Origin: Periplaneta americana
Lineage: Eukaryota; Arthropoda; Insecta; Blattodea; Blattidae
Direction of reading: 5' to 3'
NCBI RefSeq assembly: GCF_040183065.1
Contig: NC_091124.1
Location: 96,304,501-96,368,500, forward strand
DNA: 64,000 bases
Each line of letters begins with the position of its first letter. Position 1 is the stretch's first letter. Both the position numbers and the translations under genes were made by a program. This document shows positions 1-64,000 of the stretch, piece after piece. Below the pieces are notes generated by a model that did not search any database, was not told the origin of the DNA, and was given only the letters and a program-made list of their open reading frames with translations.

Positions 1-1150
1 TCTACCTTCATTCATTCATTCATTCATTCATTCATTGTTGTGCCCACGGGCAAGTTTTTCACTGCAAACCCAGCTTTCTCCAGTCTTTTCTATTTTCTGC
101 CTTCCTCTTTGTTTCCTCATATGATCCATATATTTTAATGTCGTCTATCTGATATCTTCTTCTACCCGTTCACCATTCCTTCCAGTGCATCCTTCTGAAG
201 GCAATTTCTTCTCAGCCAATTCCTTTTCCTCTTCTTGATCAGTTTCAGCATTATTCTTTCTTCACTCACTCTTTCCAACACAGCTTCATTTCTTAATCTG
301 TCTGTCCACTTCACACATTCCATTCTTCTCCATATCCACATTTCAAATGCTTCTATTTGCTTGTCTTCACTTCGTCGTAATATCCATTTTCTGCCCCATA
401 CAATGCCACACTCCATACAAAGCACTTCACTAGTCTCTTCCTCAGTTCTTTTTCCAAAGGTCCGCAGAAGATTCTCCTTTTTCTATTAAAAGCTTCCTTG
501 GCCATTACTATCCTCATTTTGACTTCCTGGCAGCAACTCATGTTACTGCTTATAGTACATCCCAAGTATCTGAAGCTGTGCACTTGTTCTACTGCCTCAT
601 TTAGAATTCGCAAGTTTATCTTCTGTATTCTTCTTCCTATGACCATGCTCTTCGTCTTATTTTATTTATCTTCATCCCATACTGCTCACAGCTGTCATTT
701 AGCTTCAGTAGCATATCCTTTAGCATAATTTCCTCTTCTGCTAATAACGCCATATCATCAGCAAATCTTATGCATTTTATTCTTCTTCCTCCTACTGTCA
801 TTCCTCCCATTTCTGAAAACAGTTCCTCCAAGTAGATGTTGAACAGGGTAGATGATAAAGGACATCCTTGACGTACTCCTCTCCCAATTTCACTTCCTTC
901 TGACAGTTCTTCTCCTATTCTGACTTTCACTCGTTTTTTTCATATAAACATTACTGAAGTCCACAAATACTACCTACCTAGACTTCTTTATTCTTTATTC
1001 TTCTCTAGGTATCTTTCGCCGATTGTCCATGGCAGTCCAATTGCATCTCTCTTTTCCCTTCCTGAAACCAAACTACTCTTCTTCCAACTGTTCTTCCATC
1101 TTAGAATATAAACGTAGATTCAGTATTCGCAAAAGAATCTTCGCCGAGTG
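1..1150 (-). mobile_element. LINE (non-LTR retrotransposon) 3' part, decayed ORF2
   Basis: Minus-strand translation gives a non-LTR reverse transcriptase: a GFRKGK-like stretch near 1100, then GVRQGCPLSSTLFNIYLEELF-type block (about 880-820), the catalytic FADD box (about 755), a YLGCTIS block (about 560) and the usual C-terminal tail down to about 170. Frames change several times, so it is dead. The 3' end runs into an ATTC/GAAT microsatellite at the window edge. Family is RTE/Jockey-like; I cannot fix the clade. A second 3' end of the same family lies at 4603-4925 in the opposite orientation. Confidence 0.85.
7..36. repeat. (ATTC)n microsatellite, LINE 3' tail
   Basis: About seven ATTC units directly at the 3' end of the minus-strand LINE. 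Simple-repeat tails are normal for this type of non-LTR element. Confidence 0.8.
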
Positions 1151-1278
1151 CTAGTTAAATTAATAATTAGGCCCACAACATTTGATACTGATCATCTGAT
1201 AACCCAGATTGAACAGATCCCAGCCGAATAGTTGGTTCTGGTAAGTCTATGGTGTAGTGTGGTGTGTGGACAACCTTA

Positions 1279-1690
1279 AATGGTGACGTCTACTTGGACT
1301 TCTTACGTGAGTAGGTTTTTACATTCTTGCTTATGGAGGATGGTACTTTTCCACAGTTTTTTCAACTGAATGGAGCACGAACACATGGGGACACTGTTTT
1401 TTTTAATGTTCAATTTCCTTGTGGATGGAGATCTGTTGAATGGTCGCCACATTTCAAGAATGTAATACTACTGGATTTTTACTTTTGGGGACATATGAAG
1501 GCAATAATGCATGCCATGAAAATGGACGATTTTGACTATCTAAGGGATGCACAGTTGTTTGCAATCCTATCACACTTGCTATGTTGCAAAATGTTCTGCG
1601 AGAGCTGGAGAAATGCCTATGATTGTAGCTACAGGAAAATGGACAGCACGTTGAGTAGATTTTATAACTGGAAGATAAGTACATAGGCCT
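1279..1690 (+). pseudogene. mariner-type transposase, C-terminal fragment
   Basis: The translation follows the order of insect Tc1/mariner-type (DDE_3-like) transposases: NGDVYLDFL, then FPQFFQLNGARTHG where the family has FQQDGAxPH, then a VEWSPHF block, LDFYFWGHMK, and a C-terminal helix region. The second catalytic Asp is replaced (QLNGA instead of QQDGA) and the SPD part of the third motif is damaged. The N-terminal half and the terminal repeats were not found. Inactive remnant lying downstream of the CENP-C gene. Confidence 0.7.
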
Positions 1691-2145
1691 ACATTTTTAC
1701 CAGTTGTTGAAAAATTTTACACCATAGCATTTGTTGTGAAATTATAGCCTTATTTCATGTATTGAATCACCATATTCACATTTCTAATTTTGGAATTTGA
1801 TTAAAAATGACAACCATCTAGTTGACACAGACCAATATGATTTCCCTTGGGCCTAATCTATTTCTATCATGAACAATTTTATCCAGCACAAATCCTTTAC
1901 ATTTTACAGGAACATTAAGTGGCCTTTGACTTACACTACAGTAATGTTAAATAACTGAAAAACAATTAATTAGGTACAAACACGTTCAATGTATGCATGA
2001 CGATGGAATTCAAGATGGAATAAAAAATTGTGATATAGGAGAACAGTGAAAGGATGTCAAGCAAACTATTACATAAATTAGTCTTGAAACTATTTACTTA
2101 TATAAGAGTTGAAGATTTATAAGTTCAATACTGTATATTACTTTA
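1691..2145. other. no recognisable feature
   Basis: AT-rich sequence with no ORF, RNA gene or terminal repeat that I can support. It lies 3' of the CENP-C minisatellite and may contain the end of the CENP-C 3' UTR. I saw no clear minus-strand AATAAA. Confidence 0.5.
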
Positions 2146-2846
2146 CAACTGATAATCTTGTTTCAACTAAAGTTTAGAATATGAACATTAATTAAATGGA
2201 CTGATAAACATGTTGATCTTGTTTCAACAAAAGTTTCGAATATGAACATTAATTAAATGCTGACTGATAATCTTGTTTCAACAAAATAATTAAATGCTGA
2301 CTGATGATCTTGTTTCAACAAAAGTTTAGAATAAGAACATTAATTAAATGCTGACTGATAATCTTGTTGATCTTCTTTCAACAAAAGTTTAGAATATGAA
2401 TATTAATTAAACACTGACTGATGATTTTGTTTCAACAAAAGTTTAGAATATGAACATTAATTACATGCTGACAGATGATCTTGTTTCAACAAAATTTTAG
2501 AATATGAACATTAATTAAATGTTGACTGATAATCTTGTTGAACTTGTTTCAACAAAAGTTTAGAATATGAACATTAATTAAACACTGCTTGATAATCTTG
2601 TTTCAACAAAAGTTTAGAATATGAACATTAATTAAATGCTGACTGACAATCTTGTTGATCTTGTTTCAATAAAAGTTTAGAATATGAACATTAATTAAAT
2701 GCTGACTGATGATTCTGTTTCAACAAAAGTTTAGAATATGAACATTAATGAAACACTGACTGATAATCTTGTTTCAACAAAATAATTAAATGCTGAGTGA
2801 TATTGTTTCAACAAAATTTTAGAATATGAACATTAATTAAACACTG
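2146..2846. repeat. ~54-bp minisatellite in the presumed CENP-C 3' UTR
   Basis: About a dozen units of roughly 54 bp containing CTTGTTTCAACAAAAGTTTAG and GAACATTAATTAAATGCTGA. Some units carry a ~9-bp extra TTGATCTTG, and some are shortened. The array begins a few bases beyond the stop codon of the last CENP-C exon (2853) on the minus strand, so it is probably transcribed as 3' UTR. Confidence 0.85.
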
Positions 2847-2852
2847 GTGCTG

Positions 2853-2920
2853 TTATTCATACATCATGTACGTTATGACAGCTGTTTTTGGGGACTTGTT
2901 GGCTATGGAATAATGAACAC
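2853..2920 (-). CDS. CENPC: CENP-C last coding exon (end of cupin, stop)
   Basis: Acceptor TTCGTTTCAG precedes the exon. Its first two bases complete the Gly split at the previous donor, then it reads VHYSIANKSPKTAVITYMMY, E and TAA (stop at 2855-2853). This fits the last cupin strands of CENP-C, where FxxPxGNxYxIxN is followed by a hydrophobic strand and the C-terminus. The preceding intron is 8.56 kb and holds several transposons. The minisatellite starts just after the stop. Confidence 0.82.
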
Positions 2921-3236
2921 CTGAAACGAAGTTACAAAACAAGAATAACATCCAAAACATGAACCTCTTCACCTATCATCTGAAGTTTACACATCAACAT
3001 TTAAAAAGGAACTAAACAAAGGCCTAAAAGAAATAATGAAATCAATCAAGACTATCCAGCACTAATTTCACTAGGAAATCATAAGAAAGGAAATAAACAA
3101 TTATACTGAATGGGCTCCAATTAATTATACAAGAAACTGAACACCAACTGCCTTCCAAATAGCTGAATACAGTTGATGAATAACATTCGTACACTTTTGA
3201 AAAGGCTAACAACTTAAGGAACCCTGACACCGGTAT

Positions 3237-3238
<2 letters not shown>

Positions 3239-3310
<72 letters not shown>
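3239..3310. repeat. (AAT)n microsatellite
   Basis: About 24 uninterrupted AAT units within the last CENP-C intron. Confidence 0.95.
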
Positions 3311-4500
3311 GAGTTTCGCATTATGTTTCAACTGTCAATAGTGGTAGACCAGGTCATTGTCCTCATACCCCCCATCTCTTTCTGAAGTGTTTGTGTAATG
3401 ATTTGCGCTATACTACCTGCTTTGCAGTTACAAAATAACGGTACTATTGTGCGTAGAAGGAAGTAATTTCTGAGAGACGAATATTGTCGCAATTTTTAGT
3501 CTAAGTTTGCATTAACAAAATACCGGTAATAATTAATATCAAGTACAATCGATTAATTTTAATCGACTCGATTATTCAATTAATTATTTTTGATTGATTA
3601 ATCCCACAGCACTAATTACTAAGGTTATCGAAACAATCGAATAATTTAAACTCATGTTATGACATTTCGTTCCAAAAATCAAACCTAACCACATACAAAC
3701 TTTGAACAAAATTAAGTACCAGTACTGGTATTACAAGAAATATCGTCTCTTAATACTATCAATTTGATGTAACTTAGCGAAAAGCTACATCATTATATTT
3801 CTTGTAAGATTTTACTAATAAAGCATAACAAATGCTGTAAAGTGCAATAAAAATACCAATATTTAGGCACATTAATTTTATAGGAATGTCCTTATTTCAA
3901 AATATCATCAGATGAAATAAATTAAAAATAGAAACAAACATATATGAATTCAAGACTTAAATTCATAATGGCAACAGAATGAGTCATACAATTTACCACT
4001 TATACACAAGTGATGGATAACCTCGTAGAATAACAAACAATTGTAAGGTCAACATCGAAGGAAGGAAATGGTTCAGAACAACTGTTCCCATTCCCTACCT
4101 CCCCATATTTTAGCTTTAAATGTTATTATAAACGTTTTACCGAACTTAATTTATTTCAATTATAAATTAAGGTAGGCTATTAAATATTACTCATTTTGTA
4201 TTTTGTATTGGTGAGCGTGCATAATACTGATCACATGGTAAAATCGGAATACAACAACCAGCCATATTAACTATATGATTATGAACTAAAAATCATTGGA
4301 GTGAATAATATGAGGCTTATAAAAAGGTAAATATAAAACTCTCTTTCAAGTAACCGAGATTCGAACTCTGGCACTATGACATACAAGTCATACATTTTAA
4401 CACTTGTACACAATAGATCTATTGCGTACCTGTTTGAAAAGCACACTTTTCCGTTGACCAATTATTGCATGCCCTGTAGTTGCAGTGGAACGTTTAAAGA
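3311..4500. other. no recognisable feature
   Basis: AT-rich intronic sequence (last CENP-C intron). I see no coding, splice-flanked exon, TIR or tRNA-like structure that I can support. Confidence 0.5.
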
Positions 4501-4504
4501 ACCT

Positions 4505-4925
4505 CTAGTCTCGACCTTAGTTCTTTCTCCAAAGGTCAGCAGCAGATGTTCTTTTTTTGTTAAAAGCTCCATCCTTCTCCATAGCCACATTTCAAATGCT
4601 AGTAGTGCGTGTGAAATGGACAGACAGAATAAGAAACAAAGCTGCATTGGAAAGAGTGGGTGAAGAAAGAATGATGCTGAAACTGATCAGGAAGAGAAAA
4701 AGGAATTGTCTGGGTCACTAGTTGAGAAGAAACTGCCTTCTGAAGGAAGGAATGGTGAACGAAAGAAGAGTTCAGAGCAGAAGAAGATATCAGATGATAA
4801 ACGATATTAAGATATATGAATCATATGCAGAGACAAAGAGGAAGGCAGAAAATATGAAACACTGAAGAATGCTGGGTTTGCAGTGAAATACCTGCCTTTG
4901 GGCAGAACACTATGAATGAATGAGT
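4505..4925 (+). mobile_element. LINE 3' end, rearranged, same family as 1-1150
   Basis: 4603-4925 (+) reads VKWTDRIRNKAALERVG and continues to the same 3' end as the LINE at 1-1150, ending in a short GAAT repeat (4911-4922). 4505-4602 matches the same LINE in the opposite orientation (compare 328-350 and 429-490), and the two sub-blocks are in swapped order. This looks like an inverted or scrambled 5' end, as with 5' inversion during LINE insertion. Confidence 0.7.
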
Positions 4926-5989
4926 TAGAGGAGAAGTTGCTATACACAGACAGATAGAATGCCGAAAATGACTTTTTCGATGTCAGAGATGCTGGAAACA
5001 TGTACGTCCATGAAAATTTTGAAATCAATGTTTTTGTAGCATAACAATATTTCCTTTTTATATTTCAAGAAACCAAAAAGAAATACTGCAATTACAAAGG
5101 AATCACATTACTTAGTCAATGATTTAACATTTATGACAGAATAAAACTAATAAATTAATTAAGAGTTTTGATGAGAAATTTAAAGAACAACATTCAATCT
5201 GTCAGAAAAGATCAATGGTGGACCATAATTTCATTGTAAGACAAATAATAGGGGAAGGGGAGGAGATATTATTTCACAACAAAATGCAAGTATTTTGTGA
5301 GAACACAATGTGACATTGTTAAGAATGAGATACGAAAATAGAGGTTTTGGGAGAAAAAATAGATCAGATACAAAAACTTCGATGTTTGCAGATGACATAA
5401 ATGATTTGGGGGCATAAAGCAAGAGAATTAGAATCAAAATGAGAAAAATGCAATAATGTGACGACTGAGTATGGATTACAGATAAATGAGAATAAAACAG
5501 TAGTAATGAAGATATCAAGAAACCACACCCAATAACTAAAAGAAATTAAATGGAGAAGAGGAAAATTTTAATAATTTAGAAAGTGAAGTGAATAAAGATG
5601 GGAGAACGGAGAAAGAAAATAATAGAAACAACTAATACTAAATATCCTTCTCAAACCTGACTTTATATTTATTTGTTGGACGGTCATGATGGTGCAGGAG
5701 CGGGAGGAACAGAAATCATCTACGTAATTAACTGCAAGTCTCTCTCGAATACTTTTACACAAAAAAAAAAAAATACTGGATTCCAAGACAGCTGTTGGCT
5801 TCATTGCTAAGACAGCTGAGCATTGGATAACAAAATATAACAACTCTTATTCTAAATTTTATCATTATCAGTACCTAACAAGTTTGTTATGTCATATGTT
5901 AAGTAAAATTTAAACGACGAGTTTTGGCATATGCTTCTGAAACATGTGGACCATGATAAAGAAATATCGAAGTAAAATTCAACCAATAG

Positions 5990-7262
5990 CAGTGGCAGCT
6001 GCTCTTTATGTGCTGCAGTATTGCAGCACACAGTTAATTTTCTGTCTCTAGCATAATCTTATTTATATTTTCTTTCTTTCATTCATGTTACGCGTTCCAA
6101 TGCATGCAGAATCAGGAACTGCTATTGTCTATAGCTTGTGCGTCGTCTGCAAGTCCCAGTCGGTAATGTGTGCTGACTTCCTTATTGCAGTGAACTGCAG
6201 CGAACCTTGCACAAGCACAGAGAGCTTACATTCGCTTGTATGACGTAGTCTATGGTTTCCCATTATAAACAGTGTGAGCTACAAGGAAAAGCAGCAAACT
6301 GAAATGACTCGTTCACATTGGCATTTTATAAAATCTACAACCAATCAGGCGTGAGTGACTGTTTGTATAGATGATTTGCAGTCTACAAACAATGCGGACA
6401 TCACGATATCTCTGAGAAGCAGTCGTGTACTATTTGTGAGTTTGTGTCTATTTTACAAGTCCTGATCACAGAATGTAGGGATGACTATTTTATTCTTTTG
6501 CTAATTATTAAATTTTCCTGTAAAACTGAAACGTATTGTTTATAACATTTATTATTAGTTTATTTATATATACTATATTTAATACAATTTAATTGAAAGA
6601 TGCTGTACTCCTATTCTACTCCTTCAACTTTCCGACAGACGGCTTGAATGCACCGGAATGCTATTCGAATTTAAAATTTTGATTGCTGGTTGCCAACATA
6701 GAGGGGTTGAACTCCAAAGTAACTGGCAGCAGTGTTTCCAACTGGACGGAAATTCCGTCAGTTTTGATGGAACTGACGGAATTTCAATGTAGCAGACGGG
6801 AAAAGAATGGCTTTGATGGTTGACCGATTTTCTAGCGGAAATTACAATTTAAATTGTCTTTTGATTTTTTTAACTGTTGTCATTTTTAATTGTTTAATTT
6901 TTTGAGGGAACGTAGACCAACCCAGCACATCAACTGCAGAACTAGAGCCAGATGATGTGGATGAATTATTATTATTTTAATCAAGATTGGTAAGAAAGTT
7001 GCGTTAATATTTGCTTTCATTTTTATATAGATATATTAAGTGGGTCTTATTTTTTTTTTAATTCTAACGGATACTGACGGATTTCCAGGTGTCAGACCGA
7101 CAGGGATATAATTTATGTGTTGGGAACAGTGATTGACAGATTCTGCAGCATGAACTTCATACTGCTCCACTAGTGAGTAGATCAACCAAATTTTAACGAC
7201 TTTTTAAAAGTAAATTTTCCATATTGTACCACACTCTCATATTCAGCCACGAGCCGCCACTG
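5990..7262. mobile_element. hAT-type element, 1273 bp, 8-bp TSD ACCAATAG
   Basis: Starts CAGTGGCAGCTGC and ends GAGCCGCCACTG, giving ~12-bp imperfect terminal inverted repeats. Perfect 8-bp direct repeats ACCAATAG lie at 5982-5989 and 7263-7270. An 8-bp TSD with CAGTGGCG-type ends is the hAT signature. No transposase reading was found, so it is non-autonomous. It sits inside the LINE and contains a smaller nested element (6730-7131). Its ends resemble those of the element at 27751-29253. Confidence 0.85.
6730..7131. mobile_element. nested hAT-like MITE, 402 bp
   Basis: Ends CAGTGTTTCCAAC and GTGTTGGGAACAGTG are near-inverted repeats. The flanks ACTGGCAG (6722-6729) and ATTGACAG (7132-7139) match at 6 of 8 positions, as expected for an aged 8-bp TSD. 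An internal palindromic ACGGAAATTCCGT lies near the left end. It is inside the hAT at 5990-7262, which itself is inside a LINE. Confidence 0.6.
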
Positions 7263-7689
7263 ACCAATAGAGAGAACATTTTTTTTCAGCATAGTCATAG
7301 AAAACAACAGATAGCTCAAAGAATTAAGAAATAGGAACATTTTAGGAATTGAAAAACTGTAAGATAAAACTGGTAGGTAAATGGAATTAAATTGTTTGGA
7401 CATGTTTATGAGGATGGGTGATGAAATATTACAAAAAAGACACTGACATTAAAAGTTAATGATGCAGACCTCTGGGAAGACTAGAACAAGATGAAAAAAC
7501 AGCTAACAATATGTGGAAAGAAGAGGAAAGTCAAAGGTGGAAGTAATGAGTGAGAGTATGTGAAATGATCGAGAAAACTGAAGGCCGATATCTCACACTT
7601 GACTCTCATAATCGGAAACACGAGATTCCATATAATGAGAAAGTAAACCGTTAACCTATTGAGCATGGCTTATGTGAAAAAAAAAAATT

Positions 7690-7777
7690 CTCTCTCTCTC
7701 CCTTCCCATCTCCCTACTCCTACTCCTCTCCCTCTCCCTCCCTCCCTCCCTCTCCCTCCCTCCCTCTCTCTCTCTCA
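7690..7777. repeat. CT-rich low-complexity tract
   Basis: Runs of CTCTCTCCC and TCCCTCCC on the plus strand, no coding sense. Confidence 0.9.
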
Positions 7778-7796
7778 TTACAGCCCATGTAGAGCC

Positions 7797-8426
7797 AGTG
7801 TCTAACTAGACTAGACGGCATTTCGGAAGGCGGTCGGCTGCTACATGCGCTGTAGCATTTCTGGTATGTGATGTCACAAACTTGTACAGTAGAACCAATC
7901 AGAATCAATCTATAACAAGTACTTCCCGAGTTCGTTTGTTCACGTGTGAGTGTTTCAATACATTGAATAAGTAAAACTAACATTTACTCTGTACGTGTGA
8001 GATAATAAATGGAAGAAGAGACTGTAAAAAGACAAGTTTTGCAAAGGCAGGCGCGGAAAATAGTGTTTAAGGTGTGTAATTATTTTAAAAACGTTGACGA
8101 GCAGAATGCTGCTGGCAATCTTGATGCTGACTGCAATGTTGCCAACGCGCAAGAAACGACTGTAGAAGCATGTGGTGTGGGATTGAGAAACGTGCAAAGA
8201 ATATTGTTAGTGAAGGAAAGAGAGTTTGTTTGGTGTCATGCTTACAGCAATCAACAGATAAGGTCATTATTGTCTTTTGATAATTTAAATTCTCTCCTGC
8301 ACTATTTGTATTGCATGTGCTTGTGAAGTACGATGTGGCAATGTTGTACACTCCCTTGCCCTCTCTATCTGTCTCTCTCGATGCAAATGCTAGCAGACTA
8401 CCACCTTCCGAATTGCCGTTGACACT
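7797..8426. mobile_element. ~630-bp element with long imperfect TIRs and a transposase N-terminal remnant
   Basis: The left side reads GACGGCATTTCGGAAGGCGG then CTGCTA; the inverted right side reads AACGGCAATTCGGAAGGTGG then CTGCTA, so the ends are ~40-bp inverted repeats. Between them, 8009-8225 (+) starts with ATG and reads ...RQARKIVFKVCNYFKNV...TVEACGVGLRNVQRI. That resembles the N-terminal helix-turn-helix region of an arthropod DDE_3-type transposase. The catalytic part is missing, so this is an internally deleted copy. No clear TSD was seen and the superfamily is uncertain. Confidence 0.55.
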
Positions 8427-8454
8427 ATTGAAAACCAATCTTCTCTGTCTTGAG

Positions 8455-8735
8455 TTCGCCTTCTCCAACATCTTATTTTCAATTCCTTAATATCTTTCTC
8501 CACATCTTTCAACTATCTCTTCATAGGTTTGCTGACACATCTTATACCACCTGGTTTACCACTGAATATTTCTTGATTATGGACTTCTCATTACTTCTTT
8601 CAATGTGCCCAAACCATCTAAGCCCTGAGCATTTTATTTCTCCAATAATCTGTAGGTTTCCGTGTAATTCATATAGCTCCTTGTTACTGCGAGCTTTTCA
8701 TTCTCTATTTTCAAATTCTGGTCCATATATTCTAT
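8455..8735 (-). mobile_element. LINE ORF2 C-terminal fragment
   Basis: Minus strand reads IYGPEFENRE, RSNKELYELHGNLQIIGEIK, LRWFGHIERS, the conserved C-terminal order of RTE/Jockey-like ORF2 proteins (LRWxGHVxRM). Stops are present and both ends are truncated. Confidence 0.7.
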
Positions 8736-8814
8736 TATCAGGCAGTACATCTCACTTGACGATATGCATCAGAGGAAGAACAATTGTTTGTATGAATATA
8801 AAGTCTGACTATGT

Positions 8815-8975
8815 AATATGTAGCTAGTCGGCAATGTATGCAATGGAGGAGGAAAGGAACTGGCCACTCCACCCTATTATCTCCTGGCCTAGTTGCCTCA
8901 TAAGTGGTCCCTTCTTGGTATCACTGAGGTTCAGATCTGTCTTCGGACAGTTGACTAAACAACAACAACAATATT
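8815..8975 (+). mobile_element. retroposon 3' end with (CAA)n tail
   Basis: The block from TAGCTAGTCGGCAATG to GACAGTTGACTAAACAACAACAACA has a simple CAA tail and looks like the 3' end of a LINE or LINE-mobilised SINE. I recognise the style but cannot name the family. Confidence 0.5.
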
Positions 8976-10188
8976 CTTCGCAGAATTTTCCTTTCCCATG
9001 CTGCAATTTTAGTGAGCATCTACATAATTAACAAAGCAAAACCACCTGTATACACCTGTATACTCCACTACGTTTAAATTAATGATAACGTGATTGGAAA
9101 GATATAAAACTTAAAACTTGGTTCCCTAGGACGTTATATATCAATTTCAGATCTAGACAATAAGTTAGAAACTTAGAAGGATGTGCAGGACAATAAAAGA
9201 ACTGTAAAACACGGAATTGGACAGAAACTGAGATAGGGTTTCATAGTAATAATCCCGTTGCTCTGCTAAAGTTGTAAAATTTGGACCATAAACAGAACTC
9301 AGAAAATGAAACATGCATCAGTTGAGATAATATTGCTGCTTTCAGCAGCTAAATTCATGCGCTTACACAAACAATGGAATAGTTTTATACGGGGAAGTCA
9401 AATATTTTTAACTTGAATAATAGGTTGTAACAATTAAAGCAAGAATACTTCTTGTTTGAATGGTCTTCTTCTATTTAGAAATATCTGGTTATTTTGTAGT
9501 TCGGCATTTCAGTAGATGAATGAGATCTGAGATCTTTTTTTTAATTTTTTATTTTTACAGAAAAGGAAACGAGTTTTAGCTACTGGCTACTATGAAGTGT
9601 GCATTCCCTAGAGATGAGGATTTTAATACTGTGGAAGTCCTTTGCTACGCAGTTACGTTTTTTGTTCTTAGTCATGTAACAGATATTGTCAAATTAGAAT
9701 ACCGGTAATAATGCAATAGGAAAAAGAAAGAGGCAGTGACGAAGAGAATGTAAGAGTATTTGCATGTACGTATGTATGTATCTAATGCCCATTACCTTTT
9801 ATACTTTTTGAAATCGGTATATAAGAATACCTATCATAATGCTCTTGCAATGATTACAATTTCAGAAACTGATTCAATTGCCAGAATATCAGACATATTT
9901 AGTGGTGTTAATAGCAATATGTCAACCATAACTTAAATTTTATCTACATGCAAAAATGTATAACACAGTGTGTTCGCGTCACACTTGATCTAAAGAACGT
10001 GAAAAGATCCCAACTACTGATTGCTTCATGCTACAAATTTGCCCAGGCCTGTATATTATCGGTCGTTGCTACAGCTTATTACAGTCTGAGATGTTAGTGA
10101 TAGAAGACGTGTGTGCTTGTGTACTTCTTTTAAATACGTTTGAAGTGTGTGTGCTGTGCATTAAATTAGTTGTTGAGATAATTGAAAT
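8976..10188. other. no recognisable feature
   Basis: AT-rich sequence in the last CENP-C intron. The run TTTATTTTTACAG at about 9557 resembles an acceptor, but the sequence after it does not stay open. I find no supported gene or repeat. Confidence 0.45.
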
Positions 10189-11205
10189 GCCAGCTAAAAA
10201 TTTTACTCTACAACAGCGAATATTTAAGTACGAAACTTACGTCAAAACAGATTCATGCCGACAAGTGTGTAGACAATTTGTTGAGGAATTCCCATATTCG
10301 ACCTCCAAATAGGATACGGTTCGAAACCTTGACAGTAGATTAAGAGAAACGGAATTATTGAACTCTAAAATTCGTAGGCCAAAACGAAGAGTTCTAACAG
10401 AAGCAAAACTTGATGATATTGGTGCATCACTCCTAATAAATCTTTACGTCGTGTTGCACAAGGAGTAGGCATATCAAAAACTACAGCCCATAGGGCTACT
10501 AAACTTTTAAAATTGAAACCTTACAATGTTACTGTAGTCGAAGATAATGAAAGTCGAGTGAATTTCTGTAATTGAGTTTTACAAAACATTGTTGACGGTA
10601 TTGTTGATCCACATTTTAATAATCTTTTCTGATAAGGCATGATTTCATTTATGTGGTATGTTCACAGAACAATAGATTCTGGTGTACTGAAAATCTGCGA
10701 TTAATTCACGAAATTCCCCTGCATGATGAAAAGATTAATATGTGGTGTGCCATACAGAAAATCGAGTAATGGGACCAATATTTTTTGAAGATAATGTAGG
10801 TTGAGAGAGGTTCCTTATGCAAATACTTGCACAGTTTTTTTAACAATTATCTGATAATGAGAAACAACATGCACATTTTCAACAAGATTCTGCCACAGTC
10901 TATATTGCAGGTGCTTCTTTGGAGGCTATAGGAGTGATTGTTGATGACAGCATTCTGTCTATAAGGTTATGGCCTGCACGTTCCCCAGATCTTACCGCGT
11001 GCGATTATTATTTGTGGAGAACCCTAAAAAATATAATCTATAGAAATAATCCAATACCATCAATGAACTGAAAGACAATGTAAGAACAGATGAGAAGGAT
11101 AACGAAAGAAGAACTTTTGCGTGTGAATTCAAATTTCATCAAAAGATGTCGGGAATGTCTGAATGCTAATAGACACCTCTTTCAGCAACTATTGTAACAT
11201 AGGTT
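10189..11205 (+). pseudogene. mariner-type transposase, decayed but nearly full span
   Basis: Begins MPAKNFTLQQRIFKYETYVK, an N-terminal HTH as in insect Tc1/mariner-like (DUF4817-type) transposases. It continues through KIRRPKRRVLTEAK, FQQDSATVYIA (second catalytic Asp), RSPDLTACDYYLWRTLK (third Asp) and ends near LNANRHLFQQLL. Many stops and frameshifts. Terminal repeats were not found. Lies in the last CENP-C intron, 280 bp from the cupin exon. Confidence 0.75.
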
Positions 11206-11482
11206 AGCAAAATAAAATTATGATTGTGTGCATGCCATTAATTAATTAAAGTTATATAAGTGCAATACGCTGGAAATTACGGACCTAAAATACCGCATTT
11301 TAACTCATGCTCTACAGGCTTGCTCCCGCCCACGTTCTTCGGATTAAGCATGATGCAAATGCACTGTAACTTGCAAATAATTATAACACACAGTTCAGTT
11401 TGAATCAATCACATGATAAAAGCTAGCAAGGACTAAAAATAACAGTTTCAGCTGACAATGGCACAAATGATTACTGTATTAC

Positions 11483-11573
11483 CTCTAGGAACAAAGAATA
11501 TTTCCCCTTTTTTCAGAGTCCTCGTGGTTCTAAGAATTTGGACAGTTACACTTCCGTTCAGGATGAAGCTAAC
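11483..11573 (-). CDS. CENPC: CENP-C exon, cupin strands
   Basis: Acceptor TTGTAATTTCAG and donor GAG|GTAATA. The reading is VSFILNGSVTVQILRTTRTL then KKGEIFFVPRG. That is the cupin signature of CENP-C/Mif2, where a V-x-G-x-V-x-V strand is followed by KGxxFFVPxG. It starts in phase 0 after exon 13340-13491 and ends phase 1, matching exon 2853-2920. Confidence 0.85.
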
Positions 11574-11651
11574 CTGAAATTACAAGTCATAATTTTATTA
11601 ACACTTCAGTTTCTTAAATTCAATTCAATTAATTTATTGTATTCCATAGAT

Positions 11652-12068
11652 CAGCGGTTCTCAACCTTCTTCAATGACATACCACTATTTTTAATTTAGG
11701 ACATTAGCTGCACCACTAACCAAATTTATAATGCCAAATCAAGTGTTGCTCTCAGGGTTCATAATAAACATTCCTATGCTCCAGTAGCTGTAACTGATTG
11801 TTTTATTAAGATGTGTTTAATTAAAAACAGTTACTATTTTAATTTATTTAGTGGAGTGTTCCATAAAATATACAGAAAGTAGCAGTACATGTTTAGAAAT
11901 AGTAGGGTTTAACAAGGGCGCGTCAGCTACTATGGCTATTTGCGCCCTTAGTACATGTTTATATTTTATGATAATTTATTTTTTTATTTCACACTTTAAG
12001 TACTGGTACCACCCAGCAGTGGTTCACATATCACTGGTGGTAAGTGTACCATAGGTTGAGAACTACTG
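11652..12068. mobile_element. hAT MITE, 417 bp, 8-bp TSD CCATAGAT
   Basis: Starts CAGCGGTTCTCAACC and ends GGTTGAGAACTACTG. Perfect 8-bp target duplications CCATAGAT lie at 11644-11651 and 12069-12076. No coding capacity. It sits in the 1.77-kb intron between two cupin-region exons, 79 bp from the exon edge. Confidence 0.9.
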
Positions 12069-12124
12069 CCATAGATCTTACATTGACATTAAACTATAAG
12101 ATGTGGAACAAGTCAAGGGTCATG

Positions 12125-12310
12125 TTTTTTTTTTTTTTTTTTTTTTGCGAGATGAAGTGAAGTCGAGAATTCGCCAGAGATTACCTGACATTTGTCTTAT
12201 GGTTGGGGAAAACTTTGGAAAAAAACTCGATTAGGTAATCAAGTGGGAATCGAACCCAAGCCCGAGCACAGTTTTGCATCTGCAGGCAAGTGCTGCTGAT
12301 GATAAGATCC
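12125..12310 (-). mobile_element. tRNA-derived SINE with poly(A) tail
   Basis: Minus strand: a tRNA-like head with B box GGTTCGATTCCC, a body containing TTTTCCCCAACC and GGTAATCTCTGGCGAATTC, and a ~22-nt A tail (plus-strand T run 12125-12146). The body style matches the other SINEs at 26585-26805 and 43336-43573. Confidence 0.75.
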
Positions 12311-12947
12311 TATTGCAAAAAAGTGAGGTCAAATTACATATGCTGACTCATGGACTCATGAGTTAAGTGAGATGTACCAAGCATACAAGTTTTTGAATCA
12401 TCAATATACAAGACTAAAATTATGACTTTCAATGAGGGGCGGGGTAACAGCTTGATCAAACATACTGTAAATGACATACTTCAGAACAATTTATGGATAT
12501 TAATACATAGGCTTCAACATTAGAAATAAATATAGGTGTAATTCTTCCAAATACTTTTTTCCTTTCCACATAACATGTGCTACCTTCTCCTTCTTACCTC
12601 ACACAATTTACAACCTGCTTATCTCTCCCCCCCCCCCACTAGCTTATCCTTATCTCCTTTCCCCTTTGTTTTCAGTTGTTCTAGAGCAGTCATTTTCAAC
12701 CAGTGTGCCAGAAATGATCCATGCTCTGCTGATAGATTCACATTCCATCTCGAGTAATAATACTTTTGAAGAAGGCATTACCTTCATTAGCACAGCAGTC
12801 CAAGATCCACTGACAAACATCCATACGTTTCTGTTTGTGCAAATCTGAATTGTTTAGGGACCTATCTTGCACAAACTTCAAAAAAGCAGAGTTTATTGCA
12901 GATAATTTCGTTTTGGAAAACGTATTATGAGTTTCACGTGTTAAATT
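12311..12947. other. mostly unassigned; possible hAT end at ~12690
   Basis: Intronic sequence. CAGTCATTTTCAACCAGTG at about 12689 resembles a hAT-MITE terminus, but no partner end or TSD was found. A C-rich run lies at 12627-12638. Nothing else supported. Confidence 0.35.
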
Positions 12948-13160
12948 TTATGTTACCTTGTTGACATGTTTCGGTCTGCTATCGGCCATCATCAGAACTG
13001 GTTGTTGCTGGTCTTGGCGCCTTTTGTTTTGTTTCCTGTGGGGATGTGTTTGTGTAGTGCAATGTGGAGTCAAAGAATGTGTGTGTTCTGAAATTGAGTT
13101 ATGTGTTGAGAATTTCATTTGGATGTGTTTTTGTGTGTTATCATTGTAGACAGGCATACA
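12948..13160 (-). mobile_element. Penelope-like 3' region (tentative)
   Basis: Minus strand has an open stretch ending QQPVLMMADSRPKHVNKVT that overlaps the hammerhead-like fold at 12955-13004. Penelope-like elements are known to carry hammerhead motifs in their terminal repeats. No GIY-YIG or RT sequence is present here, so the family call rests mainly on the ribozyme-like motif. Confidence 0.45.
12955..13004 (-). ncRNA. hammerhead-ribozyme-like motif
   Basis: Minus-strand RNA: GUU (stem I 5' side), CUGAUGA core, an extra U, GGCC / loop GAUAGCA / GACC (stem II with one C-A mismatch), GAAA, palindromic stem III formed from ACAUGU, C17, then AAC closing stem I. Outer ACC/GGU could extend stem I. 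The minimal, palindromic stem III fits hammerheads of Penelope-like elements that work as dimers. The extra U after the core and the mismatch may mean it is weak or dead. Confidence 0.5.
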
Positions 13161-13339
13161 GAATGACAGACACAGCGTGACAAGGGCATAATGAATAAAA
13201 TGTGGTGCAGTGTCTTTCAGTAAAAATTTCGAAATCTATTTTTTATAATAGCACAATACTCTCTCCTTTCACTTTAATAATAGTTCAAAGAATATAAAGA
13301 CAAAAGTGATGGACAAACACAAAATAAATTGTTACTTAC

Positions 13340-13491
13340 AAGACTGGACTCATCATTAACAAGATCCCTCTTCACAGCGAAGGGTGCTACTTTTATGAGA
13401 CCAGCTGACATGCTGGGAACCTCCAGACCATTCAACACTGTCACATCACTCTCAGCAGTTTCAGGATCAATACGGAATGTGGAAAAACACT
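13340..13491 (-). CDS. CENPC: CENP-C exon, start of cupin region
   Basis: Acceptor TTTTTCTTGCAG and donor CTT|GTAAGTAAC, both strong. It completes Glu from the previous exon, then reads CFSTFRIDPETAESDVTVLN, GLEVPSMSAGLIKVAPFAVK and RDLVNDESSL. It corresponds to the FFSTG...G-I-x-L-x-P segment before the first cupin strand of animal CENP-C. Ends in phase 0, matching exon 11483-11573. Confidence 0.85.
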
Positions 13492-13750
13492 CTGCAAGAA
13501 AAACACTTATATTCTAAAACTGCCAATAAATTATCCTAAAAGCATTTTACAACAGCCGAGTTCACAAATTTCTCAAGTTGCTTATTTACAGACCACAAGC
13601 TCTTCAAAATGTATTAATTTAACTGCTATAACTGAAGCCATAGTATTGCTCAAATCTGTCAGATCCACCAATTAAGAAAATGATGATCTCTTAAAAAATT
13701 CCTCTGTCAGCTATAACAGAATGTGAGAAGCAATGAAACAGAAGACAAAA

Positions 13751-15006
13751 GGTGTGTTTGAAAAGTTCGTGGCCTGACATATAGATGGCACTGAAAACGT
13801 GTCAACAATGCCGCCATTGTTAGCGACCATTTTACATTAATTCAAGCACGAAAAATCATAATTTCCTGTTGACTACAATTTGTGTAGTTTAATTTTTCAG
13901 TTAGTGCGCTGAACAGATTCACGAAAATGGAAAATATGGAGCTTCGTGCTGTCATTAAATATTTCGTAAAAAGGGAACGAGTCCAACAGAAATTAAAGCA
14001 GACATGAATGCTACACTAAGGGAATCCGCTCCAGAATTTTCGACTGTGAAAAAATGGGTGACACTATTTAAACGTGGTCGAGAGAGTGTGGAAGTCAACC
14101 CCCACAGTGGACATACGACACTATCAGTAAGAAGTGAAGAAATCGTAGCAAAAATTCACAAAATGGTGTTGAATCACCGTCCACTGAAAGTGAGGAAAAT
14201 TACCGAGGATATGCATATGCACATGTGCGCCACACTTGGTCAATGTCTTGGGCATGTCCAAAGTCTCTGCAAGGTGGGTTCCGCATTTTTTAAAACTGGG
14301 ACAGAAGCACATCCGATGTCATATTTCAAGAGATTGTCTGGCTTGATTAAAAAAATACGCCCAATTTTTTTAGGCAGATTGTGACCACTGACGAAACCTG
14401 GATTAATTACTTTATATCAGCGACAAAACAGCAGTCGAAACAATGGAAGTACAGTGATTCTCCACCCTCCAAAGAAAGCAAAAGCTGTTCAATCAACTGG
14501 GAAAGTCATGACGTCTGTGTTCTAGGATTCTAAAGGTATGATCTGGCAAAGGGGAGAAAAATTACCGGAGAATATTACTGAAATCTTCTGCAGCAACTGC
14601 AAGGGAAAAATTCACGGGTATGGCCAAGAAAAAAGTATCGTTCATCACGACAATGTATCTACTCACACGTCTCAAATCACAGTTGCTAAACTACACATAC
14701 TACAGTTCGAATTGTTGCCACATGCTATTTACTCATCAGTTTTCGCATTCTCAGACTTTTTTCTTTTCCCAAAGCTCAAAACTCACTTGGTTGAGAAGAA
14801 ATTTTTATCAAATGAAGAGGTTATTGCACCAGCAGAAAGTTTTTTGCAGACGTCATAGAATCTATGTACAAGAAGGGTATAGCAGCATTGCAGCACCGGT
14901 GGACCAAGTGTGTGAATCTCAGGGGGGATTATTTTGAGAAATAAAGATTGTTTCAGAATAATCCTAATTTAATTTCTATGTTAGGCCACAAATTTTTCAA
15001 ACAATT
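13751..15006 (+). mobile_element. mariner element, decayed, ~1.26 kb
   Basis: Imperfect TIRs: left GTGTTTGAAAAGTTCGTGGC, right inverted TTGTTTGAAAAATTTGTGGC. The transposase starts near 13927 (MENMELRAVIKYF), followed by FSTVKKWVTLFKRGRESVE, TTDETWINYF (first Asp), VHHDNVSTHTS (second Asp) and SDFFLFPKLK (third Asp). This is the D,D34D mariner plan. YSPDLAP has become YSSVFAF, and there are stops and frameshifts, so it is inactive. Confidence 0.85.
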
Positions 15007-15056
15007 GTCATAACTGCTTTACACTCCTTCTCCAGCAATATTGAATTTCCATACTT

Positions 15057-15125
15057 TATCCTGAACTTTCCTAATGGCATACTCTAGAGCAAAGTTAAAA
15101 AGTAAAGGTGATAGTGCATAGAGGT
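15057..15125 (-). mobile_element. 69-bp LINE stub at the duplication edge
   Basis: Minus strand reads [18 protein letters not shown], identical to the 5' end of the LINE at 48356-49290, then homology stops at 15057. In copy 2 the LINE carries on, in copy 1 it does not. Confidence 0.8.
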
Positions 15126-15350
15126 GAAAAAATCTATGTATCATGTTACAAAAATGAGTAGTTAATATGGTATATATAGTATTATCCATGATGGAATGTA
15201 TAGGGTCCTAAAGAGGTGGTTTCAGTCTTGTTATAAATTCCAGAACTCAGTCAACCTCTATAAAACTGAGTACTAGATTTTTCACAGATCACGGTGAAGA
15301 CTACATCACCTTTTCTTAATGTCGAGTTCAACAAATCATAAAAGCTCTAC

Positions 15351-15542
15351 CTTTCTGCCTCCTGTATACACGGACATGTCTATCTTTTGAATATACGTAA
15401 TTACCAATTTCATTATCAGCTGCATTCTCCCTTCTACTTTTCACTGACATCTGTGGAATTTTTTTAGGTGACATCTTCTTCTGTTTTTCAGTAACACTAT
15501 CATAGTCCTCCATTGTTTCACTGCCACTGCGTGGAATGGGAC
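15351..15542 (-). CDS. CENPC: CENP-C exon before the cupin
   Basis: Preceded by ...GATGAAAG (acceptor with a T-rich tract upstream) and followed by AAAG|GTAGAG. It reads GPIPRSGSETMEDYDSVTEK..., a basic serine-rich linker, and ends NYVYSKDRHVRVYRRQK. The next exon continues ECFSTFR, giving VRVYRRQKECFSTFR, which parallels the VYK...FFSTG segment of animal CENP-C. Phase 1 at both ends. Identical copy at 49515-49706. Confidence 0.8.
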
Positions 15543-16079
15543 CTTTCATCATGTGTAAAAAAAATGGAGAAAAAAAAAGAATAACTTAATATAATGTGTT
15601 TCATATTCTTCGTGACTACACCGATCAGAGTATTTATATAAAGTTCAGTGCAGCCAATGGCTCATGCACTAAGCATCTATATGACTGTGGGGTGAAGTAT
15701 ACATATAATAGCCAGTGTTGTAAGTTTGCACTCGATGTTTATCAATAAAATTACAGTTAGATAAATGTGTTTCAATTCTCTCTTGAACACAAGGTATATA
15801 TCTATGAATCACGGTGGGCATCAGATGGGAGCAATTCCGAAGTAGGTGAAGGAACTAAGATCTAAATCGAGGCTGACAAGAAGTAGAGTAATGAAAGTAG
15901 ATGATAGTTCAGGAAGCAGTGTTGAAACAAAAGGGGAAAACAAGGTGAAAAAGCAGTATGACTTAAGGAAATGGTGTGGAGGGGAAATAAATCGTGAGAA
16001 AAGAAAACTAAGAACTAAATAAAGTAGCAATGTGGAAAAGTTAGCAGTGAAAAGTGCAAATAGTTAGAGATGTGAAGTG

Positions 16080-16362
16080 AGGAGAAATGTGCCATACACG
16101 AGGGGGGTCAAGAATTAGAAATATAGTATTTTTGGTATAATAATGGGTGAGAAGTGAATTAGTGGAATAATTGATGATGGACAATAAAAGACTAGTGGAA
16201 GAATTGCAATACTAAATTAATAAGTAATGACCTAAATGACTTGTACGAGAGGCGTTGTAAAATGGGGAGATGGCACTGTGTACTAATAATGTGAAGTACT
16301 GCCTCACCAAAAGGTATATTGCTTAAAGACAAATATGTTCATTCATTCATTCATATCTATGA
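16080..16362 (+). mobile_element. probable retroposon 3' end with (ATTC)n tail
   Basis: The block around CGAGAGGCGTTGTAAAATGG ends in ATTCATTCATTCAT, the same tail type as the LINEs at 1-1150 and 4505-4925. No coding sense was recovered. Duplicated at 50244-50526. Confidence 0.4.
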
Positions 16363-17914
16363 ACCACACATTCAAACAAATTCAGCATGTGAAATGCAAA
16401 GACCTTTTTTCTATGAAGTTCCCTGTTATGGACATTCCAAATAGTACTAAAATACATTGACCCGGAACAAAACTGAAAGTGGCAATTTAATTAAAAAACA
16501 CACACACACACACAAAACGTTATATTTGTTTCAATTGAAATGGAAGTAGGTTATACAGAGAAACACTAAACTGATATTCTGAGAATCAGCATACAAACTT
16601 GCTCAGCACGTAAGGATATCCAAAATTTCTCCAAATGTAATCTTCATCTTACGATGTTGGATGACGTATATACATCCGTTGATGTGACATATTACATACA
16701 AAACTTCTCCATTTACGAAACTATTAAAGTTGAAGCCTATAAAATAACTGACTTACATAAACTTTGTTCCATTGATCCTGCCACAAAATTGAATTTTCCT
16801 ACGTAACTACATCCGAAATCAGATTCATGACCGAAAAATCTATTCTTATCACATGTTCTTCCAACTTCATAGCAGGGTAAATTGGCAAGATAAAGGATAC
16901 TAGATTTATAAGGAATTCTGCATCCTCCACAAAGCCCTACTTATGATTTTAAAAAATTAGAATCTTGTATTCTACTCCAGGTGAAAGAATAACAGAACTA
17001 ATCTTTCATGAAGTAAATAGGCGTCAGTATAGAACTGAGCTTCTTCAACATGGAGATGCAGGGAATGTGAACATTCGAAAAGTTAAATCAAGTAGCCTAC
17101 TAAGTAATTTTTCAGATCCAACATTGACTTTATCTGCAGCATGCACTGAACCTTAATCTACAGAATAATAGAAAAAAGCTCCTGAAACATAATGCATGGC
17201 AGACTAAAATCTGCAAGAACAAGAAATCAATCAACTACAGTTATAACAACGTTCAAGATCGTCATCCATTCCTTTGCATCTTCATTACAAAACCAATAAA
17301 TGAATTCACATTTATTCTTAACCACAGAGAATTCTATAGGACATAACATTAACGACGTGAACCCATAGGAGGCTTTGCTAAAACTCTATCTTATTTTTTA
17401 ATATGAAACTTCAGTTATATAAACTAAATTGATAACATACCTAATGGCAAATACAATTAAGTTCAACATACATCCCGGAAAATAGAAAATATCCTCATTT
17501 TCATAAAATGTGTCTTACCTGAATTATCCTGCAAATATACATCACGTTTTAGGTAAATCATTTTAATACAATTGAATAGTCTACGGTAAAATTAGTTGAA
17601 TTTCCAGTAGGGATCAGTAACATTTTACTGCATTCTATTTAATTCATTCCCTTCATTCTAGGTAGTTACGTGATTGCAAAATATTCTGAACTGTAATGAT
17701 TCTTACTTTCAATTCCTTTCCTGTTATACATGTTTTTCTACTTTTATGTTGTACACAATACAAATGTGAAAAAAAAAAAATGTTTTCTCCTCACAAATGC
17801 CCAGGTTTTGTCAGACTAAACATGAAGCATAGGTCCGGAACATGAATAATGTCTCTGATTTTTTTTAACAAATGAATAATTTGAATTTTGTATTCATCCA
17901 TATCAAATATGGAA
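16363..17914. other. no recognisable feature; site of a 36-bp indel
   Basis: Intronic AT-rich sequence shared with 50527-52115. Copy 2 carries an extra 36 bp (about 51688-51723, beginning GGCCGAACAAG) not present here near 17525. Otherwise no supported element. Confidence 0.5.
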
Positions 17915-18710
17915 TATGGAGCAGTAGGTTAGGATCCGTACAGACAAAACCAAATCGATTCAATAGAAAAGGTCCAACGCAGGGCTGCAAAATATGTCAA
18001 AATGGGAAGGGGGCAGGATGAAGAAGCAGTAAAAGACCTAAGGTGAGAAATTCTCAAATCAAGGCAACGAAAAACCAGACTGACCTCATTGTTTAAGGTA
18101 CAAATGGGACACAAAGCATGGACCGACATCAATGCTAGATTAGTGACACCATCATACTTAGGCAGGGCTGATCATATTAGGAAGTTTAAATACAGAAAAC
18201 AAAGAACAGACGTGGCAAAATTTTCCTTTGTTAACAGCACAATAGTAGAATGGAACAGCTTACCTGCGGCAATCTTTCAGGGTGGTCCTCTCAAAATCAA
18301 CACATTTAAGGAAAGGTTGAGAAGATTAGTTTGAAAATATAATTATAGGTGCAGTGTAATTATCTAAGTTGTGTCATGTAATTAATTAAGTTGATATGTA
18401 ATTAATTCAGGTGATATGTAATTACTTAAGTTGGTAATAGTTGGGTTTAATAGAAATACTTATAGATTAGGTATACTTTCGTTTATTGTACGTGCTATTA
18501 TAGCATAGTTTTTATTTATAGTCCTAGAATTATTACATCTATTTAATTATAGTTAGAATTAAATTTACGTTTATTTAATTTTTTTATTACTCTAATTACT
18601 GTAAATTTTATGAATATAATTCTTGTAATGTTATTGTATATTATATATCACTGCCACCAGGTGTATACCCAATTGTAGTATTAATAAATACATACATACA
18701 CATACATACA
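17915..18710 (+). mobile_element. LINE (CR1/Jockey-like) ORF2 C-terminus and 3' end
   Basis: Plus strand reads SIEKVQRRAAKYVKMG, then KTRLTSLFKVQMGHKAW, and KFSFVNSTIVEWNSLPAAI to LRRLV-stop at 18334. That is the typical C-terminal order of CR1/Jockey ORF2 (LExVQRRAARxV ... WNxLP). A stop sits at about 18044. The 3' end carries a TACATACATA tail. In copy 2 (52116-52883) the tail is cut off. Confidence 0.7.
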
Positions 18711-19006
18711 TGAAGCCAGTTGTATAGGCCAATTTACCGACAAAGTTGTTGCCCAGGGTGTACATACAGGATCCTGTGTGCAACACCCGCAATATAGATT
18801 GTGCTGATACATTGATGAAGTAGAAACTCAGCTGTCTCCTGGACTATGATCAAGCCTTTCGTAACTGACTGTGGTGTTATTATATTATTGTTTTCTCTGA
18901 GAAAATGTTGAGAATTTAAGACCAGACAAAACCGAAAAGAAAGCATACATTTAAAGACAATCAGAGACATTCAGACTAGAGAACGAATATCATAGAGATA
19001 CTAAAA

Positions 19007-19851
19007 GGTATAGTCATACAACGCTACTTTTGCAGCGCTGTAGTACAAAAAACTGCGCAACTCTCGTACTGTGACGTGTGAAGAACGGTGTAACCTGAAA
19101 AGTAGAGGCTGCCGAATCTGCTGCCCGCTACTTTTTCATGCTGCGCACAGCTTAAAAGTAGCGATATGCAAACAGAGTTCTCAGGGTTGCAGCCACAGCA
19201 TTTTTTATATCAGTTTTGTTGAAACTTTTGCAGCAATTGCGACCAGTGTTGCCACCAAAATGTGCCAATGATACTTTTATTGTTTGGATATATTTTAATT
19301 TTAGATGTGATGAAAATAAATTATTTGTAAAAGTTACTAAATGTACAACACAGAGTATATTTGCTGATGATATAATTCATTATTTTTATTTTCTGTAGCA
19401 TAGTTTCAAACAGGAGGATTGCCAGCACTGATTACGTGAATATGCTGTTGGTTATCATTTAAGTATATAGGTGTTTTTTAATAGCTTTATAGTAAAAATA
19501 ATGCCAATTTCTGAATACTAGTTAGGAGAGAAAAGCAAATAATAGATATGCAAGCTATTGCATGAGTTTCATAATTCGAAACTCTAATGCGAACATAACC
19601 ACAAAATGTATATTGAAAAGACAACACGAAGATGGAAAGCTGCAGCTAGACTGTGGCTGCAAAAGTAGCAAACTTGTGTGTGAACAGACTCGCAACCTAC
19701 AGTTGCAACTTTTGCAGCATTTGGGTTGCGCAGCATGAAAAGTAGTATGCAGCATGCTACTTTTGGCTTACGTGTGAACATGACACGCAACTTTTGCAGC
19801 TGCAGTACAAAAGTTGCGCAGCAAAAGTAGCGATGTGTGACACCATACCTT
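19007..19851. mobile_element. ~845-bp element with long imperfect terminal inverted repeats
   Basis: The left end AGGTATAGTCATACAACGCT and the inverted right end AGGTATGGTGTCACACATCG share TIRs continuing through CTACTTTTGC-GCGC-type blocks. The motif GCTACTTTT or GCTGCGCA recurs in both orientations through both arms. No transposase. No clear TSD. Present only in copy 1 of the large duplication. Confidence 0.6.
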
Positions 19852-20361
19852 AAGACATTATCCTTAACAACTGTATCACAGGCATGACAAATACAGACAC
19901 TTTGCTACAAGAGTTGGAAAAGAAATAAGAAACACATTAACTGTGTGTTTTACACAAAGCAAAAATAAATAAAATGACATATTTGACAAGCGTGAAAAGT
20001 ATCTATTAATACTGATGAAACTAAGTAATTTATGGACCATCTCAATGGTGTACAAAAGGACAGCAATGAAACCTCAGCAACACAAGTCTTCTTCTACTCC
20101 TGATGAGACTGCTTCTACAAATGTAGAGAACTGCAATATTATGCACTATTTTTATTGGTAAGTTCAGGGCGTAAAAGACGAAAATTATTAAACACAGCAA
20201 ACCAATGAAACATTTCTCAAGTCTTTACAATGCTCATAATTGTTATATACTACTAGATTACCATCATTATGGGGATGAGGTGATCGTTTAGCTTTGTAAC
20301 TGAAAGACAAAAAAGAATCTGAAATAACAGAAAGCCCAAAGATACGGCTTCCTTAACTTAC

Positions 20362-20460
20362 CATGCATGATCACATTATTTCCATGAGACAATGCTATCG
20401 ACTTTCTTCTTGAACCTTCATCTTTGTCAACTAAAGCTGTGATATTGTCCTTCCGTTTTG
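20362..20460 (-). CDS. CENPC: CENP-C exon, basic linker after the CENP-C motif
   Basis: Acceptor TATGTGTTTTAG and donor CATG|GTAAGTTAAG. Only one frame is open: KRKDNITALVDKDEGSRRKS then IALSHGNNVIMH, with split codons at both ends that fit exon 35091-35243 before it and 15351-15542 after it. 99 nt, phase 1-1. It is the only CENP-C exon in the 9.5-kb segment missing from copy 2. Confidence 0.75.
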
Positions 20461-20526
20461 CTAAAACACATAAAAAGAAAAATCCATTAATATAAGAGAA
20501 GAAACAAAAGTTATTGGAAAGACCTT

Positions 20527-20720
20527 TTTTTTTACTTCCAAAGGAGGGCTCTTAGGCAAGCACCATAGCACTTATTGTGCAATCTCCTTATATTGGGATG
20601 ATTTTGAAGCCCTTAGGACTGCTCTTCATGTGATTCAATCCTTGGTCCCATCTTGTCGATTCGGATATGTCATCCATTTCTGATGAAGTCTACAAATACC
20701 CCTCCATCTTTCTGTTAATA
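20527..20720 (-). mobile_element. 3' part of a SINE-like element with A tail (split by Tigger)
   Basis: Minus strand ends in a short A run (plus T run 20527-20534). It abuts the TA target of the Tigger element, and the sequence beyond the Tigger (26360 onward) continues toward the tRNA-like head at 26805. I infer one ~650-bp retroposon cut in two. Confidence 0.45.
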
Positions 20721-21173
20721 GGGGAGATGCAGGCAATGGCGGTCACCTAAGCAAAATGTGACTGTATCAGACAACTAATAATCCAATTTGAATTTTAGTG
20801 AAGTCATTAGAACTGTTGAACTATCCACTTTCAACTGCATCTATTTAAAGTTTATAAACAGTTGCTAATTTTTATATAAATTCCTTAATTAAAGACCACT
20901 GCATAGACCAGCATTCCCAGCACATGAAGGTAATAACGGTAATGAAATTTACAATTGAATTTAAAGGGAACGACCTATTATATGATTTATTTAATATTTT
21001 CTACGTTACAATGTGTATACCAATCAATGGAATTACACAAAAACGATGTTATAATGAATATGTAAATTAAAAATCTTATGTTTATATCTGTCTTTCTTCA
21101 AAACAGATAGAAATTATATTTAAAAAAACAAAATAACTGCATACAATATTTTATTAGCTACAAATCGCCTTAA

Positions 21174-23915
21174 CCCTTCGTTACTCGCGTTAAATTCCGT
21201 AACGCCAGTACTCACCTGGATTACAATGGTAATCCACATTTGTTTTTGTTTACAGACAAGGTTTAAACATTGGAATTAGATTTAAATGTTAAGAAATATA
21301 TTGTTTTCAGTTATTACAGTAATAAGAATAGATATGGTACGCATAACGGAACGTATTAAATATAAATATTAATAATGAAATGGATAGCACACAAATTGCA
21401 TTCAAGTGACATGTTTGCATAATATTTCAACACTGGTCGTGTCTTTGAGCCATAATTTATTGTTGCATCATAGTTATGAGTTAGTTCACTATCATCATAA
21501 TTATGTAGGTTATCTAGCATTGTTGCTCACTCGATGTTTGAAGGTCATCTGAACTCTTGATCTCTCTTAATCTCTCCCACGGGAAACGCAAGTTCACTAC
21601 TGCTGACCTTACTTACGTCATATTTGATAACCGAATACCTCACTCAGGGGTGTAGCAATGAAAAAATTCAGGGATGTAACAATCATTCTCACTTCACTTG
21701 CAATATTTTACAGATGTTTTTGTGTATTGTAAGAAGGATATTGATGCACTTTCATGTTTATGTTTGCATTTCACACTTTACACACGTGAGTCTAATCTAC
21801 ATCTGATTCAATTATCTGAGTAGGCCTATGCATTTCTTCTACACAGTTCAAACAAATTACATCTGAATGAGTAGGACAAATTCTCTTCAAGCACTGGGAA
21901 CAAGATTGTCTTGTGCTCTTGTTTCTTGTTCTACCACACATGTAGCACCTACCAATACCTTCTGGCCGTGTTCCTTCTTCTTGACCTGTTTGTGGAATGC
22001 CTAACAGTTGCTCTCCTCTTCTCTTTATTTCTCTTGGAATTGTCTGTTGGGTGATACGCTCGGAAATTAGTGGCTTCATTAGGTCCAGAGCAAGGGTTTT
22101 TAGGAAGTTTTTCCGTAGAATTTTTTGTTTGTTTGCAGAATAAACAACAAGAGCATTGACACCTGCTATGTTTAGTAAGTCAAAGAAAATAGTCAGAGGC
22201 CAGCGGCGTGAATTTCTGCTTACATCATAGGCTGAGCATAACTGGTCCAGGACATCCACAGCACATTTAGTTCTATTATAGAAAGATATTATTTCAGGTT
22301 TCTGGCTTCCTCCTGTTTCCTCATCCATTGCCGTATCATAATGCATGGTTGATAATGCTAACACTCTTTTGTTTTTCTTTGGTACATACGAAATAATTGT
22401 GCAGTTTTCATTGAATCCAAACAATGTACTGTTAACTTCCCTGTCTTGAGTAGTTGTGAAATGAGGAGGGATTTCTCTTTTGTTTTTTTTCAAGGTTCCT
22501 ACAAGTGTAATTTTGTCATTTTCTAGAAGATCTAAACACAGAGGTATGCTCGTGAACTAGTTATCGGTGGTCACATTTCTTCCTGTTCCTTTGATGGGAT
22601 GAACCAGCCTCTTCACCACTGCATGTGCACTGTTACTTTGGTGAAATGGACCATCTGGTTGAATACCAGCATAAATTTCCAAGTTATGAGTGTAATATGT
22701 TTTCACATCCACCATAGCAAAAATTTTGATCCCATATTTTGCTGGTTTAGTAGGTATATACAATTTCATGGGACATCGTCCTCTGAATGCAACCAACTGC
22801 TCGTCTATAGTTACATATTCGCTTGGAATGTAGCACCTTTGTGAATTCTGAACAAATAACTCGAACACTTCACGTACAGCAGCCAGTTTATCAATTTCTT
22901 TCCTTTCCTGCCTGTCATGAATGTTATCAAAGCGTAGACATCGTAACAAAAATTGGAATCTATTGTAGGTCATAGTCAGGTAAATTGACTCTATACCTGT
23001 TCCATTTTTATCCCATAGTTCTCTTACGTTCAGTCTTCCCGATTTCAAAGCACCGGCAAGATACAAAATACCTAAGAGTGCTCGAATTTCAACGTCATTT
23101 GTTAATTTGCAATCTCTGTCACGTCCGTAATTACGCTTCACTTTTTCAATATAAATATTAGTACACCTTACTATTACATTGATTATTGTCTGATCAATAA
23201 AGCAGTCAAAACACACTGTGTGTGTCCGCGCATTTTTTGCAGCTCTTTTAGGGCCCGGTAAATGAATCACTATATTTTGTGCTCTTCTTCTCCCTCGTAG
23301 AGATACTGGTTCTTCCTGCCAAATTGTAGTGTTGTCTCTTCCCGTATAGCAGTTTCCATCATTTATAGACATTAGTCTTTCATCACCATCACCATCACCA
23401 TAATCATCATCCTCCTCCTCATTGTCTTTTTCTGAATTAGAATCGTGAACTTCATTCAAAAGATCTTCTTTGTTGCTTTCATCATCACTTTCATTTTCAA
23501 TGCCAACATCCAGATCTTCATCTAGCCACTTGCAAATATTGCTTGTATTTTCCGTACCCATTGGAGCCAACTACAAAGAGGATGGAACGATATCACACAC
23601 TTTTTTCATAAAGTTCCTGCATTGCATCACTCATAACCATATAAAAACTATTTCACTTACCTGAGCAAGAAACTGACGTCAGTACTCGCGTGGATTACAA
23701 TGGTAATCCACTCGGAAAAACTGCGTATAACTTGATAAAACTCCGTATAACTTTCCAAAGCGTTGCGACAAATACGTCTAAACACCAGTAATGCCTCACT
23801 TAGACTGTGACGAGAAATTGCATTGACGCTCAGCTACGCAGTGCTGAAGGCGGTGACGTAATACAGGATTAAATATCAGTGGATTACTATTGTAATCCAC
23901 GCGAGTACTGAAGGG
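21174..23915 (-). mobile_element. piggyBac element, 2742 bp, nearly intact
   Basis: Flanked by TTAA (21170-21173 and 23916-23919). TIRs: left CCCTTCGTTACTCGCG, right inverted CCCTTCAGTACTCGCG. Near both ends are palindromic blocks GTGGATTAC..GTAATCCAC (23692-23713 and 23880-23901; left version 21217-21238), probably transposase-binding sites. Transposase is on the minus strand with a single nonsense codon. Sits in the 3' untranslated part of the Tigger element. Confidence 0.92.
21792..23570 (-). pseudogene. piggyBac transposase, one in-frame amber
   Basis: 593 codons including the stop, ATG at 23570. N-terminal acidic region (about residues 15-70), then the DDE_Tnp_1_7 core: VTIDEQLVAFRGRCP (first Asp), GTGRNVTTDN (second Asp), AVDVLDQLCSAYDVSR (third Asp). 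The C-terminus has a cysteine-rich CYMCGRTRN...SCSQCLKRIC...ICLNC zinc finger. The only break is TAG at 22559-22557, where the family has Trp (TDNWFTS), a single G-to-A change. Frame is otherwise intact, so loss of activity looks recent. Confidence 0.93.
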
Positions 23916-23999
23916 TTAAGGAAGTTACATGAAACACAGTCATATTTTTTTTCAGTTACATATATAGTTAAAAGTTTTTCTTAGGTCTCTGAACGGAAT

Positions 24000-25750
24000 T
24001 TAATCAGTCATGTTAAGACAGTAGTCACATTCATACCCCTTGGCACTATCACAACCACTACACTCTGCAGGTACCCACTTTCCGCAGCTTGATACCATAA
24101 TCATTGCACAGAGAGCACTTCTTTCTGTCGCTTTCAGTTCATCATCACTGTTATCACACATGACTAGATCATTATCCTCTGATGAATATTCAAACAACTT
24201 CTTTGGGAGTTTTTTCTTTGCATCAGATCTCTTCGCAGCAGACATTTTAGGATCGTATTTCTTTTCTTTTTTCTGCGACAGTTTCTTCTGTTCTTTAGCC
24301 TCAAACGTTTTCTTCATAGGTGTAGAAGTGAGTACTTCAGAGTGCTACTTTTTTGTTCTTCCTGATCTTCTACTGTTAGATGTAATAGGTCCAGCTGATA
24401 TAGCTTTCAAAATTTCGGAAATACTGATTTGTATGTAATTGCGTTTTTTCTTTTCCCCTGGTGTTTCACTGACAGCTATAGAAACGGTTGACTGCAACAT
24501 TGCACTCAGGTGGAGCAGAAACAGGATCAGACAAGCAGATATTTGACTGATTAGAGGGATTACTCTGTGATGTGACTGGGTGAAGATCAGGGTTATAATA
24601 AGCAGAATCTGGAGACAAATTGGGAATTAAAGCGAAAATTCCTGTCGCTTCAAAATCTGACAAAAAACATTTGCTATGTTTGCAACTCTGGCAAGATCAT
24701 CAGGTCTGATATACTTTTACTTGTTCATTTTCATATAGATGTCACACTCCTTATTACATGCCGTCTTGAGAGGTCCAAAGAATGTCACATCAAGTGACTG
24801 GGTTCTCTGAGAAGTGTGGGGTGACAATCCAACCATAACAGTACTTTTTACCCTGCAGAATTCATATGCCTCTAAGGTGCAATGTGAGTAATGGTTGTCA
24901 AGGATCAGAAGGTTAGGGTTTTCTGGAGTACGACGGGAGTGATGGGCAAAATGTTCCAACCACTTCAAGAAAAGTTCATTGGACCATCCATTTTTGGAAC
25001 AGCTGTACAGTGCATCAGGAGGTCCGCCTTTTTCTAGAGTCGGACACATTCCTTTCCGACCAAATATAAACATCGGGCAAATATAGTTCCCAGCAGCACT
25101 CATGGCACACATCGCAGTGGTATGTGTGCCACGATCTGCACTTGTAGCTGCTCCTACTCGTTCTTGGCCCTTGGGTGCCAAAATAGTTTCAGGTTCCATT
25201 CCCTCTTTCGTCTACATTGTAGACATGTGATGCCGAGAATCCATATTTTAGAAAAACATCCTCAAGATTAGTCTAAAACTTTGAACTTCTTCCTTATTGA
25301 AACCTTTAATGCGGTTAATACTTACTGCCTCTGATTTTCTCAAAGACAAAGAAAGGTTTCACTTCAGGAAACCTTCAAGCCAATAACGTCCTGCCATTTT
25401 TGTTTCTTTGGAGAATGTATGTTCATGTTCTATTTTATTTGCTTAGCAAACTCAAAGGCTGCACGCTTTACATCGTTTGGCATAAGACCATGGAAAGAAT
25501 TTGCCAAAACTTTGAACTGATTGCACATCTCTGCTTCTTGGTCAGGAGTAAAAATTCACTTTTTTTTTTCTAATTTAGGATCATTATAGTTCTGTTTACT
25601 TATCCTCTCCTAAAGTGTGCTGAAGGAGATTCCAGTAGACTTCGACACTGACCTGATGGACTTTCCAGCCTGTATAGCTCTTAGGGCTCTCTGAAGATCT
25701 TCTGCTGTCAAGCTGCCTCTGTTTGTCTTACGCCTGTATTTGCTAACCAT
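24000..25750 (-). pseudogene. Tigger/pogo transposase
   Basis: Starts MVSKYRRKTNRGSLTAEDLQ (pogo-type N-terminal HTH), followed by frameshifted middle parts and YNVDERG (first Asp, family YNVDETG). Then LLILDNHYSHC (second Asp) and QSLDVTFFGPLK (third Asp). The tail has a cysteine motif CGKWVPAECSGC..YECDYC before the stop. DDE_1 family, the group that gave rise to CENP-B in vertebrates. Several frameshifts; inactive. Confidence 0.85.
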
Positions 25751-26584
25751 CTCAAGGAAATGCAAAAATAAATAAATAGACGACTAGATACACATGATAC
25801 ATAATTAATTAATTAATTAACTAATGAATAAACAATTAATAAAAATAAATGAGTAATATTGAACGCGTGAACTATTAAGATTGAAACTATATCACTTGAC
25901 ATAATGCATGAGATGCTTTTCGAAATGTTATATTCACGCGAAGGTAATGCCGGTATGGTGAAGGTAATGGCGGTCAGTTGACCGGTACTGCCTTCATTGC
26001 AGACAGTTTGTAAAAATGCAACCATAAATTAATGAATGTAGGTACCAATATCAAACTGCTACCCATTGACTAGCAACATGTATGGGTATATTCCTAGTGT
26101 CAAAGTATTAAATAAAACAAGATTAATTACTTGCAGCAGCAGCCTGAAGTTGCTTTTGATTTATAAGAATATCAATGAAAACATACAAATACTCCTAGTA
26201 ACAGCTAGGCTTCAACTACTACAAAAAGAGTTTTGCACATAGTTAATGTCATCCTTCCAGAAGTGCATCACCAGTCGGAAGACAAAATCGAATTATTGTT
26301 TTGGAGATAAAGAGGTGACCGGCATTCCCAACTGACCGGGCTTACGTGCAGCTCCCCTATATCACTCCCTCAGATCAATGACATCTGTTTGAAATTCACG
26401 TGCTTGTGTTCTGCTGCATCTCTTAACCTGAAGATCGTGGCATTGCAGATTCTGCTACACTCCCTGGCCTGCTGTCATCCACTGTAGAAGCTCTTATGGC
26501 TCGCTGGGATTTGTGCACCTCCCCCAGACATATGACACCTGTAGACGAATACCAGAACCATATCTGCCACGATCTCTTGGTCGA

Positions 26585-26805
26585 ACTGAAACTGTTAAGA
26601 TGATGCATGAATTGAAACTAATAAAGGTGAAATGAGTCCAAGGTCCAAAACCGAAAGTTAGCCAGCAATTCTGCTTTAAATGGTCGAGGGAAAACCTAGG
26701 AAAAAACCCCAAACAGGTAACTTGTCCTAACCAGAATTTGAACCCAGGCCTGCTTGTTTCACAGTCAGGCAAGTTAACCGTTACTCCACAAAGCTGCACT
26801 ATCGA
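26585..26805 (-). mobile_element. tRNA-derived SINE head and body
   Basis: Minus strand: A-box-like GTGGAGTAACGGTT, B box GGTTCAAATTC, then CAAGTTACCTG, TTTTCCCTCGACC, GCTGGCTAACTTTCGGT and GGACTCATTTCACC. This is the same layout as the SINE at 43336-43573. Further downstream (to 26360 and on to 20527) the element seems to continue across the Tigger insertion. Confidence 0.7.
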
Positions 26806-27750
26806 GCAGATTAAAAAGAGGTGTCATCAGGAGAGGCAACTTGAAGAAAATATTGGGGGCCAGGTAAGCACTGATCCTAATCATTTTCTTAGGCTTGGTT
26901 TTCTGTCTCAAGCAAAGAGTTCCATAACCTTTTTAATGGTAAACGTCCAAAGAATAAATAGGTATAAATGAATAATGTATGAAAATTGTTCCATTTATTT
27001 AAAATGCTCGATAATTATTACATCAATGTAGGTGTATGTTGGTATAATGAAGTATAAACTCAATTGCTTGTAAATAAAATTCAGTTTATATTTTTACAGC
27101 AAAAGTATCTCTGCCTTAGATATGGAGTCAGTAACTATACAATCCATGCCTAAGAAGTTGTTGGTCTCCTTGTGATGAACTTTTAGGGTTGCAAGATGGT
27201 TTAGGAGCTTCTCAATCATTAATAATCTCATGCAGGTTTTAAGTCTTCTCAGAACCAAATAACTTTACTGCTGCAGAGGTTGATATAGGGATCTTTAGTA
27301 GTAGTTGGAACGAACTTCGACCACAGATGGCATATTAACAATACTTTCATTTCTCTTTTTCAAAATATTTAAAAGCATGTCCTGGTGTAACATTACACCT
27401 TCATCCTTATAGTGTTCACTGAGCTCTTGAAACTCAGTTTTTGCAGTGATGAGAAATTGTTTGTATTTACCATGAAGTCAATAATCTTAGACTTGAATCA
27501 GATCATAATGCAATCTATAATCGTATTACAACAGTATCCTGGTGTTGGCACACGAATTAAAGCTCATTCTCCTTATATGAACACAACTCATTGCATTATT
27601 CACCAAGAACATCTTGCCAATGGACATATGTCACCAGAGTTGCATGTCGTCTTAACAGAAGCAGTTAAAACAGTAAATACGAAATCGTCCCCAAGAACCT
27701 CCAGGTTATTAGCAGCTTTCTGTTCTGAAGTTGGAGTCCAACATTCCGCT

Positions 27751-29059
27751 CAGAGGCGGCTTTTCAGGTGAACCAAGTGAAGCACAACTTCACCATAGAA
27801 TTGAAAAAAATTGAAAAAATCATTTTACTTTTATTATACATCACAATGCGATTGATTTTATTTTATGTTTAACGTACATTCAAAAATCGCGCCGCGCTGA
27901 AGAATTAACGAACATAGCGCCAGTGAATCCACTTCTTGCATTGCGACTTTCTATTTCGCTTGCTATGGTTACTGTAGCAACAAAACTCTGATACGTTTAA
28001 GTTGTGCGCTGGTGAAGTGAGCTCGATTTTTCTCCTGTTAGTGTTTCACTCAGTTATGGTTACCATGGCAACAAGGCTACACCATTCACCCCGCAAAAAC
28101 AGTTAGTATCGTGGCTTTGGTCAGTTGTGAAATATAATCAATCAATCTTATCAATCTTCTTAATGTATCCAGCTGTTTGCTGACAACATAAAGTCCACTA
28201 TAGTCCACTGTAGTCTATTCAGTTGTTGTTTTTCACGAGAAATGAGGGGTATTTTGATCGGTGTTCATTATAGATGCCTGTTGCTGGTAGCCAGAGTTGA
28301 GGTATAGTCAATATATAGTGCAGGCCTGTGTCTTCTGCAACTGGTACTGATGATTTTAATTTACTTCTTTTTAGAAGAGACGAATTCACAACGTTCCACC
28401 AATCAATGACAAAGGGACTAATCAGAGTAGCCAACTCTAACAATGAAAATTACAGAAATTTAAAAGCGTAAATTAATTTCGCCCTTAGAAAAGTTATACT
28501 AAATGAATATATTTGTAACTTTTTTAGCTGTTTTGCTAAAGAAGCAAGCACGAGTCTTGAGAAAAGTGGAAATATAATGTAAGAAGAATTGAAAAAAACA
28601 TGGTTATGGTGTCAGCGTTGTAGGTACTACTGTAGTCTATATACAAAGTAAAATTTTTCCGCGGTTTCGTGAGCGAGTGTGCATAAAGATCACGTTGTGT
28701 GCATTGTAATTATTTTCTCTACTGTTCTTATTACGTCAATTATTAGATTATTTTATATAATTAAGAGTAATATATGTTCATAAAATCAGTGTGCTTTAGG
28801 GATTTGGGCTGTATATTAACAAATTTGTATGCATAAAGAAGTTTTTCTTACATGAATCACATTAAAAACTATTTGCGTAGTTGCATGTCACAACAAAGAC
28901 TGTCGTAAATCGCAAATATTTCCATGCAGAAGCAAATTGTGCACAAAACTGTGAAAAAATCAGCCTTTCCACAACGATGTTACTGATAAATTCGCTGCCA
29001 TGAACAGAAGGATTCAACTTGTCTTAAAAAAAAATTGGTATGATTATTTATTACCGTTA

Positions 29060-29117
<58 letters not shown>

Positions 29118-29253
29118 GTCATCATCATCAGTCACGTATTTTAAATATACGGGTATTTAATATACATAAGCCTATACATGTTTTTTGTTACTATAAAATT
29201 AGAAGTCGACCTAACACTGCTTCACGCACTTTTTACGTCATGAGCCGCCACTG
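27751..29253. mobile_element. non-autonomous hAT, 1503 bp, TSD ATTCCGCT
   Basis: Starts CAGAGGCGGCTTTTC, ends GAGCCGCCACTG. Perfect 8-bp repeats ATTCCGCT lie at 27743-27750 and 29254-29261. Contains a (TTA)n microsatellite (29060-29116). No transposase recognised. Inserted in a Charlie-like hAT gene. Its right part only (55553-56638) is present in copy 2 of the large duplication. Confidence 0.88.
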
Positions 29254-29840
29254 ATTCCGCTTTGTTACTACATTCTGAAGTAGGCTGGCTGGGCCACGGA
29301 AAAGTATTATCAAGGTTATTGGAGATAAGAACTGAAGTTGAAATAGTTTTGAATGATAAAAGTCTCCTTTAGCTCATCGAATGTATGATGATGACTGGGT
29401 AATGAAGTTGGCATACCTAAGTGATATATTTCACTTGGTTAACGAGCTCAACCTTACACTTCAGGGACCTTCAAAAAACAACTTTAATTCCATGGATCGA
29501 ATTAATGCATTCAAAAGAAAACTTGATGTTTGGAAAGAAAGAATGAGGAAAAATATCACTGACATGTTTTTCGAGTACTACATTAAAGTGCTTGAAAGTA
29601 CTGGGGGAAACATTAATGAAATTATCTTCAAACATTTGGAGAAACTAAGAGAGAAATTTGAATATTATTTTCCTCCTTCCAAAGAAAAGAATGAGTGGAT
29701 TCAATTTTCATTTAACTCTAGTAGTGAAACCTCTCTTCAGCCATGTGAGGAAGACAACTTGATAGAGTTATTATCTTATCTGAAAGCACTCTGAAAAATA
29801 AATTCTTGGAAACACCATTATCAGAATTTTGGATAAGCTA

Positions 29841-30063
29841 AGCAGAGAATATCCTTCGCTCAGCAGTGTGGCAGTGGGATAAGCATAAGCAGAGAATATC
29901 CTTTGCTCAGCAGTGTGGCAGTGGGATAAGCATAAGCAGAGAATATCCTTCGCTCAGCAGTGTGGCAGTGGGATAAGCATAAGCAGAGAATATCCTTTGC
30001 TCAGCAGTGTGGCAGTGGGATAAGCATAAGCAGAGAATATCCTTCGCTCAGCAGTGTGGCAGT
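29841..30063. repeat. 47-bp tandem repeat, 4.7 copies, inside the transposase gene
   Basis: Units begin AGCAGAGAATATCC at 29841, 29888, 29935, 29982 and 30029. A C/T variant alternates between successive copies (CCTTCGC, CCTTTGC, CCTTCGC, CCTTTGC, CCTTCGC), so the array probably grew by doubling of a 94-bp dimer. Since 47 is not a multiple of 3, the repeat breaks the reading frame of YPSLSSVAV. Confidence 0.92.
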
Positions 30064-30649
30064 GAAAAAAACTTCATCCATTCTCAACTACCTGGTTATG
30101 TGAGGCAGGCTTTTTGGCAATGGCTGCAATATGTTCAAAAGAAAGGAATCGACTAGGGCTACAAAATCTGCAAAACTGTTTGCGACTAGGTCTGAATAAA
30201 ACATTGAAACCAAGAATTGATGTTCTTGTAAAAGGATTACAAAAACAAGTATCACATTAAGTTTGTTGTAAAAGTGAAATGCTTCGTTTATCATCATCAA
30301 CTCAAAGATTACACTAGTCAACAAATTTTAACTTTGAAAATTGTGCCGAAATGAAACATTGCTACTATCCACATATTTGCCATGCTGAATCCAAAAATGG
30401 AACCCATTTTTTAGCAGCACCCTCAGATTTTCAGTTATTACCCTTATTACACTTCTGAAAAGTTCGATACTAACTAAGCAGTTCCACGTTTTTAATACCT
30501 AATGCAGAATGCATAAACATAGTTTTTCACTATTATAGTGGTGTTAGTATTAATAATAAAGTATCCTTCATGTTATAATGATGTAAATAGCTATTTACAT
30601 TTACGTAGTGGAAGGCGGCATCGCTTTAAAACACTTTTTTGTGTGTGTT

Positions 30650-32045
30650 TAGTATTCTCTCTTTGTATGAACGAGCAGTAATAACTCATCATAGATGGAT
30701 CTCATCTTCCTTTATAACGCTGTTTCATCTGTAAAAGTCTTGGTGAAAGCGTTCCCCTTGTTCGTCACTCACTGCACCCAAGTTTTTAGGAAAAAATCTA
30801 AATGAGAATGCAGGAAGTGAATTTTGACAGACATCCTGTATCCAAAATTCTTATAATTTTGAAAGATACTCTGAACTAGTTGTCATATTTTCTTCCTTCT
30901 TGTTGCCGAGGAACTCATTCACAACACTTTTAAATGTCTCCCATGCTATACATTCGTTTGGAGTTAATTTTTCTAAAAAAAAAAAAAAAAAATCGATCAC
31001 ACATCATTTTCTTAACCTCAGGTCCAATGAATATTCCTTCTTTTAATTTTGCAGCACACAAGCCAGGGAATATTCTTCGTAGATATTTGAAACCTTTGCC
31101 TACTGTGTCCATACCTTTCATAAAGTTCTTAATGAGTCCTAATTGAATGTGTAAAGGATGGAGATATATTTTTTGTGGGTCAACTAAAGGTTTAAATTTT
31201 ACATTATGTTTCCCAGGAGTGAAATCTTCTCTTCTTGGCCATTCCTTGATTATATAGTGATGCTGAGTATCTTGGCTGTCCCAAAGGCACAGAAAAAAGC
31301 ATATTTAGTGAATCCATTCTCCATTCCATGTAGAAGACTTTAAGATCCCGCAAATATGCCAACAATGGTTTTCATATTTTAATGACTTCAAGAATACGAC
31401 GCATGTTTTCATAATTTCTTTCATTGCTGCACTGTATGTTACAGATATATAGGAAAGATTATTACGATTGTGTAACAAAACGGCTTTCGGACTAATTTTA
31501 GAAGCATCTATAAATAAGCGCCATTTCAGCATTATGTGTAATACCTAGTTTTAATCAGTCCATTTACATCGCTGCATGTACAAACTCCACAATCTGCAAC
31601 TATGAAAAATGGTAACAGATCCTTATTTATGTTTCTAAATACCGAAACACTAGTATCTTTATCCAGCAGCTTCCATTCCTGAAGACGAGATTCTAGAAGC
31701 TCAGTCAGCTGTTTAGTTAAGTACAAATCACGTACTAGATCGTTGAGTTCCACCTATGTTTTAAATGTGGCTTTTCTTCTCTCTCTTCATCTGGAATGTA
31801 GACTTCATCCCTTGATATAGAGAGCTGCACATCATCAGATGACGTTATGTCAGATTCCGATTCTTCTTGCCATGTAGAAGGTGGAATGGGAACAGGTAAT
31901 TTTTCTCCATGAGGTATTGGTCTTGTAGCTGATGGGAGATTAGGAAACTGAACGAGTCTCTTATTTTTTTAAGAAAATCCAGTAACATTGGTTAAGCAGA
32001 AATAACAGTCATCTTTGTGGTTCTTTTGTTCACGCCATACCATTG
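30650..32045 (-). pseudogene. decayed member of a multi-copy arthropod gene family, function unknown
   Basis: Minus strand, N to C: WREQKNHKDDCYFCLTNVTG (CxxC), NKRLVQFPNLPSATRPIPHG, acidic stretch, DLVRDLYLTKQLTELLESRL, WRLFIDASKISPKAVLLHN, ECIAWETFKSVVNEFLGNK, SDEQGERFHQDF. I recall this motif order from many uncharacterised, repeated arthropod proteins, which suggests a mobile origin, but I do not know a function. Several frameshifts and an A17 run interrupt it. Duplicate at 58034-59429. Confidence 0.55.
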
Positions 32046-32339
32046 GTTCAGAAAGTTTTTACAACTAGGCGTTTGCTTCTTCATTTCATTTCATACAGAA
32101 CAGTTCACACTACTAACAAAACCTCTACACCCGAACTAAACAAAATACAGACTGACTGCCTCTGTTTTCATTACCAGGCACCCTGTAAGTCTATATTTTC
32201 TCTCAAGTATCAACAAACCATGATTCAGATGTGTCAAGTGAAGAGGGACTTTGTACATGTATACTAGGTATTGAAAAATGTGTATAAATTCTATATTTAT
32301 AAAGCTAAATTATTGAAATTTACGTATGCATACATCGAA

Positions 32340-32545
32340 ATTAAACGTAGGCTCCTGTGGCTTCCACCAATTTCCTCAAGCAGCAGGTAATGGAATCCAC
32401 AGTCTTCTGGAGGAAGTTGCGTGGGGCATTGATGATAATGCCCCGAATCTGTGCTCCCAATTCTTTATTGTCTCTGGACGGATTGTGGCATTCCTTCCTT
32501 TCTCTGTATGGCACCTTCTCTGAACGAAAACAACGGAATTCCACA
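32340..32545 (-). pseudogene. transposase C-terminal fragment (mariner-type, tentative)
   Basis: Minus strand reads KELGAQIRGIIINAPRNFLQ then KTVDSITCCLRKLVEATGAYV. It resembles the C-terminal helices and the (D/A)xGxxxE end of insect DDE_3-type transposases. No catalytic motif left. Duplicate at 59724-59929. Confidence 0.45.
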
Positions 32546-33505
32546 CTTCATAGCGTGCAGTTCGTTCGCGAACAAACAGGTGATCGACCATCTTTGCTAT
32601 TGTTGCGCGAACCGCCCTTCACGGCCACCATCTATACTATGGACGCGCAAAAGTTCAAACTCTATTTAATGATTTACATGTACACACAATTTTCATTATG
32701 GTTGCATCAATATTAAAAATTCCACAGCCAATTAATAATACATAGTTACTTCCCGCCAGCACTGTATTTATGGCTATTCATAAAATACAACATTGTTGCA
32801 GTGCTCCGAAACCTGACGTGATGGAAAAAATCTGATTACATATTCGTAATCAGCGTATCAGACTTGGTAATAATCAGCATTCTGTTTGTCGGCACAAAAA
32901 ATGCTGTTGACTAGTGATTATTATAAACTGTGAACATGTCAAGAGTTTGATAAATTGCGGCATAATAATTTTGTAACATTTATTGTTAAACCTCTATTAA
33001 TTTCAAATATATTTGATTTGTAGTGTTACCTTAGTTTTAATTTTTTATTAAGCACACCTAAACACTTCAAAAGACTGCATGAATATAATGTAACAGCAAG
33101 GGGGCTGTACCATCAAAATGGTTGAGATGCTTTAGAAATTTGTCTTGACAGGGGAAAAGCATGTCTAATCTGTTGTAAACCGCCGCAACATCTTTAGTAT
33201 TTTAACTGACATGCCTTCAAAATTCCAAAAGTTTTAGATGAAAGTTGCTAAACTCGAAAAGAAAAATGATCAGAAAGTACAAAAATTATACCGTAATTTC
33301 ATTTAAAATTCTGAAATTAGCTCCCCAGTGTTATATGAAGGGGGCACACTGAAAAGTTGTCAATGTCATTTTCTGGAAGGTCCCTTCCTGTTTAGTTTGG
33401 AAAGATTAGGATTTAGTTTTATTGATCCTTTTAAGATTCATTGGCTTATAATACTTCATATACTCTGTATATAATATAAAATCCAAATTTCACCTACAGT
33501 ATATA
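32546..33505. other. no recognisable feature
   Basis: AT-rich intronic sequence shared with copy 2. Nothing I can support. Confidence 0.5.
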
Positions 33506-34828
33506 CAGGGCTATTCAAAAAGAAGGAACAGATTTCAAATATTTATTTCTTCCAAACTACAAAAGATAGGAACACAATTCCAACATTCCTGGACAGAAGA
33601 AAATTTAAATTTTGAACAGTCCGTGTAGAAGTTCCAATCATGGCCGCATTGGCGCTGTTGATTGTCTGTAGTAAAATGGCGACACAACAGGAAAAAGCAT
33701 TTTGTGTGCTGCAATTAGCAAAACTAGAGTCCATCATTGAAGTTCAACGTGCTTTTCGCCGTCAGTTTTATAAACAACCGCCTCATCATAAGCAGATTTA
33801 CCAATGGCATCGAAAATTCATAGAAGATGGTTGCATCTGCAAACAGAAAAGCACGGGACGTCCACACACGTCGAATGAAAATGTAGAGCGTATTTGTAGA
33901 GTTTATGAAAGGAGCCCAAAAAATCCACAACACGAGCAAGCAGAGAACTGAACATTCCTCAACCAACGGTATGGTGAGTTCTGAAACACCGTCTGCACAT
34001 GAAGCCGTACAAACTGCAGTTATTGCAAGCATTACATCCTGACGACCACAACAAAAGGTACGAATTTTGCATTAGCATGCTAGATGATATGGAAGAAGAC
34101 AATTTTTCTGAATGATTAATCTTTTCCGATGAATCCACTTGTCATCTTTCCGGTAAAGTTAATCGCCATAACGTTAGAATTTGGGCAGGTGAAAATCCTA
34201 TGTCAGTTATTGAACATGAAAGAGATTCACCGAAGATTAACGTCTTATGTGCCATATCTGTAAACAAAGTTTATGGACCTTTCTTCTTCATGGAGAAAAC
34301 TGTGACAGGAATAACCTATCTAGACATGCTTCAAAACTGGTTATTTCCTGAACTTGAAGATGATTCAGATGACTTCATCTTCATGCAAGATGTTGCCCTG
34401 CTTCATTTCTCTAACCATGTCTGACGTTACCTGAATGACACCATTCCAGGACGTTGGTTTGGAAGAGGAGGAGAAAATCAACTTCATCGCTGATGGCCTC
34501 CTAGGTCTCCAGACTTCACTCCTTGTGATTTTTATCTGTGGGTTACGTAAAAGACCGTGTTTTTATCCCCCCTATGCCTGACATTCTTGAAAGTCTGCGA
34601 CATCGAATTGTTGAAGCTGTGAATTCAAGAACTAGAGACCAGCTGATTCATGTGTGGCAAGAAATGAGCCTCAGTTTTTATATTTGTCGTGTAACACATG
34701 GTGCTCATATTGAATGCATACAACATTGAATCTTTCTCTGTCCAGGAACATTGGAATTGTGTTTCTATCTTTTGTAGTTTGGAAGAAATAAATGTTTGAA
34801 ATCTGCTCCTTCTTTTTGAATAGCCCTG
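33506..34828 (+). mobile_element. mariner-type element, 1323 bp, TA target, ~78-bp TIRs
   Basis: Begins CAGGGCTATTCAAAAAGAAG and ends with its inverted repeat, flanked by TA (33504-33505, 34829-34830). TIRs match over roughly 78 bp with a few mismatches. The transposase (33640-34735, +) has an N-terminal HTH (MATQQEKAFCVLQLAKLES), IFSDESTCHLSGK (first Asp), FMQDVALLHF (second Asp) and SPDFTPCDFYLW (third Asp). It is broken by frameshifts and three TGA codons that all fit CGA-to-TGA decay. A second copy is at 60890-62212. Confidence 0.9.
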
Positions 34829-35090
34829 TATGTTAAACAAGACATCTGGGACGAAAACATAATACCGTATTTCAAAGTCTTTACTTCACATGCAAAATAT
34901 TAATATGAATTACAAACATTAATAAATTTGCAAAAGCATAGAATCAGTTCCAGAGGTATATGAAACAATGCTGCATGAGAAACATGTTGCTTCAAGAAAA
35001 ATTGTGGTGTGCAAGATGCAGATTAAGATACGAGTTACAGAATACTATAATCAAAGATTAATGATAGTAATATATGAGTAAAATGTAAAC

Positions 35091-35243
35091 CTTTCTGTAG
35101 GAGAGGACTGCAGATATAATCTGGACTCCCAGGGATTATGCCCACCACTTCAAGACAGTTGTCCATTCCTAATTTATACTCTATCGTTTCTCCTCTCCAA
35201 TATTCCAAACGTCTCACTCTGTTCCTCTTTGATCGTCTTACAT
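35091..35243 (-). CDS. CENPC: CENP-C exon carrying the CENP-C motif
   Basis: Acceptor TCTTATTTTTCAG, donor AAAG|GTTTAC. It reads VRRSKRNRVRRLEYWRGE, then TIEYKLGMDNCLEVVGIIPG and SPDYICSPLLQK. The first 18 residues are the CENP-C motif (family pattern RRSxRxRxxPxxYW), which contacts the H2A/H2B acidic patch and the CENP-A C-terminal tail; here the usual Pro is Arg (VRRLEYW). Phase 1-1, joining exon 37376-37552 (Asp split codon) and 20362-20460 (Ala split codon). An identical exon lies at 62475-62627. Confidence 0.92.
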
Positions 35244-36296
35244 CTGAAAAATAAGACAAATGTAACATGTTTGTATACAGTCTTTATTTTTAATAGAATG
35301 AGTAAAGAAATCTAACATTTTATTGAAAAAATCACTTTCAAATGGATTTGAAGACCATCAAGAAACAGAAAGGCACTGAGTCTTACAACTTCACACAGTC
35401 TCCAAGGTACTGTAACCATTCAAACCAACCAATGTGAAGCAATTACAAATGATGAGTTGTTATGGAAGTGGCTCACTGTAGTTGCTTTGGTTTGTCATGA
35501 ACACGCAGTTCTGAATTATATGGCAGGGTGTGGATGTGACATGTGTTTGTACTCTGGCGTGGCAGTTACTTTCACTGTTTCGAAGTTCATTTTCTACTTT
35601 TGTCACAATTATTATTGTAGGTGTATTCGTTATTGTTTTAGTGCGCCTGAAAGCATTATAGCATTCATATTTCAAGTTTTTTATACTTTCCACGATGTTA
35701 AGTGCATAGAGTTTGAAAAAAAAAGATTCTGCATCAGAAACAAAACACAACACACAATCAGAAACAGACCTTTGGGTATTCCACCTTGTTCTGGAACTAG
35801 ACATTTACAACGTTTCGAAACTACGTGGTAAAGTCATTAAGTTCTGAGACTGACGCCTGAAGAGAAGAATTTGGATGTCTCACAAGATGCCATGTAACCT
35901 TCTCACTGGTTTTCTTCATGTTTACAGCCTACTCTTGCAAAACTGCATTGCTCTGTTGAATTTAAGTACCGGTAATGGCTGAAAGCTTGTCTCCTCGTTC
36001 TTTTACAAAACAGCATTAATATTTCCAAACATTTGTTTGGGGTCTGTATGTATTTATTGGTATGGCATTATTAATTTCATCAATTTCTTTCAGTTGCTTC
36101 GCCGAATCTTTTCGAATTATCGCCATAATGAACTTACTATCACTGCCTTCTAAATATTTCCCGCACTAAACAAAAACAATTGCAAATCATGTGTGGCAAT
36201 ACGCAGACAATTTCTAATCTGGTACGGCAAGATTATTTCGACAATATTACAGTGATAGATGGCCGTGATTGGTTGAAAATAAAAGAATTCTTAAGA
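35244..36296. other. no recognisable feature
   Basis: Intron sequence between CENP-C exons. A short minus-strand open stretch starting MKKTSEKVTWHLVRHPNSSL (about 35920) has no splice sites or homology I can support. Shared with 62628-63680. Confidence 0.4.
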
Positions 36297-36892
36297 GCCC
36301 CATATACGGGGAGGTATGTCTGAATTGGATGATTGCCCATACATGCTCAGACTTACCTCTAGACTAGTTTACCAAGCAGACATAAGAGATCAGTGAAGTT
36401 ATTTCCCTGGGGAAATCCGATCACTCGAGAAATACTATTCCTCCATGGTTCTCCATTCATTTCTAAGTGATTCCTTAGCATGATTTTTAAATATATCTAC
36501 AGATTCGCTGTTATAAGTGTTATTAAAACTTTTTTGATTTTCTATGGAAAATATTTACACATTTCTATAAATTCTAAGAGAAATGCATGAGAACAGTTCC
36601 TTAAATCTGAACTTTCACAGCTTGCCGCCATTTCCCTATAGAGAACTGCACAACGTAACAATGAAATCTCGACCAGATGCTCGCAGTATCATTTATTTCT
36701 ATGCTTACTTTTTCTGCCGCTTAATTTGGAGAGCGCTATAGTAGGAAAATTTCAAGTAGTCCTAGAAATCTGAAGACTTATCTCAAGGCCAAAAGCCTTG
36801 AAAGCCATCATACTTTTCGCCCATTCACGACGAGACTTGCCTGTGGATTTAGGTTTACAGAGTAAGTCTTAGTATGTATGGGGGACCTTTAT
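36297..36892. mobile_element. possible MITE with inverted terminal blocks
   Basis: GCCCCATATACGGGG and GCCCATACATGCTCAGACTTAC near the left are mirrored by AGTAAGTCTTAGTATGTATGGG and GGGGGACC near the right. No TSD could be fixed, so the ends are uncertain. Repeated at 63681-64000 (cut by the window). Confidence 0.35.
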
Positions 36893-37375
36893 ATGAGATT
36901 GATTACTGAATGCATGAGCAAAATAGACAAAATAATAAATGTAATTAAGTTTTTTTTTAATTTGACTCTCAATTAACAAAATAATTAATAATCATTGGAA
37001 ATAATAAGAAACTTGTATAGAACAATAGACTTTGAATACCTTTTCTCTTCACAGACACCATTCCAACATCATGTTAATCAATTGAACTTAATGTACTTTG
37101 AGTACTAGTAGAATTACTTATCAAATTTGTACTAATCCTGTATATTATACACTTCACATTATTTTTTGTTTGACTTGTAAAACTTTCATTTTTTAATATT
37201 AGCAGTATTGTTTATTTACCAATTATATTTGTTGTGAAAATTGAAAAAAAAAAAAAAAAATTTACAGTAACATAATATTGTTCCATATTTCGTGCTCTGG
37301 GAAAAATACAACTAAAATTATCACAGTAAGCAATCTGTTACTTTTAGTAAGAAGTCACATTAAACAACTGATCAC

Positions 37376-37552
37376 CTGGTTCATTTTCTGAGATCGGTGT
37401 CCTCTTTTCTCCTTTATTAGGTGCAGCACTCTTATAGGATTTTGTTGAATGTTTTACAGGTGTATTCTTATTCCTCTCGTTTGCCATTCTTGAATTTCCT
37501 TTACCATGCTCAGAAAGTGGAGGACTTTCATCTCCTTTGTTACTGGTATCAT
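37376..37552 (-). CDS. CENPC: CENP-C exon, serine/lysine-rich linker (downstream copy)
   Basis: 177 nt. Acceptor TTATCTTAAAG, donor CCAG|GTGATC. It reads DTSNKGDESPPLSEHGKGNS, RMANERNKNTPVKHS, then YKSAAPNKGEKRTPISENEP. A low-complexity basic linker as found N-terminal to the CENP-C motif. Phase 1-1: its last G plus AT of exon 35091-35243 gives Asp. Appears identical to 38131-38307. Confidence 0.8.
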
Positions 37553-37619
37553 CTTTAAGATAAAAAAAAAGACATCAGTAATCAAGGGTAATATTTCAGT
37601 TGTCTAACTGTAACATCAG

Positions 37620-37677
<58 letters not shown>

Positions 37678-37815
37678 TAATAATAAAGAAATTTAAGAAA
37701 CGTTATAGAATATCTATAAAATAAAAAGGCCGTACTACAAAAATTCAACCTGTCTACACATCATGATGCACTTGGAGAACTATTATAGACAGTGAAATCC
37801 GGTTATGAAAGCCAG

Positions 37816-37940
37816 CTATAATGGCTGGGGAGGGGAGTGTCATCGCACTAACCACACAATACCTCCATTCTGGTTGATGTGGGCGTGAGGCCAGCTGTTG
37901 ACTGGTCAGTCTGAGCCCTTAAAGGGCTGTAATGTCACAG

Positions 37941-37982
<42 letters not shown>

Positions 37983-37984
37983 GC

Positions 37985-38018
<34 letters not shown>
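37816..38018 (+). mobile_element. retroposon 3' end with (ATT)n tail, copy 1
   Basis: The block GGCTGGGGAGGGGAGTG...CCTTAAAGGGCTGTAATG followed by ~75 bp of ATT repeats looks like a LINE 3' terminus with its simple-repeat tail. The second copy is 38571-38741 through the 755-bp duplication. Confidence 0.55.
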
Positions 38019-38020
<2 letters not shown>

Positions 38021-38130
38021 AGTAACATAATATTGTTCCATATTTCATGCTCTGGGAAAAATACAACTAAAATTATCACAGTAAGCAATCTGTTACTTTT
38101 AGTAAGAAGTCACATTAAACAACTGATCAC

Positions 38131-38307
38131 CTGGTTCATTTTCTGAGATCGGTGTCCTCTTTTCTCCTTTATTAGGTGCAGCACTCTTATAGGATTTTGT
38201 TGAATGTTTTACAGGTGTATTCTTATTCCTCTCGTTTGCCATTCTTGAATTTCCTTTACCATGCTCAGAAAGTGGAGGACTTTCATCTCCTTTGTTACTG
38301 GTATCAT
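38131..38307 (-). CDS. CENPC: CENP-C exon, serine/lysine-rich linker (upstream copy)
   Basis: Same 177-nt exon as 37376-37552 with the same splice sites. Because it is 59 codons long and phase 1-1, including both copies adds an in-frame repeat of 59 residues. Including only one also keeps the frame. Earlier exons of the gene were not found between here and 49.2 kb. Confidence 0.75.
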
Positions 38308-38374
38308 CTTTAAGATAAAAAAAAAGACATCAGTAATCAAGAGTAATATTTCAGTTGTCTAACTGTAACATCAG

Positions 38375-38435
<61 letters not shown>

Positions 38436-38570
38436 TAATAAAGAAATTTAAGAAACGTTATAGAATATCTATAAAATAAAAAGGCCGTACTACAAAAATT
38501 CAACCTGTCTACACATCATGATGCACTTGGAGAACTATTATAGACAGTGAAATCCGATTATGAAAGCCAG

Positions 38571-38695
38571 CTATAATGGCTGGGGAGGGGAGTGTCATCG
38601 CACTAACCACACAATACCTCCATTCTGGTTGATGTGGGCGTGAGGCCAGCTGTTGACTGGTCAGTCTGAGCCCTTAAAGGGCTGTAATGTCACAG

Positions 38696-38740
<45 letters not shown>

Positions 38741-38741
38741 G
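38571..38741 (+). mobile_element. retroposon 3' end with (ATT)n tail, copy 2
   Basis: Duplicate of 37816-38018 within the 755-bp tandem repeat, with a shorter ATT array. Confidence 0.55.
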
Positions 38742-38988
38742 TGGGAGTATGTTACAATCTGGTTGAATACTGAGCACTTGACAACTAAATCATCTGACTG
38801 ACTATTTTCAATTTGTACTTCGTACTTATATATAGGTGGGCACTGTTACACCTAGAAGGCTTTAGACATACGAACTTTTGAATCAATATGCTTCTAAATG
38901 AAATAAGTATAATAATCCTTCAATAACTGTCTTATTAACCTAAGAAATAACACAAAAATTTACATTAGGTCATTACACAATTAAACAT

Positions 38989-39025
38989 GACTAGCGCTTT
39001 CGCCAATTAATGGCATCTTCAGGTC
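38989..39025 (-). ncRNA. hammerhead-ribozyme-like motif in a Penelope-like element
   Basis: Minus strand: GAC (stem I), CUGAAGA core, extra U, GCCA / loop UUAAU / UGGC (perfect stem II), GAAA, palindromic AGCGCU as stem III, A17, then GUC closing stem I. It overlaps the end of the GIY-YIG reading frame (RPEDAINWRKR). The layout, including the extra U, matches the motif at 12955-13004. Confidence 0.55.
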
Positions 39026-39293
39026 TATTAGCATATAATAATGCTTTGAGCATAAAGACGTACGGTAAGGAAGTGTTATTACCGAGAAATTTAGAAATAT
39101 AAAATTCTTCTGCAACTAAATTGATTTTCCCGTTATTAATAGGTTTTAAAATTTGTAAAGCATCTGATATTTTTTTAAGTTCATGGTTATTCTCTATCAG
39201 GTGGGAGGCAAATTTTGATCTATTACGTCTATGACAAAAATCTGCTTTGTGTTCTGAATATCTAGTTTTGAAATTTCCTTTTAGTTTGGCCAA
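38991..39293 (-). pseudogene. Penelope-like element, GIY-YIG endonuclease C-terminal part
   Basis: Minus strand reads LKGNFKTRYSEHKADF, NRSKFASHLIENNHELKKIS, ALQILK and VAEEFYISKFLGN, then a stop. This is the C-terminal half of the GIY-YIG nuclease region that follows the RT in Penelope-like elements (FKxRxxEH ... SKFAxHxxxxxH ... E-x-YIxK). The reverse transcriptase is absent; the element is truncated. Confidence 0.75.
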
Positions 39294-39407
39294 TATATTT
39301 CTGTGTACAATTCAGTATGCTTCTATTCGATTATTAGAAGAACATGATTTCTTAGGACTAGACGAATCTTGGTTACAGATAAATAATAAATTAATTATAA
39401 ACGTTCC

Positions 39408-39487
39408 GGCTCTGGAACAATTTTTCCTTGAAATTATTCAAACCTGCTTTACAGGGAGCTACTACCTGAAAGCCAGATCTGTATAAT
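39408..39487 (+). mobile_element. fragment of the SINE tail found at 42182-42256
   Basis: GGAACAATTTTTCC, GAAATTATTCAAA and TTTACAGGGAG are shared in order with the SINE units at 42.1-42.5 kb. The tRNA-like head is missing. Confidence 0.6.
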
Positions 39488-40436
39488 TATAAACGGTTTC
39501 AAATGCTTTAATAAAGACGTAAGAACCAAGTAGAGCAAAATAGGAAGAAACTCAGGGGTACAGAAGAAAAAAACAAATATGATTAAGGAAATTAAAACAA
39601 GTCTCGAGGAAATTATATGGTTAGGAATATTAGATTGTAATAAAAAAGTTAAATGCTTATTGGGGTGCATTTATGTACACCCAAAGAATTCAAAATGGCC
39701 AATAATAATTTCTGGATGGAACTGAGGACGGAAGTGAGAGAATTAAGGGACAATTTCAAAATAGAAGAAATACTACATAACTAAAACTAAATGTAGAAAT
39801 AGTATATAGGAAATTGTATAGAACAGTAAAGGAAAGAGAATTGAGGGAACTCGGAAAATGTTTGTATGTAGTAAAGAAAAATGGAAGGAAAAACTAATAG
39901 TTATTAATAGTAAAATGTAGTTAAGGGTGGTTTCCTGGAAACCAAAAGTAACAGACCACCATTAACGAATGATACACAAATTATACATAATTTTAATGAC
40001 AATAAATATACAATATGCTTCTATTCACCTCCATTACTGTTGTTATCACAGTGATATATGGTACCAAAATTCAGAATGAAATAATGACAGACTTGACATA
40101 GAATTTTGTCTCGACTCGTCTATGAATAATGGTATTTTTTACGTGCAGTACACTAATGGAAAGAAAAAAAATGGCCGGCTTAGAAACTTCTTCATGGCTG
40201 CCATACAGTACACCTATACCAAAATTTTGCATCATACTGTCTTTTTGATTACACTTACTCTTTTTCCCTCCCACATCTTTAGAATGAATGTACCGGTAAC
40301 TCTGTTCTGCCGTTATCTTTTTCTAACTCACGAAACTTTCAAATACAAGAATTTAACAAAAATTAATTTTTCAGGTGCATGCAATGATTACCACATGTAC
40401 ATGTTTAATGGACATTGGCAAAGACTTACTGTCGAA
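39488..40436. other. no supported feature; faint LINE-like coding traces
   Basis: AT-rich; around 39690 a short stretch MANNNFWMELRTEVRELRDNF looks like a coiled-coil LINE N-terminal part, but it is too short and isolated to call. Confidence 0.35.
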
Positions 40437-40551
40437 GTGTGTGATAGCTCAATGGTATAATGTTTGACTACCTACAAAGCAAAAGTTACTTTACTCTACA
40501 AAACAAAAATTACCACATGATGAAAGATTAGTGGAACAGAGAAAAATTCTC

Positions 40552-40622
40552 TCCGGCACCGGGATTTGAACCCAGGTTTTCAGCTCTACGTGCTGACGCT
40601 CTATCCACTAAGCCACACCGGA
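40552..40622 (-). mobile_element. tRNA-like SINE head
   Basis: Minus strand folds as a tRNA: acceptor TCCGGTG/TGCCGGA (two G-U pairs), A box TGGCTTAGTGG, anticodon stem TCAGC/GCTGA with loop ACGTAGA, T arm CTGGG-TTCAAAT-CCCGG. Base 33 is C instead of U, so it is more likely a SINE head than a working tRNA-Tyr(GUA). Confidence 0.6.
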
Positions 40623-40845
40623 TTCCCATACTGATGTCGGATTGAATCTTCTCAGTTTAAGTTCCATTCCTTGGGTTCCCTCTAGTGGCCTACCCTCACG
40701 CACTGCGTCATCATAGATGTATGACAGTGGCACAATGTTCATACATGTGCAGAGGAGCACTCGTTATGAGTGACTAAGTGACCGGGATCCGATGGAGTAA
40801 GCACCATCTTAAATCACTAAGTGATTATTTTTCGCATATAATATT

Positions 40846-40866
40846 ATATATATATATATATATATA
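40846..40866. repeat. (TA)n microsatellite
   Basis: About ten TA units. Confidence 0.9.
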
Positions 40867-40885
40867 CCATGTTCGAGTCCCGCTC

Positions 40886-41193
40886 ACCATTTTACTTTCT
40901 TGTAAGTTTGTATTTTCACGTGATATAAATTTTATTCCATTATTTCTGTCTTAATATTTTGCAAATATTGTGTCTTATGAGTGTGGCAGTTTACTGAGCT
41001 ACCCAAATCAACACTCCTGATGTATTATAACAATCTCGCATTTGATTGAAACTGCATCAGTGTGCTTCAGAGCGACCTGTCTTTTTTTTTTTTTCTGGTG
41101 CACTTGTTGCTAGAAATCACAGTTTTTTCTACACCCAATAACATGTTATCTTTGATAGATAGAACTGTGCTATTAAAGCCCATTGCTACAGAG

Positions 41194-41229
<36 letters not shown>

Positions 41230-41880
41230 AATGATAACATAATCAAATAAAGATGAAAAATTACACTCAAGTCACAATGCCAATTTTACTTTAACCTACA
41301 TTAACAGCTTTGACAGAGCTTTCCTTATCGAATGATTCTGTCTGCACCTCGTGGTTATTGGCTAAAATACGAGTTTTGAGATTATTCCCTCATACATTTT
41401 CGACGTTAAAAACCTGATGAGTATTGTTGAGTTAAATAAATAAGTAAATATACAAGTAGTAAATAAATACATATACATAAATAAATAGACAAAACAAACA
41501 AACAAACAAATACGTAAATAAATAAATAAATAAATAGTGATCAGTGGAAAGAACCAATTCTAAAATTCAGAATTTATGGAGGACAATCTTTTGGCTGCTA
41601 CGTACTTTAAATTTTATAGTAACCAATTTCCACTGAACTGTATTTTATTTCATGAAAACATGCTGATCATATCCAACATGAAAAATAACTTTCAAACAGT
41701 GCTTTAGTTGGGGAGACTGTGGGGAAAAGTGGGCGCTATCCCCCGAAATATATGTTATTAATTTTTATTTTTATCTTGTTTTATTTTTTGTAGAACAGAA
41801 ACATGTCTCCAAATCATTTAGACTGACACAGCTGCCATTTATTTTGTTTAATATTGTCTTATTTATGTACCGGTATCAAA
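40886..41880. other. no recognisable feature except (TA)n at 41200-41226
   Basis: AT-rich sequence with a TA repeat (41200-41226) and an AAAT-rich run at 41440-41535. No gene or element supported. Confidence 0.5.
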
Positions 41881-42114
41881 CACAAGTGCACTTGAATAAT
41901 TTCGAGGGAAAAATTGTTCCGGGGCCGGGTATCAAACCCGGGACCTTTGGTTAAACGTACCAACAGTCTCCCAACTGAGCTACCCGGGAACTCTAGCAGG
42001 CACCGATCCAAGTCACATAGAGTTAGTGTGCACTCAATGTTGGTTACTTGACAGTTGTCAGCCCACTTTGAGGTCTGTGGATATAGAAGGAAAAATTGGA
42101 TCGGTGTCTGGTAG

Positions 42115-42188
42115 AGTTCCCGGGTAGCTCAGTTGGGAGAGCATTGGTACATTTAACCAAAGGTCCCGGGTTCGATACCCGGCCCCGG
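42115..42188 (+). mobile_element. tRNA-like head of SINE unit 2
   Basis: TCCCGGGTAGCTCAGTTGGG, anticodon stem TTGGT/ACCAA with loop ACATTTA, and GGTTCGATACCC. C at position 33 and an acceptor mismatch argue against a working tRNA. Confidence 0.6.
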
Positions 42189-42403
42189 AACAATTTTTCC
42201 CTCGAAATTATTCAAATCAACTTTACAGGGAGTAATACCTGAAATCTTGATTTGCATAATACACGTCACTGTTAGTTAACAGAAAACCACAATTTAAGTC
42301 ACACACAGAGTTAGTGTGCACTCAATGTTGGTTGCTTGACGGTTGTCAGCCCACTTTGAGGTCTGTGGATATAGAGGGAAAAATTGGATCAGTGTCTGGT
42401 AGA

Positions 42404-42477
42404 GTTCCCGGGTAGCTCAGTTGGTAGAGTGTTGGTACGTTTAACCAAAGGTCCCGGGTTCGATACCCAGCCCCGGA
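42404..42477 (+). mobile_element. tRNA-like head of SINE unit 3
   Basis: As unit 2 but loop ACGTTTA, so the anticodon position reads GTT (Asn). C33 is kept, as in the other heads. Confidence 0.6.
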
Positions 42478-42956
42478 ACAATTTTTCCCTCGAAATTATT
42501 CAAATCAACTTTACAGGGAGTTATACCTGAAATCTTGATTTGCACAAGTGCACTTGTTCTTTGTAGTAATCGCGCGAAGTAGCTAGATGGCAGGAAAAGA
42601 ACTACCGTATTTTAAATTTCAGTTTTCAATTTTCATAGGTTTGTAGCATTATTGGTGTGCCAAAAGCTAGAAACGGAATTCACATGTTTATTTTCTACTT
42701 CCTCAAAGCATGTCTGGTGCTCTTGCTCGCATTGTGTTTTTAATGAAGTTGTAGTGATTAAATCTGTGTTGTATCATGTTTTGTTCTTGCCATCATGAGC
42801 TGATGAAGTGGCTGACGAAGAGAACATTTTCAAAAGAGACAGATAAACCAGATGGTAAGAAGCAGTGTACTGATAACTTAAACAGCAACTGTGCTCACGT
42901 TATTGAAAATTAGTGTTGAACTAGTGTGGATAATAATGAATGTAATGAGAATTTTG

Positions 42957-43170
42957 TATGCATATAGAATTTTAGTTGGGTGGCCGGTGAGGGAAAAGAC
43001 TTTTGGGGAGACTGAGACGTAGATGGGAGAATAATATAAAAATGGATTTGAGGAAGGTGGGATATGATGGTAGAGATTGGATTAATCTTGCTCAGGACAG
43101 GGACCGATGGCGGGCTTATGTGAGGATGGCAATGAACCTCCGGGTTCCTTTAAAGTCATTTGTAAGTAAG
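42957..43170 (+). mobile_element. LINE 3' end (same family as 48356-49290), plus strand
   Basis: Reads LVGWPV-like VGRP, then WINLAQDRDRW-type and AMNLR-type C-terminus, out of frame in places, followed by GTAAGTAAGT. Flanked by AATGAGAATTT at 42944 and 43171. Confidence 0.75.
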
Positions 43171-43183
43171 TAATGAGAATTTG

Positions 43184-43657
43184 GTTACTTATTTACTTAC
43201 TTATAGCTTTTAAAGAACCCGGAGATTCATTGTCACCCTCACATAAGCCTGCCATCGGTCCCTATTCTGAGCCAGATTAACCCAGTCTCTACAATCATAC
43301 CCCACCTCCCTCAAATCCTCCCATCTACGTCTCGGGTCCACACGCGTCTGGCCGCGAAACCAGGTGGCCCGGGTTCGAATCCCAGTTGGGGCAAGTTATC
43401 TGGTTGAGGTTTTTTGCGGGATTTTCCCTCAACCCAATACGAGCAAATGCTGGGTAACTTTCGGTGCTGGACCCCGGACTCATTTCACTGGTATTATCAC
43501 CTTCATTTCATTCAGACGCTAAATAACCTAGATGTTGATACAGCATCATAAAATAACCCAATAAAATAAATAAATCTACATCTCGGCCTCCCCAAAGGCT
43601 TTTACTCTCTGGCCTCCCAACTAATACTCTACATGCATTTTTGGATTCGCCCATACA
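43184..43657 (-). mobile_element. second LINE 3' end of the same family, minus strand
   Basis: TTACTTATTTACTTACTTATAG tail start, then the inverted C-terminal LINE sequence to CTCCCAACTAATACTC at about 43614-43629 and ATTCGCCCATA near 43645. Flanked by AATGAGAATTTGG on both sides (43171, 43658). Contains the SINE 43336-43573. Confidence 0.75.
43336..43573 (+). mobile_element. tRNA-derived SINE with 13-bp TSD
   Basis: B box GGTTCGAATCC, then GGGGCAAGTTATCTGG, TTTTCCCTCAACCC, GCTGGGTAACTTTCGG, ending CCCAATAAAATAAATAA. TSD ATCTAC(G/A)TCTCGG at 43323-43335 and 43574-43586. Inserted in a LINE. Confidence 0.88.
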
Positions 43658-45912
43658 ATGAGAATTTGGTATCATACGAAACTTGAACTTCTCCTGATAG
43701 TTGGAATGAAGAACAATACAGGTATTTCACTTATGAAAATTCATGGCTAGAAGTAAATAACAAATTGCTAGGGCGTTCTGTTTGCCATGAAATCAGTACA
43801 GTTGGTATGGGGACACAGGAAGATACAGGGATTAAATTTGCGGGAATACAATGTAAGGTTAGCCAGGAGTGGTGACAAGAAAAAAAAGGAAAATAGTTTA
43901 GGAAAAAAATTCATAAACATAAGACAACAGTTTCCCATAAAGCTCCTGAATCAATTAAAACTGAAGGCAACAAACAACTTGAGAAAACAATTGACAATAT
44001 GAATGCTAAATATTTAGAAATGAATATCGGGATTTTAAGGCTTTGTAGTATTTATTACATTTAACGTACAATTATAAAATATAATACACCAAATGCAACT
44101 CAAACATTTTTGTTACAAGTACTCAATGTGAGCACCATTCGTCACACGGCACACATCGAGTCGATAAGCGAGTTCTTCCCTAACCTTGGTCAGTGTGTCT
44201 GGAGTAATTATTCCAACAACTGCTTCAATCCTCTGTCTTAAGTCTGGTAGGTCAGTTGGTAGTAGAGGTACATCCACACGATCCTTTATGAATCCGCAAA
44301 GGTAAAAATCGCATGGCGTAAGATCTGGTGAACATGGAGGTCATGCAAAACGAGCTCTGTCATTCAGCCCCTTTCGGCCAATCCAGCGGTCGCACAGTGT
44401 GTAATTTAGCGAGTCTAGCCGGCCAAAAATCATTTCTCGAAAACTAATCGCTCAATTTTCATAAAATTTAGTATGTACCTTCAATTACTGAAGTTGATAA
44501 GTTTTTAATAATGAAAATGAAAATAGCAACTATTTTTACTGAAAATAAAAATAGTAATGTTGTAAAAAAAATTCGATTCAAGTGGAAAAAATAAATTAAT
44601 GTTCATAATGTGGAATTAATGTTCATAATGTGGAATACACTTAAAATTGAAAGCGTAAGGCGAAGGAATATTGCTACATATCTTACTCCTTCGGATGTCA
44701 GATGCATCCCCATTAGAATCAGTATCCTCACTGCTAGTCTCTCCTTTGACAGCACCGACTAATGGAGGCTCGGAGACAACTGCAGCACTACTATTGAAAT
44801 CAACTGCAATTTCCTCTTCTTAATTTCTTTAAGCTGGTGATGTAAGGGTCCAAAGAAATAAGTAACCTGAATAAAAGATAGGTATTTGTGTCTTTCTTGA
44901 TGTTTTTCTTGAGAAGACTTCTCTGAAAAGTCTAATATAGTATTTGTTCCTCATTTCCTGGGCTTCCTCAGATAGTTTGCCAGTAAGTATAATAGTGTCC
45001 TGTGACCTTCTGTCCATGAGCCAAGAGTTTGTGAATGATTGTAGGCATATAATACTATTTGTGCAAGCATAAATATAATTCCCTTGTCTCCCTTGCTTAC
45101 ATGTCAAGTGCCCGTTCATCAGTATTGCAAAACCGCATGAAAAAGGTTTCTGATATATTATGTGTAAACGACTTATTAGATTTCCATCTATTCCCATAAT
45201 ATATGCGAAAGTGGAAACCTCCCTGAAAAATATTCTTGCGGTATTTGCATCGTTTTTATTGCAACTGCTTTGTTTTATCATGTCAACAACATGTCATGTC
45301 AACATGCCTGAACCTATCCTATCTTCAATGTTTCGCAATAAGTAAAACGGTGGATCTAAATTAACTGTTACAAGATTTTGTATTTCCCTTAATTCTTTAT
45401 ATTGATTTGAGGTCAACTGTAGATCAGTAATCAAAGCGAGATCCTTGTTAGCTGATAATTGTTGGTCGTTCCTCAAAATCAATTTTTACGATTTTTTTTT
45501 TCCATTTTGTCGCACGTTGAAGTAATGCAAGTGAAAGCTCTCCTACAATATTGGCCCCATCTCTTTTCCTAGAAGTTCTGAAATTCATATGGGCAACAGA
45601 AAGCTTTTCTTCTGGCGATCTTTCTTTAAAATGTGGACTAGCTTTTTTTCCATTTTAATCTTTCGCCAAGTCTCCAAAAAGTTTACGTGGACGTCTCGAA
45701 TGCTTGTACTGGCAGAATCAAATTGGAATTGTTTTGTAGTAGGCGGCAAAGTATTACATATTTTATTTTCAGACTTTGCATCTTGGTTGAAACATAACAC
45801 ATTATATTTTAAGACATTTTTCTCATTTCTGTTGTATTTTTCCCACCGTAATCGAATTTTCGAGCATAGAAATTTAATTCATTTTTTTAATGACTGTAAA
45901 AGGTCTTCAGAG

Positions 45913-45983
45913 CAGTGGCGTGTGGTGATAAATAATCCTTGTGGTGCACAAATATTTATTATGATTATCATATTATTATTATA

Positions 45984-46031
<48 letters not shown>

Positions 46032-47319
46032 GGTTCTAACTACTACATAACTATTAACATTTGTTATGTAAGTATAAATTTACATAATTTTGTTAGTCAT
46101 GAAATTGCAGTTAATCAGTTTCCTATGTAGGTCCAGTAATAGCAAAGTAAAGCGTTTAATTTTATTGCAGCACACCGTAAATAATATACGTGTGTTGTCT
46201 CATCAGCCTTAACTGCTAAAAAGTCAGCAGCTTTCTTTATTTCTTTGAAATATCATGGCATACATCAAAATGGCTTGAAGGACTTAGTTCTGTATAGTGT
46301 TTGATGTGCTCTTAAACACTGTCCCTCTTTCCAAATGTTCCTTAAGAGTGCGTCTAATTCAGAACTGAAATTGATGAGGCCAAGAAAAATACTCGCGTTT
46401 AAAGATGAGTTTCCGTCTTCGTGATCTCTTAAAGCCAACTCAAAAGCTCCACAAAAACCCCACGCACATATCTGTTCTTAGTAACTTTATCATTGTGAAG
46501 TTCAACAATCCAATTGAATCCAATTGTGTCTGTATGTTTGTTTGACCCAACACTGCTAATTTAACATTATTGTTGATGTGTGCAGCTGAAGAATCGTGTT
46601 TTTTAATTCTTTCATTCATGTGCTACAAATCAATCATATCTGCAGAACGATAATCAAAATTATGTAGTTACTACGCAAGTCCTAAATTCAAACAGAAAAA
46701 TAGATAAAATTCATAAAACGTACTTATTTTTGTCAATAAATGTTCGCTGTCGAACAATAGGCAAGGAAAATAAAATACAGCGTCTTTTCTATTGGAGCCG
46801 CGTATTGCATTTTTCGTAAGTCCGACTGTTGAATTTTCTTGTCACTTCTCTGTTACTGTTCTTCGTCACATAATTTTAATTCATGTGTTGGTCTACCCAT
46901 GTTCTTTATTTTGATCTTTTCGTGTAAAGGTCTTATAGAAAATTACACATTTAAAAGATTTTGCACACTATTCATTTTAACATTTATGATGGAACGAGCT
47001 TGAGAACACATCTGAAAGTGCTCCTAACCCCTGCTTCGCACACTGTACTGGCTCCCTACCATGCTCCAAAGCCTGCCAGTGAAACACTACTACTGCGCAT
47101 GCTTGAATGGAACAGTGTGCCGCAAGTGTCGAGCGGTAAACGTAAGTCCCAGGCGTCAACAAGACCAGTACACGTGCAGTGTTATTTTTACATAGTATTA
47201 TAATAAAGAATTATGTCGCTCACATAGTCTACTGCAGCTCATTGATATAAATTTAAAAACATGCGTTATTTGAAGAGGTGGTGCACTGCTCCTGTGCTCC
47301 TTAAGAGAAATCGCCACTG
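45913..47319 (-). mobile_element. hAT element, 1407 bp, TSD CTTCAGAG
   Basis: Ends CAGTGGCGTGTGG and ATCGCCACTG, flanked by perfect CTTCAGAG at 45905-45912 and 47320-47327. Contains a (TTA)n run (45977-46030) and a decayed DUF4371-type hAT transposase piece. Third level of nesting: hAT in Transib in mariner. Confidence 0.9.
46140..46640 (-). pseudogene. hAT transposase fragment (DUF4371-like)
   Basis: Minus strand reads HMNERIKKHDSSAAHINNNV, then CVGFLWSF, RTLKEHLERGTVFKSTSNTI QN-type and a short DET-like end. This follows the DUF4371 order (H-xxS-xxH ... AFRGHDE ... LxxHLxxxTVFxGTSxxIQN). Heavily mutated. Confidence 0.6.
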
Positions 47320-48355
47320 CTTCAGAGTAATCTTTGAGATCAAAATGTTCAATTATATTTGAGAATTTCACTTTTCTCTCGCTCTTGTTACACATTTGGA
47401 AAACAGCTCTCCGGATTACGGAGCGCATGGTGTCTGAAAATAATTAGTAGCTACTCTGTCTGCACCTGTTTGCAGAAAAAAATCACGACGTCGTATTCAG
47501 AAAAGTATAATGAATATCTCTACAAAATTTTATCGAGGTGATAGAGGGCTACACCTTTTAAAAGTCAATTCGAAATATATAATAAGGTAAAACTCAAACT
47601 CTTTGCACATGTTTATCCAGACACTTATTCTAGACAATAAGATAATAATTTTTGTCACGAAAATTAGCTTATATGTAAGTACATACCTTCTTATAATATA
47701 TCCACACTCTGCATTAGAAAAAAATACTGCATTAACTTTACCACTTTGCACCATCCAAACACATACTCCGCGCCCGCCTGTGCAGCGCAAATGATCTTAC
47801 CGGAGACATGCAACTTTCGCTCTGTTGTGAGGGTCCCCTACCAGATGTAAGCATCTGTATACACTTGGATAGTATACTTTGGAGTGTTATAAACACGTCT
47901 ATATAAGAATTTAGCATTAAAGATAGGGTGTGAAAATTGATTTTTGGCCGGCTATCTGCTTGAAATTACACACTGTGGGTCGGGTACAACGTCGTTTAAC
48001 CAATCGCGTACTTCCATATGCGTAATCCTTAAAATTGTCCACACAGACGTCGCTGGAATTGCTAATTCACGACTAGCCTTCCAAACATAATTCTTGGGGC
48101 TACGCGTGAAAAAATCTCTCACTCGTTCAACGCACAGGCAGAGGAAACAATGCATGCGCGTAAAAAACTGTTTGAGTTGCTCTTTCATTTCATGTATTAT
48201 TTATAATTGTACGTTGAATGTAATAAATACTACAAAGCCTTAAAACCCCGATATTCATTTTGAAACACCAGGTATTGGTATAATACAAGTGTGTGTGAAA
48301 CAGAGCTATAAATAATTGATTATGGATTAATAAAACTAATTTTAGCATACTTACT

Positions 48356-49290
48356 TACTTACTGGCTTTTAAGGAATCCGGAGGTTCATTGCCACCCTCA
48401 CATAAGCCCGCCATTGGTCCCTATCCTGAGCAAGATTAATCCATTCTCTATCATCATATCCCACCTCACTCAAATCCATTTTAATATTATCTTCCCATCT
48501 ATGTCTCGGCCGCCCTAAAGGTCTTTTTCCCTCCGGCCTCCCAACTAACACTCTATATGCATTTCTGGATTCGCCCATACGTGCTACATGGCCTGCCCAT
48601 CTCAAACGTCTGAATTTAATGTTCCTAATTACGTCAGGTGAAGAATACAATGCGTGCAGTTCTGTGTTGTGTAACTTTCTCCATTCTCTTGTAACGTCAT
48701 CCCTCTTAGCCCCAAATATTTTCCTGAGTGCCTTATTCTCAAACACCCTTAACCTATGTTCCTCAAAGTGAGAGTCCACGTTTCACAACCATAAAGAACA
48801 ACTGGTAATATAACTGTTTTATAAATTCTAACTTTCAGATTTTTTGACAGCAGACTGGATGATAAAAGCTTTTCAACCGAATAATAACAACAGGCATTTC
48901 CCATATTTATTCTGTGTTTAATTTCCTCCCAAGTATCATTTATATATTTGTTACTGTTGCTCCAAGATATTTGAACTTCTCTACCTCTACAAAAGATAAA
49001 TTTCCAATTCTTATATTTCCATTTCGTACAATATTCTGGTCACGAGACATAATCATATACTTTGTCTTTTCGGGATATACTTCCAAACCTATCTCTTTAC
49101 TTGCTTCCAGTAAAATTCCCGTATTTTCCCTAATCGTTTGTGGATTTTCTCCTAACATATTCACGTCATCCGCATAGACAAGCAGCTGATATAACCCATT
49201 CAATTCCAAACCTTCTCTGTTATCCTGAACTTTCCTAATGGCATACTCTAGAGCAAAGTTAAAAAGTAAAGGTGATAGTGCATAGAGGTG
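48356..49290 (-). mobile_element. LINE ORF2 3' part with (TTAC)n tail, spans the duplication boundary
   Basis: Minus strand: [35 protein letters not shown] (catalytic YADD), [12 protein letters not shown], then HRLRVFENKALRKIFGAKRD and RRLRWAGHVARMGESRNAYR to AMNLRIP and a TTAC microsatellite. About one frameshift in the middle and a truncated 5' end. The copy-2 duplication edge (49221) falls inside it. Confidence 0.88.
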
Positions 49291-49514
49291 AAAAAATCTA
49301 TGTATCATGTTACAAAAATGAGTAGTTAATATGGTATATATAGTATTATCCATGATGGAATGTATAGGGTCCTAAAGAGGTGGTTTCAGTCTTGTTATAA
49401 ATTCCAGAACTCAGTCAACCTCTATAAAACTGAGTACTAGATTTTTCACAGATCACGGTGAAGACTACATCACCTTTTCTTAATGTCGAGTTCAACAAAT
49501 CATAAAAGCTCTAC

Positions 49515-49706
49515 CTTTCTGCCTCCTGTATACACGGACATGTCTATCTTTTGAATATACGTAATTACCAATTTCATTATCAGCTGCATTCTCCCTTCTA
49601 CTTTTCACTGACATCTGTGGAATTTTTTTAGGTGACATCTTCTTCTGTTTTTCAGTAACACTATCATAGTCCTCCATTGTTTCACTGCCACTGCGTGGAA
49701 TGGGAC
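49515..49706 (-). CDS. CENPC: CENP-C pre-cupin exon, second copy
   Basis: Identical in reading (GPIPRSGSETMEDYDSVTEK ... RHVRVYRRQK) and splice sites to 15351-15542. On the minus strand it lies 5' of exon 38131-38307. Its phase 1-1 lets it splice to that exon in frame. Whether it is used is unknown. Confidence 0.7.
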
Positions 49707-50243
49707 CTTTCATCATGTGTAAAAAAAATGGAGAAAAAAAAAGAATAACTTAATATAATGTGTTTCATATTCTTCGTGACTACACCGATCAGAGTATTTA
49801 TATAAAGTTCAGTGCAGCCAATGGCTCATGCACTAAGCATCTATATGACTGTGGGGTGAAGTATACATATAATAGCCAGTGTTGTAAGTTTGCACTCGAT
49901 GTTTATCAATAAAATTACAGTTAGATAAATGTGTTTCAATTCTCTCTTGAACACAAGGTATATATCTATGAATCACGGTGGGCATCAGATGGGAGCAATT
50001 CCGAAGTAGGTGAAGGAACTAAGATCTAAATCGAGGCTGACAAGAAGTAGAGTAATGAAAGTAGATGATAGTTCAGGAAGCAGTGTTGAAACAAAAGGGG
50101 AAAACAAGGTGAAAAAGCAGTATGACTTAAGGAAATGGTGTGGAGGGGAAATAAATCGTGAGAAAAGAAAACTAAGAACTAAATAAAGTAGCAATGTGGA
50201 AAAGTTAGCAGTGAAAAGTGCAAATAGTTAGAGATGTGAAGTG

Positions 50244-50526
50244 AGGAGAAATGTGCCATACACGAGGGGGGTCAAGAATTAGAAATATAGTATTTTTGGT
50301 ATAATAATGGGTGAGAAGTGAATTAGTGGAATAATTGATGATGGACAATAAAAGACTAGTGGAAGAATTGCAATACTAAATTAATAAGTAATGACCTAAA
50401 TGACTTGTACGAGAGGCGTTGTAAAATGGGGAGATGGCACTGTGTACTAATAATGTGAAGTACTGCCTCACCAAAAGGTATATTGCTTAAAGACAAATAT
50501 GTTCATTCATTCATTCATATCTATGA
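50244..50526 (+). mobile_element. retroposon 3' end with (ATTC)n tail, copy of 16080-16362
   Basis: Same sequence as 16080-16362 within the large duplication. Confidence 0.4.
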
Positions 50527-52115
50527 ACCACACATTCAAACAAATTCAGCATGTGAAATGCAAAGACCTTTTTTCTATGAAGTTCCCTGTTATGGACATT
50601 CCAAATAGTACTAAAATACATTGACCCGGAACAAAACTGAAAGTGGCAATTTAATTAAAAAACACACACACACACACAAAACGTTATATTTGTTTCAATT
50701 GAAATGGAAGTAGGTTATACAGAGAAACACTAAACTGATATTCTGAGAATCAGCATACAAACTTGCTCAGCACGTAAGGATATCCAAAATTTCTCCAAAT
50801 GTAATCTTCATCTTACGATGTTGGATGACGTATATACATCCGTTGATGTGACATATTACATACAAAACTTCTCCATTTACGAAACTATTAAAGTTGAAGC
50901 CTATAAAATAACTGACTTACATAAACTTTGTTCCATTGATCCTGCCACAAAATTGAATTTTCCTACGTAACTACATCCGAAATCAGATTCATGACCGAAA
51001 AATCTATTCTTATCACATGTTCTTCCAACTTCATAGCAGGGTAAATTGGCAAGATAAAGGATACTAGATTTATAAGGAATTCTGCATCCTCCACAAAGCC
51101 CTACTTATGATTTTAAAAAATTAGAATCTTGTATTCTACTCCAGGTGAAAGAATAACAGAACTAATCTTTCATGAAGTAAATAGGCGTCAGTATAGAACT
51201 GAGCTTCTTCAACATGGAGATGCAGGGAATGTGAACATTCGAAAAGTTAAATCAAGTAGCCTACTAAGTAATTTTTCAGATCCAACATTGACTTTATCTG
51301 CAGCATGCACTGAACCTTAATCTACAGAATAATAGAAAAAAGCTCCTGAAACATAATGCATGGCAGACTAAAATCTGCAAGAACAAGAAATCAATCAACT
51401 ACAGTTATAACAACGTTCAAGATCGTCATCCATTCCTTTGCATCTTCATTACAAAACCAATAAATGAATTCACATTTATTCTTAACCACAGAGAATTCTA
51501 TAGGACATAACATTAACGACGTGAACCCATAGGAGGCTTTGCTAAAACTCTATCTTATTTTTTAATATGAAACTTCAGTTATATAAACTAAATTAATAAC
51601 ATACCTAATGGCAAATACAATTAAGTTCAACATACATCCCGGAAAATAGAAAATATCCTCATTTTCATAAAATGTGTCTTACCTGAATGGCCGAACAAGT
51701 TACAAAATCTCAGATTATTTTAATTATCCTGCAAATATACATCACGTTTTAGGTAAATCATTTTAATACAATTGAATAGTCTACGGTAAAATTAGTTGAA
51801 TTTCCAGTAGGGATCAGTAACATTTTACTGCATTCTATTTAATTCATTCCCTTCATTCTAGGTAGTTACGTGATTGCAAAATATTCTGAACTGTAATGAT
51901 TCTTACTTTCAATTCCTTTCCTGTTATACATGTTTTTCTACTTTTATGTTGTACACAATACAAATGTGAAAAAAAAAAAAATGTTTTCTCCTCACAAATG
52001 CCCAGGTTTTGTCAGACTAAACATGAAGCATAGGTCCGGAACATGAATAATGTCTCTGATTTTTTTTAACAAATGAATAATTTGAATTTTGTATTCATCC
52101 ATATCAAATATGGAA

Positions 52116-52883
52116 TATGGAGCAGTAGGTTAGGATCCGTACAGACAAAACCAAATCGATTCAATAGAAAAGGTCCAACGCAGGGCTGCAAAATATGTCA
52201 AAATGGGAAGGGGGCAGGATGAAGAAGCAGTAAAAGACCTAAGGTGAGAAATTCTCAAATCAAGGCAACGAAAAACCAGACTGACCTCATTGTTTAAGGT
52301 ACAAATGGGACACAAAGCATGGACCGACATCAATGCTAGATTAGTGACACCATCATACTTAGGCAGGGCTGATCATATTAGGAAGTTTAAATACAGAAAA
52401 CAAAGAACAGACGTGGCAAAATTTTCCTTTGTTAACAGCACAATAGTAGAATGGAACAGCTTACCTGCGGCAATCTTTCAGGGTGGTCCTCTCAAAATCA
52501 ACACATTTAAGGAAAGGTTGAGAAGATTAGTTTGAAAATATAATTATAGGTGCAGTGTAATTATCTAAGTTGTGTCATGTAATTAATTAAGTTGATATGT
52601 AATTAATTCAGGTGATATGTAATTACTTAAGTTGGTAATAGTTGGGTTTAATAGAAATACTTATAGATTAGGTATACTTTCGTTTATTGTACGTGCTATT
52701 ATAGCATAGTTTTTATTTATAGTCCTAGAATTATTACATCTATTTAATTATAGTTAGAATTAAATTTAGTTTATTTAATTTTTTTATTACTCTAATTACT
52801 GTAAATTTTATGAATATAATTCTTGTAATGTTATTGTATATTATATATCACTGCCACCAGGTGTATATCCAATTGTAGTATTA
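52116..52883 (+). mobile_element. LINE (CR1/Jockey-like) C-terminus, copy of 17915-18683
   Basis: Same ORF2 end as in copy 1 (WNSLPAAI ... LRRLV). The TACATA tail is lost because the sequence switches to the Mutator-like insert at 52884. Confidence 0.7.
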
Positions 52884-53385
52884 TGAGATAAAATTTTGAA
52901 CACTGGTTCTTAAAAGTAGGAGAAAACATAATTTATAATTGCATATAAATCGACATAGTAGTTTTGGAATAATTCAGATGTAAATTATGCTAATTAATTA
53001 TACATAATCAATTTGATAGGTACACTTTTCAAAGAATGTATTAAGCCTAGAGACTTGAAACTTTGGAGGCCTAGTAATAATGCTTTTGGCTATAATTTAC
53101 TACCTCTGCTAGAATGCTGACTTATTTCTAACATTATTTAAATCAATTTCATTTTTTATAATTAATTTACATAGAAAAACAATCAATCCTGTGTGACTGG
53201 TAATGGAACTAATAATGTTAGAACAGTAATTGTGGTAGCAAACAGTTACTAATACAATAATAAAGCACTGTTCCAAATTTCAGACTGATAGCTGCAATAG
53301 TTTTTTAGAAAAGTGTACCTAAAGTATAAAAAATGTAGTTTTGAGAAAACAGTGGATAAAGTTCAAACTTACAATTACTGTAGTT

Positions 53386-55131
53386 TCAATGCATCCCTGG
53401 ATTGTAATCATCTTCCTTCTCCTTTTCTTCCTCTTCTCGTCTTCTTTTCTGGTTCCTCTTTGCAGTCCTATGCTCTTTTGACTGGGTTTGCATCGCTTTC
53501 TCAGCTTCTTTTACTCTTCGGACATCGATGGCACATAGCGCACGTTCCATATTCAATCCTGGTTTTATGCCCATCAACTCCAGAACTTTCTTTCTGCTGC
53601 TACTGCCATCATTGAAAGTGATAACAGCATCCAGGACACCAGTCTTGAGGACATTCAGGCCCACAAACACTGTCTTTGGCAATCTTTCCCATATGCAGTT
53701 GTTGAAACTTTCATTGGGGTTTTGGGTGCAGCCGTGTGTACATTTCTATAACAGCTTCTTGTCAGCAAGATCTCTGAATATTGGCTTTACCTTCAACATG
53801 ACAGCTTCTGGTAGGGAATGTCTGTGATCATATACTTTATTTTGAGCTTGTGCCTTATTATAACCGCACCACGAATCCAGACCTTTGGGACAGAGTTGAT
53901 GGTATGGTTTCTCGTTGGTTGAAATTTTATGGAAGTATGTAGCCCATACACTCTTCCTCATTTCTTCCACATTCCCTGTGTTCCTTCTAATGGCTAAGCC
54001 ATAGTAGGTCTGAAAGAGATCAATTTCTGTATTGGTCAAACGACCCGCTCCAGCGAGTGTCTTGCCATCATCTAGTTTTATCCCCTTTAGCTCCTTCTTG
54101 AGTCTTCCCAGTCGTGCTCCCATTCTCTTGTGAACGTGGCCTATGCATTCAAGTTTTTCAATTTCTACCCCCTCCCCATAGGGTTTGTCTTCTTGTACCT
54201 TTTTGAAACCCTTGCTGTCACCATCACCAAGATATTGCACATACCGAATATTCAGAGAATCCTCAGACTGCCTAAAAATGTTCACTGCACCTTGCACCTC
54301 CATTCCTCCACTATAACCTTTATAGTTTTTTGTACATTTATGTACAGTTCCCTTTCCCTGTGAACATGTCTGACAATATTTAGTCAATATTTCCACTGCC
54401 AACACCTTGCCCGTGAGTAATGATGTTGCAGTGACAACACCATTTAGTGACGTATGCCCCCGCTTTTGCCAACTGCCATCGAAAGCCCCACATATGTCTC
54501 TGTTGTTACCATTCAACTCCACAGTTTCCATTGCAGCTTTTCTCATTGAGGCTTCTGCAATTTCAGAGAGGGATTCATTTATAAAGAAAACTTCTCTGTC
54601 AAACCTAGCAGGTGGAGGAGGAAGATTCATAATAGCACAAAATGTTTGTGCAGCGTGTCTGCCCTTACCAATGCTTCGCATACCATACACAAGTCTTGTA
54701 TTTACATTGTACAGCCTATTTCTGTTCATTGCAGATGTCATTGTGGGCTTTACACTTTCACAATTACTGCAATGTAAATTTATTTTTGTTGCCAATCCCT
54801 TCCTGGAACTAATGTTTTCAAACATTTCCACACAGTCTTCACTATTGCAGTATTTGCATTTCACATGCTGTTTTATGAAGTCAGATAGTATACCTAAATC
54901 TATAATAATATTATTATTACTAGATGATGACACATTTTGACCTTCAGTACCTGTTATATTCTCATTCTCCAAATAAACAAGTTTTTTCTTGGATGAGCTA
55001 GGTGTAGGTTCATTGTTTTTCTCTGCCCTAACCTCAATGCTGGGGGTACAACTAACACTGTTTGTATTTGTATATTGATTGCCACGGAACTTACGTTTTT
55101 TCCCTTTATTAAAACTCTTTCTTCTAGGCAT
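53386..55131 (-). pseudogene. Mutator-like transposase, one in-frame amber
   Basis: 582 codons, ATG at 55131 (MPRRKSFNKGKKRKFRG, basic start). Zinc-ribbon-like CKYCNSEDC ... CSNC (about residues 92-126), then CGAFDGSWQKRG (first Asp), VQYLGDGDSKGF (second Asp), CIGHVHKRMGARL, CPKGLDSWCGY, NPNESFNNCIWE (Glu) and a Lys/Arg-rich C-terminus. It matches the Mutator-like transposase domain family of invertebrates. The only break is TAG at 53748-53746 (after DKKLL); the frame continues at once (KCTHGCTQNPNESF). Confidence 0.88.
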
Positions 55132-55236
55132 ATTTACACAATAAGAGCACTATGAACTATATTCACAACACCACAAAATCACAATAAACAAAGCCACGTG
55201 CTAATTCACTCTCACAACTGTAACAAGCAAAGCACT

Positions 55237-55270
55237 GTTGGCTACTCTGTGCTAGAACAGAGTAGCCAAC
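55237..55270. repeat. perfect 13-bp inverted repeat (hairpin)
   Basis: GTTGGCTACTCTG and CAGAGTAGCCAAC separated by 8 nt, upstream of the Mutator-like ATG. CAGAGTAGCCAAC also occurs in the neighbouring hAT sequence (about 55818 and 28424). Confidence 0.85.
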
Positions 55271-55552
55271 ACAATTTTCGTCTTGTACATGTTTTCTTCT
55301 TCTTCTTACATGAATTCAAGGAGAAAATAATGATAGAAACAGCCTGCAGTCGAACGAACTACAGAAGTGGGCGTGACGCTAGCATGCATTTAAATACCCA
55401 CGCACACTCAGCCATTTAAAGTCATAAAAAGACATTCAAAAAGGTCCTACCGCTAATAATGTATATATCAATCTGTTCAGAATTGAATACGGAATAATAT
55501 TAAGTAAAAATCTAAAAATGCATATTTTGGTCAATTTTAACATAAGGGTTCC

Positions 55553-56453
55553 CTTAATGTATCCAGCTGTTTGCTGACAACATAAAGTCCACTATAGTCC
55601 ACTGTAGTCTATTCAGTTGTTGTTTTTCACGAGAAATGAGGGGTATTTTGATCGGTGTTCATTATAGATGCCTGTTGCTGGTAGCCAGAGTTGAGGTATA
55701 GTCAATATATAGTGCAGGCCTGTGTCTTCTGCAACTGGTACTGATGATTTTAATTTACTTCTTTTTAGAAGAGACGAATTCACAACGTTCCACCAATCAA
55801 TGACAAAGGGACTAATCAGAGTAGCCAACTCTAACAATGAAAATTACAGAAATTTAAAAGCGTAAATTAATTTCGCCCTTAGAAAAGTTATACTAAATGA
55901 ATATATTTGTAACTTTTTTAGCTGTTTTGCTAAAGAAGCAAGCACGAGTCTTGAGAAAAGTGGAAATATAATGTAAGAAGAATTGAAAAAAACATGGTTA
56001 TGGTGTCAGCGTTGTAGGTACTACTGTAGTCTATATACAAAGTAAAATTTTTCCGCGGTTTCGTGAGCGAGTGTGCATAAAGATCACGTTGTGTGCATTG
56101 TAATTATTTTCTCTACTGTTCTTATTACATCAATTATTAGACTATTTTATATAATTAAGAGTAATATATGTTCATAAAATCAGTGTGCTTTAGGGATTTG
56201 GGCTGTATATTAACAAATTTGTATGCATAAAGAAGTTTTTCTTACATGAATCACATTAAAAACTATTTGCGTAGTTGCATGTCACAACAAAGACTGTCGT
56301 AAATCGCAAATATTTCCATGCAGAAGCAAATTGTGCACAAAACTGTGAAAAAATCAGCCTTTCCACAACGATGTTACTGATAAATTCGCTGCCATGAACA
56401 GAAGGATTCAACTTGTCTTAAAAAAAAATTGGTATGATTATTTATTACCGTTA

Positions 56454-56502
<49 letters not shown>

Positions 56503-56638
56503 GTCATCATCATCAGTCACGTATTTTAAATATACGGGTATTTAATATACATAAGCCTATACATGTTTTTTGTTACTATAAAATTAGAAGTCGACCTAAC
56601 ACTGCTTCACGCACTTTTTACGTCATGAGCCGCCACTG
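55553..56638. mobile_element. truncated copy of the hAT 27751-29253
   Basis: Starts abruptly at the position matching 28159 and runs to the true right end GAGCCGCCACTG, followed by the TSD half ATTCCGCT. Its left end and left TSD are missing, so copy 2 derives from a copy-1-like state by deletion. Confidence 0.88.
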
Positions 56639-57730
56639 ATTCCGCTTTGTTACTACATTCTGAAGTAGGCTGGCTGGGCCACGGAAAAGTATTATCAAGG
56701 TTATTGGAGATAAGAACTGAAGTTGAAATAGTTTTGAATGATAAAAGTCTCCTTTAGCTCATCGAATGTATGATGATGACTGGGTAATGAAGTTGGCATA
56801 CCTAAGTGATATATTTCACTTGGTTAACGAGCTCAACCTTACACTTCAGGGACCTTCAAAAAACAACTTTAATTCCATGGATCGAATTAATGCATTCAAA
56901 AGAAAACTTGATGTTTGGAAAGAAAGAATGAGGAAAAATATCACTGACATGTTTTTCGAGTACTACATTAAAGTGCTTGAAAGTACTGGGGGAAACATTA
57001 ATGAAATTATCTTCAAACATTTGGAGAAACTAAGAGAGAAATTTGAATATTATTTTCCTCCTTCCAAAGAAAAGAATGAGTGGATTCAATTTTCATTTAA
57101 CTCTAGTAGTGAAACCTCTCTTCAGCCATGTGAGGAAGACAACTTGATAGAGTTATTATCTTATCTGAAAGCACTCTGAAAAATAAATTCTTGGAAACAC
57201 CATTATCAGAATTTTGGATAAGCTAAGCAGAGAATATCCTTCGCTCAGCAGTGTGGCAGTGGGATAAGCATAAGCAGAGAATATCCTTTGCTCAGCAGTG
57301 TGGCAGTGGGATAAGCATAAGCAGAGAATATCCTTCGCTCAGCAGTGTGGCAGTGGGATAAGCATAAGCAGAGAATATCCTTTGCTCAGCAGTGTGGCAG
57401 TGGGATAAGCATAAGCAGAGAATATCCTTCGCTCAGCAGTGTGGCAGTGAAAAAAACTTCATCCATTCTCAACTACCTGGTTATGTGAGGCAGGCTTTTT
57501 GGCAATGGCTGCAATATGTTCAAAAGAAAGGAATCGACTAGGGCTACAAAATCTGCAAAACTGTTTGCGACTAGGTCTGAATAAAACATTGAAACCAAGA
57601 ATTGATGTTCTTGTAAAAGGATTACAAAAACAAGTATCACATTAAGTTTGTTGTAAAAGTGAAATGCTTCGTTTATCATCATCAACTCAAAGATTACACT
57701 AGTCAACAAATTTTAACTTTGAAAATTGTG
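56639..57730 (+). pseudogene. hAT transposase C-terminal half, copy of 29254-30345
   Basis: Identical reading AYLSDIFHLVNELNLTLQGP ... INAFKRKLDVWKERM. The N-terminal half is absent in this copy. Confidence 0.78.
57226..57448. repeat. 47-bp tandem repeat, copy of 29841-30063
   Basis: Same number of units and same alternating C/T variant, so the array predates the large duplication. Confidence 0.92.
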
Positions 57731-58033
57731 CCGAAATGAAACATTGCTACTATCCACATATTTGCCATGCTGAATCCAAAAATGGAACCCATTTTTTAGC
57801 AGCACCCTCAGATTTTCAGTTATTACCCTTATTACACTTCTGAAAAGTTCGATACTAACTAAGCAGTTCCACGTTTTTAATACCTAATGCAGAATGCATA
57901 AACATAGTTTTTCACTATTATAGTGGTGTTAGTATTAATAATAAAGTATCCTTCATGTTATAATGATGTAAATAGCTATTTACATTTACGTAGTGGAAGG
58001 CGGCATCGCTTTAAAACACTTTTTTGTGTGTGT

Positions 58034-59429
58034 TTAGTATTCTCTCTTTGTATGAACGAGCAGTAATAACTCATCATAGATGGATCTCATCTTCCTTTAT
58101 AACGCTGTTTCATCTGTAAAAGTCTTGGTGAAAGCGTTCCCCTTGTTCGTCACTCACTGCACCCAAGTTTTTAGGAAAAAATCTAAATGAGAATGCAGGA
58201 AGTGAATTTTGACAGACATCCTGTATCCAAAATTCTTATAATTTTGAAAGATACTCTGAACTAGTTGTCATATTTTCTTCCTTCTTGTTGCCGAGGAACT
58301 CATTCACAACACTTTTAAATGTCTCCCATGCTATACATTCGTTTGGAGTTAATTTTTCTAAAAAAAAAAAAAAAAATCGATCACACATCATTTTCTTAAC
58401 CTCAGGTCCAATGAATATTCCTTCTTTTAATTTTGCAGCACACAAGCCAGGGAATATTCTTCGTAGATATTTGAAACCTTTGCCTACTGTGTCCATACCT
58501 TTCATAAAGTTCTTAATGAGTCCTAATTGAATGTGTAAAGGATGGAGATATATTTTTTGTGGGTCAACTAAAGGTTTAAATTTTACATTATGTTTCCCAG
58601 GAGTGAAATCTTCTCTTCTTGGCCATTCCTTGATTATATAGTGATGCTGAGTATCTTGGCTGTCCCAAAGGCACAGAAAAAAGCATATTTAGTGAATCCA
58701 TTCTCCATTCCATGTAGAAGACTTTAAGATCCCGCAAATATGCCAACAATGGTTTTCATATTTTAATGACTTCAAGAATACGACGCATGTTTTCATAATT
58801 TCTTTCATTGCTGCACTGTATGTTACAGATATATAGGAAAGATTATTACGATTGTGTAACAAAACGGCTTTCGGACTAATTTTAGAAGCATCTATAAATA
58901 AGCGCCATTTCAGCATTATGTGTAATACCTAGTTTTAATCAGTCCATTTACATCGCTGCATGTACAAACTCCACAATCTGCAACTATGAAAAATGGTAAC
59001 AGATCCTTATTTATGTTTCTAAATACCGAAACACTAGTATCTTTATCCAGCAGCTTCCATTCCTGAAGACGAGATTCTAGAAGCTCAGTCAGCTGTTTAG
59101 TTAAGTACAAATCACGTACTAGATCGTTGAGTTCCACCTATGTTTTAAATGTGGCTTTTCTTCTCTCTCTTCATCTGGAATGTAGACTTCATCCCTTGAT
59201 ATAGAGAGCTGCACATCATCAGATGACGTTATGTCAGATTCCGATTCTTCTTGCCATGTAGAAGGTGGAATGGGAACAGGTAATTTTTCTCCATGAGGTA
59301 TTGGTCTTGTAGCTGATGGGAGATTAGGAAACTGAACGAGTCTCTTATTTTTTTAAGAAAATCCAGTAACATTGGTTAAGCAGAAATAACAGTCATCTTT
59401 GTGGTTCTTTTGTTCACGCCATACCATTG
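58034..59429 (-). pseudogene. copy of the unknown arthropod family pseudogene
   Basis: Same order of motifs as 30650-32045. One A less in the internal A run (A16) lengthens the open reading frame through ECIAWETFKSVVNEFLGNK. Confidence 0.55.
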
Positions 59430-59723
59430 GTTCAGAAAGTTTTTACAACTAGGCGTTTGCTTCTTCATTTCATTTCATACAGAACAGTTCACACTACTAA
59501 CAAAACCTCTACACCCGAACTAAACAAAATACAGACTGACTGCCTCTGTTTTCATTACCAGGCACCCTGTAAGTCTATATTTTCTCTCAAGTATCAACAA
59601 ACCATGATTCAGATGTGTCAAGTGAAGAGGGACTTTGTACATGTATACTAGGTATTGAAAAATGTGTATAAATTCTATATTTATAAAGCTAAATTATTGA
59701 AATTTACGTATGCATACATCGAA

Positions 59724-59929
59724 ATTAAACGTAGGCTCCTGTGGCTTCCACCAATTTCCTCAAGCAGCAGGTAATGGAATCCACAGTCTTCTGGAGGAAG
59801 TTGCGTGGGGCATTGATGATAATGCCCCGAATCTGTGCTCCCAATTCTTTATTGTCTCTGGACGGATTGTGGCATTCCTTCCTTTCTCTGTATGGCACCT
59901 TCTCTGAACGAAAACAACGGAATTCCACA
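59724..59929 (-). pseudogene. copy of the transposase C-terminal fragment 32340-32545
   Basis: Identical to copy 1 (KTVDSITCCLRKLVEATGAYV). Confidence 0.45.
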
Positions 59930-60889
59930 CTTCATAGCGTGCAGTTCGTTCGCGAACAAACAGGTGATCGACCATCTTTGCTATTGTTGCGCGAACCGCC
60001 CTTCACGGCCACCATCTATACTATGGACGCGCAAAAGTTCAAACTCTATTTAATGATTTACATGTACACACAATTTTCATTATGGTTGCATCAATATTAA
60101 AAATTCCACAGCCAATTAATAATACATAGTTACTTCCCGCCAGCACTGTATTTATGGCTATTCATAAAATACAACATTGTTGCAGTGCTCCGAAACCTGA
60201 CGTGATGGAAAAAATCTGATTACATATTCGTAATCAGCGTATCAGACTTGGTAATAATCAGCATTCTGTTTGTCGGCACAAAAAATGCTGTTGACTAGTG
60301 ATTATTATAAACTGTGAACATGTCAAGAGTTTGATAAATTGCGGCATAATAATTTTGTAACATTTATTGTTAAACCTCTATTAATTTCAAATATATTTGA
60401 TTTGTAGTGTTACCTTAGTTTTAATTTTTTATTAAGCACACCTAAACACTTCAAAAGACTGCATGAATATAATGTAACAGCAAGGGGGCTGTACCATCAA
60501 AATGGTTGAGATGCTTTAGAAATTTGTCTTGACAGGGGAAAAGCATGTCTAATCTGTTGTAAACCGCCGCAACATCTTTAGTATTTTAACTGACATGCCT
60601 TCAAAATTCCAAAAGTTTTAGATGAAAGTTGCTAAACTCGAAAAGAAAAATGATCAGAAAGTACAAAAATTATACCGTAATTTCATTTAAAATTCTGAAA
60701 TTAGCTCCCCAGTGTTATATGAAGGGGGCACACTGAAAAGTTGTCAATGTCATTTTCTGGAAGGTCCCTTCCTGTTTAGTTTGGAAAGATTAGGATTTAG
60801 TTTTATTGATCCTTTTAAGATTCATTGGCTTATAATACTTCATATACTCTGTATATAATATAAAATCCAAATTTCACCTACAGTATATA
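59930..60889. other. no recognisable feature (copy of 32546-33505)
   Basis: AT-rich, shared with copy 1. Confidence 0.5.
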
Positions 60890-62212
60890 CAGGGCTATTC
60901 AAAAAGAAGGAACAGATTTCAAATATTTATTTCTTCCAAACTACAAAAGATAGGAACACAATTCCAACATTCCTGGACAGAAGAAAATTTAAATTTTGAA
61001 CAGTCCGTGTAGAAGTTCCAATCATGGCCGCATTGGCGCTGTTGATTGTCTGTAGTAAAATGGCGACACAACAGGAAAAAGCATTTTGTGTGCTGCAATT
61101 AGCAAAACTAGAGTCCATCATTGAAGTTCATCGTGCTTTTCGCCGTCAGTTTTATAAACAACCGCCTCATCATAAGCAGATTTACCAATGGCATCGAAAA
61201 TTCATAGAAGATGGTTGCATCTGCAAACAGAAAAGCACGGGACGTCCACACACGTCGAATGAAAATGTAGAGCGTATTTGTAGAGTTTATGAAAGGAGCC
61301 CAAAAAATCCACAACACGAGCAAGCAGAGAACTGAACATTCCTCAACCAACGGTATGGTGAGTTCTGAAACACCGTCTGCACATGAAGCCGTACAAACTG
61401 CAGTTATTGCAAGCATTACATCCTGACGACCACAACAAAAGGTACGAATTTTGCATTAGCATGCTAGATGATATGGAAGAAGACAATTTTTCTGAATGAT
61501 TAATCTTTTCCGATGAATCCACTTGTCATCTTTCCGGTAAAGTTAATCGCCATAACGTTAGAATTTGGGCAGGTGAAAATCCTATGTCAGTTATTGAACA
61601 TGAAAGAGATTCACCGAAGATTAACGTCTTATGTGCCATATCTGTAAACAAAGTTTATGGACCTTTCTTCTTCATGGAGAAAACTGTGACAGGAATAACC
61701 TATCTAGACATGCTTCAAAACTGGTTATTTCCTGAACTTGAAGATGATTCAGATGACTTCATCTTCATGCAAGATGGTGCCCTGCTTCATTTCTCTAACC
61801 ATGTCTGACGTTACCTGAATGACACCATTCCAGGACGTTGGTTTGGAAGAGGAGGAGAAAATCAACTTCATCGCTGATGGCCTCCTAGGTCTCCAGACTT
61901 CACTCCTTGTGATTTTTATCTGTGGGTTACGTAAAAGACCGTGTTTTTATCCCCCCTATGCCTGACATTCTTGAAAGTCTGCGACATCGAATTGTTGAAG
62001 CTGTGAATTCAAGAACTAGAGACCAGCTGATTCATGTGTGGCAAGAAATGAGCCTCAGTTTTTATATTTGTCGTGTAACACATGGTGCTCATATTGAATG
62101 CATACAACATTGAATCTTTCTCTGTCCAGGAACATTGGAATTGTGTTTCTATCTTTTGTAGTTTGGAAGAAATAAATGTTTGAAATCTGCTCCTTCTTTT
62201 TGAATAGCCCTG
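60890..62212 (+). mobile_element. mariner-type element, copy of 33506-34828
   Basis: 1323 bp, same TIRs and TA flanks. It keeps the family-typical QDGA at the second catalytic Asp, where the first copy has QDVA, and has His where copy 1 has Gln (VHRAFRR/VQRAFRR). Shares the same TGA breaks. Confidence 0.9.
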
Positions 62213-62474
62213 TATGTTAAACAAGACATCTGGGACGAAAACATAATACCGTATTTCAAAGTCTTTACTTCACATGCAAAATATTAATATGAATTACAAA
62301 CATTAATAAATTTGCAAAAGCATAGAATCAGTTCCAGAGGTATATGAAACAATGCTGCATGAGAAACATGTTGCTTCAAGAAAAATTGTGGTGTGCAAGA
62401 TGCAGATTAAGATACGAGTTACAGAATACTATAATCAAAGATTAATGATAGTAATATATGAGTAAAATGTAAAC

Positions 62475-62627
62475 CTTTCTGTAGGAGAGGACTGCAGATA
62501 TAATCTGGACTCCCAGGGATTATGCCCACCACTTCAAGACAGTTGTCCATTCCTAATTTATACTCTATCGTTTCTCCTCTCCAATATTCCAAACGTCTCA
62601 CTCTGTTCCTCTTTGATCGTCTTACAT
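62475..62627 (-). CDS. CENPC: CENP-C-motif exon, second copy
   Basis: Same 153-nt exon as 35091-35243, with the same acceptor and donor and the full VRRSKRNRVRRLEYWRGE motif. On the minus strand it lies 5' of 49515-49706. Their phases fit (G plus GT), so transcripts could include a second CENP-C motif. Use is unproven. Confidence 0.8.
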
Positions 62628-64000
62628 CTGAAAAATAAGACAAATGTAACATGTTTGTATACAGTCTTTATTTTTAATAGAATGAGTAAAGAAATCTAAC
62701 ATTTTATTGAAAAAATCACTTTCAAATGGATTTGAAGACCATCAAGAAACAGAAAGGCACTGAGTCTTACAACTTCACACAGTCTCCAAGGTACTGTAAC
62801 CATTCAAACCAACCAATGTGAAGCAATTACAAATGATGAGTTGTTATGGAAGTGGCTCACTGTAGTTGCTTTGGTTTGTCATGAACACGCAGTTCTGAAT
62901 TATATGGCAGGGTGTGGATGTGACATGTGTTTGTACTCTGGCGTGGCAGTTACTTTCACTGTTTCGAAGTTCATTTTCTACTTTTGTCACAATTATTATT
63001 GTAGGTGTATTCGTTATTGTTTTAGTGCGCCTGAAAGCATTATAGCATTCATATTTCAAGTTTTTTATACTTTCCACGATGTTAAGTGCATAGAGTTTGA
63101 AAAAAAAAGATTCTGCATCAGAAACAAAACACAACACACAATCAGAAACAGACCTTTGGGTATTCCACCTTGTTCTGGAACTAGACATTTACAACGTTTC
63201 GAAACTACGTGGTAAAGTCATTAAGTTCTGAGACTGACGCCTGAAGAGAAGAATTTGGATGTCTCACAAGATGCCACGTAACCTTCTCACTGGTTTTCTT
63301 CATGTTTACAGCCTACTCTTGCAAAACTGCATTGCTCTGTTGAATTTAAGTACCGGTAATGGCTGAAAGCTTGTCTCCTCGTTCTTTTACAAAACAGCAT
63401 TAATATTTCCAAACATTTGTTTGGGGTCTGTATGTATTTATTGGTATGGCATTATTAATTTCATCAATTTCTTTCAGTTGCTTCGCCGAATCTTTTCGAA
63501 TTATCGCCATAATGAACTTACTATCACTGCCTTCTAAATATTTCCCGCACTAAACAAAAACAATTGCAAATCATGTGTGGCAATACGCAGACAATTTCTA
63601 ATCTGGTACGGCAAGATTATTTCGACAGTATTACAGTGATAGATGGCCGTGATTGGTTGAAAATAAAAGAATTCTTAAGAGCCCCATATACGGGGAGGTA
63701 TGTCTGAATTGGATGATTGCCCATACATGCTCAGACTTACCTCTAGACTAGTTTACCAAGCAGACATAAGAGATCAGTGAAGTTATTTCCCTGGGGAAAT
63801 CCGATCACTCGAGAAATACTATTCCTCCATGGTTCTCCATTCATTTCTAAGTGATTCCTTAGCATGATTTTTAAATATATCTACAGATTCGCTGTTATAA
63901 GTGTTATTAAAACTTTTTTGATTTTCTATGGAAAATATTTACACATTTCTATAAATTCTAAGAGAAATGCATGAGAACAGTTCCTTAAATCTGAACTTTC
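62628..64000. other. no recognisable feature to window end (copy of 35244-36616)
   Basis: Same sequence as copy 1 with a few single-base differences (for example 63277 and 63629). Contains the left part of the possible MITE (63681 on). Confidence 0.45.

Follow-up and report, generated by a model that had tools for sequence, protein, structure and literature searches.

A second CENP-C gene in the American cockroach, predicted to encode two identical CENP-C motifs

The minus-strand gene of the 64,000-nucleotide stretch of Periplaneta americana DNA analysed here (the window, on the contig designated C8) is, judged by its motif and its cupin, an additional CENP-C gene of the American cockroach. 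It is probably (we put the odds at about two in three) intact over the 20 exons that have been placed and would, by virtue of internal tandem duplication, encode two identical CENP-C motifs. The gene occupies at least 110 kb and extends beyond the window. CENP-C connects CENP-A chromatin with the kinetochore. In the available text of PMC549713 it is usually the product of a single-copy, single-motif gene. The phrase 'two CENP-C motifs' is absent from the literature searched, which had most subscription journals outside its scope, and nothing relevant on this assembly or its heterozygosity was found.

Exons and domains

The motif exon (153 bp, phase 1-1, minus strand) occurs as a 5' copy, MOT2, at 62475-62627 and as a 3' copy, MOT1, at 35091-35243. 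The two are identical over all 153 bp, as expected from the original prediction of a second motif exon 5' of the first. The encoded motif consists of an arginine-rich half followed by YWRGE and matches PDB entries 4x23, 7bxt, 7xhn and 7by0 (E 1.4e-4 to 9.6e-4), the best of these being 4x23, a solved CENP-C nucleosome-binding peptide (E 1.4e-4). The C terminus has a Mif2/CENP-C cupin (PF11699; 41.4 bits against a cut-off of 29, on the single-copy chain), which in the NCBI protein P0007 also matches the solved chain 6o2d cnp3 (E 6.5e-6). Motif and cupin together bear out the original identification of the gene as CENP-C. (A search for cupin ends by regular expression gave nothing useful, and a shorter, 98-bp motif exon was rejected because all 153 bp are represented in NCBI proteins P0001, P0003 and P0007.)

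The exon designated PRE is 138 bp long, with the same boundaries in PRE2 (49569-49706, minus strand) and in PRE1, the 3' copy (15405-15542, minus strand); three identical copies are found in the 224 kb around the locus. It had been described as a duplicated, phase 1-1 'pre-cupin' exon of 192 bp. The duplication and the phase stand, and the longer segments 49515-49706 and 15351-15542 are indeed identical; the length was too great by 54 bp, since the donor kept in the paralogous gene on another contig (C5, the source of P0001 and P0003) and used in P0007 gives 138 bp. Nor is a position before the cupin normal for this exon: in the C5 gene it precedes the motif on the 5' side.

The 177-bp repeat exon DTS has five identical copies in the same 224 kb. 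Two of these, DTS1b (38131-38307) and DTS1a (37376-37552), are on the minus strand, the latter within a local tandem repeat of 755 bp (37262-37982 / 38017-38737). The remaining exons of the 3' part of the gene, all on the minus strand, have counterparts in C5 or are single in the 224 kb around the locus: POST, the 99-bp exon after the motif (20362-20460), is aligned to its C5 counterpart, is included in P0007, and has a single match in the 224 kb, in copy 1 of the duplication described below; CUP1, the first cupin exon (13340-13491, 152 bp), is likewise single-copy and has a C5 counterpart; CUP2, the second cupin exon (11483-11573, 91 bp), is also single-copy; and LAST, the final exon, with the stop codon (2853-2920), is aligned to the last exon of C5.

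The predicted protein and its single-motif paralog

Joined together, the 20 exons yield a single open frame of 940 aa with a C-terminal CENP-C cupin and the two identical motif exons. AG is present at 20/20 and GT at 19/19 splice sites of this chain, a count to be read with the caveat that the exons were delimited by such sites. The claim that the duplication preserves the reading frame is upheld: MOT, PRE and DTS exons are all phase 1-1. P0007, an NCBI protein of 888 aa from the same contig, is letter-identical to the 940-aa chain minus PRE3. Both motif exons are present in this one chain, a protein model made by NCBI, at residues 442-491 (MOT2) and 657-706 (MOT1), with motif starts 215 residues apart and both ahead of a single C-terminal cupin. 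A protein with two motifs, where CENP-C is expected to have one, is accordingly what both the open chain and P0007 predict. NCBI protein models, P0007 included, follow the assembly, and identical exons cannot be linked by short reads. P0002, the one protein found that belongs to a different assembly, contains 5' exons of the C8 gene and lacks the motif; it was rejected as support for the protein, with exon 2 read in another frame and LINE sequence at its end.

The C5 gene is collinear with the C8 gene, and the N-terminal exons of the two can be aligned. Exon EB (89904-90089 in window numbering, beyond the window's end) has two matches in the assembly, one in each gene (2/2 candidates scored). 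Lengths are the same for EB (186), PRE (138), MOT (153), CUP1 (152) and CUP2 (91) and vary for DTS (177 and 180 in C5, 183 and 177 in C8). The exon order of C5 is DTS-DTS-PRE-MOT-POST-CUP1-CUP2-LAST; it has no DTS match between PRE and the motif, and the MOT-PRE junction is absent from it. Compared between the two genes, dN/dS is 0.61 (bootstrap 0.42-0.96) and falls to 0.30 for the core of the motif (9 changes in 96 nt). Divergence is rapid in the tail of the motif exon (dN 0.50, dS 0.26; 54 nt). When random substitution was simulated at 0.195 per site, 0/2000 chains stayed stop-free, which speaks for constraint on the gene. A dN/dS near 0.6 points to weak constraint.

A two-motif form might be made and have no effect, with the fast-evolving middle of the protein tolerating the additional motif. 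This is quite conceivable, if short of probable, and is compatible with the reading preferred here: the copies hold unequal numbers of DTS exons, and middle exons of grass CENP-C are, in the available text of PMC549713, repeatedly duplicated and deleted. It is unlikely, on the other hand, that the array is real and gives no two-motif product, whether by splicing of one motif exon or by recent onset of decay in a gene whose CENP-C work is done by C5. That a single-motif C5 gene exists, with NCBI proteins P0001 and P0003, is consistent with this alternative, as are the frameshift in one upstream DTS copy of the C8 gene, the lack of a POST exon in copy 2 and the skipping of PRE3 in P0007, which implies that exon use varies. 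A protein search restricted to 86-273 aa, with zero matches scored, counts against the reading preferred here. Against this alternative, the exons of the chain are open (20/20), and P0007, the one examined of the seven members of its cluster, holds both motifs.

The duplicated array in the assembly

The window contains two pairs of closely matching blocks (15056-18683 with 49220-52883, and 28159-36616 with 55553-64000; 99.7-99.96% identity piecewise by self-BLAST, far above chance). They delimit copy 1 of a duplicated unit (15056-49219) and copy 2 (49220-64000, extending to ~77463 outside the window), and a third, partial copy follows directly at 77464-81235. Between copies 1 and 2 there are 26 substitutions over 23,194 aligned bases (0.11%, computed without the DTS repeat stretch 37262-38740 or the unlike segments). 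The unlike segments are a 2669-bp stretch of copy 2 with a Mutator-like transposase ORF (52884-55552) and the 9475 bp of copy 1 that it replaces (18684-28158), which contain the extra exon POST; the two have nothing significant in common. Matches in copy 1 at 19.0-28.3 kb were considered as counterparts of C5 introns and rejected as such: they are 88-97% identical, against ~70-80% for the collinear blocks of the gene, and resemble transposons. The piece at 28.4-30.0 kb has two copies among the matches listed genome-wide (best 40 of 411).

The 3.7-kb repeat that carries PRE, designated R (15056-18793, with more copies at 49220-52883 and 77464-81235), has three full-length copies among 41 matches listed genome-wide, all of them at the C8 locus and identical over their first 1308 bp. 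The boundary at 49220/49221 had been taken for a simple breakpoint. This does not hold: a minus-strand LINE fragment (48348-49283) is continuous through it, and the true break is at 15056, where 64 bp of the LINE remain. The middle and right LINE-R junctions differ at 12/603 LINE positions and 29/2356 R positions, to both sides of an identical 1538-bp patch, while the units elsewhere differ by ~0.1%. Divergence along the array is in this sense a mosaic. The locus contains one older and one recent duplication, plus deletions.

An assembly artefact, in which two alleles of a single-motif gene were placed end to end with a haplotype switch within the R repeats, could account for the 0.11% divergence (a level possible for alleles), for the allele-like large variants (9475 versus 2669 bp, two versus three DTS units) and, with the shared start of R as a possible switch zone, for the junction, but is improbable: the 224 kb around the locus contain zero Ns; no haplotig or further copy of the motif exon (3/3 candidates scored, the C5 paralog aside), the unit (best 40 of 411) or R (best 40 of 4920) was found across 91 contigs; and two joined single-unit alleles would require 2% allelic divergence limited to 600 bp. 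The absence of a haplotig among the candidates scored and the mosaic divergence favour a real array, without proving it.

A predicted CENP-C with two motifs

The exons, their frames and copies, the cupin and the matching NCBI protein are read directly from sequence; the steps that follow are conditional. Tandem duplication within the gene would have copied a block of PRE, a variable number of DTS exons and the motif, perhaps by unequal exchange between intronic LINE/R repeats, with the frame kept open because phase-1 introns bound every exon in the block. One mRNA would contain both motifs. Each motif may grip a nucleosome face by way of its arginines and Tyr-Trp pair, and a cupin dimer could then contact up to four faces, bridging neighbouring nucleosomes. 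(Nucleosome bridging by a second binding site is a model called speculative by the review that proposes it, in the available text of PMC5371998.) A broader and decidedly tentative suggestion is that two CENP-C genes are kept, one canonical and the other turning multivalent by motif-exon duplication in a drive-like centromere contest. The inner kinetochore made by the two-motif form would then be a bridging one of high avidity, and a germline role is conceivable, like the one proposed for Drosophila Cenp-C2. If the two-motif reading is true, the occurrence of one- and two-motif genes side by side in one animal would be a natural test of valency, and exon-block duplication would extend to the CENP-C motif itself.

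Comparison with other CENP-C genes

The C8 gene resembles the canonical C5 gene (P0001/P0003) in the kinds of exon and their frame, in its CENP-C motif and in its C-terminal cupin; C5, unlike C8, has one motif in the order given above. With mammalian CENP-C it would share two nucleosome-binding segments ahead of a dimerising cupin (PMC5371998, in its available text), a likeness that is predicted from sequence in the cockroach. The original prediction drew this parallel and named recent duplication as the point of difference. The segments also differ in divergence: the mammalian central region and CENP-C motif are related, different and of unequal potency, whereas both cockroach motifs are canonical and identical, the outcome of a recent tandem duplication. 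Groups of exons are likewise recurrently tandem-duplicated in the fast-evolving middle of grass CENP-C (Talbert et al. 2004); there the repeats comprise exons 9-12, and the motif is part of the conserved C terminus, whereas in the cockroach the motif exon is inside the repeated block (PMC549713, as far as its available text goes). The presence of a second full gene beside the first is comparable with Drosophila Cenp-C1/Cenp-C2 and young Cenp-C duplicates. In the accessible portion of PMC12724597, however, the Drosophila cases are whole-gene paralogs or relocations, with no second motif within one protein, and it is the pair of motifs within one predicted chain that sets the cockroach gene apart from them.

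Exon structure of the two-motif gene

The window, C8:96304501-96368500 of a 3.23-Gb, 91-contig assembly, overlaps a minus-strand CENP-C paralog that carries two CENP-C motif exons (MOT). The exon chain of this paralog, built with the guidance of the single-motif paralog on contig C5 and the NCBI proteins of that gene, runs 5' to 3', in window numbering continued into flanking C8 sequence, through E2 (113092-112875), E3 (108307-108259), E4 (97146-97025), E5 (94147-94098), EB (90089-89904), DTSu (86953-86771) and PRE3 (77950-77813). Three 177-bp repeat exons (DTS; 66483-66307, 65700-65524, 64942-64766) precede MOT2 (62627-62475) and PRE2 (49706-49569), and two more (38307-38131, 37552-37376) precede MOT1 (35243-35091). 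POST (20460-20362), PRE1 (15542-15405), the cupin exons CUP1 (13491-13340) and CUP2 (11573-11483), and LAST, with the stop codon (2920-2853), complete the 20 exons; one more exon, outside the chain, is likely near 129.1 kb. (A tandemly repeated stretch, 2148-2846, adjoins LAST, and a decayed, frameshifted DTS relic, 87105-87257, lies just 5' of the intact DTSu.)

The original prediction, that the duplicated exons combine freely in frame, holds: the copies of MOT (153 bp), PRE (192 bp by the limits first proposed) and DTS (177 bp) are identical and every one is phase 1-1, and the chain with both MOT exons is open for 940 aa across 110 kb. At 100% identity, 224 kb of fetched sequence contains two MOT, three PRE and five DTS exons; two further DTS are diverged (73% and 67%), and CUP1, CUP2 and POST are each single-copy. 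AG is present at 20/20 and GT at 19/19 splice sites, by which the exon limits had been set.

The chain was assembled before comparison with P0007, an NCBI protein from C8 that represents 7 members, one of which was compared; it equals the chain letter for letter from MRTST onward, minus PRE3. NCBI generates its 'isoform X' models automatically, with RNA reads among the input. In P0002 (ANN_17530), from another P. americana assembly, exons of the C8 gene (exon 2 in another frame) are joined to LINE sequence; this model is probably a mis-prediction.

Constraint and relation to the C5 paralog

The motif can be aligned to nucleosome-bound CENP-C peptides, with its arginine-rich half and YW pair preserved. 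According to PMC5371998, positive residues of this kind contact the acidic patch of H2A-H2B, and the two aromatic residues contact the CENP-A tail. The MOT tail (62476-62529, 54 nt), unlike the conserved core, gives dN 0.50 and dS 0.26 between C8 and C5, on small numbers.

The C5 gene (C5:53090652-53128146; P0001 and P0003, labelled 'uncharacterized protein') has the order DTS-DTS-PRE-MOT-POST-CUP1-CUP2-LAST, with one motif against two in C8. EB, PRE, MOT, CUP1 and CUP2 have the same lengths in both genes, which differ over these 708 nt by dN 0.24 and dS 0.39. Within the genome the motif exon matches two sites on C8 and one on C5, and EB one on each. An unrooted five-sequence tree places C5 and C8 together, away from a Cryptotermes (termite) protein and two others, so their duplication probably postdates the split from that termite.

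Crude simulation of substitution, free of selection and indels, on 1683-nt chains yields a mean of 8.7 stops per chain at 0.195 substitutions per site, with 0/2000 chains open; 0.65% stay open at 0.1 and 6.6% at 0.05. Since neutral chains fill with stops, the C8 gene has been under selection during most of its life, although very recent decay would stay invisible.

Proposed history of the duplicated locus

Copy 1 occupies 15056-49219, copy 2 49220-77463, and a third, partial copy, consisting only of the 3.7-kb PRE-bearing repeat R, 77464-81235. Among 41 matches listed for R (40/4920 candidates scored), three are full-length, all at this locus, and 38 partial; for a piece at 28.4-30.0 kb, two of the 47 matches are full-length (40/411 scored). 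Between copies 1 and 2 there are 2/3627, 9/9093 and 15/10474 substitutions, and of the final 15, 12 fall in the LINE; the comparison omits the DTS repeat stretch 37262-38740 and the unlike segments. The first and third R differ at 30/3731 positions, with 0 in the first 1308 bp, and the middle and right LINE-R junctions, stretch by stretch, at 0/7260, 3/2386, 12/603, 0/1538, 11/1173 and 18/1183.

Two alleles of a one-motif gene placed end to end in assembly would give much the same picture. This artefact is nevertheless unlikely: there are zero Ns, no further copy was found among the candidates scored, and at the middle junction LINE and R are each 1-2% off the right junction, whereas the units are otherwise ~0.1% apart. 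Under genuine duplication, an older event (1-2%), with a gene-conversion patch, may have been followed by a recent one (0.1%); unequal exchange involving the LINE/R repeats would be the simplest mechanism. Copy 1 would have lost most of the left LINE through a deletion, and copy 2 would have lost 9.5 kb including POST, where a Mutator-like segment now lies.

That segment holds a Mutator-like transposase ORF (53746-55149; PF20700, E 1.4e-68), of which the rest of the window has no counterpart. Two adjacent ORFs at 21792-23570 match PF13843 (piggyBac type); 21169-23919 has a 98.4% copy at 99698-102446. Each unit contains a 47-bp tandem repeat (29831-30064 and 57216-57449).

Comparison with known CENP-C proteins

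The CENP-C motif holds nucleosomes and the cupin dimerises; it has also been suggested that a second nucleosome-binding segment engages an adjacent nucleosome, a model that its authors call speculative (PMC5371998). The C8 protein would, by analogy, have twice the valency. In the accessible portions of the literature on the CENP-C motif and its gene's duplication (Drosophila and Caenorhabditis included), no two such motifs in one protein were found, the mammalian central region aside. Cenp-C duplicates described in the available part of PMC12724597 for Drosophila are of the whole gene. In grass CENP-Cs, as far as the available text of PMC549713 goes, middle exons have been duplicated repeatedly, the motif exon not among them, whereas in the C8 gene the repeated block includes the motif exon.
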